A stretch of DNA of 64,000 nucleotides, taken from contig CP126192.1 in NCBI GenBank assembly GCA_030272155.1, forward strand, positions 1,956,501 through 2,020,500, given 5' to 3'. Made by a program: the position numbers and the translations under genes. Origin of the DNA: Tetradesmus obliquus (taxonomy: Eukaryota > Chlorophyta > Chlorophyceae > Sphaeropleales > Scenedesmaceae). The notes beneath the pieces are model-generated. The model had not been told where the DNA came from, searched no databases, and saw nothing but the letters and a program-made list of their open reading frames with translations. Below, piece by piece: positions 1-64,000 of this stretch (position 1 is the first letter of the stretch; every line of letters starts with the position of its first letter).

Positions 1-230
1 AATTATGTATTAGCGCCTTCTGCCATACCAGCCAATACACTGCTTCTGAGGTGCATGCCCTGGTGCCATGTTGAGGGATGCGTCTTCAGCTAATTGCAGC
101 AGAAAGCTTGGGATCAGTCAGGGTTCAACTCATTTGCCCTCTTGCCTTGCAACTTCTCCAAGACGCACAGTTGTTTCAGGATATTACACCTGTGTTTGCG
201 TATGTGTCGTGCCTGGTTGCTGCCGGCTGC

Positions 231-420
231 TCATGCTGCAGGTGCCTTCGAGTGCGGTGGGGCAGCTACTCATCTGAAGCCTGTACCCGGCACGCCCCGA
301 TCTGTTGCTTCTAAAATAGCCGCATCAGAAACCTGTCATCTGTGCTGCTGTCCTTATATGCTGCAGGTGCCATCACTTGAGGTGGGGCAGCTGCTCATCC
401 GCAGCCTGTACCAGGCACAG
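231..420 (+). repeat. Tandem copy of an intron-exon junction in the BTB gene
   Basis: The acceptor and exon start at 357-420 (CTGCAG|GTGCCATCACTTGAG..) has a diverged upstream copy at 231-296, offset 124 nt. The upstream copy keeps the CTGCAG acceptor and reads VPSSAVGQLLI before a TGA stop. The exonic copy continues with RSLYQAQ. The upstream copy is therefore a decayed decoy exon start. Confidence 0.75.
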
Positions 421-1384
421 CCGCAGCTGCAGCAATGCAGCCAGCCGCAGCTCCTGCAGCTGATCATGCTCGCAGACAGATTCGATGCCACAAAGGCAGT
501 GGCTGCCGCCAGCAAGCAGCTGCAGCGCATCGCAGCGCAAGGCCGCCTGGAATGGGCCACTGCCTGCCTCATCATGCGCTTGCCGCCTGCCTGCCCTGAG
601 ATGGCGGCATACAAGCCGCTGTTTCAAGCAGCAGCAGCGCTCATCCAGGAGGAGCTGGGTGACCTGGAGGTTGCTTGCGCAGATCAACAGGCAAAGTGGC
701 CCAAGCTGTTAGCGCTGCCCCACAGCTGGCTGCTGCAGCTGCTGTCAAACGAGGGGACTCGAGTCTCGAGCGAGAACACTGTTGCTTACGTCATCCAGCG
801 TTGGGGAGAGGCGCAGCAGCCGCAGCAGCCGCTGCAGCAGCTGCAGCAGCTGTGCGACACGATCCGCGTCGCGCGCTGCTCTCCGCTGTATGTAGCGACG
901 GTGCTGCCGGCATGGCCGCTGCTGGCGCAGTGCTTCACAGCGCAAGAGCACGCGGCAGCAAACATGCTGGCAGCCAACGCAGATGCCTTGTTGCGCCTCA
1001 GTTGCGCGGCTGAGGCTGCAGACGATGCAGCTCTGTGTCAGCAGCTGGAGCAGGACCTGCTGACTGAGCAGCGCAATGCTGCCCGCACTGCTGTGGTGCA
1101 GCGCCGCAAGGCATGGCTGCTGCCCTGCAGGCCACCCTCAGCGCGTGGGGCCGCAGTGGCCCAACCACTGACGTACGAACACAGCTTTCCCCTGAGTGCC
1201 TAGCAAGCAGCAATCGAGGCCACGTTAGCGCGCGCAACAGCCGGCAACTTAGCAGAGCCTGCTAACGTGGCCTGGCAGCTGCCAGCTTGGCGGGGCAGGA
1301 GCTATGCTGTGCGGCTGGTGGTGAAGACAGCAGCAGTGCCAGCAGCTGCGGACACAGCAGTGCCAGCAGCTGCGGAGGCAGCAG

Positions 1385-1430
<46 letters not shown>

Positions 1431-1566
1431 AGCAGCAGCAGCAAACCAACTCGCAGCGGGTGAGGCTGCTGAGCAGGCGCGCGACGATGCAGCAGCAGCC
1501 GCTGCAGCAGGAGGTAACAATGCAGCAGTGGCGGCGGCAGCAGCAGCAGCAGCAAGAGGTAGCAAT

Positions 1567-1602
<36 letters not shown>

Positions 1603-1721
1603 CGAGCGCCTGAAGCTGGCGATGTGAGCTGCACGCTGCGGCTATCCGTGCGCCATGGCGAGGACATGCCAGCGGTGAGGCAGCACTGGATTCGCCTTGC
1701 ATGAGGAGCGTAGCCATGCTG

Positions 1722-1802
1722 CATTGTGCTGCACTGTGCAATATTGTACTGCATTGTGCTGCATTGTGCTGCATTTGCTGCAGCGTGCCGCATCGTGCTG
1801 CC
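1722..1802 (+). repeat. Short GCATTGTGCT-type minisatellite
   Basis: Imperfect reiterations of a unit near GCATTGTGCT lie inside the last intron of the BTB gene. No coding or structural role is visible. Confidence 0.6.
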
Positions 1803-1960
1803 GATGACTGCTATGCTCCAATCCAATGTTGTTCAAGGTGCCACAAAGCCAAAGCATGTTGACCAAGGTCACAAATGTGAGCGCTGCACACCAGCAGGCT
1901 GCTGCGGGGATGTGGGCTGGTGACTTCACGTGCTTGCGCAGTTGCTGCTATTGATTTTGA

Positions 1961-1998
<38 letters not shown>

Positions 1999-2279
1999 AA
2001 ACGCTGCAGAGTGCCACAGGCAAAATCATATACTGCTATCGAGTGCTGCCGGCCCCGTCTGGCGCGCCTTTTGGCGCTGCTGCACGCCGCAGGGGCATTG
2101 AGTCGCTGTGGTTCACGACCCGGCTAACGCTGTGCAAGGCCTCCTGCCCGCATGCTGACGTCTTTGAGATCGGCTCTTTCAAGAGCTACGCTGAGTGCGA
2201 GCGGCAGCTGCGGGCAAAGGGGCTGGTGCAGCCAGACGCCACGCTCAAGATGCAGCTGCTGGTGCAGGATGTGCGGTAG

Positions 2280-3794
2280 TCAACAGTCACAGTAGCAAGA
2301 TCCAGCTGGATGGCTGATGACTGGCTGATGGATGTCTGGGATGGATGGATGGCGGGCTGGCTGGCTGATGGCTGATGGCTGCACAGCCGCGGTACAAGTG
2401 CCTGCCGCAGTACTAGTACCTGCATGGATGCGTGCGCACGTTACAACCCTTTATACTAGTGCCTGCCCTGAGCTGCGCCTCACAGCCCCTACTAAAACAA
2501 CATATAGTATCATCAGCTTGTTACCAGGTGAGCAATCACACAGCGCTGCGAGCCTAAAGGCACAAGCTTGTGCCCCACCAGGGTAATGCCCGAGTAGTAT
2601 ACATGTCAAATATATATCAGATATCGGCCTGGCGGGTTGATATGTACTAGGTATCTGTGGCTGTGTTGTGAGATTGGCTTGACACATGGTGGAGACACAT
2701 GGTGGTAAGTGATTCCTTGCATTCTCATGGCAAGCTGGTGAACTGCTTCATACAATCTGCTGGTGGGCGCATTGCGCAGCATGCTGTTGAAGCAGTTATC
2801 AGCTTTGCACAAGCTCAAAGAGTTGTGCAGGAACTGAAACTTGGGACCCAAATGATGTGTTTGTGTTACCAGGGGGCAGAAACTCATGAGTTGATCAACC
2901 ACCTAGCTAACTTCACAACCGCTTTTGGAAGTTGTACACGGGTGACCTCGCTCGTTAAGAGCCAATGACAGGATCATTGGGAAAAGAGCACACAAAACCT
3001 GGTCAAAGCAAGGACCAGTTGTTCTGCCAACAAACAACACTTCCAAATATCATCGTGAATTCATCCGAATAGGGTTCACATAGCAGTTCCTGATGAGCAC
3101 AGAACAGCCAGCTTGGACATACCCAATCAAACATTGCACACCATCTCGTCCATGATACACTTATTGCCTGGCGTGTTTGTTGAATTGAAAGGCAAGCGGC
3201 CTAGCCAGCATCACCCGGTGGCGACCACAAGCAGCACCCACATGCACTGCATGCATTCACTGCATGCATTCACTGCATGCAGCATACAGGAGCAGCGTTG
3301 AGAACAACACAGCTTGCTCACAGCTGCAACAACATAATCACAAGAAACTGCATGCTGGTCAAGAGGGAGCTCCCATCCAGGAGTTGCAACCCTTCCATCA
3401 CTTTGACTGGTGACTGTAAGCTGGAAGCAAAGCAAACGTAGAGCAAACAAACAAAAACGGTGCAAGTAGATAATAAAAAGGACGTCTGATGAGTCAAAAA
3501 AGAGAGGACAGCAACAGCTGGTTGCGGATGACGGCTGAAAACAACAAGTTGCTGCTGCTGTTAGCAAACCCTGCATTGATGGAAAGCCCCAGGAACATCA
3601 GCCCACATCACAACAGCATCATCTGCTGAAACCACACTGTTCAGTACTACACTTCATGCTTGCACCAGAGCTTGCATGCAAACTGCACCAGCCCTGCTAC
3701 ACCCCCGAAAGTGTGAGGCACCGGAGGCTTTCTGCCTGCCTCATGTACACACAGCTACTGCACTAAACATGATGAATTAATCGCACCAACTGCC
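2280..3794. other. Intergenic region between convergent genes
   Basis: This is the space between the stops of the BTB gene (+) and the desaturase gene (-). It holds a GATG/GGCT-rich simple-repeat patch at about 2316-2382 and a short tandem of ACTGCATGCATTC at 3244-3282. The short reading frames here show no recognisable domain. It is probably 3' UTRs and spacer. Confidence 0.6.
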
Positions 3795-4634
3795 TCACTC
3801 TGCAGCTGTCACAGACACCCGCCCCGCAGCGCGCGGCCTCAGCGCATGCTGCCCCGCGGCCTTGGCCAGGTGCAGCCGTGCTGCTGCCTTTGCTGCAGCG
3901 CCCGCTGCTGCAGCCACTGCCGCCGCCTCCAGCTGGCTCGCTGGCTTGCTGCCGATGGGGCGCGTCCTGTACCTCACAAAGGCACGCTTCTGCTGCGGCG
4001 TCATCTGGCCACTGTAGTCAACCAGCCTGCAGTGCCCAACATCAGCAGCAGCAGCAGCAGCAGCATCATATGCATGAGCTGCAACGGCAGCAGATGCAGC
4101 AGCTACTGGATTACAACCAGAATGCACTCACTCTGCAGGCTAGTGCTGGCAGCTGCAACCAACCAGAAGCCGCCTCTTTTTATAAAACATCAAACAGCTA
4201 CACAGCGCCTCACCGCTCAGCAAAGTAGCCCCAGCGGTGCAGCATGGCCATAGCCCAGATCTCCAAGGGGTCCGAGTGGCTCAGCAGCAGGCTGCTGTTG
4301 GCGATGTAGAAGTCCCGCTGCGCGCTGTACAGCTGGCGCACCTCGCTGAAGTGCGCGGCTGGCCGCAGGTGGTGCGTGAGGTGCAGCCCCTCGTTGAACA
4401 CGTCGCCTGCAGGGCGGCAGCAGGGCAGTGTTAGCGATCACAAACTGCTACTGGAAATGCGGAGGGATGGCTGATGCGTGAATCAAGGCATACATTTCAA
4501 GCGTAATAGGTGCTTGAGCAACTCCCAGCAGCTGCTCCAAAGCCAGCATGATGTGCTGTTCTGTGCTGTCTGACGCATGTTGTTTCACCTGCTGATGAAA
4601 TTGTGTTCATTCTGCAAGTGCTGAAAATGTAGCA

Positions 4635-4705
<71 letters not shown>

Positions 4706-5673
4706 ACTGCACTCCTACGTTCTGCACCAGCGTGCGGCCCACCTGCCCAGTCCATGACAGTGATGGTTGATGCCGCATACTTGGCTGGCTCCGCAGGATC
4801 CGCAAAGATGTGCCAGCCCCAGTTCACCACGCTAGCAAAGCCCACATCAGCAACAAAAGGCCTCGCAAACAGCAGCACAAACAGCCGCGGGCCAGCCAGC
4901 GCCAGCACTGCAGCAGCGCAGCTGTAGTAGCAGGCCATGCCTATGGCAGTCTGCTGCAGTAGCCCATAGCAGGCGGAGCTGTGGAAGTCGCACAGCAGGC
5001 CCAGGCCGGTGTTGTGCCACAGCCCTGCTGTCACAACCTGCGCGCCCAGCAGCAGCAGACATGTTGTATGACCTGTGATTCGCTGACTGTAAACCCTCAC
5101 CGCCTGATATGAAGTAGCTCAGCAAGTTGTTGTCCCAGATGGCAGTGTAGCAAGTAGTGCCGAGGCGCCGCTGCTCTGCTGCCTGGCTAGTGACACGCCA
5201 GCCGCACTCACGCACTCGCCTGTGAGCAGCTGCTTGCGGCACCTGGCAGTGCAAGCTTCCCAGCTGCCAAAACACCATCGTGTCATCATGCTGCCGAGTT
5301 ATTATATTAACCTCACTCCACCCACTGGCAGAAGTGGAACAGGCTGGCCCTGTCCAGGTGGCTGTTGCCCCAGTCGTCATTCTCCATCTCATTGCGGTGG
5401 TGCACAAAGCCGTGCCCGCAGCGGTCGATCTCAGGCACGTTGCCGTGGAACACGCCGGTCCACCACTCGTTTACACGCTGCAGGCAGCACGCCGGGTTGA
5501 AGACACAAAGCACGTGTCTTGTCACAGAGCAGTGGTGTGCAGCTGGAACTGCTGCAGCTCCTATTGATGGTGCCATGCAAACATGCATCAAATAGTTTGC
5601 AACTTGGAGCGAGCAGCAATCGCAGCAAACGCTGCCATCATGTGTGTAGCTAGCATGCACATGAGTAGCGTGC

Positions 5674-5714
<41 letters not shown>

Positions 5715-6372
5715 TACCTGCAGCACCGCCCGCGCTGCTGGATGCTTGTAGATGGCCTTGCGGCGGTGGCTCTCCTGGTGCTTCGCAGTGAACATCAGCA
5801 CCAACGCCCCTGTCATCACTGCCTGCCGCAGCAGCAGCACTGGCCAGTGCATCTGCCCAGGCTGCACCAGGTGCTGCAGCACCAGCACCAGCGTGAGGCC
5901 TGTTGTGCTGATGGCGCAGCCGATGCTGACAACCATCAGCGCCTGGTCCCTAGGATCCACCAGGAGCTTCTGGCTCAGCTGCTGTGCTGCTGTTGCTGCA
6001 ACTGTGTACGCAGCTGTCTGCTGTATGCGGTCAATGCACCAGTTGTTGGGACCTGCGCAGATCGCATGCATGATCTTTTGCGTGAAGCATCCTTAGTGCC
6101 GCTGGCCGTTCTCTGCTTATCGCTCGACATAGTAAAACTGTATTCTTGCTCCTGTAGCGTGCACTGATCAGGCTTCGATGTGTCAGCATGCATCGGCCGC
6201 TCTCAGTGTGCTCAGTGCCATTGGGTCAGTGAACTGCTGGTGACTGGCCGATGTTATCACCGATGCAGCACCCGGACACGACGGGCACCAAAGCAATCAC
6301 ATACTGCAGTATGATTGTGCACATCTGGATAGCAGCAAGCCAGAAGTTCAGCCTGTCAGCAAACCAGCGCAT
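3795..6372 (-). CDS. Membrane fatty-acid desaturase, seven exons
   Basis: Exons are 6372-6261, 6052-5718, 5477-5322, 5182-5101, 5027-4743, 4406-4214 and 4026-3795. Phases agree and give 464 aa. The fold is that of the di-iron desaturase/hydroxylase family, which introduces double bonds or hydroxyls into acyl chains in membranes. Three histidine clusters are visible: HQESH (about residue 130), HGFVHHRNEMEND (about 170) and NEGLHLTHHLRP (about 325). The last is the classical HxxHH box. Hydrophobic spans lie near residues 10-35, 70-125 and 210-270. The C-terminus after residue 390 is Ala-rich and probably disordered. The ATG at 6372 follows a possible acceptor at 6382-6381, so an upstream exon is possible. 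Substrate and regiospecificity cannot be read from the sequence. The exon 4/5 junction uses the only phase-compatible acceptor I found and is the weakest point of the model. Confidence 0.8.
4635..4704 (+). repeat. CTG trinucleotide tract in a desaturase intron
   Basis: An uninterrupted run of about 23 CTG units on the plus strand lies inside the intron 4742-4407. In gene sense it is CAG and sits near the donor. Confidence 0.9.
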
Positions 6373-7179
6373 CCGAGACACTGTACAACAGAAACCGTCA
6401 CAGCGTTCAGAATGTGCTTCGTCCTTTTACACAGCTGTACAGCGTACATTCAAGTGACACAGCTTCTGCCAGATGTGCATCCACTGCTGTGAATCCGCAA
6501 ACTGCACTAAACCTGAAGAGACTGTTCATGAAACAACATCTGCACAAACCGATATGTGCAGCGCAGAACAAGAGAAAGAAGAAGGGACCACTAGCCTGCA
6601 GCGAGCCCAGCAATACATCGCCAGACAGCGCTGCAGCTCACCCGTACCCCCATGCCTGCCCAAAAATGCTCCCTCAGCTGAGGGCTGCAGCCCAAGAAAC
6701 AGGCACGCATATACATGCACAACAGCAGCACGCCATGCTGCTGCAGCATGTAAGCAAGCCGAAATCACCCAGCGCATCATGACAGCGCAAGCGCATGCTG
6801 CACGATACATCAACTGCATGAGCAGTCAAGCAGCAGCTGCACCACTGCCAGCAGGACATGCCACTGCAGTGCACACTTGGCGCATAGACCTGACAGCCAG
6901 CACCAGGCATGCGATGATGCCTGGGCTGCCAGCCAACAGCGCTCAATACTGCTCGCCCTCAAGGCCCAGGCACATGCTGCTGCCAGCAACACACTGCCAA
7001 CTGGCAGCCCCAGGACAGATGCGGCATGCAACCAGCACCCTGCAGCTGCTGCTGTGTACCATCACAGCACCAGGCTGCAGCAGCACGGCACACCGCATGC
7101 CGAGCAGCACACTCTAAATGCACACATATACTCACAACCAGCATCCAAACCAGCTGCCGCCAGCACAGCCCCCAGCCGC
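6373..7179. other. Spacer upstream of the desaturase gene
   Basis: No supported gene. The sequence is GCA/TGC- and CA-rich and yields many chance frames on both strands, none with a domain. It should contain the desaturase promoter and 5' leader, and the 3' UTR of the uL14 gene. Confidence 0.5.
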
Positions 7180-7533
7180 TCAGAACAGGCGCTTGCCCAG
7201 CATGCTGACGCGCTTCCAGCGCGGCCGCGCAAACTCCAAACCCAGCATACCCCTCAGCCTGTTCCCAAGCGGGTTGCCCTTATCGCTCAGCAGCACCGCA
7301 GTATTTCTTAGGCTCTGGTAATGCGCACCATTTGGCCGCCGGGTGGGGTACTTTGTCTCCACCACAACTGCCTTCTTCATCTGGCCCTTGGTCACCTTGC
7401 CGCCCTTTGCCTCCTTGATGGCCACTTTGACCACGTTGCCGGCGCCCGCCGTGCCGAAGCGCGTCCAGATGATCTGGCCCAGGCGTGCGCCGCTGTTGTC
7501 GATGATTTTGAGGAAGGCGCCCTTGGGCAGCAT
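7180..7533 (-). CDS. MRPL14: Ribosomal protein uL14, probably mitochondrial
   Basis: Complete intronless frame of 117 aa. It binds 23S-type rRNA at the subunit interface in the large ribosomal subunit. The uL14 signatures are clear: IIDNSGARLGQI near the N-terminus (the family's ADNSGAR), KVAIKEAKGGKVTKG, KAVVVETKYPTRRPNG, RNTAVLLSDKGNPLGNRLRG. Length matches bacterial and organellar L14 (about 120 aa). Cytosolic uL14 has a longer N-terminus and different motifs. Plastid rpl14 is normally plastid-encoded, so a nuclear bacterial-type copy is most likely the mitochondrial protein. No long presequence is seen, which is not unusual for L14. The ATG has a good context (GCCGCCATGC). Confidence 0.9.
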   Translation of the reverse strand: MLPKGAFLKIIDNSGARLGQIIWTRFGTAGAGNVVKVAIKEAKGGKVTKGQMKKAVVVETKYPTRRPNGAHYQSLRNTAVLLSDKGNPLGNRLRGMLGLEFARPRWKRVSMLGKRLF

Positions 7534-7818
7534 GGCGGCTGGAGCCCGCGCGGCGCGCTGCAGCTGCTGCTGCTGCTGCTGCTGCTAGTTTTTGGCTATA
7601 GCTGCTGTGAGTCCTGCCTGCAGCGCAGCATGGTAGCATGTCTTACATAGCAACATGGCATGTAGCTTGTCACCAGGGGCTGCTGCTGCTGCGGCTGCAT
7701 GCAGGGTGTGGAGCTGCGTGTAGTTTCATGCTGAGGACAGCATGCAGGTATGATCAAACAGTAGGCAGCAAGATGCATGGTGACGGTGTTGAGCCCAGCA
7801 GAAGTGCTGCTGCTGCTG

Positions 7819-7850
<32 letters not shown>

Positions 7851-8323
7851 AGTCCTGGGTTGTGCTACACCACGCACCTGCAGGTAATTAATATAACCTC
7901 TGTGATACTGAGTACAAGTCCAGTCAGCTATCGATATAGTCGCGATAGATGAACGTAGAAAGAGCTCCGCAGACTAAGCACAACGCGTGCTGGCGGGGCA
8001 GGCTGCCTCTACGCTTGGTTTCGTCGTCGCACACGGTTCATGCGCCAATTACAGTCCTGATAGCCGGGGTCTCAAGTGCGGACTCGCTTACTGTACTTGT
8101 GGGTGACGAAGTTATGTGGGTACTGCACAGCAGCACTGGCAGCAAACTTCCCGAACTGCAGCAAGCACCTCAGTCAAGCAAGGGACACATCAAACCTCAG
8201 TACAGAACGGATGGCGATTACCACGGTCAAGTGCCTTTCAGCAGAAGCCCTAAAGCGCCCTACTAGTAAGCCTCTGTGACACCATGTCACTGACGACAGC
8301 TCACTAACGCCCGCTTTCACTCA
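7534..8323. other. Spacer between uL14 and NOL8-like genes
   Basis: Holds CTG tracts at about 7563-7585 (5' leader of uL14) and 7807-7850. The longest frame (7949-8266 +) has no recognisable domain and looks like chance coding. Confidence 0.5.
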
Positions 8324-8838
8324 TCACCGCCGCCTCTTGGCACCAGATGCTGGCGTGCGCTGCCGCTGAGCCTGCCCTGCTGCAGCTGGCTGCCGCGGCG
8401 TCTGCTGCTGTTGCTGCTGTTGCTGCCGCCTCGGGGCTTGTTGTGCAACAGGCAGCCTGACAGCCTGCGGGCCCTTCTGCTGCTGCTGCTGCTGCTGCTG
8501 GCCTGCTGCAGCTCTAAACAGTGCTGCCCTGCCTGTGCCTGCCCTGGGCGCCACAGGGCACAGCAGCTGATCACGCTGCCTGCTGGCGCTGCTGCCTGCA
8601 CCCACCGGCCCAGTGCTGCCAGCAGCAGCAGCTGCGGCTGCTGTGCTGCCCTGCTGTGCCTGACGTTTCTTGGCAACCACAGATGTCTGGGCAGTTGTTG
8701 CTGCTGCTGCTGCTGCTGTGTCATCTTCGTCCACATCTACCAGCACCTCCTCACTGTCGCTGCCAAACCTGTCAAACGCTGCCGCTGCTGCTGCTGCTCG
8801 ACCTGCTTCAGCATCGTCCAGGAAGCTCACCACAGCCA

Positions 8839-8872
<34 letters not shown>

Positions 8873-9624
8873 GGGCACCTCCAGCCGCAACCGCCACGCC
8901 TCACGCTGCTGCTGCTGCTGCTGCTGTTGTACTACCGTCTCCTGCTCTTCACTGTCCGCCTCAGCCAACTGCTCACTGTCGGCCTGCTCCACCTCCCCAT
9001 CCTCATCATCACCATCATCATCATCACCATCATCATAATCATCACCATCATCATCTGCTGCTGCTGCCTGCTCTTCGCTGCTCTCTTGCAAGCTGCTGCT
9101 GGCAGGGGCGCCCGCCCCGCCACCATCTGCATCTTCACTTTCCTCCTCTGCTGATGCTAATGCAAAATCATCACCCTCTTGCTCTTCGCTGCTGCCTTCA
9201 TCTGCCAGGTCCGCTGCTGCGTCCTCGTCTTCACTGCTGCCTGCCTCTGCCTCGTCAGCTGCTGCACCATCACCTTCATCGCTGGTGTCCATGCCACCCA
9301 TCTCATCTGCTGAGTCAGCATGCAGCTCATCATCACCTTCATCAGCCTCTTCAGAGGAAGCAGCCAGCTCCTGCCCTGCATCTTCTCCATCAGAGCCAGC
9401 TGCTGCTGCTGCTGCTGCTTGGGCGTGAGGCAACACCTGCCACTGCTGCTCGCTGCTGTCACCAGGATCATCCGACACCTCCTCAGGCACGCCCAGGTCT
9501 ATGTCACTGCTAGAGCTGGCTGGCTCAGCAGCAGCAGCAGCAGCAGTGCCGTTCATGCGGCGCTGCTGCTGCTGCTGCTGCTGTGGTTGCCACATAGTTG
9601 CAGGCACCAGCATCTCCTGCCTCG

Positions 9625-9663
<39 letters not shown>

Positions 9664-9806
9664 GTGCAGGCTCACCTTCGCTGCCGCTGTCGCTGTCGTC
9701 AAACCTGCTGAGCTGCTGAGCCAGCGCCGCTGCATCAACGCCATTAGCAGCAGCAGCAGCATCCTCTTCATCATCTGACATCACCACAACACCAGCTGCC
9801 ACCTGC

Positions 9807-9857
<51 letters not shown>

Positions 9858-10029
9858 CTTATGCCTGCCTGCCTGCGTGCCGCTGCCACAGCAGCAGGGG
9901 GTGCAGCTGCGCCGTATCGCGCCTCCTCCTGCTGCTGCTGCAGCGCCGCTGCCGTCTCCTGCTCTGCGATGCGCTTGAGCAGCTTCAGCTGGGCCCAGTG
10001 CTCCTGAGCCAGCTGCGCGCCCAGGCCCT

Positions 10030-10077
<48 letters not shown>

Positions 10078-10328
10078 GCAGCAGCAGCAGCGCCAGGCAA
10101 AGTGCAGCGAACACAACGAGGTCAGGTTAGCGTCCGGCAATGACAGCCAGGCAGACGATCACAGGGAAAGCCGGTTGGACAGGCCGGTATGCTGGTTACG
10201 CAATGAATTTCAAGCAGCAGCAGGGTCTGCGTTGCGACCGCAGAGCCATCAAAGCCGTTCCACTGGTCATGCCTGTATCAGCTGATGCACGCATGGGCTA
10301 GCCACCTTGGCTCGGCCTACCTTGACAG

Positions 10329-10366
<38 letters not shown>

Positions 10367-11168
10367 TTGTACTGATACGGCACAGCAGCACCCTTTGCAG
10401 GCTGCTGTTGCTGCTGCTGCTGGTGCTGGTGCTGTGTCTCGTCCTGCTGCTGCTGGCCTGCCTTGACTGCTGGCACTGGTTTGGCAGCGTTGGCAGCTGC
10501 TTGCAGCGCCATCCTGCAGCAAGTGAAACAGCAGGCAGCAGAGTAATGAGCGCAGCATGTGCAGGACACACATGCGCAGCAGCCATTGACAGCAAGACAG
10601 AAGCGTCTTGCAGCAATGCAATCCATGCACATGCAACGACCTGTCCCAGCTGCACCAAGCAACAGCCTGTCCAGGTTCACCAGGGGACAGCGGCATCATG
10701 CCAGCTGCACCACATGACACCTGCCACACCCCACCCCTAGCAGCTGCAAGATGCACCCACAGCAGGCCCTGACAGCTGTGCTGCTGCATTGCGCTGCGCT
10801 GCATGCATGGCCTCAGCCTCACCTCTTGCTGGGCTGCAGCGGCTCCCAGCTCAGCTCTGCCGTGCGTGCCGCCTTGTGCGCGGGGAACCAGGCCCGGTGC
10901 GACTTGGCCTTGGCCGCTAGGTCCACCAGCACACTCTGGGCAGGGTGGCGAGAGGGTGAGGAGAGGTGCAGGGGTGCAGAGATGCAAGCGAAGGGATGAA
11001 TGCAGTCTAAGAGCAGGTGCAAGTGTGGCCATGACCGCAGCTGCCGCAGAGGAGCATAGGTGCAGCAAGCAATATGCAGGGACAACAGCTGCGCATAAAT
11101 GTGGCAGCCTTGCAAGTACTGGAGAGCTGCAGACAGTTGCACAATGGAATACAGCCACTATCCGTGTC

Positions 11169-11233
<65 letters not shown>

Positions 11234-11331
11234 TGCTGCTGCATGGCTGCAGCCCCACCTTGCGCTTGCCCGGCATGGTGATGCGGATGGTGGTGCCCCG
11301 CTGCTCCTCAGCATCACCGCCATCACCACCA

Positions 11332-11366
<35 letters not shown>

Positions 11367-11843
11367 ATCTAAAAACTTTGGAGGCAAGCCGCCATTCTGT
11401 TTAGCCAGCTCTGCTGCCTCCTGCTGCTCCCGCTCCTGCTCCTGCTGCTGCTGCCACTCCTGCTGCAGCTTGTCGGCAAAATGGGGCTTGGCCAGCTCCA
11501 CGCGCAGCTTGTTGCCGCGCCACTTGCAGCCATTGTACTGCAGGGAGAGGTGTAGTGCGATGATACAGGCACAGACACAGGTTGCTTGTGTTTTGCTTGG
11601 ATGCTGATGCTTGATACAGGCACAGACATAGGTTGCTTGTCTTTAACTTGGATGCTGATGCTTACTTAGATAGTTGCAGGCACCTGGAGCGCTGAATATC
11701 AGATTGGACTACCAATCCACCTGGCAAATGTATTTTGAAGGCAGAGACATGCCGTGTTGCGTGTCCTACAGTCCAATGAAGGCACCATTGATGATTTTGA
11801 TAGCTGAGTTTACAGCCTGAAGCGCACCAAGCGCATGTGTGCA

Positions 11844-11889
<46 letters not shown>

Positions 11890-12129
11890 TAGTGTAGCCG
11901 TCTTGCTGCTGCTGCTCACCAAGCTGAAGGCTCTTGCTAGGGCAGCCTGGTCCTTGGGCTGAAAGGACATGTAGGCAAACCCTCGACAGTGTGAAGAGTC
12001 GCCAGATACGCTCTTGCCGCGCACAACTTCGCAGGCTGTGACAGTACCGAAGGGCTTGAACCTGCCAATCACGTCGGCCTCCTGTATGTCCGGAGTAAGA
12101 CCGCCGACGTATATTCGCTGAGTTTCCAT
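8324..12129 (-). CDS. RRM protein of the NOL8/ROS3 type, nucleolar
   Basis: Exons are 12129-11920, 11537-11259, 10935-10823, 10513-10321 and 10027-8324, giving 832 aa. The N-terminal RRM (residues 1-75) has RNP2 RIYVGGL and RNP1 RGFAYMSF. It is completed by exon 2: WRGNKLRVELAKPHFADKL, the hallmark continuation of NOL8-type proteins, where the RRM runs into a basic 'AKPHF..RL..EW' helix. Then follow Gln/Glu-rich segments, a conserved basic patch (TMPGKRKV, SHRAWFPAHKAARTAELSW) and a long acidic, low-complexity tail with Asp/Glu blocks, poly-Gln and poly-Ala. It ends in a KRRR nuclear signal. Family members act in rRNA processing or RNA binding in the nucleolus. A plant relative, ROS3, links RNA binding to DNA demethylation. 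The exact role here is inferred. Confidence 0.8.
9003..9056 (+). repeat. ATC/ATG trinucleotide-rich stretch coding an Asp-rich run
   Basis: CATCATCACC-type repeats on the plus strand are GATGATGAC codons in the sense of the NOL8-like gene. They give a near-pure Asp/Gly/Glu acidic block. Confidence 0.85.
10029..10078 (+). repeat. Intronic CAG/CTG tract abutting a 3' splice site
   Basis: A CAG run on plus is (CTG)n in sense and ends directly in the acceptor CAG of the last NOL8-like exon. It occupies the pyrimidine-tract position. Confidence 0.85.
11169..11243 (+). repeat. CTG tract in an intron of the NOL8-like gene
   Basis: About 23 near-perfect CTG units on plus (CAG in sense). They lie just downstream of the donor of the second intron. 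Confidence 0.85.
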
Positions 12130-13438
12130 TCGTTTTGTGCCTCGCAGGTAATCAGTGCGGCTGGTGCCGGGCTTGTTGCTGGTGATGTGGCACTGCTACA
12201 GCAGCTGGTTCGAAGTGCTGATGATACAAGGCATCCACTCAACAATTCAGCTCCACGGTGTGAAAGTATAACGACGTCAACCTCTGTGCATCGCTTGGCC
12301 GTGCTGAAAGTTATAACCGCCTTGCTTGCCAGGCTGGGGTTAGGGCTGTGTGACATGTGACATGTGTCACACCGGGGTGCAATGGTTTTGCTTGCGGTGT
12401 AAGGCTCTGAGCAACTAGAAGTGTTACCAGTGTTACAATCCTACAAACACAACTCTACTTGTACACTTACAGGCACATGCACACAGGAACGAGCCCAGAG
12501 GAGTGCCTGCTTGCATGCAAGGCCCTTGGGTTGAGAACCCGCAGCTGACAATACAAAGACATGTCATGAAACAAACGCACTGCAACTGCGTGCCAAGACT
12601 CTGGCCCGACTCATTGGGTGCTCATTGGGTTGCTGTATGCTGCATGCACCACCAGCGCTTGACCAAACATGTACTTTTTGTGCCCAACTAAATCAACTTC
12701 AAATCAAGAGGCTTGTGGAGGCCTTCACACCCCTACACCACACAAGCTGCTCTACACGCCATAAAACCCACACATGCATAGTTTGATGCGACTCGATGCT
12801 ATGGTAGCAGCAACATTTGCTGCCGGCATCTGCCAGATAATGCACCTGTTATGCACAACACCAACTGGCGAAGCCACGTGCACTTGGCTTCAAACATGCA
12901 GGCCTCAGTATGGCCTGCAATGCACCGCCTTTCAAACTGGCACGCAACAAAACACATGCTAATCAAACCACAGCTCTGCGGTGCCGTGATGCAGCCGCCT
13001 GTTGTAATCTACACATAAGCATCCCAAGCATTGGACAACCCCTGCAGCTGCATCAGTCAGCCCTCAGCATTTGCAGCACAGGCTCCCTTGAAATGCAACA
13101 TGTTGCATCTGTGTTGGGTACGCCTGCACGCCTGCCTACATCCTGCAATAGGATGGTGTTAATTAAATAATACACTTGAGCAGTCACGGACCATTGTGCT
13201 GACGGAGCAAGCCCCACAGCCTGCTGGCTGACTAGCTGATGCAACATATCACCACGCGCAACGTACGCGGAAAACGGCAAGCAATACGATTAAGCAGACC
13301 ACTGCAAGCACAACTGACCTCCTCAGATCATGCGAACCACAACGTGTGGCTCTAAGACGCCTAATCGGAAGTCCGAGAGTCTTATCAGAGCATTGCGGAA
13401 CCCCATTTGTGTGCCTTTGATTCAAAACCCCAGCTGGT
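12130..13438. other. Spacer between NOL8-like 5' end and KCS-1 3' end
   Basis: No supported gene. This should hold the NOL8-like promoter and the KCS-1 3' UTR. Base use is more even and the frames are short. Confidence 0.5.
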
Positions 13439-16400
13439 TTAGTGTGCCAGATCAGCCAGCTGGTCATCTGTCAGCTGAGACTCTGTGTATGCCTTCACCT
13501 CCACAGTCAGCTTGCGCGCAACAGGCTTAGCAGCAGCAGCCTCCTCCTGCCCCGGCTTAGCCGCATCACCGCCCAGGGTGCTGCTTGCGCCCATGGCCTC
13601 GATTGCTCGCGGCAGGTCGGCCTCTGTCAGCGGCTTGGCGGCCAGGTGCATCCAGGCCTTGTGCACGCAGCGGTTGTCGTGCAGCGCACGCCACACGTTG
13701 ACGCCCGCCTTCATGCCGCCACCCATGCCCACCTGCAGCGGGAAGGGATGGAGCGCGCAAACAGTACAGTGACAAGCATTTGCTGAGCAATGCTGCATGC
13801 TGACAGCCTGGTAGTTGCACATATCAAGCACAATGCATCAGTTGAGTGCTGTGACGCAGTGCCGCTGCCCCCCATGCCCACCTGCCGATGGGGCTGCAGC
13901 ACGCACACCCCAGACCAGTGACAAGCTGTGCTCCATGTGAGGGCTGCATGAAGACGCTCGCAGAATGCAGATGCACATACTACCAAGCCATGCCGCAGGA
14001 TGACGCTGGGCGGCTGTGTGGGCAGGCGGATGCAGTTATTGTGTGCTGAGTTGCGCTTGACGCAGGCCACAGCTGCTACAGCAGCATGCATGGCCCTCAC
14101 GCGGCTGGTCTCACCTGCAAGATGCGCTGGCCCTTGGTGACCTTGTCGCAGCTCTCCATGTATGCCATCACATACCTGGGCAGCAGCAGCAGCAGCAGCA
14201 GCAGCAGAGCAGCAGCATGGCGTCAACAGGGCTGCGGCATTGAGGCCTGTGTGTCCAGCAGTAACAACAGTACATCAGCTGCTGCATACTGTGATAACTG
14301 TAGTGCCAAGCAGATTGGGTGCGAAGGCGTCACAGCCGCCGCAAGCACAACTACAAACACTTGCTTGTCGCTGTGCACCTAAATGCAAAGTCAGCTGCTG
14401 TGCCTCTGTGCAGGCAACAGTGTGTGCAACTGTTTCAATGTTTGGCAAATGAGTGTACTGCAGCCTGGTGCTTGTCATCAGAGAAGACAATATGCTTGGT
14501 ACAGCCCCTCTCACCAGGTGGTGCTGCAGCTGGTGTTGCCGTAGTCGCGCAGCGCGGCGAAGCTGGGCAGCATCTTTGCGGCTGGCAGCGCCATGCCTGC
14601 CTGGATGCCCTTGAGCACCGCGTAGCCGCCTGCACACATCAAAGCATCCAACCACAGCATATGAGCTACGATTACACCAGCAAACAGGCTCAGCGGTCGA
14701 CAGTGCTGTGCGCGTCACAAAGGATGACGATTCAAAGCAAGCAAATGCCAGTGCAATGCCTGCAGCCGCCAGATAGCTATGGCAAGTGTCGATGGTAAGT
14801 TCCCATGGTGCAGCAGCAGGCCTGACAACATATAGCAGCCAGAAAAGGCAGCTGGCATGCAGGACGGCTTGCACTGCACTGCACCACACCGTACTACTCT
14901 GCACCGCACCGCACCTGCGTGGATGGCGAAGTGGTCGGCGCACTTGGTGTAGTCGGGCATGTACTCCGGCCACTCCTTGCCGAAGTGCTTGCCCACCACA
15001 TTGACGGCAGCCTCCGCATACTGGCCCCAGGTCATGATCTGCACAGGGGTAGCACGGGGATGCAGAGGGGGGCAAGGTCATAAGCTGGTGTTGGATGCAT
15101 GCAGTACAACAATGCATATGCCCTGCCTGATAAGGCTTGCGCAGCCTGTCAGAGGACGCAGCACTACCGCCACACCAACCACAGGGTACCTCACGGTGCT
15201 TATGCAAGTGTAACAGAGTGTCAGACCCAACAGCTCTCAGTGTTGCTGCAGCCTCCTGCTGTATGCCGCCTCTCACCCGTGGTGTGATCTGGCGCAGGCA
15301 GCGCTGCAGCGCGTCTGCCGCGCAGCTGACCACGTTCTTGCCCAGGTACACGCCGTTCACGCCGTCAGGGTCGGGACCCCAGCTCATGCAGCTGCATATG
15401 TGTGACACATGTGTATATGGCGGGCAGCAGCGGCAGCAACGCCGGCAATGGGGAAGGTGGTTGAGTGGGAGTCGAGTCGGCAGAGCTGCAGCGGGGCAAC
15501 TTGGGAACTGCAGGTGCATCAGCAGCGCAACTGGTCACCCCTGCTCCAAACAGCCGCTCAGCCAATGCCTGCAGGGCTGACCAGTGGCTGTGCTGGCTTG
15601 CTGGTGTGGCGCTAGATGTTGGGCTGCCCATGCCCCTCAGTGCAATGGCCATGTGTACATGTGTCTGATCCAAGGTTTTTAACATATTACAAGTGCCAGG
15701 CCCTCACCCGTAGCTGTCGTCGTCCTGGCCGGTGTGCACGCGCACGTTGTACTGCAGCTGGTACTTGGCGATACGGCTGTACTGCCTCTTGTTGGTCAGC
15801 ATGATGGCAGCACCCCCCATGCGGAAGATGCAGTTTGCCACCATGTACTGCTTGCGGGAGCCCGGGTAGAAGGCGTAGGTGGTGATCTCAGCCGGCACGA
15901 ACAGCGCGATGGCGTTGGGGCGCGCCTGCAGCAGGTCCCTGATCAGGCCGATGGCCATCACGCCTGCAGCAGCAAGCAAGCCAGCAAGCACACTTGATCA
16001 CACACTGTACATGCTCTGCTGTGACGGCATCTGAGTACTGCACTGGCATGGGCCTGGCTATGGATCACTGTGCAGCCAGCAGCAACACATCCGTACTTTC
16101 TGTTGCATGCATGTCAAAAAAGCACGCTGATGGCTCCATGCCCCCCGCGCACCGTTGCCGCAGCCCATGCCTCCCAGGTGGTAGCTCTGGATGTCGCTGC
16201 GGAACTTGAAGTGGTTGATCAGCATGGAGGCCAGGCTGGGCGTGGGGCAGAAGATGCTGCAGTTGGTCACAAGGATGTCAACCTGCTCAGGGCGGATGCC
16301 TGGGGAGAGGGCAGGGGGCAGCAGCAGCACGAAATATTATAATACACACCAATGTGCTTGGCAGGCACCAGGTGAGACGGCAGCGCAATGGACACGCCGT

Positions 16401-17574
16401 CTTTATATTATAGTATACTGTAATAATGGCCTCAACAGGTGCATGCAGTAGCAGCAAACAAGAGTGTGAATGGCCAGGAAAGCGCTGCACAGGAACAAGC
16501 TCCTTGAACACAGCCTATTTCAGCCTCAACAGTCAATTGCGGCTACTCAAATGCAGTACAATGCATGCTAATGCATCACGCCTGCGCCCTCACCTGTCTT
16601 TGCCAACAGGTCCTCCACTGCCCCTGTCATGACCGCCTTGGCCTCCTTGCCCGCTGTGGCCATGTCGTTCACGGGCTCCTTGGCATGGATGGGGTTGATG
16701 GCCTTGGGCAGGTACGTGCCTGCCAGGCGGGTACAACAGCGGCAGCAGCAGCAGCAGCACAAATGCAGTCAGCATCATGCGCTATATGTGTTGTGGCGGG
16801 TAGTCAGGTGACTTGTCTCAGCCAAGCCAACAACCACTGCTGGGAGGCCTGCCCAACTGCCAAACTAGAGTAGCAGTTTCTGTTGCCTTGACAGCAGAGA
16901 CAAAGCCTGGCTAATATGCTGGAGTGTCCAAGCATCGAGTTGGTGCTGTTTGAGTGGCTGGCCAGGCGGGGCTTGGCAGTCATGGCAGTGTAATGCTCCT
17001 GAGCAGCGGTACACTGCCTGAAGCTTCTGGTGGACCAGTGATCATGAGCGCAATAGGTCCCGCGTGCTGGTTGCCAGTGTGCGCGCACCTTTCTGGGACA
17101 GCCCGCTGCGCTCAATCACCTTGACCATGAAGGCCTTCATATCCTCGCTGTACATCTGCGGGCAGGGAGGAGCGGGGCAGCGCATTCGGCGGGCAGCAGC
17201 ATTGGCAATTGCAGAATCAGCCAGCGCAGCTGGTGTTGACATGAGGCTGTCACAGATCCTGTGTTGCATTCAGTTAGAAGCTGAGGCTGATGTGTATGTG
17301 AGTGTAGCCAGCAGGAAGCTGCTGCTTGGTGGGCTTCCTGCAACATTCACACTGCTGCTCACTATGTGACGCATTCATGCCAGTGCACAGTTGGTGAACT
17401 TGCAAGGGTATACATACGTATGACACCTGGCAGCAGCACACTTACGCTCCATTCCTTGCCCCTCTCTTCTGCGAGCTCTCTGTCCACCAGCAGCTCCTCA
17501 GGCGGCTTGTACACGGAGAAATCGACCAGGTACACCGGCGAAGGATGCGTGCTGTTGGTCGCTAGGCTAGCCAT
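13439..17574 (-). CDS. KCS: 3-ketoacyl-CoA synthase (FAE1 type), KCS-1
   Basis: Ten exons: 17574-17446, 17155-17089, 16719-16594, 16299-16153, 15963-15708, 15391-15277, 15038-14915, 14629-14515, 14175-14115 and 13732-13439. Total 477 aa. It is the condensing enzyme of the ER very-long-chain fatty acid elongase (malonyl-CoA plus acyl-CoA to 3-ketoacyl-CoA). The FAE1 start [13 protein letters not shown] is at residues 13-25. The catalytic Cys is in GGMGCGNG (about 150), the His in DHFAIHAG (about 315) and the Asn in DYGNTS (about 345). So the C-H-N triad is present. The conserved end [14 protein letters not shown] is also intact. The usual two N-terminal membrane helices are absent: an in-frame TAA lies 18 nt upstream of ATG 17574. 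Either a further 5' exon exists or the protein is not anchored that way. The Ala/Lys-rich tail is unusual. Confidence 0.88.
13708..13890 (-). repeat. Duplicated acceptor/exon start of the last KCS-1 exon
   Basis: The exon start at about 13708-13736 (plus-strand CCCATGCCCACCTGC) recurs at about 13862-13888 in the preceding intron, offset 149 nt. The copy is short and diverged. Confidence 0.45.
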
Positions 17575-18412
17575 GGCTGTAGCTATTGCTTATGGTGCAT
17601 GTACAACTGTGGCTTGCAGAACGTACGTGTGAGTATCTAGATCCCACTTTGACTGCGCTTAGTGCCTGACGTACGCATGCACGGGCCCCATTGAGTTTCT
17701 AATTGGTTCAAGTTCGACTGCCGCGCATCCTTGGTTAACCAGTGCTGGTTGGTCATGGGAAAGACGTTCACAGAGGGTTGAAGGAATGGGAGGTTGACAG
17801 CTTCCGACGGCAGTACAAGAACAAGGTGACCCAAGTAGCGCACCGGAAGCAGTTACCCGCTGCGGCATGAAGGGACCTACGGTGTGTGTCTGCCGCTGCT
17901 GTTGCAACCATGCAGACGTGTCTCCGTAACGTCTATGCTTTTTTATTCGATCCCTTGGCATATTTTGTGTTGTTGACCTGACGATCAATGTAACAAGCTT
18001 TAGCAACGCTCTCAGGAACTCTCCCCTGGCTGCTGTACGCAGCGATAGTCCTTAACAACTATAGTCGTAACAATGAATGTAGATTATGCCGCAGTCTTCC
18101 TTTCAACACGTTGCTGGCGTCCTTGGACAAATCCAAGAGGGCCTGGGCGCCATGATGATGCCCGGGCCCGCTCACTGAGATTGCATTCTCCACCGAGGCA
18201 GGCTTGACGCGAGCCGAGACCTTGGATGTGGCTCGCATATCAGCCCACTGCTCTTTCTGTACACTCAAGGCTGCTGCCAGTGCTTTGTGTGGCGTGTCGG
18301 TTGCAACTGCCTCTGCTGTGCTGTAGCATCAGGCATGCTGCTTCATGCCAATGCCAGCCCTTGACAGAAGAACTTAGAACTACTTGAATACAGTACCGAA
18401 GCTGCCTTTGTC
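17575..18412. promoter_or_regulatory. Head-to-head intergenic region of KCS-1 and the ABCG gene
   Basis: These 838 nt separate the start codons of KCS-1 (-) and the ABC transporter (+), so they should contain both promoters. A possible small exon on the minus strand (18059-18304) lies inside. I see no TATA element or operator that I could defend. Confidence 0.5.
18059..18304 (-). CDS. Possible small unrecognised exon
   Basis: An open minus-strand stretch follows possible acceptors near 18310 (CAGCAG) and ends at TAG 18061-18059. Its amino-acid composition is unlike the repeat-derived frames around it: balanced, charged and helical (e.g. KEQWADMRATSKVSARV, ALLDLSKDASNVLKGRL). No ATG lies in a good position, so it would be the last exon of a small gene or a chance frame. 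I could not find a phase-compatible first exon. No family is recognised. Confidence 0.25.
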   Translation of the reverse strand, partial: ATDTPHKALAAALSVQKEQWADMRATSKVSARVKPASVENAISVSGPGHHHGAQALLDLSKDASNVLKGRLRHNLHSLLRL

Positions 18413-20028
18413 ATGGCTCAAACTGATCCACTTCAGCACTCGGTCATTCCTGCCTTGTGGATCCCTGTTGCAGTGTTTACCCATGTATTTGCAGCACTGT
18501 GGCTCCTGCGGGCGTTCCAGCTTATGCAGCCAGCAGAGTGGGCCAAGATAAAAAAGTTACTACGATTTCGGCGCCAGAAACGGGAAAGCAACACAGCACT
18601 AAGCAGTGATGCCAGCACATGGCCAGCAACAGGGCCAGGAGTGGCTACGAGTGCAGATATCAGCAGCAGCTGTGGCAGCAGTCTGCAGGAATGGGGCGCC
18701 ACCAGTAGCAGCACGGACAGCAACAGCAGCCAGTACCCACCTGTCACCTATCCGTCAAGCAGCAGCAGCACCGCAGGCAGTGAAGTAGGCAGCACAGATG
18801 GTGATGCACATGCAGTGGCAGTACTGCCTGCAGGCGATGTACATGCTGCAGGAGCAGCAAAGGCAACAGTCCCACATGCTGGCAAGCAGCTGCATCCTGT
18901 TCACCAACACAGCTGCCAGCACCACAAGCAGCAGCAGCAGCAGCCTGGGCTCCGGCTGACGTGGCGCAGCATAGGCTGCGTGTACAAGATTGCAGCTGGG
19001 TCCAAGCCGGTGCTGCATGACGTGTGGGGCGAGGCGGCAGCAGGAGAGATGCAGGTGCGTGGCAGAGCATGAAAAACACGCAGCTGGCTCGCTGCTGCAG
19101 CACTCTGTTGGCCCAGCCACTAGCTGTTGAGTGTGCTGTGTCTGGGGCAGCCAGTGCATGATCATATTACATGACGGCTGTTGCAAGGGGGGGGGGGGGG
19201 GGGTCGTAGCAGTATAAGTGTTAGCGGCTGACATGGGACGTGATCAGAAAGCAGTGCCACTGACATATGCTGTTTGGTGTCAACGCGGATCGGTGTGAGG
19301 ATTGTATTAAATGCAAGGCCGGGTCGACAGATTGTGGCAGCCTGCCAATCTCACGCTAACCGGCATCTAATCGAACCTGCTTATGATCATGACTTTAACA
19401 TAAACTTCACTCTCTTGCAGGCGCTGCTGGGCCCCTCTGGCGCCGGCAAGTCGTCGCTGCTGGACATCCTGGCGCAGCGCAAGGCCACCGGGGCTGTGGC
19501 TGGCAGCCTGCTGCTGGGTGGGCAGCCCGTGACGCGCAGCACCTACAGCCGGCGCATCGCCTACGTGCCGCAGGTGCGGCAAGCCTGAGCACAATGGCTT
19601 TGGGGCTGCTGCTGCATGCAACATGCCGCCGGTCAAAGAGCTGCTGCATGACTGGAACAATCAGCGTGCTGGCAGTACGCATCAAGCGGTTGCATCCGCA
19701 TGGCTGCATATAATCTGCACCTGCCCCACTGCGCACAGCACCTCTGCCTCAACACATCCTGGAGCCTCTGCAGCATGCTGCCCAGCTGCCTGTGCATGCC
19801 CGCGATCAATCGCAAGCTCAGCAGGCTGCGGCTGCGTTACAGTTGTCACGGCATTTGAACGCTTCGCTGCCATGTCATTTGGCTGCAGGATGACAACTTC
19901 AGCCCCATCATGACCAGCCTGGAGGTGCTGGCCTTCCACGCAGCAATGCAGCTGCCGGGCTGCAGCAGCAAGCAGGCCGAGGCGTACAAGCTGCAGGGCG
20001 TTGCAGTGTGCGCAGGCACTTCAGAGGC

Positions 20029-20123
<95 letters not shown>

Positions 20124-20536
20124 CAGCATCAATGCGGCACAGCAGAGTTGGGGAGCTGGCAGTGCAGGAGGTGCTGAACACTGTGGGGCTGTCCAAGCAT
20201 GCCTCCACGCTGGTGAGAGAGGTCTGCGCACATGCAAGGAGTTTGTCCTGGCGCACAGATGCAGTCCAGCATGCTGGGGACAAGCCTTGTTAGCGGTTGC
20301 TCTGCAGGCTTGAGGTGCAACCAAATTTAACTGTCAAGGCATAGAATGAGCACAGCACGGCAAACACATTGAATCCATGCAGTAAGCATTCCGACGCGCC
20401 GTGCACTGCCGCAGGTTGGTGGGCGCCTGCCGGGCGGCCTGCTGCTGCGCGGCCTGTCCAGCGGCGAGCGCAGGAGGCTGAGCATTGCAGTCGGCGTGCT
20501 GGCCAGCCCCAACATACTGTTCCTGGGTGAGCCAGC

Positions 20537-20575
<39 letters not shown>

Positions 20576-23500
20576 TTGTGCATGGTCGCATTACTAAGGG
20601 TGGATTAGCGCTGTATCCCTGCTAGATTGACGAGGCCTGGACTGACATGATCCGCATGCTCGAGTTTTGAATGTTGTAGGGCCGCACTACCTTGGGGCCG
20701 TGTGTGCAGCTGGCTGATGCTCTGCTGCGTGCAACTCCCCAGCCGGCAGCAGCTCTGTTGCACCAGCTTGGCAACAAAGCACAGCACCAAGCATTGCCTT
20801 TGCTCGCTGCGTGTCCCATGTCCTCTCACCCTTACACATGTTGCTGCAGATGAGCCCACCAGCGGGCTGGATAGCTTTGCTGCGCTGAGTGTGATGAGCC
20901 ACCTGCAGGGCCTGGCACACGCCTCGCGCAAGGCGGTGGTGGCAGCCATCCACCAGCCACGCAGCGCGATTTGGAGCCTTTTTGACAAGGTGCGCGGGCG
21001 CGGCTGCTCGCAACGCTTCATGATGTGCTGGCTTGGGCTGTTTCTCTGCATGCTATGCCTGGATTGCACTGCTTGCGGCTAGAAGCTGTGCTGTCATCGC
21101 ATGTCAAGCTGCTGGACTTGCACTGTGCAGCTACTGCCTGTGCTGAGTCGGCACAGTCAGCTGTGGTCCTGCCCAATGCACCATCACACCTGTGACAGTC
21201 CAGGAACTCCCCTGCACAGCCGACAGACCAACATTACTCACTTGCCACGCGCTTGCATCGACATACAGGTGACGCTGCTGGCGTCTGGGCTGCTGATCTA
21301 CCACGGCCCCACGTCCGGCATGGTGCCCTGGCTGTCAGGGCAGCTGGGCTACAGCTACGAGCCTGCTGTGCACGGCCTGGCCAGCGACTGGGCGCTGGAC
21401 CTGGTGGTGGTGGAGTTTGCCAAGCCAGGGGTGAGGCTCTTCACTGAATAAATGCATCCACAAGTGTGCAGAAGGCTGTGTAGTAGTCTGGGGATGAAAC
21501 TCGATAAAATATTTAGTGGATTCTGCAAGCCCTCACCTTGTGGTGGTGGAGGTTGCCAAGCCAGCGGTGAGTGGTTTGCAAAGCTGGAGGGCAGGCTTGA
21601 TGTTTTGGGCTGTTGTTTTGTTGATAGCAATGGTGACGTGAATGCTGTGTAGCCCGTGAGGGCTGACTTGGTGGTGGAGCTTGCCGAGCCAGGGGTGGGC
21701 CGTTTGCAAAAGTGACCGTGACGCTCTGGTGCGGCATAGATGCATGATGCAAGTGCGTGTCACCAGATCAGTCAGTGCTGTGCTTGCCAGCTGGAATGGG
21801 GGGGGAGAGTTAGCTGTGATGTTCAGGCTGGGACAGCACGCCCACCACTACTGGCAGCGCAGCCAATGGTCAGGCAGCCATGCCACAGCACCGGCATCAG
21901 TATCAGCCCAGTGTTCAGAGGGCGGCACAGCACCCTCAATGATCAGCTAGTGGCAACTGGCTGCGCGTTGTGCAACATGTGATGTGTTTAGGCAGAGCAG
22001 CATGCGCAACCGTGCCTTGGTGCTCAACATCAGCGTCGATTGTGTTGCTGCGCTGCCTGTGCTGCGCAGGCTTTCCACGCGCGCACTATGACCGCGTTAG
22101 CAGAGCTGCAGGCAGCTGCCAACACATTCAAGCTGCAGTACGTCTGTGACCAGCTGTATAATGATGAGCGGCAGCAGCAGCAACAGCGGCAGCAAGAAGC
22201 CGGTGCCTATGGTGCATCTGCTGTGACTGGTGTCCTGTGCCGAGCTCTACACAGCCATGCAGCACAGCAGCAGCAGCAACAGCTGGCAGAGCTTCCGGAA
22301 CAGCAGCAACAGCAACACGTGGGCCATGCTGCAGCAGATGAAGGCAGCAGCAGCAGCAGCAGCAGCAGTAGCGCAGCATATTGCACCAGCTGGCTGCAGC
22401 AGTACCGGGCGCTGACGTGGCGCGAGTGTGTCAAAGTAACACGTAACCCCGCTGATGTGGCGGGGCGGCTGCTGACCTTCACATGGGTGGCGCTGCTGGT
22501 GGGGCTCATCTACTACGACCTGCCTACTGATGCGGGCAGCATTCGGCAGCGGCTCAACCTGCTGTTTGCCACGCTGTGCTTCTTTGTGCTGATGCCCTTC
22601 GTCAACATGAGCCTGTGAGTGTGTAGGGCGGTGTGGGGTTGGTGTATTATGACAGTTTTAGGTGTGTTTGCGTGGGTGTTTGTTGGTTGCTAGTGGGGCA
22701 GCCTGTGGCAGCTGCCTGCTGGATGGCAACCTGCTGCTGCCTTGTTTGCTGTCAGTGGCTGTTGGGCTTCAGCATGGCAAAGCTGCGTAATTTGTTGCAA
22801 AGCCTCCCAAAGTATCATGGGCTAGAGGCATGCCATTTGTGCACATGATGCATGCAGCGGCTCAAGCAGCACAAGTGATGCAGGCCCGCGTCACCGTGTG
22901 GGTGTCTGCGGCTCAAACATAACCACCATGCTGTCTGCTGCTGCTCATCATGGTGTCCATGGTGCTTGCTGCTGCAGCTACACTGAGGACAAGGGCTCAT
23001 ACCTAGCTGACAGGGCAGCTGGCTTGTACGCGCCAAGCGCATACTATGCAGCAAAGGTGCGGAAGGGAGCTGGGATACAGCCGCATGCCCGCATGTGCCA
23101 ATTCGGCTGCAGGTGCTGCAGCCGCTTGCAGCAAAGCCAGTGCACACAGCAAGCCAGGGCCTAGCTCATGCTTTGTCTTGCTCATGGTAGGCATAAACAA
23201 GCTGTCTCAATGCAAACTGGCATGCTAAGGGAGCTGCAACCACCGCCGCCTACGCCGCTGCTGCTGCTGCTGCTGCCGCGCAGGTCACCGCCACAGTGCC
23301 CTTCAGTGCGCTGACCGCGCTGTGTGCTGGCCTGGTGCAGTACGGCATGACTGGCATGCGACCGGGCGCTGGCCACATCTTTGGCCACTGCAGCATTGGC
23401 GTGCTCACTTTCCTCATCGCGGTGCAGGTGCGGCAGCAGCTGCCAGTAGGATGCTTGATGTTTGCAGAAAAAGCGAACTCGTGCCTTTTCGCTAATAAGC

Positions 23501-24972
23501 CAGCTCTGGTTCTTCAATAGCACTGTTGCTGAGCAGCGTTTTAAGCACACCCCATGTCGCAGCAGCACGTGCTCCCTGTTGCAAAACGGCAGCAGAACTT
23601 TTTTCACCATGATCCACCGCATCGTGTGAGCCCTGCTCAGAACCCATCAGCACACTGCGCTGCGCGCCTGTCGCCCCGCCTGCTGCTGTGCGCCTGCCTG
23701 CCCTGCCTGCAGGTGCTGCACCTGTCTGCCACGCTGACCCCCAGCCAGGACGCGTCCTTCATGCTGGGCATCGGCTGGACCACCTTCAACCTGGTGCTGT
23801 CCGGCTTCTTCATTCCCTACAAGGTGCGCCCGCGGGGTATGCTTTTGGTCTGTGGTTCCTGTGCTAGCATCTAGTTCCCCCTACATAATCCTGCTGTCCG
23901 GCTTCTTCATTCCCTACAAGGTGCGCCAGCCTGGATTGCTTCTTCCACCTGTGCTGGAATCCCTGCGCTTGATGCACCAAGCCCTGCAGGAGTGAGCAGC
24001 AGCACAATTTGGGGCTCAGGCTACACATTGTCCTAGCAGTGCATGCTTGTGCACGTGTGGTCATGCCAGCAGCGTGGCTGCAGCCAACAGCATCCATCTG
24101 CACGCCTGCGCTTGATGCACCTGTGTCAAGCCACGCAGGAGTGAGGAGGAGCACAACTTGGGGCTCAGGCTACACACTGTCCTATCAGTGCATGCTGGTG
24201 CACGCGTGGTCATGCCAGCAGCGTGGCTGCAGCCAATAGCATCCATCTGCATGCCTTGCTGACATCGACCTTGCGCATCTCTCCCCTGCACCTCTGCAGG
24301 AGATCCGCTTCGCGCCGCTAGCCAACCTGCGCTTCCTGTCAGCGCTGCACTACGCATTCGAGGGCATGGTGCAGATCGAGCTGGGCGGCCGCCGCTTCGC
24401 GTGCCCCGCAGCCGGCCTGGACTCGCAGTCTGCAGCGTTCCTCACGCAGCTGCTGCCCGGGGCTGCGGCGCTGCTGAGCCCCAGCCGGCTGCAGCAGGCT
24501 GTTGGCGCGCAGCAGGGCTGTGCGGTGGACAGCAGCGCGGTGGCAGGTGAGGCGCGGCATGAAGCAGCGAAGCAGCGCTGCTGCATTGTGCCATGTGCGA
24601 TAGCAGCACAAACGGGAGATGTTGAGAGACGAGACGCATTGGGGGCTGTGGGTGCGCCGCGGCATGCATGCTGCAACACAGCACACAGCTCAGCAGACAG
24701 GTTGCAGCTGTGGTCATGATGGCTAGTGATGCTGTGCCAGCAGTACCAGCGCGCACGCTGCACTGCAGCAAGTAGTGTTCAGCCTTGCATAGACTGCTTG
24801 CCATCACTGTTGCTGAAGCTGGTGTTTGCTGTCTTGCTGCTGCGCTGCAGCGTACTTTGGCATGAGCCGCCGCTTTGGCCCCACCATCGGCATCCTGCTG
24901 GGCTACCTGGGGCTCATGCATGCAGCAACCTTTGCGGCGCTGCTGATGGTGGCGCGGCGGGAGCGCAGATAG
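18413..24972 (+). CDS. ABC transporter, G subfamily (half-size)
   Basis: Twelve exons: 18413-19054, 19421-19573, 19889-20212, 20415-20526, 20850-20989, 21269-21430, 22070-22614, 22978-23056, 23284-23427, 23713-23823, 24300-24546 and 24851-24972. Total 926 aa. Order: an N-terminal hydrophobic segment (residues 10-35), a Ser/Gln-rich linker, the nucleotide-binding domain, then the transmembrane domain. This NBD-first order defines ABCG. Motifs seen: Walker A GPSGAGKSS, Q-loop YVPQDD, signature LSSGERRRLSIAV (LSSGE for LSGGE), Walker B ILFLDEPTSGLDS and H-loop IHQP. The membrane part has LLTFTWVALLVGLIYYDLP, a long NPADVAGRL approach and a final GILLGYLGLMHAATFAALLM helix. Plant ABCGs export lipids, waxes, sterols or hormones as dimers; the substrate here is unknown. 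A 31-Gln run interrupts the NBD between Q-loop and signature. Confidence 0.9.
19187..19203 (+). repeat. Poly-G run of 17
   Basis: An uninterrupted G17 run in the first ABCG intron. It could fold as a G-quadruplex or be a sequencing-difficult homopolymer; its length may be inexact. Confidence 0.9.
20030..20122 (+). repeat. Pure (CAG)31 tract coding poly-Gln inside the ABCG NBD
   Basis: 31 uninterrupted CAG codons lie in frame in exon 3 of the ABCG gene. They fall between the Q-loop region and the signature motif. Confidence 0.95.
21402..21706 (+). repeat. Triplicated exon end plus donor in the ABCG gene
   Basis: The exon end LVVVEFAKPG|GTGAGG (21402-21436) is followed in the intron by two diverged copies at 21539-21580 and 21666-21706, offset 136 and 128 nt. 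Each keeps a GTGGTGGAG..GCC(A/G)AGCCAG(G/C)GGTG core including the donor. Confidence 0.8.
23797..23927 (+). repeat. Duplicated exon end plus donor (34 nt identical)
   Basis: The exon end coding LSGFFIPYK with its donor GTGCGCC (23797-23830) recurs without change at 23894-23927 inside the intron, offset 97 nt. Both copies offer an identical 5' splice site. Confidence 0.95.
23965..24260 (+). repeat. Two tandem ~145-nt intronic units
   Basis: A unit beginning CGCTTGATGCACC at 23965 repeats from 24110, with high similarity through GGGGCTCAGGCTACACA and CAGCAGCGTGGCTGCAGCCAA. It lies in the same ABCG intron as the duplicated donor at 23894-23927. Confidence 0.9.
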
Positions 24973-26117
24973 GGCCGATGGTGGTGGTGGTGTTCTAATA
25001 GCAGAGCGCAGATAGGCCTGTGTAGTGATTACTAGAAATGGATGTAGATTGGCGCGTTCCACGTACTTGGATGCAGCTGAGTTGCCATTACCGTTGGTGC
25101 TGTGGTAGGGCAGGCCGTGTGTCTGCGATTGCTGGCCATTATCACTGTGCCGATGCGGAGGACCAACAGCGCCAGAGTTAGGGTGATGCTTGTAGATTCT
25201 AGCCTGCCAGCAGGTAGCGCAGACACTGCAGGCTGCTGGCTCGTGACAGCTATTAATAGATGCGGCAAGCCCGAATAGGGCTTGTGGCAACTTGCAGGTT
25301 CTGTTGTGTGCGCAGCAGCTGTCTTTGTACTACGCGTCGCAGCTGTCTTAGGCTTAGGTTGTGGCGTCATCACCTCGTCATCACACCGAGCACGTGGATT
25401 ACACCAGGGTGTGAGACCATTCAAACCTCAACAGGTCAATCGCGCCAGGTGCCAGTCAGAACAGCAGAGCGCTCAATGTGCTCATGCGCCTGCGTGTAAT
25501 GTGTTCCAACGTTTTCTCCAGGTACTCCACTTCTGAATACATATCACACTTGCACACACTCTTGATCCAGACAGTTCATGCCAACGCTGCAGCTGCTGTG
25601 CCTGTCATGTTACTTTGTATAGTTGTCCCACGCTGTTGACCAGCTGACCACGATGCGCCTGGAAGTTGCTGTTCCCAACACAACTGCTAATAGCATGCAG
25701 AGACTCCAGCAACACTGGCACAAACCAGAATACTCTAGACACTGTTGCTCGTGCATGTCAACACCGACCACCCATCAGCGGTGCAGATATTGAACGGCAG
25801 AAACCACAACAACACGTGCTGCTCGCTTGACACACGACTGATGTTTTGGAAGTACACTAGCCAGCACTGCCAGCACCCCAGCTTTAACAGCAGCGCCGCC
25901 ATGCTGAAGCTGCTGCCAACCATCTGCTGCAGCACTGTTCAACACTTGAACAAGTTGGGCCATCAAGCAGCTGTTGCACCACCGACCACCACACACCACC
26001 ACCAACACAACCAACAACAAACCACTGCTGCATGAGCAGCCTAGTTGGCATGCACAGGGTCATGATGGCGCAGCTGCTCCCCCAGACTGCTGCTGCTGCT
26101 GCTGCTGTAGCTTACAG
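24973..26117. other. Intergenic region between convergent ABCG and CID genes
   Basis: No supported gene; both neighbouring transcripts end here. A CTG run at 26088-26106 lies in the presumed 3' UTR of the CID gene. Confidence 0.55.
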
Positions 26118-29020
26118 CTAATCAGCATGCTCAGGGTCGTACGGGTCGTCCGCTTCGTCAGCAAACCCAGACTGCTGCTGCTGCAGCGCCATCAGCCCGC
26201 CAAAGCCACCACCTTGCTGCTGCTGCTGCCCGGCCAATGCATACTCGCCGCCGGCCATGCCACTGCCAAACCCGCTGAAGCCTGCTTGCTGCTGCGGAGG
26301 CGCTGCTGCTGAGAATGCATAGCCGGCAGCGCCAGGTGGCATCGCACCAGCAGCAGCAGCAGCAGCAGGCGGCACTGGGCCACTCGGCAGCGTCAGCTGC
26401 ACACCAGCTGACGTTAAGCCCAGCTGCATTCCCATTGCTTGACTGGCATAGCCCATGCCTGCTGCTGCTGCTGCGCTGGCTTGCTGCGCTCCAGTGATGG
26501 CTGCCGAGAGCATTGCCGGGTTGGCCAGCAGCGCCTGCAGGTCATGTGTGATCATTGGCTGCTGCTGCTGCTGCTGCACTGGGTTCGGCTGCAAGCCCAT
26601 GGCGCCTCCTGCAGATGCAGCAGCAGAGGTGACAGCAGCACAGCACAGCAGAGCAGCAGAGAGGCATGCTGAAGTCTAAACACGTGACTCAGTGCTTGCA
26701 AGCAACGACGCAGCATGTTGTAATTCAACCAACACGCACATGCACAAAGGGACCAGCAGAGCGTCACACATGCGTTATTACTCGCATCTCACCTGCTGCT
26801 GCTTCGTCATCGTCATCATCTGCTTCCAGCTCTAGATCAGGTGCCTGCGGGCTGCCGCCAGCGTCACCAGCATCAGCATCAGCAGCAGCAGCAGTGACTC
26901 CAGCGGCAGCATCAGCACCTGCTGCCGCGCCATTCTGCGCGGAAAGGCGGCACAAGGCAAGCAGCACAGCAGGTCAGTGCGTGAGTGCTGCTGCTGGGTG
27001 GCGCAGGCGCAAGCGCGTAAATGTTGGGCAGCTGTGGTTGACAAGTGGCTGGTCAGGAACCGCAACGTATGCCCCAGCCTGCTGTGCTGCTTAGACACCC
27101 TTACATGCAACGCTCCACAACCGCCAGCCTCTTGCAGTCCAGCAACTTCATCCTGGCTCCTACATCTGCTGCCCTGCTGCCGCCTCACACCCTGCTGCTC
27201 TCCACCTCCTGCAAGCAATATGTTGCTGCACCCTAGCCGCCTGCGCTGCGACAGAGCTAGCACCGCGTCCGCCCCTGCTGCTCCTGCTGCTGCTGCCGCC
27301 TCACCTGCTGCTGCTGCTGCTGCGCCGCGAAGAGCTGCCCCAGCCCCGCCACAGCAGACAGCGTGCTGGCCAGGCTGCCCAGCCGCGCATCAAGCTGCTG
27401 CCGCTGCTGCCCCGCGCTGGCCAGCTGGGACTCCAGCCGGCCCACCTCAGCGGTCTGCACGCGCAGCACGGCAGGCGGATGTTAGCAGAGCAGCGCAGCA
27501 CGCAGGCGATGCAGCGCTGGAACAGGAAGCAGCAACTGTAAGACCATAGAAGTTGCGCTTTGGCAGCAGCAGTCATGGTTTGCAGAGTAAGGTTGCATGA
27601 TGCGTGGCCATGTGCGCGCAGCGCATGAGGCGCCCGGCTGGCAAGGCTGTCAGCTGCTGACAGTGCGGGCTGAGAACACACTCCTGCTGTTCACGTGCTG
27701 CTGTTGCTGCTGCTGTTTTCAGCAACCGCACCTGCTTTGCCAGTTCAGCATTGAGAGCAGCCAGCGCCGCCTGCCGCGCCGACAGCTCTTCCTGCAGTGC
27801 TGCTGCGTATGCGCCCAGCTTGCTGTGTGCTAGTGACACCTCAGGAAGGCTGGCCGATGTGAGAAGGTTCTGCAGCAGCAGCAGCAGCAGCAGCAGCAGC
27901 ACACAGGTACAGGCAGCAGCAGGGCAGTCCACGGCTCAGAACGTCGGCAGCATGGCACTTGTGTGCTGCTGAGCCATCTGGTGAGCAACAACAGCAATCC
28001 GGCGCCCGTAGACATAAGCAACATGAGTGCCAGAGTTCACGACTGCAGCATTCATCCAGTTACTCAGAACACGCCCCCGTTCCAACACAGCATCTTTGCT
28101 TTGCGCATTCAGCACACCCAATTCCTAATGCAGCTAGGAATGCACTGCAGCTTAATCACCAATGAGCAGTTGTACAGCTGTGACTGCTGTTGCTGCTGCT
28201 GCTGATGCCGCCTGCCCCTACCTGCGACCAGCTGCTTGTAAACTCCTTGCTCTTGGCTGCGGTGCTGCCTGCCGTCGTCAGCACCAGCGACAGCGCATCA
28301 CCAACCGGCCCCAGCTTTGCCGCTGCTGCTGCTGCTGGAGGTGCTGCACCTGCGCTTTTGCTGCCGCTGCCGCCAGCCGCTGCTGGCTTCGCATCTGCAG
28401 CAGCTGCTGCTGTGGATGGCGGCATGCCCAGCGCCTCCCTAAAAGACTTGCAGTGCCGCGTGCCAAACACGCGCCGCTCCTCCCACACTGTTACAATGCG
28501 GACCAGGGAGCGCTTGGCTTTTTCATCCGCATGTTTAGCCATGTGGCTGATGGCCTTCGGCAGCACTTTGAAGAACTCCTCCTGGAAGGCCATGCCCTTT
28601 TTGCGGCCCTCCTGCAAGATGTGGTTGGCCAGATACAGCAGCGCCAGCTTGCGCTCCAGCTGCGCCTGGTAGAACTCCTGCTCCCATATCTGCACCACGC
28701 CGCGCGCGTCCTTGCTGTAGAAGATGCAGAAGGAAGAGACCGACTCTATCGACTGCTGGCTGCTGCTCAGCCGCTGCAGCTTCTGCACCAGCCCATCCCT
28801 GCACGTGCAGCAGCGCGAAACCAAAAGGTACAGTAGCCCATGAACGAAAGCACAGGCAGCATGGGGTGCTCTCTAAGCAGATGCAGCAGGCACAGCAGCT
28901 GCTGCCCCTGTTGCTGCTGCTGCACTGAAAGGACTAGCAGCTGCACGCGTGGCAAGCAGTCAGGCAGTCAGTTGATGCAATGGGCTGTGGTGAAGCTTAC
29001 CTGGGGACTTGCAGGGACAT
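26118..29020 (-). CDS. CID (RPR) domain protein of the RPRD1/Rtt103 type
   Basis: Exons are 29020-29001, 28798-28222, 27869-27732, 27454-27305, 26934-26793 and 26608-26118, giving 505 aa. The first exon is only 20 nt (MSLQVP plus two bases) and ends at GTAAGC. The phase matches the next exon, which supports this start. The CTD-interacting domain spans residues 7-140: LQRLSSSQQSIESVSSFC, then IWEQEFYQA, KLALLYLANHILQEGRKKG and FFKVLPKAISHM. Relatives bind the phosphorylated tail of RNA polymerase II and act in transcription termination or CTD dephosphorylation. An Ala-rich linker, a coiled coil (residues about 205-290, heptads such as LQEELSARQAALAALNAEL), an acidic patch (ELEADDDDDE) and a Gln/Gly/Ala/Met-rich tail follow, as in RPRD proteins. 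Confidence 0.88.
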
Positions 29021-29335
29021 TTCGAGACTGCAAAGTTCGGCTCACACACCCCACCAAACCCGCATCACTCGTGTTGATGCTGTGCCAGTTAGGTACCGGT
29101 AGATGAATACTATATCAAGCAGCGAAACGACTGTTTGCTGATCAACTTCAAAACAACAGCTAAAACAGCGAGCTGTCATGGGCAGTGACATTCTAGGACA
29201 AGCTAACAGGGCGTCCCTAAAGTGCTTTGCAGCGCTGATCGTCACTGCTTGTCACCCGGAGGACCGTTTGGATGGACAAAGCAGCTGCCAGGTGTAAGCA
29301 GCTGCCGCACAGTTACGAACTTCCCTGGGTTCGAC
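29021..29335. other. Short divergent intergenic region
   Basis: Lies between the start of the CID gene (-) and the presumed start of the small membrane-protein gene (+). No motif I can defend. Confidence 0.4.
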
Positions 29336-31058
29336 ATGGCCATGCAATGGTTGCCGGGTGCATGCCACAGACAGTCTCTTTTTGCAGTTAGAAGCAGTTC
29401 AACGGCTGCTGCTCTGCCTCTGCGAGCAGGTCTGCAGCCAAGGCACCTCTCCAGGCTGCAGGTGCAGCAGCGGACAGTTGGGAAGCAGGCTGCACAACTG
29501 TGTGGCCCAGGTGCAAATGTGCTGGCTGCAGCCTCCACAGCAGTGCGTGTAGCCCTTGACAAAGCCACCCAATGTATGCCAGCTGTGGCTCTGGCAGGAC
29601 TCTGGGTGAGCACCGCACAGTGTCCTGCAAACCCTCCTACGCAGCATTACGGCACTGCAGCATGAACCCGCATAACCCGCATTACTGACATAATGCCACC
29701 TGCTGCAGCTGCTGGGCCGGTCAGCGCCAGCCACTGCCGGCATCTTGCCAAGGTGAGGCAGGCACAGCTGATGGTCAGTCAAGCCTGGTCAGCCTGATAC
29801 ATGCCTTGCGCCCCACAGCTCAGAGGTTGGCTTGACGAAAGAACCGACACCGCATGGTTAATGACCTGCAGAACGCCAGCAGCTTATGATTTTGCTTGAT
29901 AATGACTTTGTGAAGAGCATACGCTCCCTCAGCAGCTGGACAATCTTGTGCCGCCAGGTGAACCACCACTGTGCACAATTCTGCAGTGCGTAGTACGCGC
30001 ACAGCTGGTATTAACCTACTGAACAGGACACAATCTGCTGTAGCGAGCAGGGGCTGATCACCGTCACTGCTACTGCTGCTGCCTGCTGCACATACCCAGG
30101 CCTGCCGCGCTGCCGCAGCTGGAGAGCATGGTCAGCATCCCTCCACAGGCCTCAGTCACTGCCTCAGTCACCAGCCCCAATGACAGCATGCTCATGATCG
30201 TGCTGGTGTGCCTGGGCTTCTACATGCTGTCAGCCACCATCAGCGCAGCTATTGGAGTAATCATGCACCTGTCAGGTGGGTTCACAGGGCACGGCTGCAG
30301 CTGCGTAGGCCAGGCAGCAGCGCAGCAAGGTGCTCCTGTGTGGCTGCAGCGGGTGCTGTTGCAGCATGTGGCGGCGGGCAGCAACTGGTCAGGTGTTGCT
30401 GGTTCCAATCACAGCTGTGTTTTGCGCTTGCACATGTAGTGTTGTCTACCGTCAGGACAGCAACAGTTCATGCTTGCTGCTGTCTATGTGACGTTCAAAG
30501 CTGCAGGCAGCGCACCTGCGTGCCCAGGCAGCGCACCTGCGTGCCCAGGCAGCAGGCAGTTCATGTTTTTGCTGCGGCAGCCCAATTGCAAGTCTGCTGT
30601 GCGCCCTGCCTGCTGTTCGCGCGCCTGTGCTGCTGTTCGCAGGCCGCTCGCTCAACACCACATCGCGCGGCGCAGGCAGCTGGACTGCTGGCGGCATCAT
30701 GGACACCTTCGACATCATGCGGCTGCCACTGGCGTACGAAATTGACGAGCCAGCTGGCAGCAGCAGCGGCAGGCCCCAGACCGTGTCCTACATCCCTTGG
30801 GACGGCCCTGAGCCAGCATACATCCCGGTCAACATGGTCAAAGTGCTACAGCCTGGCATGCTGGAGGCTGGGCTTGTGGTGAAGCAGCCGCTGATGCAGC
30901 CAGATGCAACAGACCTGAGCATTATCAGTGTGACCAGCAGCCCGGGGCAGCAGCAGCTGTCAGACGAGATGCTGCAGCGGCTCAACGGCAACGGAGGCAG
31001 CACGAATGGAAATGGCAAGAGCAACGGCCGCAGCAACGGCAACGGCAGGGATCAATGA
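29336..31058 (+). CDS. Unrecognised small single-helix membrane protein, possibly organelle-targeted
   Basis: Likely exons are 29336-29605, 29709-29752, about 30119-30275 and 30643-31058. The first starts MAMQWLPG and is rich in Arg, Ser and Ala with few acids, like a chloroplast or mitochondrial presequence. The third encodes one strong membrane helix (MLMIVLVCLGFYMLSATISA). The last joins it in phase (G|GRSLNTTSRGAGSWTAGG) and contains a conserved-looking soluble part (FDIMRLPLAYEIDE, SYIPWDGPEPAYIPVNMVKV) before an Asn/Gly/Ser tail. The join of exon 2 to exon 3 is out of phase with the best splice sites, so the N-terminal part of the model is uncertain. No family recognised. A 20-nt unit GCAGCGCACCTGCGTGCCCA is tandem at about 30507-30551 in the last intron. 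Confidence 0.45.
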
Positions 31059-32888
31059 GTGGGGTGTGCAGGAGAGTGTGTGGGTGGTGGGAGCGGCGAG
31101 CTAGCTCCGCCGGTCAACTGGGCTGGCGGCAGCAGCAGCAGCAGCAGCAGCTGTCTGACGGCAGTGGTGCCAGCACATGAGCGAATCTGTTCACCACCAC
31201 CGTGGTGCATCGCCAGCATTTGGCAAGCAGTGACGGCAGCGGCTGGGAGTGTTGTTGTTGACTCAACGAGTGAGCAGGCAGGGACTGCTTGTGTCTGGGG
31301 GTGTTTTACGGTGGCTTGTCAAGCAGTGTGTGTGAGTGCAGCTGACGGCAGCTGGCAATGCAGCAGAGGTCGCACAGCTGTTGGGTGCTTGTTGTCTTGC
31401 GCTTGGTCCTTTGTGTCTGGCAGGCGGTTTGCAGCGGGTTGCTTGGTAAGCCGTGGGCTTGTGCTTTCTGTCGTGTGCAGCAAGTGCAGGTGTAGCGGGT
31501 GTTGCTGTGTTGTTTGAACCCCGGTGGCATGTGCAGTGCTTGCTGCTGCCCACCCAGCAGCAGGGTTGCTTGTGCCTGGCTGGTCGTGGTCGCATGGCCG
31601 GCTATTGTGTTGTCTGACAGTGTGCAAGTTTTTTCCAAGCTGCGTGAATAACATGCGGCTGTTGGTCAGCCGAGGCAACAGGCATTGTGCTTTGATTACC
31701 ATGACTGGCTGGTGGTTTAACGGCTGAGGTGGAATACAATGCATCCAGGCCTGGACCTATGGACCAAATGGCTTTGCTGTCTAGTGGTCGAATGCGGTTG
31801 ACACTGACACATTTGCAGCCCGCATGGGTTGTTTGGCAGAGCTATGGGATGGACTGGCATTAGTGAAGCAAGGATCGTCCCTGTTTGGCTGCTCAATCAG
31901 GGTTGCGGGTTTTGTCGCGTTGCGCTGGTGGGCCCTGGTGTTACCTGGGGCATGCTGTCTATTTGATGCTGCTGGCAGCAGCTGAAGCTACAGTTGAAGT
32001 GTGCTAAGGTTCATGGAGCGGCTGCAGCAGCTGTTGCTGGGGTTGGGCAGCCGAACTCGTGCTAGTGGCGCCGTGTTCATGCTGACGCTGTGCAGCAGTG
32101 AACAATGCTGCTAGCTTGGTTGCGTGCTACTTCGACAATGTAATCACTTGGAAACCTTCAAACAAAAAGCTCGGGGCACTTTCAAGAGCATCCGATGGCT
32201 GGTTCGTTCATTGTTTGAAGTCTTCTGCCAATGTTTACAGGGTCCAGGGTGTGCTGCGGTTACGAACGGTGTGACTCACAGCTCGCGACAAACATCCACA
32301 AAACTGCAGCTTATAGAGGCAGAAAAAGTTTTCACTCTCGACAAGTCAATATCTGTTCGCCCAGGTACATGAAAAGTGAAGCCGAGGCGGGCGTGTCGAA
32401 CTGTCATCTGGATTAGCAATCGCAACTCTAACACTACACTGATGGCTGCAGCTGCCTTTGTTCTAAGACATGACGATAGAACGATTAGTCCTAAAATGGC
32501 TAGGCATTCGATTGGTAGCACCGACTATGGCAGCAGCTGAAGCAACACAGCAACAGCAAGCACCAGCAGCTGCAGCAGCACGCACATAACCTCCGCTCAG
32601 CTTGGGGATGTTGCGAGAATGGTTGCTTTCACGTCAGTGCCAGTTTACTGCACAGGCAGTAGTTGGCATACTGGTAGCATCAGTCTTCACCGTGGCACAG
32701 TGAGCAACACCACATCTGCTGTTGCTAGCTTTGCGCGTCCCATGACAGCAGCTGCTGATTTACCAGAGAGAGAGCAGAACTTGCATCTTCAGTTACATTC
32801 AGCTTTTATTGCTGCCATGGAAGTCCAGCAATGAGTAACAGTACTAACACTCTCTGTTTTGGGACCTGCAAGGTTACCACTGGTGTGG
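31059..32888. other. Intergenic region, G/T-rich
   Basis: No supported gene. The first part (31059-32100) is GT-rich like a long 3' UTR. The second part is more even in composition and leads to the FUSC-like gene. A frame at 32619-32834 (+) has no domain but could include a 5' exon of that gene. Confidence 0.5.
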
Positions 32889-35800
32889 ATGCAACAAGCT
32901 GCTCAAGACGTCTGCTGTTGCTGCTGCTGCTGCAGGCCGATACACTTCCGCAACGCGTGCCTGTCGCCTGTTTTTGTGGTCATCATCATTGCAGCGCTGG
33001 CACAGGACCAGCATGTTGGCACACGCATCCAGGTCACAGCGCTGCTGCTGGGGCCTGCCTGGCTGGCAGTGCTGCTGGCGGTCATCACGGTAAGCCGCGG
33101 CCACAGCAGCAGCAGCAGCAGCAGGGCGCAGGCCAGCCTGAACGCCTGCCCTGCTGGGCTGTAAGCTGCAGCTGCAGCAGCTGTGCACCCGTGTGTTGCT
33201 TTACGCCATCCCACGCTGCTATTTGCACGTACGGTGCAGTGTCTGCCATCAAATCATCACACTGATGACGCCTTCCTCTTCAGCCTCTTTCATCTGCTGC
33301 TGCTGCTGCTGCTGCACCACACACCTTCTGTCATTCCTCGCAACAGATGACGCTGGCCAAGCTGGCTGAGAGGCCGGAGCAGCCTTGGAACCCAGGGTTT
33401 GTGGCGGCAGCGTGCCTGCTGGGCCTGGCGGGCCTGGCCGTGCTCATCCTGGTGCGCGCAGCAGCGCCACCCGGGCCTGCGCGCGTGATGGGCATCCTGG
33501 CTGCTGTCATCTACGGCATCATCGTGAGCACTTGTTACGCAACATGTGATGCAATATGTGGCTTAGCATGCGGCCATACTGCGCAGCTTGCTTGCAGGAG
33601 ACTCGTTGCTTGCCCTGTGTGGCTCAACATCACAGCCTGCACCGAGGCGCTTTGTGCATGCATCAATCTGGCATGGGTGCGTCTGTGTTCAAAACAATTC
33701 CAAAGTATGCCATTTCGCTGCAGCAGCTTGGTGCCACTTTCAGCAAACACTGCCTGCCGCCACCCTATCTGCATGTGTCTGTCGTGTGCTGCTGCTGCCG
33801 CCAGGTGCTGCTGAGCATCGCTGCCACCAGCATCCAAGGCTTCCTGCTGAATGCAGTGGCCTATGTGGTGCTGTCCATGGTGCTGGCTGCAGCGGTGTGC
33901 CTGGCGGTGGGACTGTGGGTGGCACCCTCGCTGGCCACTGACGAGGTGCGGCGCGGCACGGCAGGCAGTGCTGTTACAAGTGGGCAGCAGTGGCGCAGCG
34001 CTGTGGGTTTGGCTATATGCTTTCAAGTGGGCGCACATGAAGCGTTCCCTGCATCACGCTGACAGCTTGATGCTGTTTGATGCGGGCGCAAAAGAAGCGT
34101 TTCTTGCATCGCGCTGACAGCCTAAACACCGTCATTACACGCCTGCACTGCTGTGCTGCTGCTGCTGCTTCCGCCTCCGCTGCTGCTGCTGCGCCCTGCA
34201 GGTCATCCGGCTGACAGCAGAGACGCTGCAGGGTGTGGGCACCATCCTGTCATACCACACCTCAGTGCTCATGGCTGACCACACCGGGGCTGCTGCTGCA
34301 GCCACCAACAGCAGCAGCAGAAACGCAGGAGCACCAGCAGCCACAGCAGCAGCAGCAGCAGCTGGAGCAGCACCATTGAGAGGGCCTGATGTGCACATCA
34401 CAGCACATGCGAGCCATGCTGTGCATGCGTACCATGACAGGGCAGAAGGCGATGCACAGGGCGCGCACCTGGCAGCAGCAGCAGCTGCAGCCGCTGTTGT
34501 GGCGGCTCGCGAGCACGAACACGCCACACTTGACTGGGTTGACGCGCAGCAGCAGCAGCAGGTAGCAGCAGGAGCTGCGACCATTGCAGCCACAGTAGGG
34601 TCTGCAGGGCCCAAGAGCAGCATCAAGAGCATCGCTGGCAGCAGCGTGGGCAGCAGCAGCAGCACAGGCACGCGTAGCATGAGCAGCCTCGACGGCTTGG
34701 CTGCTGCTGTGGAGGCAGGCCGCGCTGCAGAGGGGCAGCCTGCAGCCATAGCAGGGCAGGAGCAGCAGCAGGGCCAGCAGCAGCAGCAGCAGCGGCTGAG
34801 CGAGAGCCTGCTAGCTGGCTTGCATGCAGCTGGTGAGCAGCAGCAGCAGCAGGCAGGGGTGAGCCGGGAGCAGTTCACTACTGCGTGGGTGGCCGCAGCA
34901 GCATCTATTGCGCCTGGCAGCAGGCAAGCAAGCATCAACCTGGATGCACTGGAGGGCAGCAGCAGCATTGACGGCGCACATAGTCCATTTGTTGCAGCGC
35001 AGGTTGCAGCAGGGGGTGCAAGGCCATATTCGCGCCAGAGCCTGGAGGGTGCAGCTAGCCTGGTGTTTGTTGCTGAGATGGATGATCAGGCCTTTCTTGC
35101 GTCGATGCGCACGCTGTCAAGGAGCAGGCCGTACGGGTCTTCTCCATCGCTGCAGAAGCTGTCATCGCAGCAGCAGCAGGGGCAGCAGCAGCAGCTGCCC
35201 AAGCCGCAGGGCAGCTACCCCAAGTCTGCACCGTCTGTGGTGTCAAGCACAGGTTCGGTGCTGGCTGATGCAGCAGTAGCAGACACAACAGTAGCAGCAG
35301 CAGCAGGCGACAAGGACTACAGGCGTGCAGCCACAACAGGCTCGCTTATGCAGCAGGGTGGCATGCATGTTGCTTGGGCAGATGAGGACGACGGCTTGGG
35401 AGGTCAGCTAGAAGCCAGCAGGGGTCAGTCGGGTGGCACAGCACGTGGCAGCCTTCGGCCTGCATCTAGCAGCTCAATGCTAAGATTGCTGGCATCCCGC
35501 AGCTTTGGCAGTATCTGGGGTGGTGCTGGCAGCACCAGCCAGCAACAGCAGCAGCAGCAGCAGCCAAAGCGGCCCAGCAGCGGCTCGGGGCTCAAAGCCA
35601 GCATCAGCTGGGCAGACCTTGCAGGAAAGGCAGCCAGCAGCGCAGCAAGTGATGCGGCAGGCAGCGACGGCCAGATGCCAGCAGCAGATGCATTGCAGCA
35701 GCAGCAGCCGGCTGTGTGGGACCAGGCAGCACCAGTGACGGCTGCTCAGCTGGGCTTGCTAGTGGGCAGGGCCAAGGCGCTACTGCCTGCTGCGCGGCTG

Positions 35801-37943
35801 GAGCCGCACTGGCTGCGGCCGCAGGGCCTGGTGGCGTTTGATGCTGATGCCTGGGCTGCACTGCTGGAGGATGCCGAGCTGCTGCTGGTCAGGTAATGCT
35901 GCACGCTGCTGCTGCTGCTGCTGCTGCTGGTCGTGTGTGCTTGTGTTGCAGATACGTAGTCGTGCGTGTAGGCGCTGCTGCTGCAGGTGCCTTGGGTGCG
36001 TCGGCTGCCGCAGCACGTGTTGAACTACTGACATCGTGTACGATACATACATGCTTGCTCATTGTTGCTGCTGCACTGCCAACTGTGTGCTGCACGTGGC
36101 CATTGCTGCCTCTCTTCATGCAGGGCATCCACGCTGGAGGCGCTGTCTGATGAGCGGCGCCTGCAGGGCCTGCAGCTGCACCACCTGCAGCACTACCGCA
36201 ACATTGCAGATGCCATGGCCATGACACTCGCGCAGCTGGCTGCATTCCTCGCGCATGTGGCAAAGTCAGTTGAGCGGCAGCAGGCCTCACGCCATGTACC
36301 CAGCTGGGCTGCGAAGCTGATGCGGCCAGCTGCTGCTGCTGCTGCTGCTGCTGAGCAGCACCGCCACCAGAAGCCCCTGCAGCAGCAGCAGCAGCAGCTC
36401 AAGCAGCTGCAGCAGCACCAGTCACCGGGTAAGTTACGCCACGCGCCAGGGCAGCCGTCACCCGTTCGAGCCTCTCCCTTTGCGGCAGCATCCTCAGCAG
36501 CAGGTGCTGCTGATGGTGATACTGCTAGCTTGCAAGATGGCGTGAGCTGGTCTGCTGTGCTGTCTGGTTTAGAGCGGCAGGGCTCCGGGGTGAGCAGCTA
36601 CCTGTGGGAGCGCAAGGGCGGCTGGGAGACTGGCCGGCAGCTGCTGCTGCGCGAGATTGAGAGCTCCGTGGGCTCCTACTGGTGGGCGGTGCGGCGCGCC
36701 ACCAAGGCGGCGCCTGTGCAGGTGCCACGCAGCCGTGAGGTGAGTCAACGGCTGAGCTGTGGACTGGGCTGCGCGTCTCCGTGGGATGGTGCGTGGGTGG
36801 TGGTGGCAGCCTGGTACCATGTGACTGCTGAACCAGGTTCAGAGCCTGCAGCGCACTGTCCCTCAATGCGCAGATACTCGTGGGGTGTTACCCAGCGCAA
36901 CAGCAAGCCAACATCCATCACAATGTTCATCAAGTATAGCAATTAACACGTGCGCGCGTGGCGTGGTGCTGCGTGCGTAACCTGTGTCAGGTGATGACGC
37001 TAACCTTCATTTGGCCCATCACCAACGGCCTGCTGGATGCCCTAGAGCGCATTGAGGGCTCAGCGCAGCGCGTGCTCAGCGCACAACACAAGCCGCACCA
37101 CCAGCAGCAGCAGCAGCGCCAGCAGCAGCCACAGCAGCGCAGCAGCGTGCGGCGCTGGTTGGCGAGTGTGCAGGCGTGGCGGCGTGAGCGGCAGCAGTGG
37201 CTGCAGCCGCTGCTGGCGCTGCTTGTGATCCGGCCGGGGCTGCAGGTTGTGAAGCAGGCGCTGTTCAAAGACCTGCCACATGCGCTGTCGTCCAAGCAAG
37301 GTGAGGCGGCGATACACCCAACCTGCTGTGACACCAGGCAAATCAGGCGGACAGGCAGGCGAAGCCAAAAGCGGATGGCATCCAGGCTGATTTGCTGGAA
37401 CAGCCGCATGGCAGTGACGTGGCTGCACATTTGTGCATGTACATAGCGCTGTTGCAGCGTTAGGCGTGCCCCCATTCGTGCGGACAGCTGCTTGCTGTGT
37501 GTCTGCGGCCAAGCTGGCTCTTCCAGCCGGGGGCACGGCGACAATCCTCTGCTGCTGCTACTGCTGCTGCTGCTGTGCTGCAGCGTTCAGAGGCATGCTG
37601 GCGTCGCGCTCCTTCCAGGCTGGAGCCAAGCTGCTGCTGGCCTCTGGCAGTGTGCTGGTGCTGACCATCCTGCTGATGGTGTATGACGTGCGCGTGCGCA
37701 GGTGAGTGCTTTAGGAATGTGAGAGGGCTAGGCGCTTGGGATGGCTGCAGCAGCCCTGTACTGCAGCAACAGGCAATGCTTTCTGGTGTTTCCTGCCTGC
37801 AGACCTGTTTCCGGCAGCTGCGCCTGTGTCTGCCGTGAAGTGACCTTGGCCAGCAGTACAATTACTTGCATGCAGCAAGGCGCCCAGCACATGTTGCGCC
37901 ACTGCCAGTTGCACCCTCAGCGCATCTGCCCAGCGCCCCATTG

Positions 37944-37985
<42 letters not shown>

Positions 37986-38826
37986 GTGCAGCCTGGCGCC
38001 CATCTTTGGCTTCACGTCTGTCTGCCTGAGCATGCAGGAGCGCGTGGAGGCCACCACAGACAAGGTGAGTGTCTGAGGCAGGTTTGATATTGAAATGTGT
38101 TGCATCGTATTGAGTGCTGATGAGCCTGACAGGGCTGCGGCTGTGCGCCAACCTCCCTTTTGCGTGTGCAACCGCGTGAGCTGCGCTGCTTCTGCTGTCT
38201 GTTTTGCTGCTGCAATGTCAGGCCGCATGGCATCCATGCAAGCATCAGCTGCATGTGTGTATTGCCGCGCAAATAGCAGAAGTGCATCGCTGCCGCCCTT
38301 TGCCACACTGCGCAGGTGGTGTGGCGTGTGCTGGGCACCATTGTGGGCGCCTGCCTGGGCCTGGGCATCACACACATCCCCAGCATCTTTTCCCAGCCAG
38401 TGCTGCTGCTAGCATGCCTGGCTGCCGCCTGCGTGCCGCTGAGCATGCTGGCCACAGCACAAACACGCACCGGCGTGGCGCTGGCGGTGCTCACGCTGCT
38501 GGCTGTGGCGCTGTGCTCCTACGAGCTGGCCTGCTGCGTGCCGGGGGCGCACCTGATGAACGCGATGACCGTGTTTGCGGCTCGGTTGGGGTCGGTGAGT
38601 GCTGCTGCTGCTGCTGTCAAGGTCGCTTCAGGACCAGGGAGATTGGGGCTCTGTTTTGTCGATGGCGTTGATGCTATGGCTTGATGGGTAACATGATGAT
38701 GATGATGATGGGGCTCTGTTTTGCCGGGAGGAAGGGGAGGGGTCAAAGGATTGGGGAGGGTGGCCTTGTCACTGTTCAAGCAGTATCTCAGAGCTTTGAA
38801 TCTGTGAGCTGATGCGCCTGTGCCCG

Positions 38827-38868
<42 letters not shown>

Positions 38869-40457
38869 ATGTAGGTGGTCGGCGCGTGTATCTATGTTGC
38901 GCTGCTCAACCGGCTGCTGCTGCCGTGGTACACCTCGGACTATGCCCTAGAGCAGATGGCAGACGCGCTGGAGCAGGCAGCAGCACTGTTTGAGAAGATC
39001 TACATCAGCCAGCACAACCGCATGAGGGTGGCAGCGCTGGCAGCTGGCGGCTCCGCAGCAGCAGGCGCCGACCTGGCTCTCACAACCTCAGCCAATGACT
39101 GCGAAGCAGCAGCAGCAGCAACAGCACGAGGCGCGAGTTCTGGTGTGCTGGACAGTGCTGCTGCTGCTGCTGAGCTTGCTGCGCTGGAGGCTGCGGAGGC
39201 TGCGCTGCACGTGGCGCTGCGCCAGCAGGTGCTGCAGCGGCTGGTGGCGGTGCAGATGGCGCTCGCTAAAGACACGGTCAGCTGGCGGCGCGGCGTGCTC
39301 GCCACGCCACAGGTGATCAAATGCATGCTGCCATTGCAGGGACGCTTGGCCTGTTGCTCATCATCGTTATGTTACCCATCAATCATCAGCTTGACCTATT
39401 GCTGTGCCTGTGTCAGCGCGAGCTGCAGAAACTGGGGGGACAACTGGGCTGCATCATAAATGCGCCGTTGCCAACAGGAGCGACCTCTATGCCAGCTGGA
39501 CTAGCAACTTGATGCAGCAGCACGCGACACTGGTTGCCTGCTCACACCCATGCACCTGCTGCCCTGCGTGCAATGCTGATAAGCATCATCATCGTCATAT
39601 TGCTGACCTGCAGATCGTACTGGATGTTCTGGGCGCCATGATCGAGCTGGTGGAGGCCCTGGCTTGCCAGCGGCTAGCCCTGGCGCCCTTCACGCGCCAA
39701 GGCGGCAGCGCAGCATCTGGCGCTGGTGCTGCTGCTGCCGGCGAGGCTGCAGCGCCCAGTGGGCTGCTGCGCGTGAGCGGGCACTGCTACAGCGTGTGGG
39801 CACAGCCGCTGCACCCTGTGTGGCTGCAGGTGGGTGGGAGGAGCGGCTTCAAAGGCACACTCAAAGGCAACGCTTCATGTGCAGGCTGAATGTTTGACAG
39901 TGTGGCATGCACATTTACACTTTGCCGCTGAATCAAGTGGTTAACGCCCAGGCCGGCAATCATCATCACCCACGCATCTGCACTTGTTGTGTGCTTGCTG
40001 CTGCTGTGTGCAGGTGCTCACGGCCGTGCAAGACCTGGCAGCCACCACAGCGCATCAGCTGCGCCACATGCACACGACCTCAGCAGCATCTGGCAGCAGC
40101 TGCTGCAGCAGCGGCGACAGCAGCAGCAAGTCCGGCAGCAGCAGCAGGGCTGAACTGCTGGCCAAGCTGGGCAGGCTTGAGGCCTGCCGGTTGGAGCTGC
40201 GCCGGGGTTGGCTGGACATCCGCACCAACCTGCACAAGCACGTGCACGCAGGCTCAGTGGCTGCTGCTGCTGCTGCTTCAAGAGCGGCGCCGCTTGCTGC
40301 GGATGCGCCTGCTGGCTCGCAGCTGTCGTGCCTGCCCGCCAGTGCGCGCTTCTGGCCCATTGACAGCGTCCACTTCTTCACCTTCACGTATGGCGCGTCG
40401 CGCGTGCTCAACAAGCTGGCGGGCGTGAGCCAGGCACTGCTGGCGGCCAGCCGCTGA
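32889..40457 (+). CDS. FUSC-like multi-spanning membrane protein with a long cytosolic insert
   Basis: Twelve exons: 32889-33089, 33347-33523, 33805-33945, 34202-35892, 36124-36739, 36991-37300, 37584-37701, 37992-38064, 38316-38594, 38875-39312, 39614-39829 and 40014-40457. Total 1567 aa. An N-terminal block of about five helices (PVFVVIIIAALA, LLGPAWLAVLLAVIT, LLGLAGLAVLILV, VMGILAAVIYGIIV, VLSMVLAAAVCLAVGLWVA) is followed by about 870 soluble residues. Of these, some 500 are Ala/Gln/Ser low complexity. A second block of about six helices follows (VLGTIVGACLGLGITHI, LLLACLAAACVPLSML, LTLLAVALCSYELACC), then a helical C-terminal domain. This two-block plan matches fusaric-acid-resistance (FUSC)/aluminium-activated malate transporter-like proteins, which move aromatic acids or organic anions. 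The family call is from architecture only. The start is uncertain: the frame is open a little further upstream, and the Cys run after ATG 32889 may be an intron end. Confidence 0.7.
34022..34118 (+). repeat. Tandem ~57-nt unit in an intron of the FUSC-like gene
   Basis: Two units with GGGCGCA..AAGCGTT..TGCATC(A/G)CGCTGACAGC stand side by side, about 57 nt apart, between exons 3 and 4. Confidence 0.85.
38828..38863 (+). repeat. (CTG)n tract before a 3' splice site
   Basis: About twelve CTG units end a few bases before the acceptor TAG of exon 10 of the FUSC-like gene, at the pyrimidine-tract position. Confidence 0.85.
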
Positions 40458-41973
40458 TGGCGGGCGCAGCCATAATGCGGCACAACGTGGTGCAGTGCGC
40501 TGCGCACGTATGGCAGCGCTTGGTGTGTGTGCTGGCGCTGGCCCTGTGTGCTTTTGGGACGTGGAGAAGTTGCATGTGCGCAGACACCTGACACGTGGCA
40601 GCGGCCCAGGTGGGTGGTTCTGATGTGCGGGCAGTGGTGATCGATGTTCATTATGCCATCTGCCCCTGTGATTTGTGTGAGCGGCAGCACGGGTACAAAC
40701 CCATGCTTCAGCTGAGCAGCTCTTACTGCAGCTCTGTGCTGTTGGTGGTGACCCTGCAGCCCAGCGCCCGCCGCCGGCAGCGACTGCTGTCTCACTCCAA
40801 GTTGCTGTGCGCAACGCAGGGTTGCGGCAGAGCTGCTCCGTTGAACCGTGGCAGTGCGAGCTGGCAGTGCGAGCTGGCAGCTGGCCATACACTCAGACAT
40901 CGAACCCATGTCCTGGCTAGGCATGTGAAGATATAATGCACAGCATAAATGGGTGCGCTGACACAACGACGTGTGCGGCCCCCGCCACAACCGGCGCAGC
41001 AGTTGCGCCTGGCGCAGGTGAGGCAAAAGCAGTTAGGCAGGTGCAGCCAATGGAGCAGCATGCAGGCACTGCACAGTCATCTGCTGCTGTGGCAGAATGA
41101 GCCTGCCGGCAGCAGTGTCTTATCACCACAGCGTGTACAGCAGCATGACTGCGCGTGTGGTTGCAGCCTGCATGATGCACATGCCTTTACGAGCTTAGTA
41201 CAGTCTCTGGCTTGTCAGCAGTGCCAATGCTTTTGAACCAATTACTACTGTTGCACACAGTGCTGGATTGCTGATCGGAGTGCTGTGTGTTGCTGCTGCA
41301 CTTGGTATGTGCAGGGCATACAAGCGGGCTGCTGTTGAGAAATGCTGATCAGCCATGTCCAATCGAAGGTTGCTTGAGCTCAGCAACTTGCCTTCCACGT
41401 GCGTTGCTACCAACAGTCACCCGACTTGTGACAGCAGCCTGGTGAAGATTGGACAGCGCTGCCACTTGCATACGCGGGGTCTTAGTCGTGGCGTTGTGTC
41501 TGCAGACGTCTGCCTTGCGCTGACGTGCATGGGGAGATGGCTCTTGAAGCCTTTGAGGCAGGACCAACGTTTTTGCATGTGAAGGAGCATTGCAACCAGG
41601 CGTGTCCCAAGCGCTACAACCTCGTGCAAAATCTAGATATGGGTTGTGACTGTCAAAAAACTACCTTGAGCGACACGATCTCGTGAAAGTCAACAACACG
41701 TCTCTGCGGCCGGGGCATGTGCCATTGCGGTGCTTCCTGAAACATTGATGTAAGCTGTCCACAAAAAGTTTGTTCCGGTGCATTTGGAGGGCCAACGCGT
41801 TCCTTTGAATGGAAGGTTCGGGTTTAGACGTCTCCTACATCATTGGTGGGCGCATGCATTGTGCATTCAGCCTGCCTTCCGAGCAGCTACAGTTGTTTTT
41901 AGTTGGACTATTGCCGTCATACATCAACCACCAACCATCACCATGGCTTGCTGAACGCCTTAGGAGCAGAGCC
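40458..41973. other. Intergenic region after the FUSC-like gene
   Basis: No supported gene. Short direct repeats (GGCAGTGCGAGCT at about 40853-40878) occur near a long presumed 3' UTR. Confidence 0.5.
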
Positions 41974-42832
41974 ATGGCAACGAGAACGCAGCATGAGCCT
42001 GTACTCCTGCAGTTGCCCTGTGTCTTAGACCAGGTAGGCAATCTTCCAAAATTGGGTGTGAGGACGTGCGCAGTGTAGGTCGCGTGGCCAATTCAGTCGC
42101 TCGGCACCCACCCTGACTCTGTGCTCTCGTCCGCTGCTCCTCTGCACAGGGCGTTGCTTATCCAAGGCCGCAGCGTGTGCTTCCTCGGAACTCAGCTCGC
42201 AACTCAGCCTGCTCGCAGCTCAGCGGAGTGCAGAGCACCGTCGGGCTGACCGGTGTCCAGCATGGCCACAACGGCAGCTTCGGCAGCTCCAGCGAGGTGG
42301 AATTGCTGGAGATTATGCTGGTGAGCTTGAAGGCAGCACTCAGCGCTGCCTGGTGCCTGCTGTGCGTTTTCACGTTGTGGCCTGCTGGAGCACTCAAAGG
42401 CCAGGATGCACGCAACCTCCATTCAATGCGTAGCTTTGCCTGTTAATTTATTCAACCTGTAGCTGGCTGACAGCGTCCACCCTCTGTCTGCTGCTGCTTG
42501 TGCAGAAACCGAGCGACGCGCCGTGTTGTCTAGGCGTGTCTCCTCCCGTGCGCTCTGGCTGCTGGGGCGGTGCAGCCAACCCATGGTCGCACGACCGCAG
42601 CTGGAAGCTGTCCGCATACTCAGCATCCAGCACCAATCTGCAGGCGCTGAGAGAGCTGGACAGTGAAGGGGAGTCTTTCCTTAGGGCCAAGGACAGTGGT
42701 GCAGGCAAGCTGGTGCTGGGTGTGCAGACCAGCTTGCCAGACCCAGCAGATTGCTCAGACGCAGGCAGCGATGGCACAGCAGTGAACGAGTGTGCCCCGT
42801 TCACATGCCACACCGAGTACTTCCTGGGCTGA
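41974..42832 (+). CDS. Orphan 185-aa protein, three exons
   Basis: Exons are 41974-42033, 42150-42320 and 42506-42832. All junctions are phase 0 with clean GT..AG sites, giving 185 aa from a well-placed ATG (GCCATGGC). The composition is unlike repeat-derived frames: Ser/Gly/Leu with scattered Cys. It includes GSFGSSSEVELLEIML, a Cys-containing stretch (CCLGVSPPVRSGCWGG), WSHDRSWKLSAYSASSTNLQ and a C-terminus CHTEYFLG. No domain, signal peptide or membrane helix is recognised. It could be a lineage-specific gene; the alternative is a chance assembly of frames. Confidence 0.45.
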
Positions 42833-45300
42833 GCGCTGTCGCAGGCAGCGAAGGCAGGACTGCTGACAGCAGCATCAGCACCCTCTACTGCAGGTGTAGG
42901 TGAGGACGCTGCAGCGGTCATTGTATGGGGTGCTTTTGCTGGCAGCGGCTGTGGCCAGAAAGGCTGCATGCGCTGCAACAGTATGAGCAGCAGCAGCAGG
43001 GGCAGCTCATACGCAGCTGGAGTCCTGATCACCTCCAGCAGTTGCTAGGTGTGCGGCACTTGCGCGCAAGCGGTGCGCAGCTATACAGTATGAACTCCGT
43101 TTCAAACTAGTCGAACTGGTATGGACAGCTGACGCAGAGCAGTGTGGGAGAGGCAGTGTCTCGCAGCACCTCATGCGCATGCTGCTCGTGACTGCAGTGG
43201 AACGGCACATGCCGCCACATGCACCACGCATATGTGGCTCGCGCGTTGTGCATTTGTGGTGCTGCGTGGGCTTTGGACAGCAAAGCTGCTGCCTCGTGGA
43301 TCTGCAGTCAGGCCTGTGTGCTTTTTGCCTGGGCTAGCGGTCGCATATGTGTGCCGTTGCGTCTACTAGGTGTGCTCCCTGTGCATCAATGAAACCAGCG
43401 TGTTTATGCTGTGGTTCTGGTGCGTATTACTTTGCCACTTTTTTTCCTGCTCTTGACACGTCTTGAGCGACGGGCGCCCTCCACACAACTATACAATTAT
43501 GCATCCTCTGTACCAACAGGCTTGCAGGTCATGGGGGTGGTGTCTGCCGTCTGGTTTTTGCCGTCCTGTGTCAGCAGGCCTTGCATCTGAGAGTGTGAGC
43601 GAGGTCAAATTTGACTCGAGTGGTCAGTCTGTGGGCTCATGTATGTCTGCTCTCTTGCAACATGCTAATATACAGGCTTGGTCGGGGTTGTCTTGAGCCT
43701 GCATCTTACCATGGCAATGTACAATCACACGGTCATTGTATTGATATCCCTTGCACGTTGTGGGGTGTGTCTGTGTCCTCAGCATGGGCTGCGATGGCTG
43801 TAAAGTGCCAGCAATGCATACGGCTGTGGCGATGCTTCGGATGGGCGCTAAAATGCGCGGCTTCCGAAGCAGCCAATTGTAAAGCAGCACCCATTTTCAT
43901 GTGATAGTAGCCTGTTTTTGTGTGTGACATCAGCCGTTGTGGGACCCATATCTCCCGCATGCGGGGTGAGTTGGCGTGTGTATGCCAGGGGCGTGTGTGT
44001 GCTGTGTCTGTCTGGGCTGGGAGCTTCCTCCTCTTGGAGGGCGGGCGGCAGTGGTGCATGCGCTGCGCCTGCGTGATGTGATGTTTAGTGTGCTTGCCGT
44101 TTGCTTCCCGCAGGATGGATGTACTCATTGGTACAAGCAGCCGTGAGACGGGTGAGCGTGGGTGTACTGGCCAGGGCCTATTTTCCACGAGCTCAATTCG
44201 GTATTTTTGGCAACTGCAGTCGGTCAGGGCAAGGTCTGTTGGGGATCAGCGCTGGCCTGCACTGTACATTGTTTGGTTTTAGCACTCCGTGGTTGTGGCA
44301 GCCCATGTGTGTTCTTCTGACGTCTGGTCTGATCTTTTTTGGTGGCACGTGTATGTCGTGTGAGGCACCCTCTGTGTGCCTCAAGCAGCTGTGGCTTATA
44401 TTCTTTGCTGGTTAGAGGCCTCCCCACAGGAAGGCGTCATTGTGGTCTGTAGAGTCGAATGCATCATACCGCTTGAGATTTCACAAATGTGCAGAATGTA
44501 ACAGTGAAAAGCTGGCCTTGCTGAGATGTGTGACTCCATACTCTCTTACGAGCAGAATCCAGCAGGGATTTGGCATGCTGCACAGCACATAACTCATCCC
44601 ATGCAGGAGCTGCACATGCTTGCAATCTGAGGTTCAGCAGCCATGGTGGCCTTTTGGGGGACCACTTCTAGCCATGTGTGTACTCATTATGCTGCATTAT
44701 ACTTGCAATGATTGACCTGCTTGCACGTTATACCCCTTGAATATAGCATGGCGCTTACAGATAACACCACTGCTTGAAGTGCCCACCGCTGCTCTACACC
44801 GTGCTGCCCAAGTACCCCACCGCGAGCTTTGATGACGCAGCAGCTGTAACAATCGGCGGGCCTGCTGTGCCTCATACAAAAATATGGCAACCAGAGCACA
44901 ATCTCAAGTCTGCATTTGCACAAGTACAGCAGTGGCCCACCCAGCTATCAGCCACTGGCAGACATCAGAGGCAATAACATCACTTGGTGTGAAAGGCTGC
45001 CAGTGGATGCGCACAAGACCTGGCAAGTACTGAAGACGGGCTGTGTTCCCGTCGTGTAACACATAGACGATTATTACGACGCACATTTTGATCGCAAGTG
45101 CTCTGGATGTCTGCATGCTTACATGCGATATGCAAACTCCCTGTCAACAGATGGTGCTTTGAAGAAGTGAAGGGTCAACACAGGTGCTGCTCGTGTTGAC
45201 TGAAACTGCTCAAACGAGAATGAGGTATACAGATGACAGCCTAACAACTCAACTGCTGAGCACAACAGCACATCCATACAAACACCATGACAGCTCAGCG
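42833..45300. other. Long intergenic region
   Basis: About 2.5 kb with no supported gene. 43370-44420 is GT-rich on the plus strand, as in a long 3' UTR. Short frames on both strands have no domain. Confidence 0.5.
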
Positions 45301-45405
45301 TCAGCTCGCGGTTGGTGAGTCATACACTAGGTCAGCTAAAGAGTACCCCCGTATCGTTGTGCTGCTGCTACTGCTGCTGCTGCTGGCGCTGGCCAGGCCC
45401 ATCGG

Positions 45406-45486
<81 letters not shown>

Positions 45487-46169
45487 GTGCTGCTGCTGGT
45501 GCTGCTGCTGCAGTACCGGCTGCACTGGCTGCTCTGTTGCCGGCAGGTGCTCCCGCAGGTACCGCTCCAGCACTGCTGCTGAGGCATCTGCGTGGCTGTG
45601 CAGCAGCTGCCCGCCCCTGAAGAAGTAAAAGGCCGGCACATAGCGCCCCAGCAGCACATGCTTGAACAGCGCTTTGGCCTCCGGGGAACGGTCGATCTCA
45701 ACTGCTACAAATGTGGCCTTATGGTAGTGTACAGCCAAGTCCTGCAGGCGCAGCAGGTGAGCAGCAGGCACAGCAGGCAAGAAGGCGATGGTGGGCTGGG
45801 CAGCAGATGCATGCGTTTGGCAATGCAAGCAGGGCCGACGCCAGACATGCCCGCAGCAATAGCTGCTGCAAGCCACACAGGCAGCACCCCAAATGCTTCA
45901 TCTACGGGACGCTCTACCTAGCACAACACTCCGCACAGCTGCAGCCAAGGCAATGCACAAAATCCACCACCAAGCTCTCAACCCTGCACCATCAACAACC
46001 GCAGCCCCCTCACCCGCACAGCGCCAGCCGTCGCCTGGCAGATGGGGTCCCCGCTCAGCCCAAACAGCGCCACCAGCAGCGTTGCAGGCGGCAGGCCGTC
46101 CATGACAGCCCCAAGCTGCTGCCCGCCAGATACAAGCGTGAGGCCGCCGCTGGTGAGGCTGCGCGCCAT
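45301..46169 (-). CDS. Thioredoxin-fold protein lacking CxxC, with C-terminal poly-Gln
   Basis: Exons are 46169-46014 and 45741-45301, giving 198 aa, with a strong ATG context (GCCGCCATGG). The thioredoxin fold is read from the strand LLVALFGLSG, the helix region, the strand ATFVAVEIDRSPEAKALF, the cis-Pro region RYVPAFYFFRGGQLL and the final helix AVLERYLREHL. At the active-site position the sequence is LSGDPICQA, so only one Cys remains of WCGPC. Disulfide exchange by the normal mechanism is therefore unlikely; such members act as scaffolds or monothiol proteins. After residue 120 come His/Gln repeats, a run of about 25 Gln, poly-Ser and a short end (GYSLADLVYDSPTAS). An acceptor-like CCAG precedes the ATG, so an untranslated 5' exon is possible. 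Confidence 0.65.
45411..45484 (+). repeat. CTG tract coding poly-Gln (minus strand)
   Basis: About 24 CTG units on plus are CAG codons for the poly-Gln tail of the thioredoxin-fold protein. Confidence 0.9.
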
Positions 46170-46462
46170 GGCGGCTGCGGGCGGCACCTCGTCACCCAGC
46201 ACCTGGCGGCGGCGGCGGCAGCAGCAGCAGCAGCAGCGGCGGTGGGTGAGCTAAGATACAAACTAATGGACTGGTGCGCAGCCAGCACAGTGAGGTCAAA
46301 TTGACAGCCGCTTTGCTTGTACGTGCTGGTGCGGCATGCAGTGGCTATAGGCCAGATGACTGGCAAAGCTCAAGCATCCACATGCGGGCAATACAACCGG
46401 CTACATCCACATCTCATAGGCAGCTGCATGCCAGCAGTGACTCCAGCTTGATGAGCCACAGC

Positions 46463-48586
46463 TCAGCTGCGACCAAGCAGACGGCTCACCACGGGCTTCA
46501 TCTTCATGTAGCGCAGCATGCGCGGCAGGTCCAGCAGCTGGCCCCTGAACAGGCGCAGCCACTCGTTGAAGTCGATGAGCGCGTTGCCGTCCACGTCAGC
46601 GGCACTGCAGCAGCAGGCGGCCAGGCGATTCAATGGTGCGCAGGTGGGCAGGCATCTTGATTTCGACGGTGCGCACGTGGGCAGGCATCTTGATCAAGTG
46701 AACTTGTTTGCAAGTAGTGCTGTGTTGCTGTATCAGCCAAGACGGCGCTGCTACAGCAGCAGCCAGGCGGGTAAGTAGGCAGCTTTCTGAGTGCCTGGCT
46801 GCTCTTGCATGTCAGCAGTACTGCATTGCTGTGTGGTGCAATGCAGCTGTACAACCAGGTCGCATGAGTGCCTTCAAGAGCATTACAAAACAAACAACAT
46901 GCTGATGAAATGCAAACAGCTCGCCCAGGCCACTCACGCCATGATGTCGGCCACCTGCTGCGGGCTGATGGGCCGCCCCAGCTGCTGCAGCACTCACCAC
47001 TCAAGATAATTCACATCAAGAGCATGCACATACACAACATCTACAACAGCGCTCGTGCCACTCACGCCATGATGTCGGCCACCTCCTGCGGGCTGATGGG
47101 CCGCCCCAGCTGCTGCAGCACCGCGGCCATCTCCTCGATGCACAAGAAGCCGTCACCGTCCTCGTCAGCAGCGGAGAAGACCGCCCTGCACGCCACCAGG
47201 CAGAAATAATACGGCCTGACGGCAGGGATAACACGCCTAACGGAATTGAAGTAAGTGGCAGGTTGCACAGCATTGCTGGCTGTTCCGCTTTGGTAGTGAA
47301 GCGTGCAAGCAGAGAGCAGGCAGAAATGGCGTCAGAATGTCTGGCAGCAACACACGGCCTGGTGTCTGGCGCTGCTCCCTGCGGCTGGTATGGCAACAGC
47401 TGCTGCTGCTGCTGCTGCTCTCATTCCCGGTCCCACCTGTACTCCTCGAACTTGCCGTCCAGCAGCACGCCATCCAGCACAAGCTCCATGAACTCGCTGA
47501 ACGACAGCCCGCCCCTGGCACGCCACAGCAGCACGGCATGGCAGTGTTGACAAAGAGCATACCTGTGGGGGCATGTAAGCATGCTAGCGACGTGTCCATT
47601 TAGGATGATGTGTGGTTTGCAGCACAGTGTTGCTGAAATCTTCAGCTATGGCTCTGATCTCACGCGCAACTCCATCCGCAGTGCTGCCGCGCACCTGTTG
47701 GTGGTGTCGTACAGGCTCATGATCTCGTCAAGGTCTGGCTCACTCAGCCAGCGGTGCTGCACAGCATAACGCACACAGTTTGCAGCACATGCTGATTGCG
47801 GAAGTGTTTGCAGCAGTGGCACTGTGACAGAAGCTGGTATGGTGCTGGGCCTGCATGCAACGCCCATCAAGCTGTTGCTGCGTGTAGAAGTGGCCCTAGG
47901 TAAGGTGAACGCTGTACCTGGCCGACTGGAGGCAAAGCAGGCCATTGCTGCAGCCTACTTACTCGCATTCAGTCATGGTAGCTGCCACTGCTGCAAATTT
48001 CTGGCACCAGGATACTGCGCTGTTGCTGCTGCTGCTGTGCCCCACCTGTGCTATCATGCAGATTCCTGCGGTGCAGCGCCCGTCTGATTGCAGCAGGTGG
48101 CGCACTTCCTCCCTGTCCAAAATGCCATTGCCGTCCTGCCAGAGGCAGCAGCATCAGGCAGGCAATAGCAATGACAACAGCCCCCGCACATGTCGCACGG
48201 AGTCCTGAGCGGCATGCAAGACAACATACCAACCAGTAAGCTTGCCCCCTTGTCAAGGCAGGCAGCTGCGAGAATGACAGGTTCAAAAAACATATAATCA
48301 CACACAGTTCTGCGCGGGCATGCACGCTGTGTGAAGTGTGCACACACGCCTGCTGCCATGCCAGGTCATGACCTGTCATAATCATGTCTGTGTTCATGCA
48401 TGCTGGTTGTGTGTGTTGCAAGCCAGCAGGTCACAGTGAGCTGCACCTGCGTGCTGCAGCTGCTGCGGCACGCACCTTGTCGCAGATGGTGAACAGGTCC
48501 ATGAGGTGGTTGAGGTGCATGCGCGTGGAGGGAGACCATGTGGGCATGCGCGCCGCCCATGGTGGCTTCTGCGCCTGTGCCTGCAT
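46463..48586 (-). CDS. Calmodulin-like protein with four EF-hands
   Basis: Exons are 48586-48476, 48135-48046, 47756-47695, 47514-47437, 47185-47066 and 46604-46463. Phases agree and give 200 aa. Three canonical calcium loops are seen: DKDGNGILDREE (residues about 36-47), DEDGDGFLCIEE (about 122-133) and DVDGNALIDFNE (about 158-169). A degenerate one, DTTNRGGLSFSE, lies near 85, where calcium ligands are missing. Each loop is split from its helices by an intron in typical places. It is a calcium sensor or buffer; the partner is unknown. The N-terminal 25 residues (MQAQAQKPPWAARM..) precede the first helix. A coding-looking stretch upstream (about 48770-48830, QQLLLTLEKAVSR) hints at another 5' exon, but its phase does not fit. 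Confidence 0.85.
46633..46700 (+). repeat. Short tandem repeat (about 41 nt)
   Basis: Two neighbouring copies of GGTGCGCA(G/C)GTGGGCAGGCATCTTGAT lie in the last intron of the EF-hand gene. Confidence 0.9.
46930..47124 (-). repeat. Duplicated exon end plus donor in the EF-hand gene
   Basis: The end of exon 5 with its GTGAGTGGC donor (47058-47124) recurs at 46930-46994 in the following intron, offset 128 nt. It is nearly identical over about 55 nt (QQLGRPISPQ.VADIMA|GTGAGT). Confidence 0.92.
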
Positions 48587-49858
48587 GGAACAGCACCATC
48601 GGAGTTGAATCGGTGAGCGCAACTGCACTGGTGCCAGTCATACAGTAGGGCTGGCAGCAGCAGCTGGACAGGAGAGCCATCACTGCTGCAGGGAGAGTCG
48701 AACGATGTTGCTTGGCTGAGCTGCAGGCCCTTGAGCCTACTCCCACCTGCTGACTGCCTTCTCCAGTGTCAGCAGCAGCTGCTGCACGTCGCCTCTGTTT
48801 GCATCGTCGCGGGGTGACTCCGGGCAACGTTACTCTAGGTGTATATGTGGCGCTATGGATGTTAAATCGGTTGCCAAAGTGCACTTGCATAGCTAGAGTG
48901 TCAAGTGGCCACTTCCGGCGATGTCCTCCACAGCTCCGTTGCTTCTCGAAGATAAACAAGTAGACGATGTATCAAACCATCCAAGTTACAGCGGAGATCT
49001 TGCCCAAGGCACGAGATTGCTTTCAGCTAATCTTCAGCAGTCATCTCCTGGCTACGTGCCCCAGAGCCGATGGCAAGATATTGGCTGAAAGTTGCACGCT
49101 GACTGCTGAACGTCATCAATACGCCACTACTTGAACCGGCTTGCCCAGCTGTCACCTGGCACTGCTACAAAGCCCTAGTGCTGGCAGTAGGGTTTGCTGC
49201 AGGGAGCCCCTGCTACAAAGCCGTGTTTGTCCCTTGCTTTGAGCCTCATGCCTTGCAGGTGCCTGTATGTGTACAAAACACTGCTTATCCAGTTGCAGAG
49301 GTGCTAGGAAGGTGATAGGAACCACTCGCGTGCCCTAGAGCCAACTTGGCTCTGTCCTTTGAATGGAAAAAAGTGACTGAAAAACATGCACGCTGGATGA
49401 TGAACGTCGCCATGTTGAACCAATTTCAGATATGATAGCGTATTTTAGGTTACAAATGATGCTCCATCTACTCAGCAGCAGTTGAACATAGAGCAGCCAT
49501 TACAAGGCCTGTGCCAATAGTTCTGGCCGCGGCCAGATGCATCTGCCAAAATGTTAACAGACTGCCCTCCACTGCCAACCAAACGCGCAACCGCAAAGCT
49601 GGTCTGCGCGTGGGATTGGCAGCAGCAGCGGCGGCGCCGGCAGCAGCTGTGGCACTGGCTGCCAGCGCACCTTGAAACAACGCACAGCACATTACCTGCA
49701 AGACAGCCCGTTTGTGCATCAGGAGACCTTGAGCGGGGATCGCCAGGTCCAGCATTGCTCGAAGGTGTGTGACTATGCAATAAAATTGCTTCCCTAAAAC
49801 CAGGAGCCGTAATCCGTCCTTGTACATGAAAATATCGTTGCAACATGCACCGTAAAAC
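48587..49858. other. Spacer upstream of the EF-hand gene
   Basis: No supported gene except a possible unplaced exon near 48770-48830 (-). It runs up to the hAT-like element. Confidence 0.5.
49851..49858. repeat. Target site duplication, left
   Basis: CGTAAAAC, identical to 50633-50640 on the other side of the hAT-like element. Confidence 0.93.
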
Positions 49859-50632
49859 CAGGGTTGCTCAATACGCAATACGTATGGTATTGGATACGCG
49901 GTACGCGATACGCAATACGCTGCCTGGAGAGTATTGATACGTGCCCAAATACGCGCCAGTACGTGGTGTGCTGTGGTTAGCCCATGACACGGTTGACACT
50001 GCATTGCAGTATTGCAGCCATTGCGGCAGCGCCGCCGTCAGCCTGCATGTCCTAGGATGCTCGTGACTCACATGATGTTGCACAACTCAAAAACAGCCAC
50101 CTCTTGCACTTGGTTGAGGCAGCCTGTCACAATGATACAGCTACAACTTGGCGCGCGCGCGCACACAACCACGTGACGGCCCTGCTGGTGACGGCGCTGC
50201 TGGTGACTGACAAATGAACATGCCCTGCAGCAGGTGCACGTAGCAGCACGTGCCCCGTAGAAAGCTTGAACGAAACGTTTTGGCTTGATTGTTGTCATTG
50301 CTGTGCTGAACGCTGATATGTTGACGTGATCGAGCACACTGCTGTACGACTTTGGGCAGCTGCTGCTGATCAGCCGAGGGGCGCTTGGAAGCCACAACAT
50401 CGCTTCCGAGCTAAGTCGAAACTTTAAATATGTGTTTGAATCAAACTTGGTTGCTGATACGTGGTGTGCGCGATGCTGTGAGCCGTCAGTTGTCACTTCG
50501 GTACGGGGCTTTGACCAATACGTCATCCTCCCAGTGAAAACGGCGTATTTTTGGCGTATTTAGCCTCGTACGACGTATTATACGTTTCAAATACGTGATA
50601 CGCTGCCTGAAAGGGCGTATTGAGCAACCCTG
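49859..50632. mobile_element. Non-autonomous hAT-type DNA transposon (MITE-like, 774 bp)
   Basis: Both ends carry the perfect inverted repeat CAGGGTTGCTCAATACGC (49859-49876, and its complement at 50615-50632). The element is flanked by an identical 8-bp duplication CGTAAAAC (49851-49858 and 50633-50640). CAGGG ends with 8-bp target duplications are diagnostic of the hAT superfamily. Subterminal zones (49866-49930 and 50517-50612) are packed with ATACG/CGTAT motifs, probably transposase-binding sites. No frame resembles a hAT transposase (no zinc-finger BED, RNase-H-like or dimerisation motifs), so movement would need a transposase in trans. The perfect target duplication points to a fairly recent insertion. 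It lies between the EF-hand and thioesterase genes and breaks neither. Confidence 0.93.
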
Positions 50633-50640
50633 CGTAAAAC
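50633..50640. repeat. Target site duplication, right
   Basis: CGTAAAAC, the partner of 49851-49858. Confidence 0.93.
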
Positions 50641-51083
50641 AAGCCCATACAACAGCAACAGAACTGCAGATGCCACCTCCACACTGTGCAAAGCACTGCC
50701 GCCCACGACATCACATCAAGGGTACGGCGGTGCAATGCCGCACTGTTGCCGTCACATCAATGTTTGTTGCTATTCATGCACGCGTGCTGCTTCAGTAACA
50801 AATGTGCTGGAGACCGTCTCCAAGACGGTGAACCATGAAGTTCATGGGCCATGAAATCAAAACACCACTTTGCATGTGCCTACTAGGTAGTGCACGCTCC
50901 TGCAGTTCCCCTGCATTGATTGACATTGCATACTGGATAAATGTGCTGAGATGTGCTGAAAAATAACAGGCACTACACATGCAGCGGGAACGCTTCCAAC
51001 GAGCCAAGCGTTCAACCCACAGGGGTTGACCACAGCACAACACGCCAAATTTTGCTTTATGACCCAGTCCAAGGGCCACCACC
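50641..51083. other. Spacer between transposon and thioesterase gene
   Basis: No gene seen; presumed 3' UTR of the thioesterase gene. Confidence 0.5.
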
Positions 51084-52653
51084 TCAGTTGTGTGCAACAG
51101 CCTCAGCGCTTGCAGCAGCATCCATGCACCTCAGCAGCGCCTGCCTGAATGGCGCGGGAATGCGCGCGGGCTTCACTGGCGGGCAGCCAGGCAGCAGCCC
51201 CACACAGGTCGCCTCCCCTTCAGCAACCACCTGCTGCTCACTGCCACTGTTGGACAGCCGCACCACTCGCTCCTTGAACTGCAAGCAGACAGCACAGGAA
51301 GCAGCACACAGGAACGCTGTTTGCTCTGGTCGAAGACAAAGAATGGCCAGAAGGCCCAGCAGCCTGTTGACATGGCAACCTTGGAAGGTGATAGCCATCT
51401 CATGCCAATGATACCCATCCCATGGCGGCGGCCGCCGGCAGTTTGTGCAGCAGTCACATGGATGTGCTAGTCATGCTGCAGGACACATGCACGACAATCA
51501 GCCGCTGCAAAAGCACGAGACATGGCAGGACTTTCCACCTGAGACATAACAGCACGTTTTAAAGCACTGCTTTGCTAGTGGAGTGCTGCGTCGAGTGTTG
51601 TGAACATAGAGTCTGCACGCAGGCATTGATCACATTTGACCACAAGCGCAAAACCAACAGAGGTGCTCTGCTCACCTTGACCGTTGCGCCTTTGACCTGA
51701 ACAGGCACTGTCTCAGCAAAGAACACATCGCCGAGCTGCAGCGGGCTGCAAGCACAACACGCACATGCACACATACCGGCTGGAATGTTTGGTGGGTGAA
51801 GAACAGCAAGTGGTGCAAGCTGCCTGTTACGTGCAGGCTTCATGGGAAGCAAGGCAAATGTCCACATTCAAACTGTATTGCTACTGCCAGTAGCTGTGTG
51901 GCGTTGTGCAAGGATGACTGGTGACTGCAGAGGCAGCTGAAGGGAGTGGCTACTGCGGTGCATGCTAGGAGCGGAAGCAGCCTCTATGCACATGCACTGT
52001 ACCAGCTGCAGCTACACTTATAAACAGTAGGCAACAGGTGCATAGCAGTAGAAGACGAACCATACCTTTTGAAGTGGGTGGTGACGCTTATGGTTGCTGT
52101 CATCACTCCGTACTGCTCCAGCAGCACCTCCAGAGGGAAACCCAGAGAGGCTCCACAGGCCACCCGTGCTGCATACAGGTACTCATGATACGCTGTGTTC
52201 TTCACAACGCCGTAGGAGTCCACATCTGTTGGCGGGACCTACATATGGAAAGGACAAAGCTCTGTCTGCGCAGTTCTGGTACAGTGCAACTGCCATGGCA
52301 GCAGTGCTCACCAACTGCCCGCCACACGTCTCGTTTGCAGTCAACACAACCGGCTCATCAGCCCTGGTTTAACTCAGCCTACTCACTGTCATGTACACCC
52401 GGCCGCACGTTGCTTTATTAGATGGGTTAAAACCAGCCGGCGGAGTGTCCCGGCTGATGTACGGAAGTAGCTCTTCAAACACAGCTGCCTCAGTGGAGAT
52501 GGAGGAGCAGGCCAGCTGCTGCTGAAGCTGCCGTCCAAGCTGCTGCCTTGGCTTCACCACGGGCTTACAGTGCGCCACGCTGTGTCTGCCAACCCATGCA
52601 GTGTGCAGAGAGCAATTGCTGGCCAGCAGGTTGGTGGCACTGAGAGCATTCAT
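51084..52653 (-). CDS. Acyl-ACP thioesterase of the ALT (hotdog) type, plastid-targeted
   Basis: Exons are 52653-52387, 52238-52066, 51745-51676 and 51278-51084. All phases agree, giving 234 aa. The first 85 residues are Ser/Gln/Leu-rich with basic residues and few acids, as in a plastid transit peptide. The hotdog domain follows: VDSYGVVKNTAYHEYLYAAR (catalytic Asp and the YGVVNNAVY-like motif of Arabidopsis ALT1-4), then ISVTTHFKSPLQLGDVFFAE, FKERVVRLSN, and the end VKPARIPAPFRQAL. ALT enzymes release medium-chain and 3-keto fatty acids from ACP in plastids; the bacterial relatives are 4-hydroxybenzoyl-CoA thioesterases. The acceptor for exon 3 was chosen so that FK|SPLQ restores both frame and the family motif. 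Divergent with KCS-2 across 970 bp. Confidence 0.85.
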
Positions 52654-53623
52654 TGTGTAACTGCCTAGCCCAGTGAAACTGTGGGTGCGGGCAGCAGCCT
52701 GAGCGACGGCCGGCGAGCTTAAAGGCGGATCTCTAAACTTTGGCGGACCATTAAATGCAGACTCTGCATTCGATAATCTAGTAGGATGGCTTAGTGGCTC
52801 ACGTGGCCCTGACTTTGGTCCCACAGCTTCCGGAATGCGAGGTGCCCGACATTGAACTCCGACACCGGTTTCGTTGTAACTGTGCCCAACACAGCACCGA
52901 TCTGCCTGCGAAGCACCTGTTGCAAACATGCAACATATCTACCGATATGCTGTGCTGCCTGCTTATTCTCAGGTCACCGCCGCTGCTGTGGGCGTTAGGG
53001 TGCTCGTTGTGACACTCGTGGTGATTGTGAACCGGCTCCCTGTGCACCAGTAAAAGGCCTTTCGCCGACAGTTCTTGCCAGGCTTCTAATGTTTCTGCTG
53101 GATTTCGCGGCATACTGCCCTCCACCTGCAACCAGGATAACAACTGCAGATCTTGTCAGCACCTGTGAACGCCTGACCGAGTCCAATGTAAGCATTCGCA
53201 CACCACTGTGGGGCATTGGTGTCGTTTGAGTGTGCGTAACACCATTGAATCTCTCTCAATCGTGACAGATCGGTGACCCTCAGACCGTGAAGGGCATTCT
53301 GCCTGTCATTGAGACCAGTAGCAGATGCGTGCCACTCAACCTGGTGAGGCAGGGCCCTTTGGTGCAGCAGACCAGGGACCAGCGCTGCTGAATTTCGCAG
53401 AGATTTGGCATCGAAGAAACAGCTGCACGGCTGTTGCAGCAATGTGGGCACTGTACAGCACGCTGTGTTGGCTTTTGTGTCCTCAGCCAGCTCAGCAGCA
53501 CCTGCAGGTCGACTGTTTGCTTGTTGCCGAACACCGCAATAATGTTTCCTGCAACTTTCTGCATGTTCCTCACCCACAATCAAAAAGTGGTTGTAGTTCA
53601 TCTTGACACAACACATTGCAACT
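52654..53623. promoter_or_regulatory. Head-to-head intergenic region of ALT and KCS-2
   Basis: 970 nt separate the two start codons, so both promoters should lie here. Frames on either strand (e.g. 53086-53643 -) show no domain. No regulatory motif I can defend. Confidence 0.45.
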
Positions 53624-55595
53624 ATGACAAACCCTGTTGCCACCCCATCAGGTGCCAGCCGACCCAGCAGACTTCAGCACCTCCTTGAGGCGGCTGCTGC
53701 TGAGAGCTCCAGCTGCATGCTGGCTGCTGTGGAGCAGGTGCTGGCTAAGACAGGTGGGCGCAGCAGTGCAGGAAGCAGTGGAGACAGCAGTGAGCCATTG
53801 TGGGTTGCAGGCAGTCTGACGCGCGGGCAGCAAGCAGGTATTGCCATTGTTGTCAATGTTCTGCTGCATCATGATGTGGTGTAAGCCGCCGTGTCGGGTA
53901 TGTCCTGTGCTCCCTGGGCGCTGCAGGTGGCACACATGCGACAGGCAACCGGCAGCCACGCATGTGCCCTCTTTAATCCTGCACAGCCATCCCTCCTTTT
54001 CCTTGCAGGCCTCAAAGCCACAGACATTGACATCCTCGTGACCACAGGCTCAACCTTCCACCCAGGTGGGCGCAAAGACCACTGGCAGTGCACAATGCTG
54101 TTGCTATGGCTGGAATGGCGGTAGGGCTTTGAAGATTGCCCCTGCCAGTCTGCGGTATACAGTGCGTGTGGGAGCATACGAATCCCATCGTTCACTTACA
54201 TTTGCATACAATTTTGCGGCTACAAGTCAAGCCTGTCTGAGCCTCTTGGAGTCTGCCAGCTCACACACAGCAGGACTTGTGCTGTACATGCGTTGCCATC
54301 AAGGTGCTGTGCAGCTTTAAATGAGGAGTGCCTCAGTTCCCCAGGAGCCCACCACCCAGACAGCTGTGACGCCAACACCCACATGCACTTTGTAGGCACT
54401 CAAGCTGCCTATCCTCCCTGCAGCACCACACTTGGACTGCATACTGTGCTGGCGTGCCGCCTGCCTGCATGTGTGTGATGCTGTGCAGTGCCGTCGCTGG
54501 GTTGCACGCTGGTCAACACCTTCAAGTTGCGGCACGACATCAAGTCGTACCACCTGGGCTGCATGGCGTGCGCTGCTGGGGCCCTGGGCATCAACCTGCT
54601 GCGAGACCTGCTCAAGGTGACAGCTGAGGTGCTGCAGCATTTGTGTCCGGCCTGACTTGTGGTTTGGCTTGATGGACGTTCCAATGTTGGCCCTTACATG
54701 ACTCAGCGACACACAGCAGCAATCAGGCACACTATGTGGTGCAACAGTCTGCCGTCAACAAGCCCTGCTTGCCCTCTGCTGGTTGTGCATGCATGCAGGC
54801 CAACCGCAGCAGCATCGCGCTCTTTGTGCCACACGAGAACGTTACAGCAGGTGCGCTGTGCGCCACTGATGGCTGGCAGAGCGCTAGCATCATTTCTTGG
54901 TTGATCTTAACCCACCTTCACACCTTTAACCTAACGCCTGTTGTTAAAAACCCACTGCAGCTGCAGCCGTGGCAGCTTGTAGCCTGTGCCCCCTGCAGCA
55001 TTACAGCGTATATATATGCATGCACATGCACGGCACCTTCTGCAGCGCTTGGCTGCCTGCCACGCAGAGCAGTCACGCCACACACCATCGATGGGCGGTG
55101 TGCAACACTGCTGCTGCTGCTGCTGCTGCTGCTGCCGCCTGTGCAGGCTGCTACCTGGGCAGTGACACAAGCAAGTTCCTGGCCAATGCCCTGTTTGACA
55201 TGGGCGCTGCAGCCCTGGTGCTCACCAACAAGCGCTTGCTGGCTAGCAAGGCAAAGTACAAGCTGCTGCACTCGGCCAGGGCAGATGTAGGCCAGGATGA
55301 CAAGGTGTACAGATCGTTGGGCATCTTTGAAGGGGACCCTGCTGGTGACCGCATCAAGTACACCGCAGACGTGCCCATGGCAGCGGCATCCGGCATCCGC
55401 GCTGCCGTGGCAATGGTAGGTAATGATGCAGGCTACAACGCCAGGAAGTGATGTGGCTGCAGCTGCTGTAGCCATGGCGGTGTATCACAGCTACCTGCTG
55501 CAAGTGGCACCAGCATGGAGCGCAGTGTGATGTAAAACATCCATCTTTCTATCTCACTGTCTCCATTGCTGCTACTTCTTTTACTGCTTCTTCTT

Positions 55596-55626
<31 letters not shown>

Positions 55627-56856
55627 AGGTTGCTCCCAAGGTGCTGTCGTGCGGGCAGCTGGCAGCAGCAGCAAAGGCTGCAGTGGTGCGCCGGCTCAAG
55701 GGGCCAGAATCAGCACCTCACTATATCCCCAGCTTTGCTGACAGCACCATCAACCACTTCCTGCTGCACCAAGGTACATGGCTGAATAACAAAGTTGGTG
55801 TTGAGTTGCTGAGGAATCTCGTGCATCATCTCATGATGGAAAACACACTTCCAGGCCAAAATCTTAGGGATTAGTTACTTGCAGCGGCCCAGAGAGCCTA
55901 TACTTCCACCAATGCATTGAAACACGTGTTTCTTGAGTAGCCAACAGCAACTCAGGTTGATGGTTTTACACAATAGAAAGTAAGTGCTTGTGGCTGTGCC
56001 TGTGCAGGCTCCCACGGCCTGCTCAAGGGCTTCATGAAGGGGCTGGCGCTGACTGTGCAGCACACCCTGCCATCGGCAGCAGCCCTCAGGTGGGGCCCAG
56101 CTCAGGTGCTTCACTGCAGGGCAGACACACAGTACTGTGGTTAATCAGCCTGGAAGAGCAGTGCGTTAACTCGAGCGTATTGAAATCAAACGAAACTGAA
56201 TCAACACCTCCGGATATTTGCATTATTCAGGTTTAATTCACTGTTTCGTGTGCAGGGACTACGGCAACACCAGCCCCTCCTCAACCTACTATGTGCTGTC
56301 CTACCTGGAGTCCCTGGTGGGCGTCAGCAAGGGCCAGAAACTGATGCAGGTGGGCGGCAGCTTGCTGTCTTCCTTTCTCACGTATACAAGATGCTGCCGC
56401 AGCACAGCAGCTGCATGCATTACGCAGCACACCCAAGTGCTGCTTGCCGGCATGTGTTGGAACACGTCACAGTGCTGCTGACTGACCCCAATGTACGTAG
56501 TTGTTATAAGCTACGGTAGCTGTTAGGTTGACACTTTTGTCCTTGCAGCATTGTGCTGTTGGTCTGATGCTGTTGCTGGTATCACCCGCTGTGGCTGTTA
56601 CGCGTGCTGCTTGCAGGTCAGTGTGGGCACTGGAGTCAAAGCTGGGGTCAATGTGTGGCAGGCGCTGCGTGACATCAAGGAGCAGCACCCCGCTTGGCAG
56701 CACCTGCAGGGCGTGCCTGTGACAGAGGCAGACCTGCCGCTGCCGCTGCGGGCGGTGCAGGGCGAGGACAGCCATGCGGACACAGCACGGGCTCTGAAGG
56801 CGATGGGTGTCACGGGCCCTGCCAGCAAGGATGTGGATATTGCGGCCTCAGGCTAG
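53624..56856 (+). CDS. KCS: 3-ketoacyl-CoA synthase, short form, KCS-2
   Basis: Nine exons: 53624-53753, 54009-54065, 54489-54616, 54799-54850, 55147-55415, 55629-55773, 56008-56089, 56256-56349 and 56617-56856. Total 398 aa. Homologous to KCS-1 from its middle onward: AAVEQVLAKTG|LKATDIDILVTTGSTFHP, PSLGCTLVNTFKLRHDIKSY, catalytic Cys in CMACAAGALG, His in NHFLLHQG, Asn in DYGNTSPSS, and the end GVKAGVNVWQALRD. The catalytic C-H-N triad is thus present. About the first 100 residues of the FAE1 domain (PVYLVDF.. and TYLPK..), plus any membrane helices, are missing. No upstream exon for them is visible in the 970-nt spacer. Three intron positions are shared with KCS-1 (after AKTG, after HxG, and before VxxGxGxKAG), showing an old duplication. 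Whether the short form is active alone or pairs with a full synthase is unknown. Confidence 0.85.
55600..55627 (+). repeat. (CTG)n tract ending in a 3' splice site
   Basis: CTG units run straight into the acceptor CAG of KCS-2 exon 6. A similar run at 55110-55133 precedes exon 5. Confidence 0.85.
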
Positions 56857-58178
56857 TCGCTGCCAGTTGTATGGGTGGAACGCCACTTGGTGCTGGTTGC
56901 TGATGCACACAGGTGGATGTGGGTGTGCAAAGAAATATCCTGGTGGGCGGGTTCATACTTGCTGGCAAACATGACACCAGCCAGCGCCGATGCTGTGCTC
57001 GCTGCAGTGGTGTGGCGAACTGCGCAGATGCATTAGGCTCTGGAACGTTGGCCTGCTGACGGCATCTGGCAGTTGGGTGATTTGACGCTGCCAGTGTGGA
57101 CTGTGATTCTAAGATGATGTGCCTTTGAACTTGGTATAAATTTGGTACAACGTGCAAGCAGGTCGATAATTTCAGCTTCCTGGTTGAACCCGCTGGAACA
57201 TCTACACGAGCCTGACTATAACTTATAGGTATAACCGGCAATGACGTATACGCTGCGTATTATAATACATAGTTCTCTCTTGCCTTGAGTCTGCCAGAGT
57301 ATGCTCGGTCATTATTCACCACCAGTGCGGATGAAAGTGTAAACTGGTTACAAGAAATACACCACACCCATGGCACAACTCCTTGACCGCGTTGGCCTGC
57401 TGACAGGATGATGCCAGCTCGCAATGACGTCACTAACAGCAGCCACATCAGCACAAACACAAGAGATCTCGCTCTAGAGCATGCTGCATGAGCACGCCTG
57501 CATCCACATCGCACCACCTTGTGCTGGCGAAGCAGCCACCACCACCACACAGGCAATACACCCTCGGCAGCTGGCTGTGCACTGCTGCAGCACCAGCTGT
57601 CTGCAATTGGAGGTGCTTTGGTCCTGAACTTGTCACAGCAGCAACAACTATTTGCTCCTGCTACAATGCGCACTCCGTGCTGTGCTGCAGACACAGCCCC
57701 TCATGTCAGGCAAGCACAACTGCAGAAAAAGACACGCGCTGAATGACCAGACCCAGGCCTTGCCAAGAGCGCCACACGCTGCTTGCCGCAGTTAGCTGCT
57801 GGCAGCAAGCAGGCAGAGGCCTCTGCAGAGACACACCATGCTCCATCCCAGATACATTGGTTGTCACTCCACGTCCTGAGACGAAGGCGGCGGTGCTTGC
57901 TGCAGACCATGATCAGCACACAGGCTGCGCAAGCCAGTAGCTCTTCTAAGTGACGTCACAAGTTGCAGGCAACAACAGATCCAGCACTGCAATAGTGCTA
58001 CCCAGACTATACACAACCTCTCTCAGTCCACCCATTGCTGCTGCTCCTGCTGCTGTTGCCTAGCAGCATCCACATCAACCCTCAGCCGCAAAAACACGCC
58101 ACTCTCCTGCCCAGCCTGAACGCATTCCTGCCACAACGCTACTTGTTACAGCGTACACAACAAACCGCATGATTCTGT
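56857..58178. other. Intergenic region between convergent KCS-2 and AK-HSDH
   Basis: No supported gene; presumed 3' UTRs. An AT-rich patch near 57240-57272 contains ATACGCTGCGTAT, reminiscent of the hAT element's subterminal motif but too short to call. Confidence 0.5.
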
Positions 58179-61100
58179 TTATGAGGGCGCACCCAGGTAT
58201 GCTGCCAGGCGCAGCAGGTCACTAAACACGCCGCCTGCTGTGACTGCCGCGCCAGCGCCAGGCCCGCGCACGATCAGCGGCTGCTGCTTGCCGTAGCGCG
58301 CTGTGGTGAAGGCAATAATGTTGTCGCTGCCCTGCAGCTGCGCAAACGGATGGCTGGCAGGGTACCTGCAGCACACACACATGAAGAAGGCAGGCATGGC
58401 AGGCAGGCAGTGCGAATGTTAGTGAGTACAGAAAAGCCCGCAACTCAGCAGTTCATAAACCACTATATTGCTGGTGTTTAGCTTTTCAAAGCGACCAGCA
58501 GCGCGCCACCCCGTGCGGCACCTGGACGATCGCTAAGACACGCATGGAGAACATATCCCTCCAGGAGGCTGAGACTCAAACAACAGCCGAGGGCCACCTA
58601 CGCAGCTCCATGCTACCCTTGCCCGCTTTGTCAGCACACAATACATGTGACTTCAGCTCAGCACACACAGCAACAGCAGTGTGTGGTCTACAGCCCACCT
58701 GCGCAGCTCCACGCTGCCCTTGCCCGCCTTGACGTCCACCACGCCCACGTAGCGCAGCACCTCGCCGCTGGCGCGCGCCGCGTCCAGCTTGGCAGCCATG
58801 TCAGCATCAAACTCAGGCAGCCGCGACATGTACTCCTCAGCGGTCTTGCAGGACCGCAGCGGCTCAGGCACCTGCGAGGGTAGAAAAGGCAAATGGCAGG
58901 CGTACGCGTGGGCAGCAAATGGTTAGGCAGCGCACGGGGAGGGATGCGGGATGTGTGTGCCGTGTTCTCCTGCTGCGCGGCGCGCTTGACATGGCTTTGT
59001 CAATGCTGCTGCAGCAATCACATCCAATAGTTGCGCACGCAACACCATAACTTCACGCTCTGTCCAGCTGCTCTGCCTGTGTGCCAGCCCTTCGGCCGCA
59101 GCACCACCTGTGCCGGCACCAACGTGAGCTGTCAGCATGGCTGCAGCAGCGCCTGGCACCAGGGACTGGGAATCCACGAAATGTCGTCCAGCTCCAGCAT
59201 CAGCCCACACTGCCCTATCACAAACACGTTGCATTCCAGTTTCAGCAAGCTATCAAAATGGCTGCAACTTGTTTTACCCACCAGGGACTCCACGGGGATG
59301 TCGTCCAGCTCCAGCATCAGCCCGCACTCGCGGGCCAGGATGGCCACCTTGCGCGCCACGTCGGTGCCGTTGAGGTCGTCACGAGGGTCAGGCTCTGTGT
59401 AGCCCTGCAGGAACAGTTAGGCGGACGGGGGACAACCGCAGAACAGTAGCAGGGGAAAAGGTGAGTGCGCAGCGGGGGTCAGACTTTGTGTAGCCCTGCG
59501 GGGGAAGATCAGGGCAGATGCAGGCATGGCACATCAGCACAGTGACAGCAGCGGTGCATATTGAATGCGCAGTGCTTTCGTGCGGATGTGGTGCATTTTA
59601 AAAACGCTCTGGCATGGGAGACGAGGAGTGCGTGGTGCGTGCAGGAAGTGTGTAATGCTTGTTTGGCTGGTTGTTTGGCTGGATCGTTGACGGAAAGTTT
59701 GACGCAATGTCAGATTGGGTATTTGACCGGTGTCTTTGAAATGTGGGCAAAGACTTGCTGCACGCCTGCTGCCCAGACAGGCGCAGTACGCAAGCTGCAT
59801 TGCACACCGCCCCGGCCTGCACCTGCGCCTTGGCGTCCTTCACGATCTCGCTGAAGGGCCGGCCATCACCAAAGGTGTTGAAGATGAAGGACAGTGTGCC
59901 GCTGAACACTCCCTCCACCAGCTGCGCCTTGTCACCAGTCTCAAGCAGGTGCTTCAGCGTGCCGATAATGGGCAGCCCCGCACCCACAGTGCCCTGCAAG
60001 CGCGGCAGCGAGGGAGCAGAGGTCAATTGTCAGTGATCAGGCAGGCGTGCAGTAGCAGTGCTTCAGCATGCCAATGATGGGCAGGCCAGCACCCACAGTG
60101 CCCTGCGCCACGTTGCTACAGCCACACGAATGACCAGCATGTACGACAGCGGCATAAACCGAAAGCAGCCAACACAGCAGCGCGCAGCACGCCGCACCTC
60201 CTAGAAGAAGTGCATGCAGGGTATTCATAACCAGCAGGCACAGCTCCAGCGCAGCATACAACGAAACAAACTTACACCTCACAGCAGCACAGCTCCCAGC
60301 GCGCACCTCGTAGAAGAAGTGGATTAGGACTCCCCACAGCTGCCCCACCACCATCGACCTACACAACCAACCCAACCAAAAGGCAACCGTCGTAATCACA
60401 TCTCCAAGCTGTGCCGCACCTCGTAGAAGAAGTGAATGTAGGACTCGCGCTGCATGCGGCGCACCGCCTGGTAGCGCTCCAGCGGGCCGCTGCCCAGCTT
60501 CTTGTTGGGCGTGATGATGTTCAGCCCCTTGCCCATCCACTCCAGGTAGTGCGCAGGCGGCGCGTCGCTCGCAGTGCAGTCCACGATGGCCAGGTTGGGG
60601 ATGTAGGATGAGGCCAGCGCATCACCAAAGGCCTGAGGGGTTGTACCGAAAAGGAGGCAGACAGAGCAGAGCGGGGTCAATTGATTCACTGAGGTGAAGG
60701 CAGCATGATGGCAAGGGTGCGGGATGTAGGACGAAGCAAGCACGGCACAAAATGTCATATGTCCGGCTTGTCCAACAGCAGGCAAGCTTACATGCGCTAA
60801 CTGCCGCAGCTGGTAGTGACTCGTGTTGTTGCACACCTTGCAATACACCCCATCTTAGGAGCACTGTCTGCCTCTGGGCGCACCTGCAGGTCGCTGGGCT
60901 GCTTGTTGCTCTCCCACTGCTGCCGCCAGTTGGCCAGGTCGATGCCTCCCTCACTGGTGAGCATGTGCTTGCTGTCAGCGATGCCCAGCACGCGAATGTC
61001 GATGTTGAACTCCTCCCGCAGCTGCACCGCCTGCGGTTGGTGGCAGCAAGTGTGACGGGCAGTTCGGCAGCCAGCAGTTGCGGATGCAGTCAGCACACAA

Positions 61101-62092
61101 CAACTGCGAACGGTTTTTGATACACCCACGTACACTCAAAGTCAACAGCATGTCACCACACCACACACAGCTGCGCTCCTGCTGCTGCACAAGCCCCACC
61201 TGCTCGCGCAGCTGCTCGATGAGTGTGCCGCCAACCAAGCCGCGGGGCTTATGCTGCCACAGCATGCACACCAACAGCATGCTGCCACAGCATGCACATC
61301 AACAGCATGCTGCCACACCCCACAGTTGCACTCCTCCTGGTGCTCTGCAAGCCTCACCTGCTCGCGCAGCTGCTCAGTGAGCATGCCACCAAATAAGCCC
61401 GCGCCCACAACATACATGATGCAATCAACAGCATGCTGCCACACCACACAGCTGCTACACGTGCTCCTGCACTCCCTCGCACCTGCTCGCGCAGCTGCTC
61501 GATGAGTGTGCCTCCAATCAAGCCCGGGCCGACAATGCCCACACCAATTGGCACGTCGCTGAGGTAGAAGCGGCTGTGCACGGCGCGCAGCGCGCGCTCG
61601 CTGTCCTTCTGGTCGATCAGCACGGTGATGTTGTACTCCGAGGAGCCCTGAGGCAGGGGGACACAGTACGCGATGAGCAGTGAGTTGATGAGAACGCTGA
61701 TGTTGTACTAGGGGGAGCCCGAGGGGGGTGGCGACAGCACGTCAGACACGCACGTGTGCAGACTGTGCGCAAGCATGCACGCAACATGACGCACTGCCGT
61801 CCTTTCACTGCCGGGGCACACTACAGCCTTGCTGAAACTTGCTGATCATTTGCTGCCACCACACACAATACACAAGGCACCACCCTATCAAGCAAGCCCA
61901 CAGCCAGCACACCTGTGCCAGCGCCTTGATGTTCACGTTGGCCTTGGCCAGTGCCCCCATCATGGTGGCAGCCACGCCCTTGCGCCGCACCATGCCCTGG
62001 CCCACTGCAGCCAGCACGCAGCAGTTGTCGATGCGCTCCACGCCGCTCACGCTGCAGGGCGCAGGCAAAGATGCAGCAATAGCAATAGCAAT

Positions 62093-62140
<48 letters not shown>

Positions 62141-64000
62141 CGGAAGCAGGACATCTCAGCAGCACACATGGCGTGCAAATAGCATTGGCAGCGCAGTACA
62201 TTGTGATCACCCAGCACGCACAACCCACCTAAAAGCACTGTCCGTGACCTGCAATCAACAGCTTTGTGCTACAGCACAGCACAGCACAGCCGGCACATTC
62301 AAACTGTCAACGGCCCCTCATCACATCCTATTGCAAAATTACTGCAGCAGCAGCAGCACTCACCGTCCCGCGCTGATGCTGTCTGCGAAGCGCTTCTTGA
62401 GCACTGCCACTGCTGTGTCTCCCTCGCTGCCCTTGACCGCAAAGCAAATGCTGTGCTCACTGCTGGCCTGGCTGATCATGATCACGTTCACGCCGGCATC
62501 ACGCACCGTGCTAAACACGGCGCTGGCGATACCTGCAAGTCGACGTGCGAGCGCAAAGGTCAGTGGGTGGCCCGGCTGGTGCGCCGCAGTGCGGCAGCTA
62601 GCATGTTTGATGCATAGACGAAGCACTGGCCTGTCAAACTGTGGAGGCTATGGAAGTGCACCCTTCACTGTCACAATCTTGCGAGTTGTACGTGCGGTTC
62701 CTCACGTCCTCAGGCTGCTGCCGTGCAGGAAGGCTACAGCAGCAGCAGCAGCAGCAGCAGCAGGTCCTCCCGCACAGCCACTGCTCACCTGGCACGCCCA
62801 CCATGCCTGTTCCCTCAATGTTGATGAGGCACACATTGTCAATGGTGGCAAAGCCCTTGATGGTGACAGCGCCCTTGCTGAACTTCTGCTCAGCCTCCAG
62901 GTCCAGTACCTGCGTGCCTGTTGGAGAGAGGGAGGAAGAGGGAGAGACAGCAGAAATAACAACAGCAGCAGAGACACATGGCAGCGGGCAGGGGTGTTGA
63001 TAGAGTTGCAGGCATGGGGCAGTGGCTGGGTTAGCTGACAGTCCACGGCACACCGCAGCCAAGGTTGCGGAAGCATTGTGACTGTCATGCAGTAGACGAA
63101 GGAAGTGGGCAGCGGTGCATGCAGCTTTTTTAACAGCAGCCCCATGTACAGCAACTCTCGCCGCTCCCGCCTCACAGCTGATCTACCCCAAAACTCAACA
63201 TTGCGCACACACAGTCCACACTGCAAGAGCTTTTCTGTCATCCCGTGACGCACCTGGCGCCGCCAGGTTGAAGAAGTTCCTGATGGCGATGGGGATGCTG
63301 TACTTCATGGCCGGCAGTGTGGTGCGCGGGTGCAGCACATTGGCGCCAAAGTAGGAGAGCTCCCAGGCCTCGTGGTAGGTCAGGCTGGGCAGGCACACCG
63401 CCTCAGGCACCTGCAGCGCAGTTGGTGTGGGGGTTGTTAGTATGGTGAAAGTCAGCAGGCAGACAGGAGCTCCCAGGCCTCGTGGTAGGTCAGGCTGGGC
63501 AGGCACACCGCCTCGGGCACCTGCGCGGGGCAGTGGCGTAGTTGGAGGTTGGTCAAAGGGAGCAAGCAGCGATGTATGGAGAGCAGTGTGTGAGCACGTT
63601 CTTGGTGCATGGAAGAGGTGCAGCTGGTCCCTCGCCTGTCTGCCGGGATGCACTGTATCCCGCACCATCAAAGGACAGCCCTGCATGTCAACTGCTGCTG
63701 CTGCTGCTACAATTTGCAGTGTAAGATGCTGCTGCCAGCGCGGGGTTTGCAAGCCACCTCTCCCGCATGCTGCTGCTGCTGATGCTGCACATGCCCCAAA
63801 CAGCAGATCCTCTGCTGCTGCTGCCGCCGCTCACCTTGCGCGGGTCCGCCGAGTACACGCCGTCCACGTCTGTCCAGATGGTGATGTGGCCGCTGCGGAA
63901 GAGCGCGCCCATGATGGTGGCGGAGAAGTCGCTGCCGTTGCGCTTCAGCGTGGTGGCCTGGCCCCTGCGCAGCAGTACAGAGAGATTTGGCCAGCAAGAA
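58179..64000 (-). CDS. AKHSDH: Bifunctional aspartate kinase-homoserine dehydrogenase, 3' part
   Basis: Partial: the kinase N-terminus lies right of the window. Visible exons are 63964-63835, 63410-63254, 62917-62789, 62532-62364, 62051-61913, 61647-61483, 61030-60884, 60632-60420, 59993-59823, 59404-59282, 58871-58699 and 58365-58179. It phosphorylates aspartate and reduces aspartate semialdehyde to homoserine, leading to threonine, methionine and isoleucine in the plastid. Seen in order: kinase end ([33 protein letters not shown]), two ACT regulatory domains ([14 protein letters not shown].., [16 protein letters not shown]..), Rossmann loop [16 protein letters not shown], then the HSDH catalytic core [39 protein letters not shown] (catalytic Asp/Lys) and a C-terminal [13 protein letters not shown]...LGAPS. 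The ACT domains imply threonine feedback, as in plants. Nearly every intron carries copies of neighbouring exon edges. Confidence 0.93.
59158..59335 (-). repeat. Duplicated exon end in AK-HSDH
   Basis: The exon segment coding [15 protein letters not shown] (59281-59335) recurs at 59158-59213 in the next intron as [11 protein letters not shown].., offset about 117 nt. Confidence 0.88.
59386..59500 (-). repeat. Duplicated acceptor/exon start in AK-HSDH (GYTEPDP exon)
   Basis: The exon start with its acceptor at 59386-59408 recurs, diverged, at 59474-59499, offset 91 nt. Confidence 0.7.
59951..60450 (-). repeat. Intron built of ~110-nt copies of both flanking exon edges
   Basis: In sense order: the real exon end (HFFYE|GTGCGG, about 60414-60450); two copies of that exon end plus donor at about 60301-60330 and 60191-60219; a copy of the next acceptor and exon start (CAG|GGCACTGTGGGTGCTGG..) at 60061-60106; then the true one at 59952-59997. 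Offsets are 113, 109 and 109 nt. Confidence 0.92.
61197..61530 (-). repeat. Triplicated exon end plus donor in AK-HSDH ([14 protein letters not shown])
   Basis: The Rossmann-loop exon end at 61480-61530 has two intronic copies at 61355-61404 and 61197-61250, offset 125 and 158 nt. Each keeps LREQ and a GT donor. A CAGCATGCTGCCACA minisatellite sits between them. Confidence 0.93.
61614..61722 (-). repeat. Duplicated acceptor/exon start in AK-HSDH ([11 protein letters not shown])
   Basis: The exon start 61614-61652 has a diverged copy at 61686-61722 (contains GATGTTGTACT), offset about 72 nt. Confidence 0.75.
62094..62139 (+). repeat. CAG tract in an AK-HSDH intron (CTG in sense)
   Basis: About 15 units upstream (in sense) of the acceptor of the [11 protein letters not shown] exon, followed by TTGCTA units. 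Confidence 0.85.
63359..63524 (-). repeat. Near-identical duplicated acceptor/exon start in AK-HSDH
   Basis: About 55 nt at 63359-63412 (CAG|GTGCCTGAGGCGGTGTG..) recur at 63468-63524 in the preceding intron with one obvious mismatch, offset 110 nt. The upstream copy has its own good acceptor (CGCGCAG|GTGCCCGAGG), so it is a plausible decoy or alternative splice site. Confidence 0.95.

Follow-up and report, generated by a model that had tools for sequence, protein, structure and literature searches.

Why do introns in this part of the Tetradesmus obliquus genome repeat the edge of the exon beside them? The initial annotation of the window, the 64,000-nucleotide stretch analysed here, proposed that short tandem duplications centred on exon-intron junctions are a standing process that lengthens introns and seeds decoy splice sites. 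We analysed this 64-kb window together with 240 kb more of the same genome (104.7 Mb in 17 contigs), 304 kb in total. A gene finder self-trained on the 304 kb, run without RNA evidence and with an exon length distribution and strong masking, yielded 43 gene models with 475 introns. Coordinates prefixed C1, C5 and C10 are block coordinates of the additional stretches beyond the window. Pfam matches in the window comprised a BACK domain, EF-hands and the domains of AK-HSDH (via P0001); the names ABCG and KCS were assigned by eye.

Introns of the window do hold copies of the neighbouring exon edge together with its splice site. Ungapped self-comparison of the window returned 26 repeat pairs; over the 304 kb, offsets were concentrated at 100-150 nt. 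On the forward strand, the exon start at 358-418 of the BTB gene has an acceptor-type copy at 233-293 (lag 125); as the initial annotation described for a copy near 231, this copy is decayed (85%) and contains an in-frame stop. In the ABCG gene, also on the forward strand, the exon end and donor at 21399-21435 (model exon end, 21430) are the source of two donor-type intronic copies, the first at 21535-21571 (lag 136) and the second at 21669-21710 (matched to this exon end over 21669-21697), at a lag of 264 relative to the exon and 128 relative to its sister copy. A further ABCG exon end and donor, at 23795-23844, belongs to a model exon ending at 23823, the next exon starting from 24300, and has a donor-type copy at 23892-23941 (lag 97). 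The identical run reported at 23797/23894 is present in this pair, its length being 36 nt (23795-23830, including GTGCGCC) and not 34. A two-unit tandem repeat at 23978-24256 on the same strand (lag 149, 92%) is entirely intronic. On the reverse strand, the EF-hand gene has a donor-type copy at 46929-46993 (98% over 65 nt, lag 128) of the exon end and donor at 47057-47121, and this copy was partly modelled as a mini-exon. The sole match in KCS-1 (reverse strand), a weak 22-nt match of 13864-13885 to 13715-13736 (lag 149, score 17), does not establish a copy. Thus, where at least six genes had been proposed, four window genes are clear (BTB, ABCG, EF-hand and AK-HSDH), KCS-1 is weak, and the count of six did not stand. 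The proposed offsets of 72-160 nt describe the nearest copy in the window, with further copies at 222-283.

For AK-HSDH, on the reverse strand, the exons were placed from a Tetradesmus obliquus protein, independently of the gene models. Copies were found in 7 of its 11 introns, and comparison of the exon edges with the non-adjacent introns of the gene gave 0/180 matches. The acceptor-side copies lie in intron 1 (63467-63524, from the exon start at 63357-63414; 98%, the single changed codon being synonymous), intron 5 (61684-61719, from the exon start at 61612-61647; 0.81, with a stop in the copy), intron 8 (60058-60102, from the exon at 59949-59993; 0.89, with four synonymous changed codons and one nonsynonymous) and intron 9 (59473-59495, from the exon at 59382-59404; 0.87). 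Donor-side copies lie in intron 6, at 61358-61410 (exon end 61483-61535; 0.83) and 61200-61241 (exon end 61483-61524; 0.95); in intron 8, the first at 60307-60324 (exon end 60420-60437; 0.94) and the second at 60198-60220 (exon end 60420-60442; 0.87); and in intron 11, at 58597-58630 (exon 58698-58731; 0.88). Intron 10 carries a copy at 59181-59211 of the exon at 59298-59328 (0.97). The annotated protein contains none of the intronic copies.

Edge copying in introns is real and general in this alga. Of the 475 introns, 54 repeat the edge of the exon on their donor side and 52 that of the exon on their acceptor side, while each edge compared with one intron of another gene gave 0/475 donor and 0/475 acceptor matches; chance is thereby excluded. 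These controls also agree with the earlier view that existing junctions are affected, and not a dispersed introner family. Copies were visible beside their source exon in 92 of the 475 introns and in 24 of the 43 gene models (in 4 of the 11 window models under a stricter, exon-only criterion), and pair identities ran from about 0.7 to 1.0 among the matches listed, in keeping with a standing process. Median intron length was 336 nt with a copy and 233 nt without, which supports the proposed lengthening. Candidate decoy splice sites are seeded as well, since GT was retained in 27 of 36 donor-type copies reaching the junction and AG in 33 of 40 acceptor-type copies. Spliceosome- or RNA-based copying was considered and rejected, given the similar donor and acceptor numbers and the fact that spliced RNA would be without GT/AG. 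An assembly or gene-finder artefact is very improbable. The models are self-trained, and in the 304 kb the gene finder at times took copies for mini-exons; against this reading stand the spread of identities, the AK-HSDH exons taken from an independent protein, and the reading-frame signature described below, which indicates that the frames are right.

The position of the repeats is equally informative. The initial annotation would have been undermined by junction-spanning repeats no more frequent than other repeats, and the 304 kb gave the opposite result. Junction-class repeats made up 96 of 143, against 40.6 (sd 5.3) under random placement, this count of 96 including models with a copy called as a mini-exon and the unambiguous set comprising 52 pairs. 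Intergenic repeats numbered 2, against 27.8 under the same null, and the ratio of junction to intron-only repeats was 96:19 (5.05), where uniform placement within genes predicts 1.35. Longer persistence of exon-anchored pairs could lift the expected ratio somewhat. These numbers bear on a plain alternative, in which replication slippage or tandem duplication produces units of 100-150 nt at random positions and the copies then decay neutrally. An excess of junction copies would follow because purging removes duplications in coding sequence and because the exon member of each pair stays intact. Young whole-unit arrays of the expected kind exist at C1:19320 (lag 118), C5:3963 (lag 151), C10:6649 (lag 100) and C1:66346 (lag 183), but the near absence of intergenic repeats and the high junction to intron-only ratio argue against random placement.

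The shape of the copies argues in the same direction. Identity was about 0.9 over the last 20 exon nucleotides and 0.46 at intron positions +7 to +10; further into the intron it was about 0.3-0.4 (45 pairs). Of 71 pairs, 20 had clearly homologous intron flanks (z>3), far below the 98.6% expected from simulated whole-unit duplication, in which the indel rate is an assumption. On average the flanks scored above mismatched controls, with z>2 in 31 of 71, as slippage would have it. Yet in 51 of 71 pairs (z<=3) homology can be recognised in the exon half but not in the intron half, and this pattern does not support plain short tandem duplication as first proposed. By hand count, 13 of the 19 pairs whose exon part is at least 95% identical over at least 25 nt had z<=3. 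No correlation between the age of the flank and that of the exon part was found in 52 pairs (Spearman -0.03). Together with the synonymous share reported next, these results make random duplication with neutral decay an unlikely source of the copies, even though stop codons are not purged from them.

Differences between copies and exons carry a coding signature. In 106 pairs, the 347 changed codons comprised 208 synonymous, 134 nonsynonymous and 5 stop changes. The synonymous share of 0.60 exceeds the maximum of 0.44 for an unconstrained copy (p=1e-9), while the 5 stops compare with 6.7 expected for a free copy, so that stop codons are not avoided. In the 27 pairs with flanks at least 70% homologous, divergence was 0.207 in the flank, 0.183 at third positions and 0.034 at first and second positions; when the pairs were divided by flank into three classes, the range was 0.034-0.058 at first and second positions and 0.174-0.183 at third positions, and the synonymous excess was independent of flank homology. 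CpG hypermutation, the sole mutation context modelled, was rejected as the source of the third-position excess, as the signature persists outside CpG sites (0.036, 0.035, 0.116). Among 20 triples, 29 synonymous and 24 nonsynonymous changes were confined to a single copy (p=4e-5 against neutral), and copy-copy pairs showed 51 synonymous changes of 98. By hand calculation, these two values (29/53 and 51/98) are little above the approximately 0.44 obtained from successive snapshots of an evolving exon. Single genes varied: synonymous to nonsynonymous changes were 9:0 in a kinase gene and, on C5, 7:0 in the gene of model 39, and models 23, 36 and 40 showed the opposite trend (0:4, 1:6 and 2:7). 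The window genes alone are too small a sample to settle the matter, with 16 synonymous and 11 nonsynonymous changes besides 2 stops. Taken over all pairs, the substitution pattern suggests that the copies were working coding sequence before their residence in introns, which is unexpected for a copy born inside an intron.

Two further explanations have to be weighed against this signature. If the copies were functional, serving in some transcripts as alternative or redundant exon edges or as poison exons, selection would account for the strong synonymous bias of the kinase gene and model 39 and for the mostly retained splice dinucleotides. However, 60 of the 69 junction-reaching copies tested are partial exons and 9 are whole exons, and constraint seems weaker, not stronger, in the whole-exon copies (ratio of first plus second to third positions, 0.48 against 0.21 for partial ones). 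At the inner ends of partial copies, AG and GT showed no excess (13/34 and 14/35, against backgrounds of 0.36 and 0.41), and equivalent splicing through such inner motifs thus found no support. Present coding use is therefore unlikely. Moreover, the lags are not confined to multiples of three (21 leave a remainder of 0, 31 of 1 and 17 of 2), stops are about as frequent as neutrality predicts, and the copies are absent from the annotated AK-HSDH protein; we consider selection for function improbable. Refreshing from the same chromosome's exon alone, by gene conversion or through a spliced cDNA, would explain why similarity breaks off so sharply at the splice site and why near-identical exon parts stand beside unrelated flanks. 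Once reset in this way, a copy evolves freely, so its synonymous share should stay at or below 0.44, whereas 0.60 was observed; a cDNA source, moreover, would be without the GT and AG that most copies have. This explanation, too, has little probability in our view.

We tentatively favour an explanation in which exon-edge blocks undergo repeated unequal exchange or conversion, with diverged coding homologues often serving as the donors, although we rate this as a whole explanation at slightly less than an even chance. A unit of about 100-150 nt would be duplicated beside the junction, at donors and acceptors alike; it would span the splice site, with about 40 nt on the exon side and about 75 nt on the intron side. 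The outer original site is the one in use in AK-HSDH, as the annotated protein shows, and probably elsewhere, as judged from gene models, and splicing there would remove the copy with the intron, which is lengthened while the copy persists as a candidate decoy site. After duplication, the exon-edge block, that is, the exon end and the first splice-site nucleotides, may be the sole stretch homologous enough to pair. Unequal crossing-over and gene conversion within it would then add, delete and renew copies, and the intron flanks would meanwhile drift or be swapped. Much of the copied sequence would come from a diverged homologous chromosome; the differences would be mainly synonymous despite the apparent lack of translation because the source exon had formerly been under coding selection. 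Such a diverged donor requires a silent divergence of about 9-13% (hand estimate), which is high, and exon parts 97-100% identical beside unrelated flanks require block-limited conversion in addition to duplication. The independence of the synonymous excess from flank homology, the modest synonymous shares of triples and copy-copy pairs, and the genes with the opposite trend also count against this explanation.

Several known systems resemble this one in part. Introner-like elements add intron sequence to many genes, as here, but do so as one family at many loci, whereas the T. obliquus edge copies were found only in introns of their own gene. Tandem exon duplication and mutually exclusive exons likewise repeat exon sequence with splice sites within one gene; the T. 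obliquus copies differ in being mostly partial, with one splice site. Our search of titles and abstract openings found no account of such copies in Scenedesmaceae or other green algae, which does not imply absence from print. The initial annotation had likened the copies to intron gain by tandem duplication. In the original model, as outlined in PMC4974935, a new intron arises from an exonic AGGT segment, and the same paper describes potato RdRp, in which duplication of an upstream intron-exon stretch makes a new intron. Short tandem duplication around splice signals is common to both; however, in T. obliquus existing introns grow, and the signature of that model was found in 0/475 introns (score at least 12, shift at most 2 nt). 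Arabidopsis TOUCH3 (Knowles and McLysaght, as cited in PMC4974935) also multiplies exon-intron stretches in tandem within one gene, but there the entire intron is duplicated with exon sequence on both sides, and the T. obliquus copies are one-sided and inside an intron. Polyubiquitin genes are similar in their tandem arrays of splice-site-bearing units; their dual-specific sites, as described in PMC10809524, are used and mark the monomer limits, whereas in T. obliquus use is unlikely by anatomy.

Intron lengthening and the origin of decoy sites have often been argued from single cases. With copies beside the source exon in almost a fifth of introns, their rate, age distribution and splicing cost become measurable in one genome. 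A coding signature in apparently untranslated copies is unexpected and testable: copies derived from other haplotypes could be matched to living alleles of other strains. A bolder reading, which we think possible but doubt, is that the introns are an archive of former coding haplotypes, each copy being a now retired exon edge that unequal exchange or conversion has brought in from a diverged homologous chromosome, with exon edges acting as recombination modules. If so, intron length would record past outcrossing, and the genome would hold fossil alleles beside living ones. There is a warning for annotators, too: a gene finder calls such copies as additional exons.

Four copy-bearing stretches were searched against the genome with common words skipped. 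One matched only itself and one itself and adjacent DNA; the third matched itself and, at 72%, 107 nt on C5; the fourth, besides itself and adjacent DNA, matched a paralogous locus on C5 and, at 79%, 84 bases on C11. Paralogous donors were considered and rejected; for the kinase and AK-HSDH stretches, this search found no second locus. One C5 gene has fewer copies at its paralogous locus, and the homologous intronic copy there has, by eye, amino-acid changes. In favour of the exchange explanation, inspection by eye showed that copy number is unequal between two paralogous loci. The ClpP array, also by eye, points the same way: GGAGGA and GGCGGC blocks adjoin one and the same flank, and a different flank adjoins the final GGCGGC block. 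Against that explanation, paralogous introns on C5 are still alignable at a comparable silent distance.

A masked, ungapped self-comparison of the window at lags (offsets between repeat partners) of 30–600 nt returned 26 repeat pairs. The initial annotation had described introns carrying diverged copies of the adjoining exon end (donor-side) or exon start (acceptor-side), splice site included, and its copies in the BTB, ABCG, EF-hand and AK-HSDH genes were among these pairs. Its less clear case, KCS-1, came down to one 22-nt match, which is weak. Two stretches of gene models resemble 3-ketoacyl-CoA synthases by eye, and a repeat scan at a lower threshold found this one weak repeat in the stretch at window positions 13499–17574 (−) and none in that at 53717–56856 (+). 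Within the ABCG intron that has a donor-type copy lies a two-unit tandem repeat, entirely intronic (23978–24256; 149 nt, 92%). (CAG/CTG)n tracts are very numerous across the whole window.

AK-HSDH, at the right end of the window, provided an independent source of exons. Its best match was P0001, a T. obliquus UniRef protein, with 94% identity over 99% of the model, and residues 206–838 of P0001 map exactly to 12 window exons, ignoring two stray six-residue matches elsewhere. The predicted model deviated from these exons where copy-derived pieces had been included. With exons defined by P0001 (boundaries good to a few nucleotides), copies of an adjacent edge were present in 7 of 11 introns, and none of 180 comparisons with non-adjacent introns of the gene gave a match. 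Three copies lie in the intron at 59994–60419, two of them donor-side and the third acceptor-side.

The analysis covered 304 kb of one genome (assembly GCA_030272155.1, here G000; 104,662,953 bases, 17 contigs): the window, which spans C2:1956501-2020500, together with 200 kb of contig C1 and 20 kb each of C5 and C10. Gene structures came from a purpose-written splice-aware gene finder, self-trained on the same 304 kb, which gave 43 models with 518 exons and 475 introns (median 243 nt) and learned ordinary splice sites (donor CAG|GTGAG-like, acceptor TGCAG|G-like). Pfam domains in eight tested pieces were Clp protease, protein kinase, COX15, mitochondrial carrier, alpha-amylase, BACK and EF-hand, with GCS2 and BTB_2 together in one piece that is probably two genes fused by the finder; other gene names were assigned by eye.

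The 304 kb contained 380 repeat pairs at lags of 30–400. Repeats were concentrated on exon–intron junctions: a predicted junction lay inside 96 of the 143 non-redundant pairs at lags of 60–200, compared with 40.6 under random placement (sd 5.3, maximum 55, 300 relocation runs), although the junction class is somewhat inflated because the finder sometimes takes copies for exons. Every other class fell short of random relocation (intron-only, 19 vs 30.8; exon-only, 7 vs 18.4; mixed, 19 vs 25.5; intergenic, 2 vs 27.8). The ratio of junction to intron-only pairs was 5.05, whereas uniform duplication on copy-free gene structures predicts 1.35. Junctions are added wherever the finder labels a copy a mini-exon; the unambiguous set, with one partner over a junction and the other fully intronic, comprises 52 pairs (23 donor, 29 acceptor). 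In a test using exon letters only, 54 of 475 introns carried a donor-side copy of their own exon edge, 52 an acceptor-side copy and 92 either, counts that are probably lower bounds. The copies are gene-specific; exon edges compared with introns of other genes gave 0/475 donor-side and 0/475 acceptor-side matches. At least one copy was present in 24 of the 43 models. Lags peaked mainly at 100–130 nt, with a lesser peak near 240, and introns with copies had a median length of 336 nt, compared with 233 nt for those without.

The two kinds of copy mirror each other: the median exon part measures 40 nt on the donor side (49 pairs) and 43 nt on the acceptor side (41 pairs), and the median intron part 10 and 7 nt, respectively. 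For 34 of 54 donor and 35 of 52 acceptor cases in the exon-only test, no more than 2 nt separated the end of the match from the junction. The splice site is retained: GT was present in 27 of 36 and AG in 33 of 40 junction-reaching copies, the dinucleotides being no part of the selection. The intronic edge is sharp. Among 45 pairs whose match was required to extend 2 nt beyond the junction, identity was 0.91 and 0.89 across the final 20 exon nucleotides, 0.94, 0.86 and 0.71 across the first six intron nucleotides, 0.46 at +7 to +10 and 0.28–0.44 farther out. Simulated duplication of whole units, with divergence set to the exon-part value and an assumed indel rate, left recognisable flanks (z>3) in 98.6% of cases, compared with 20 of 71 real pairs (31 at z>2), and flank similarity did not track exon-part similarity. 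Young whole-unit arrays are present, and therefore tandem duplication forms part of the process. The ClpP gene (G000:C1:1019320-1019860) has five near-identical units, counting the exon itself, of an exon end of ~64 nt, spaced 118 nt apart; the finder reads several of them as in-frame exons. At G000:C1:1038000-1038520, three acceptor-type copies all read GT (gtgagt) at a position occupied by GC in the coding exon, so that each resembles a 22-nt mini-exon between AG and GT.

The copies bear a coding signature. Across 106 exon–copy pairs, 208 changed codons were synonymous, 134 were nonsynonymous and 5 were stops (16, 11 and 2 summed over the window's four genes). The synonymous share was thus 0.60 (bootstrap interval 0.54–0.66). 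A neutral model that draws its substitution rates, those at CpG included, from intron-only pairs, and in which the copy is free from birth and the exon fully constrained, allows at most 0.44 (p=1e-9). Where flanks aligned over at least 70% (27 of 74 pairs), divergence was 0.207 in the flank, 0.183 at third positions and 0.034 at first and second positions; the remaining two flank classes gave 0.174/0.058 and 0.175/0.052 for third versus first and second positions. The third-position excess holds outside CpG sites (0.036, 0.035 and 0.116 by codon position). Between intronic copies (35 pairs), 51 synonymous, 45 nonsynonymous and 2 stop changes were counted. Across 20 triples, each made up of one exon with two copies, synonymous and nonsynonymous changes numbered 12 and 4 when exon-private, 4 and 16 when three-way, and 29 and 24 when private to a single copy. 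The last share (29/53) exceeds the neutral 0.28 (p=4e-5) but is not clearly above 0.44, hand-calculated for copies made successively from an evolving exon. Several copies show clear decay, for instance in a C5 gene (3 synonymous, 7 nonsynonymous, 1 stop), and nonsynonymous changes predominate overall in three models (4:0, 6:1 and 7:2).

Several features count against a present coding role. Stop avoidance was not found in the exon–copy pairs (5 stops vs 6.7 expected, approximately the neutral rate), 60 of the 69 copies that reach a junction hold part of an exon rather than a whole one, AG or GT is no commoner than background at their inner ends, and lags show no multiple-of-three pattern. Moreover, whole-exon copies (n=9) are under less constraint than partial ones, and the annotated AK-HSDH protein lacks the copies. 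Those outside AK-HSDH are probably also unused.

We class the algal copies as tandem duplication within genes, new in being one-sided, junction-bound and intron-internal, with a coding history. Intron-creating tandem duplication (Rogers; Hellsten; potato RdRp, PMC4974935) depends, in its original form, on an AGGT segment within an exon, and its lag matches the intron length; this signature was absent from all 475 algal introns. Polyubiquitin dual-specific splice sites are in use and delimit monomers (PMC10809524). The other-gene controls lend no support to a dispersed introner family.

From their sequence, the copies look as if they were coding while most differences arose and became intronic only later. 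Given the synonymous excess, we estimate by hand that at least about half of the silent divergence may predate the move into the intron, and predict a silent distance of ~9–13% between partners. We infer that the copies arose by exchange and that diverged homologues supplied them. In such an exchange, a diverged homologous chromosome would contribute an exon edge differing at silent sites, with a working splice site and another intron flank; later crossing-over or conversion within the exon-edge block would raise the copy number and re-pair blocks and flanks in new combinations. Such re-pairing is visible by eye in two arrays. In ClpP, the same flank lies beside GGAGGA and GGCGGC blocks, and the last GGCGGC block lies beside another flank. 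In the kinase array, both flank types occur with ACC and with ACT, a pattern that recurrent mutation at that one site might also have produced. By eye, paralogous inverted loci 55 kb apart, of a gene on C5 (G000:C5:1007310-1008219 and C5:1062519-1062979) hold four and two intronic copies of a shared exon-start array, and this unequal number indicates unit gain or loss. One of the two loci has a 29-nt insertion between AACATGT repeats.
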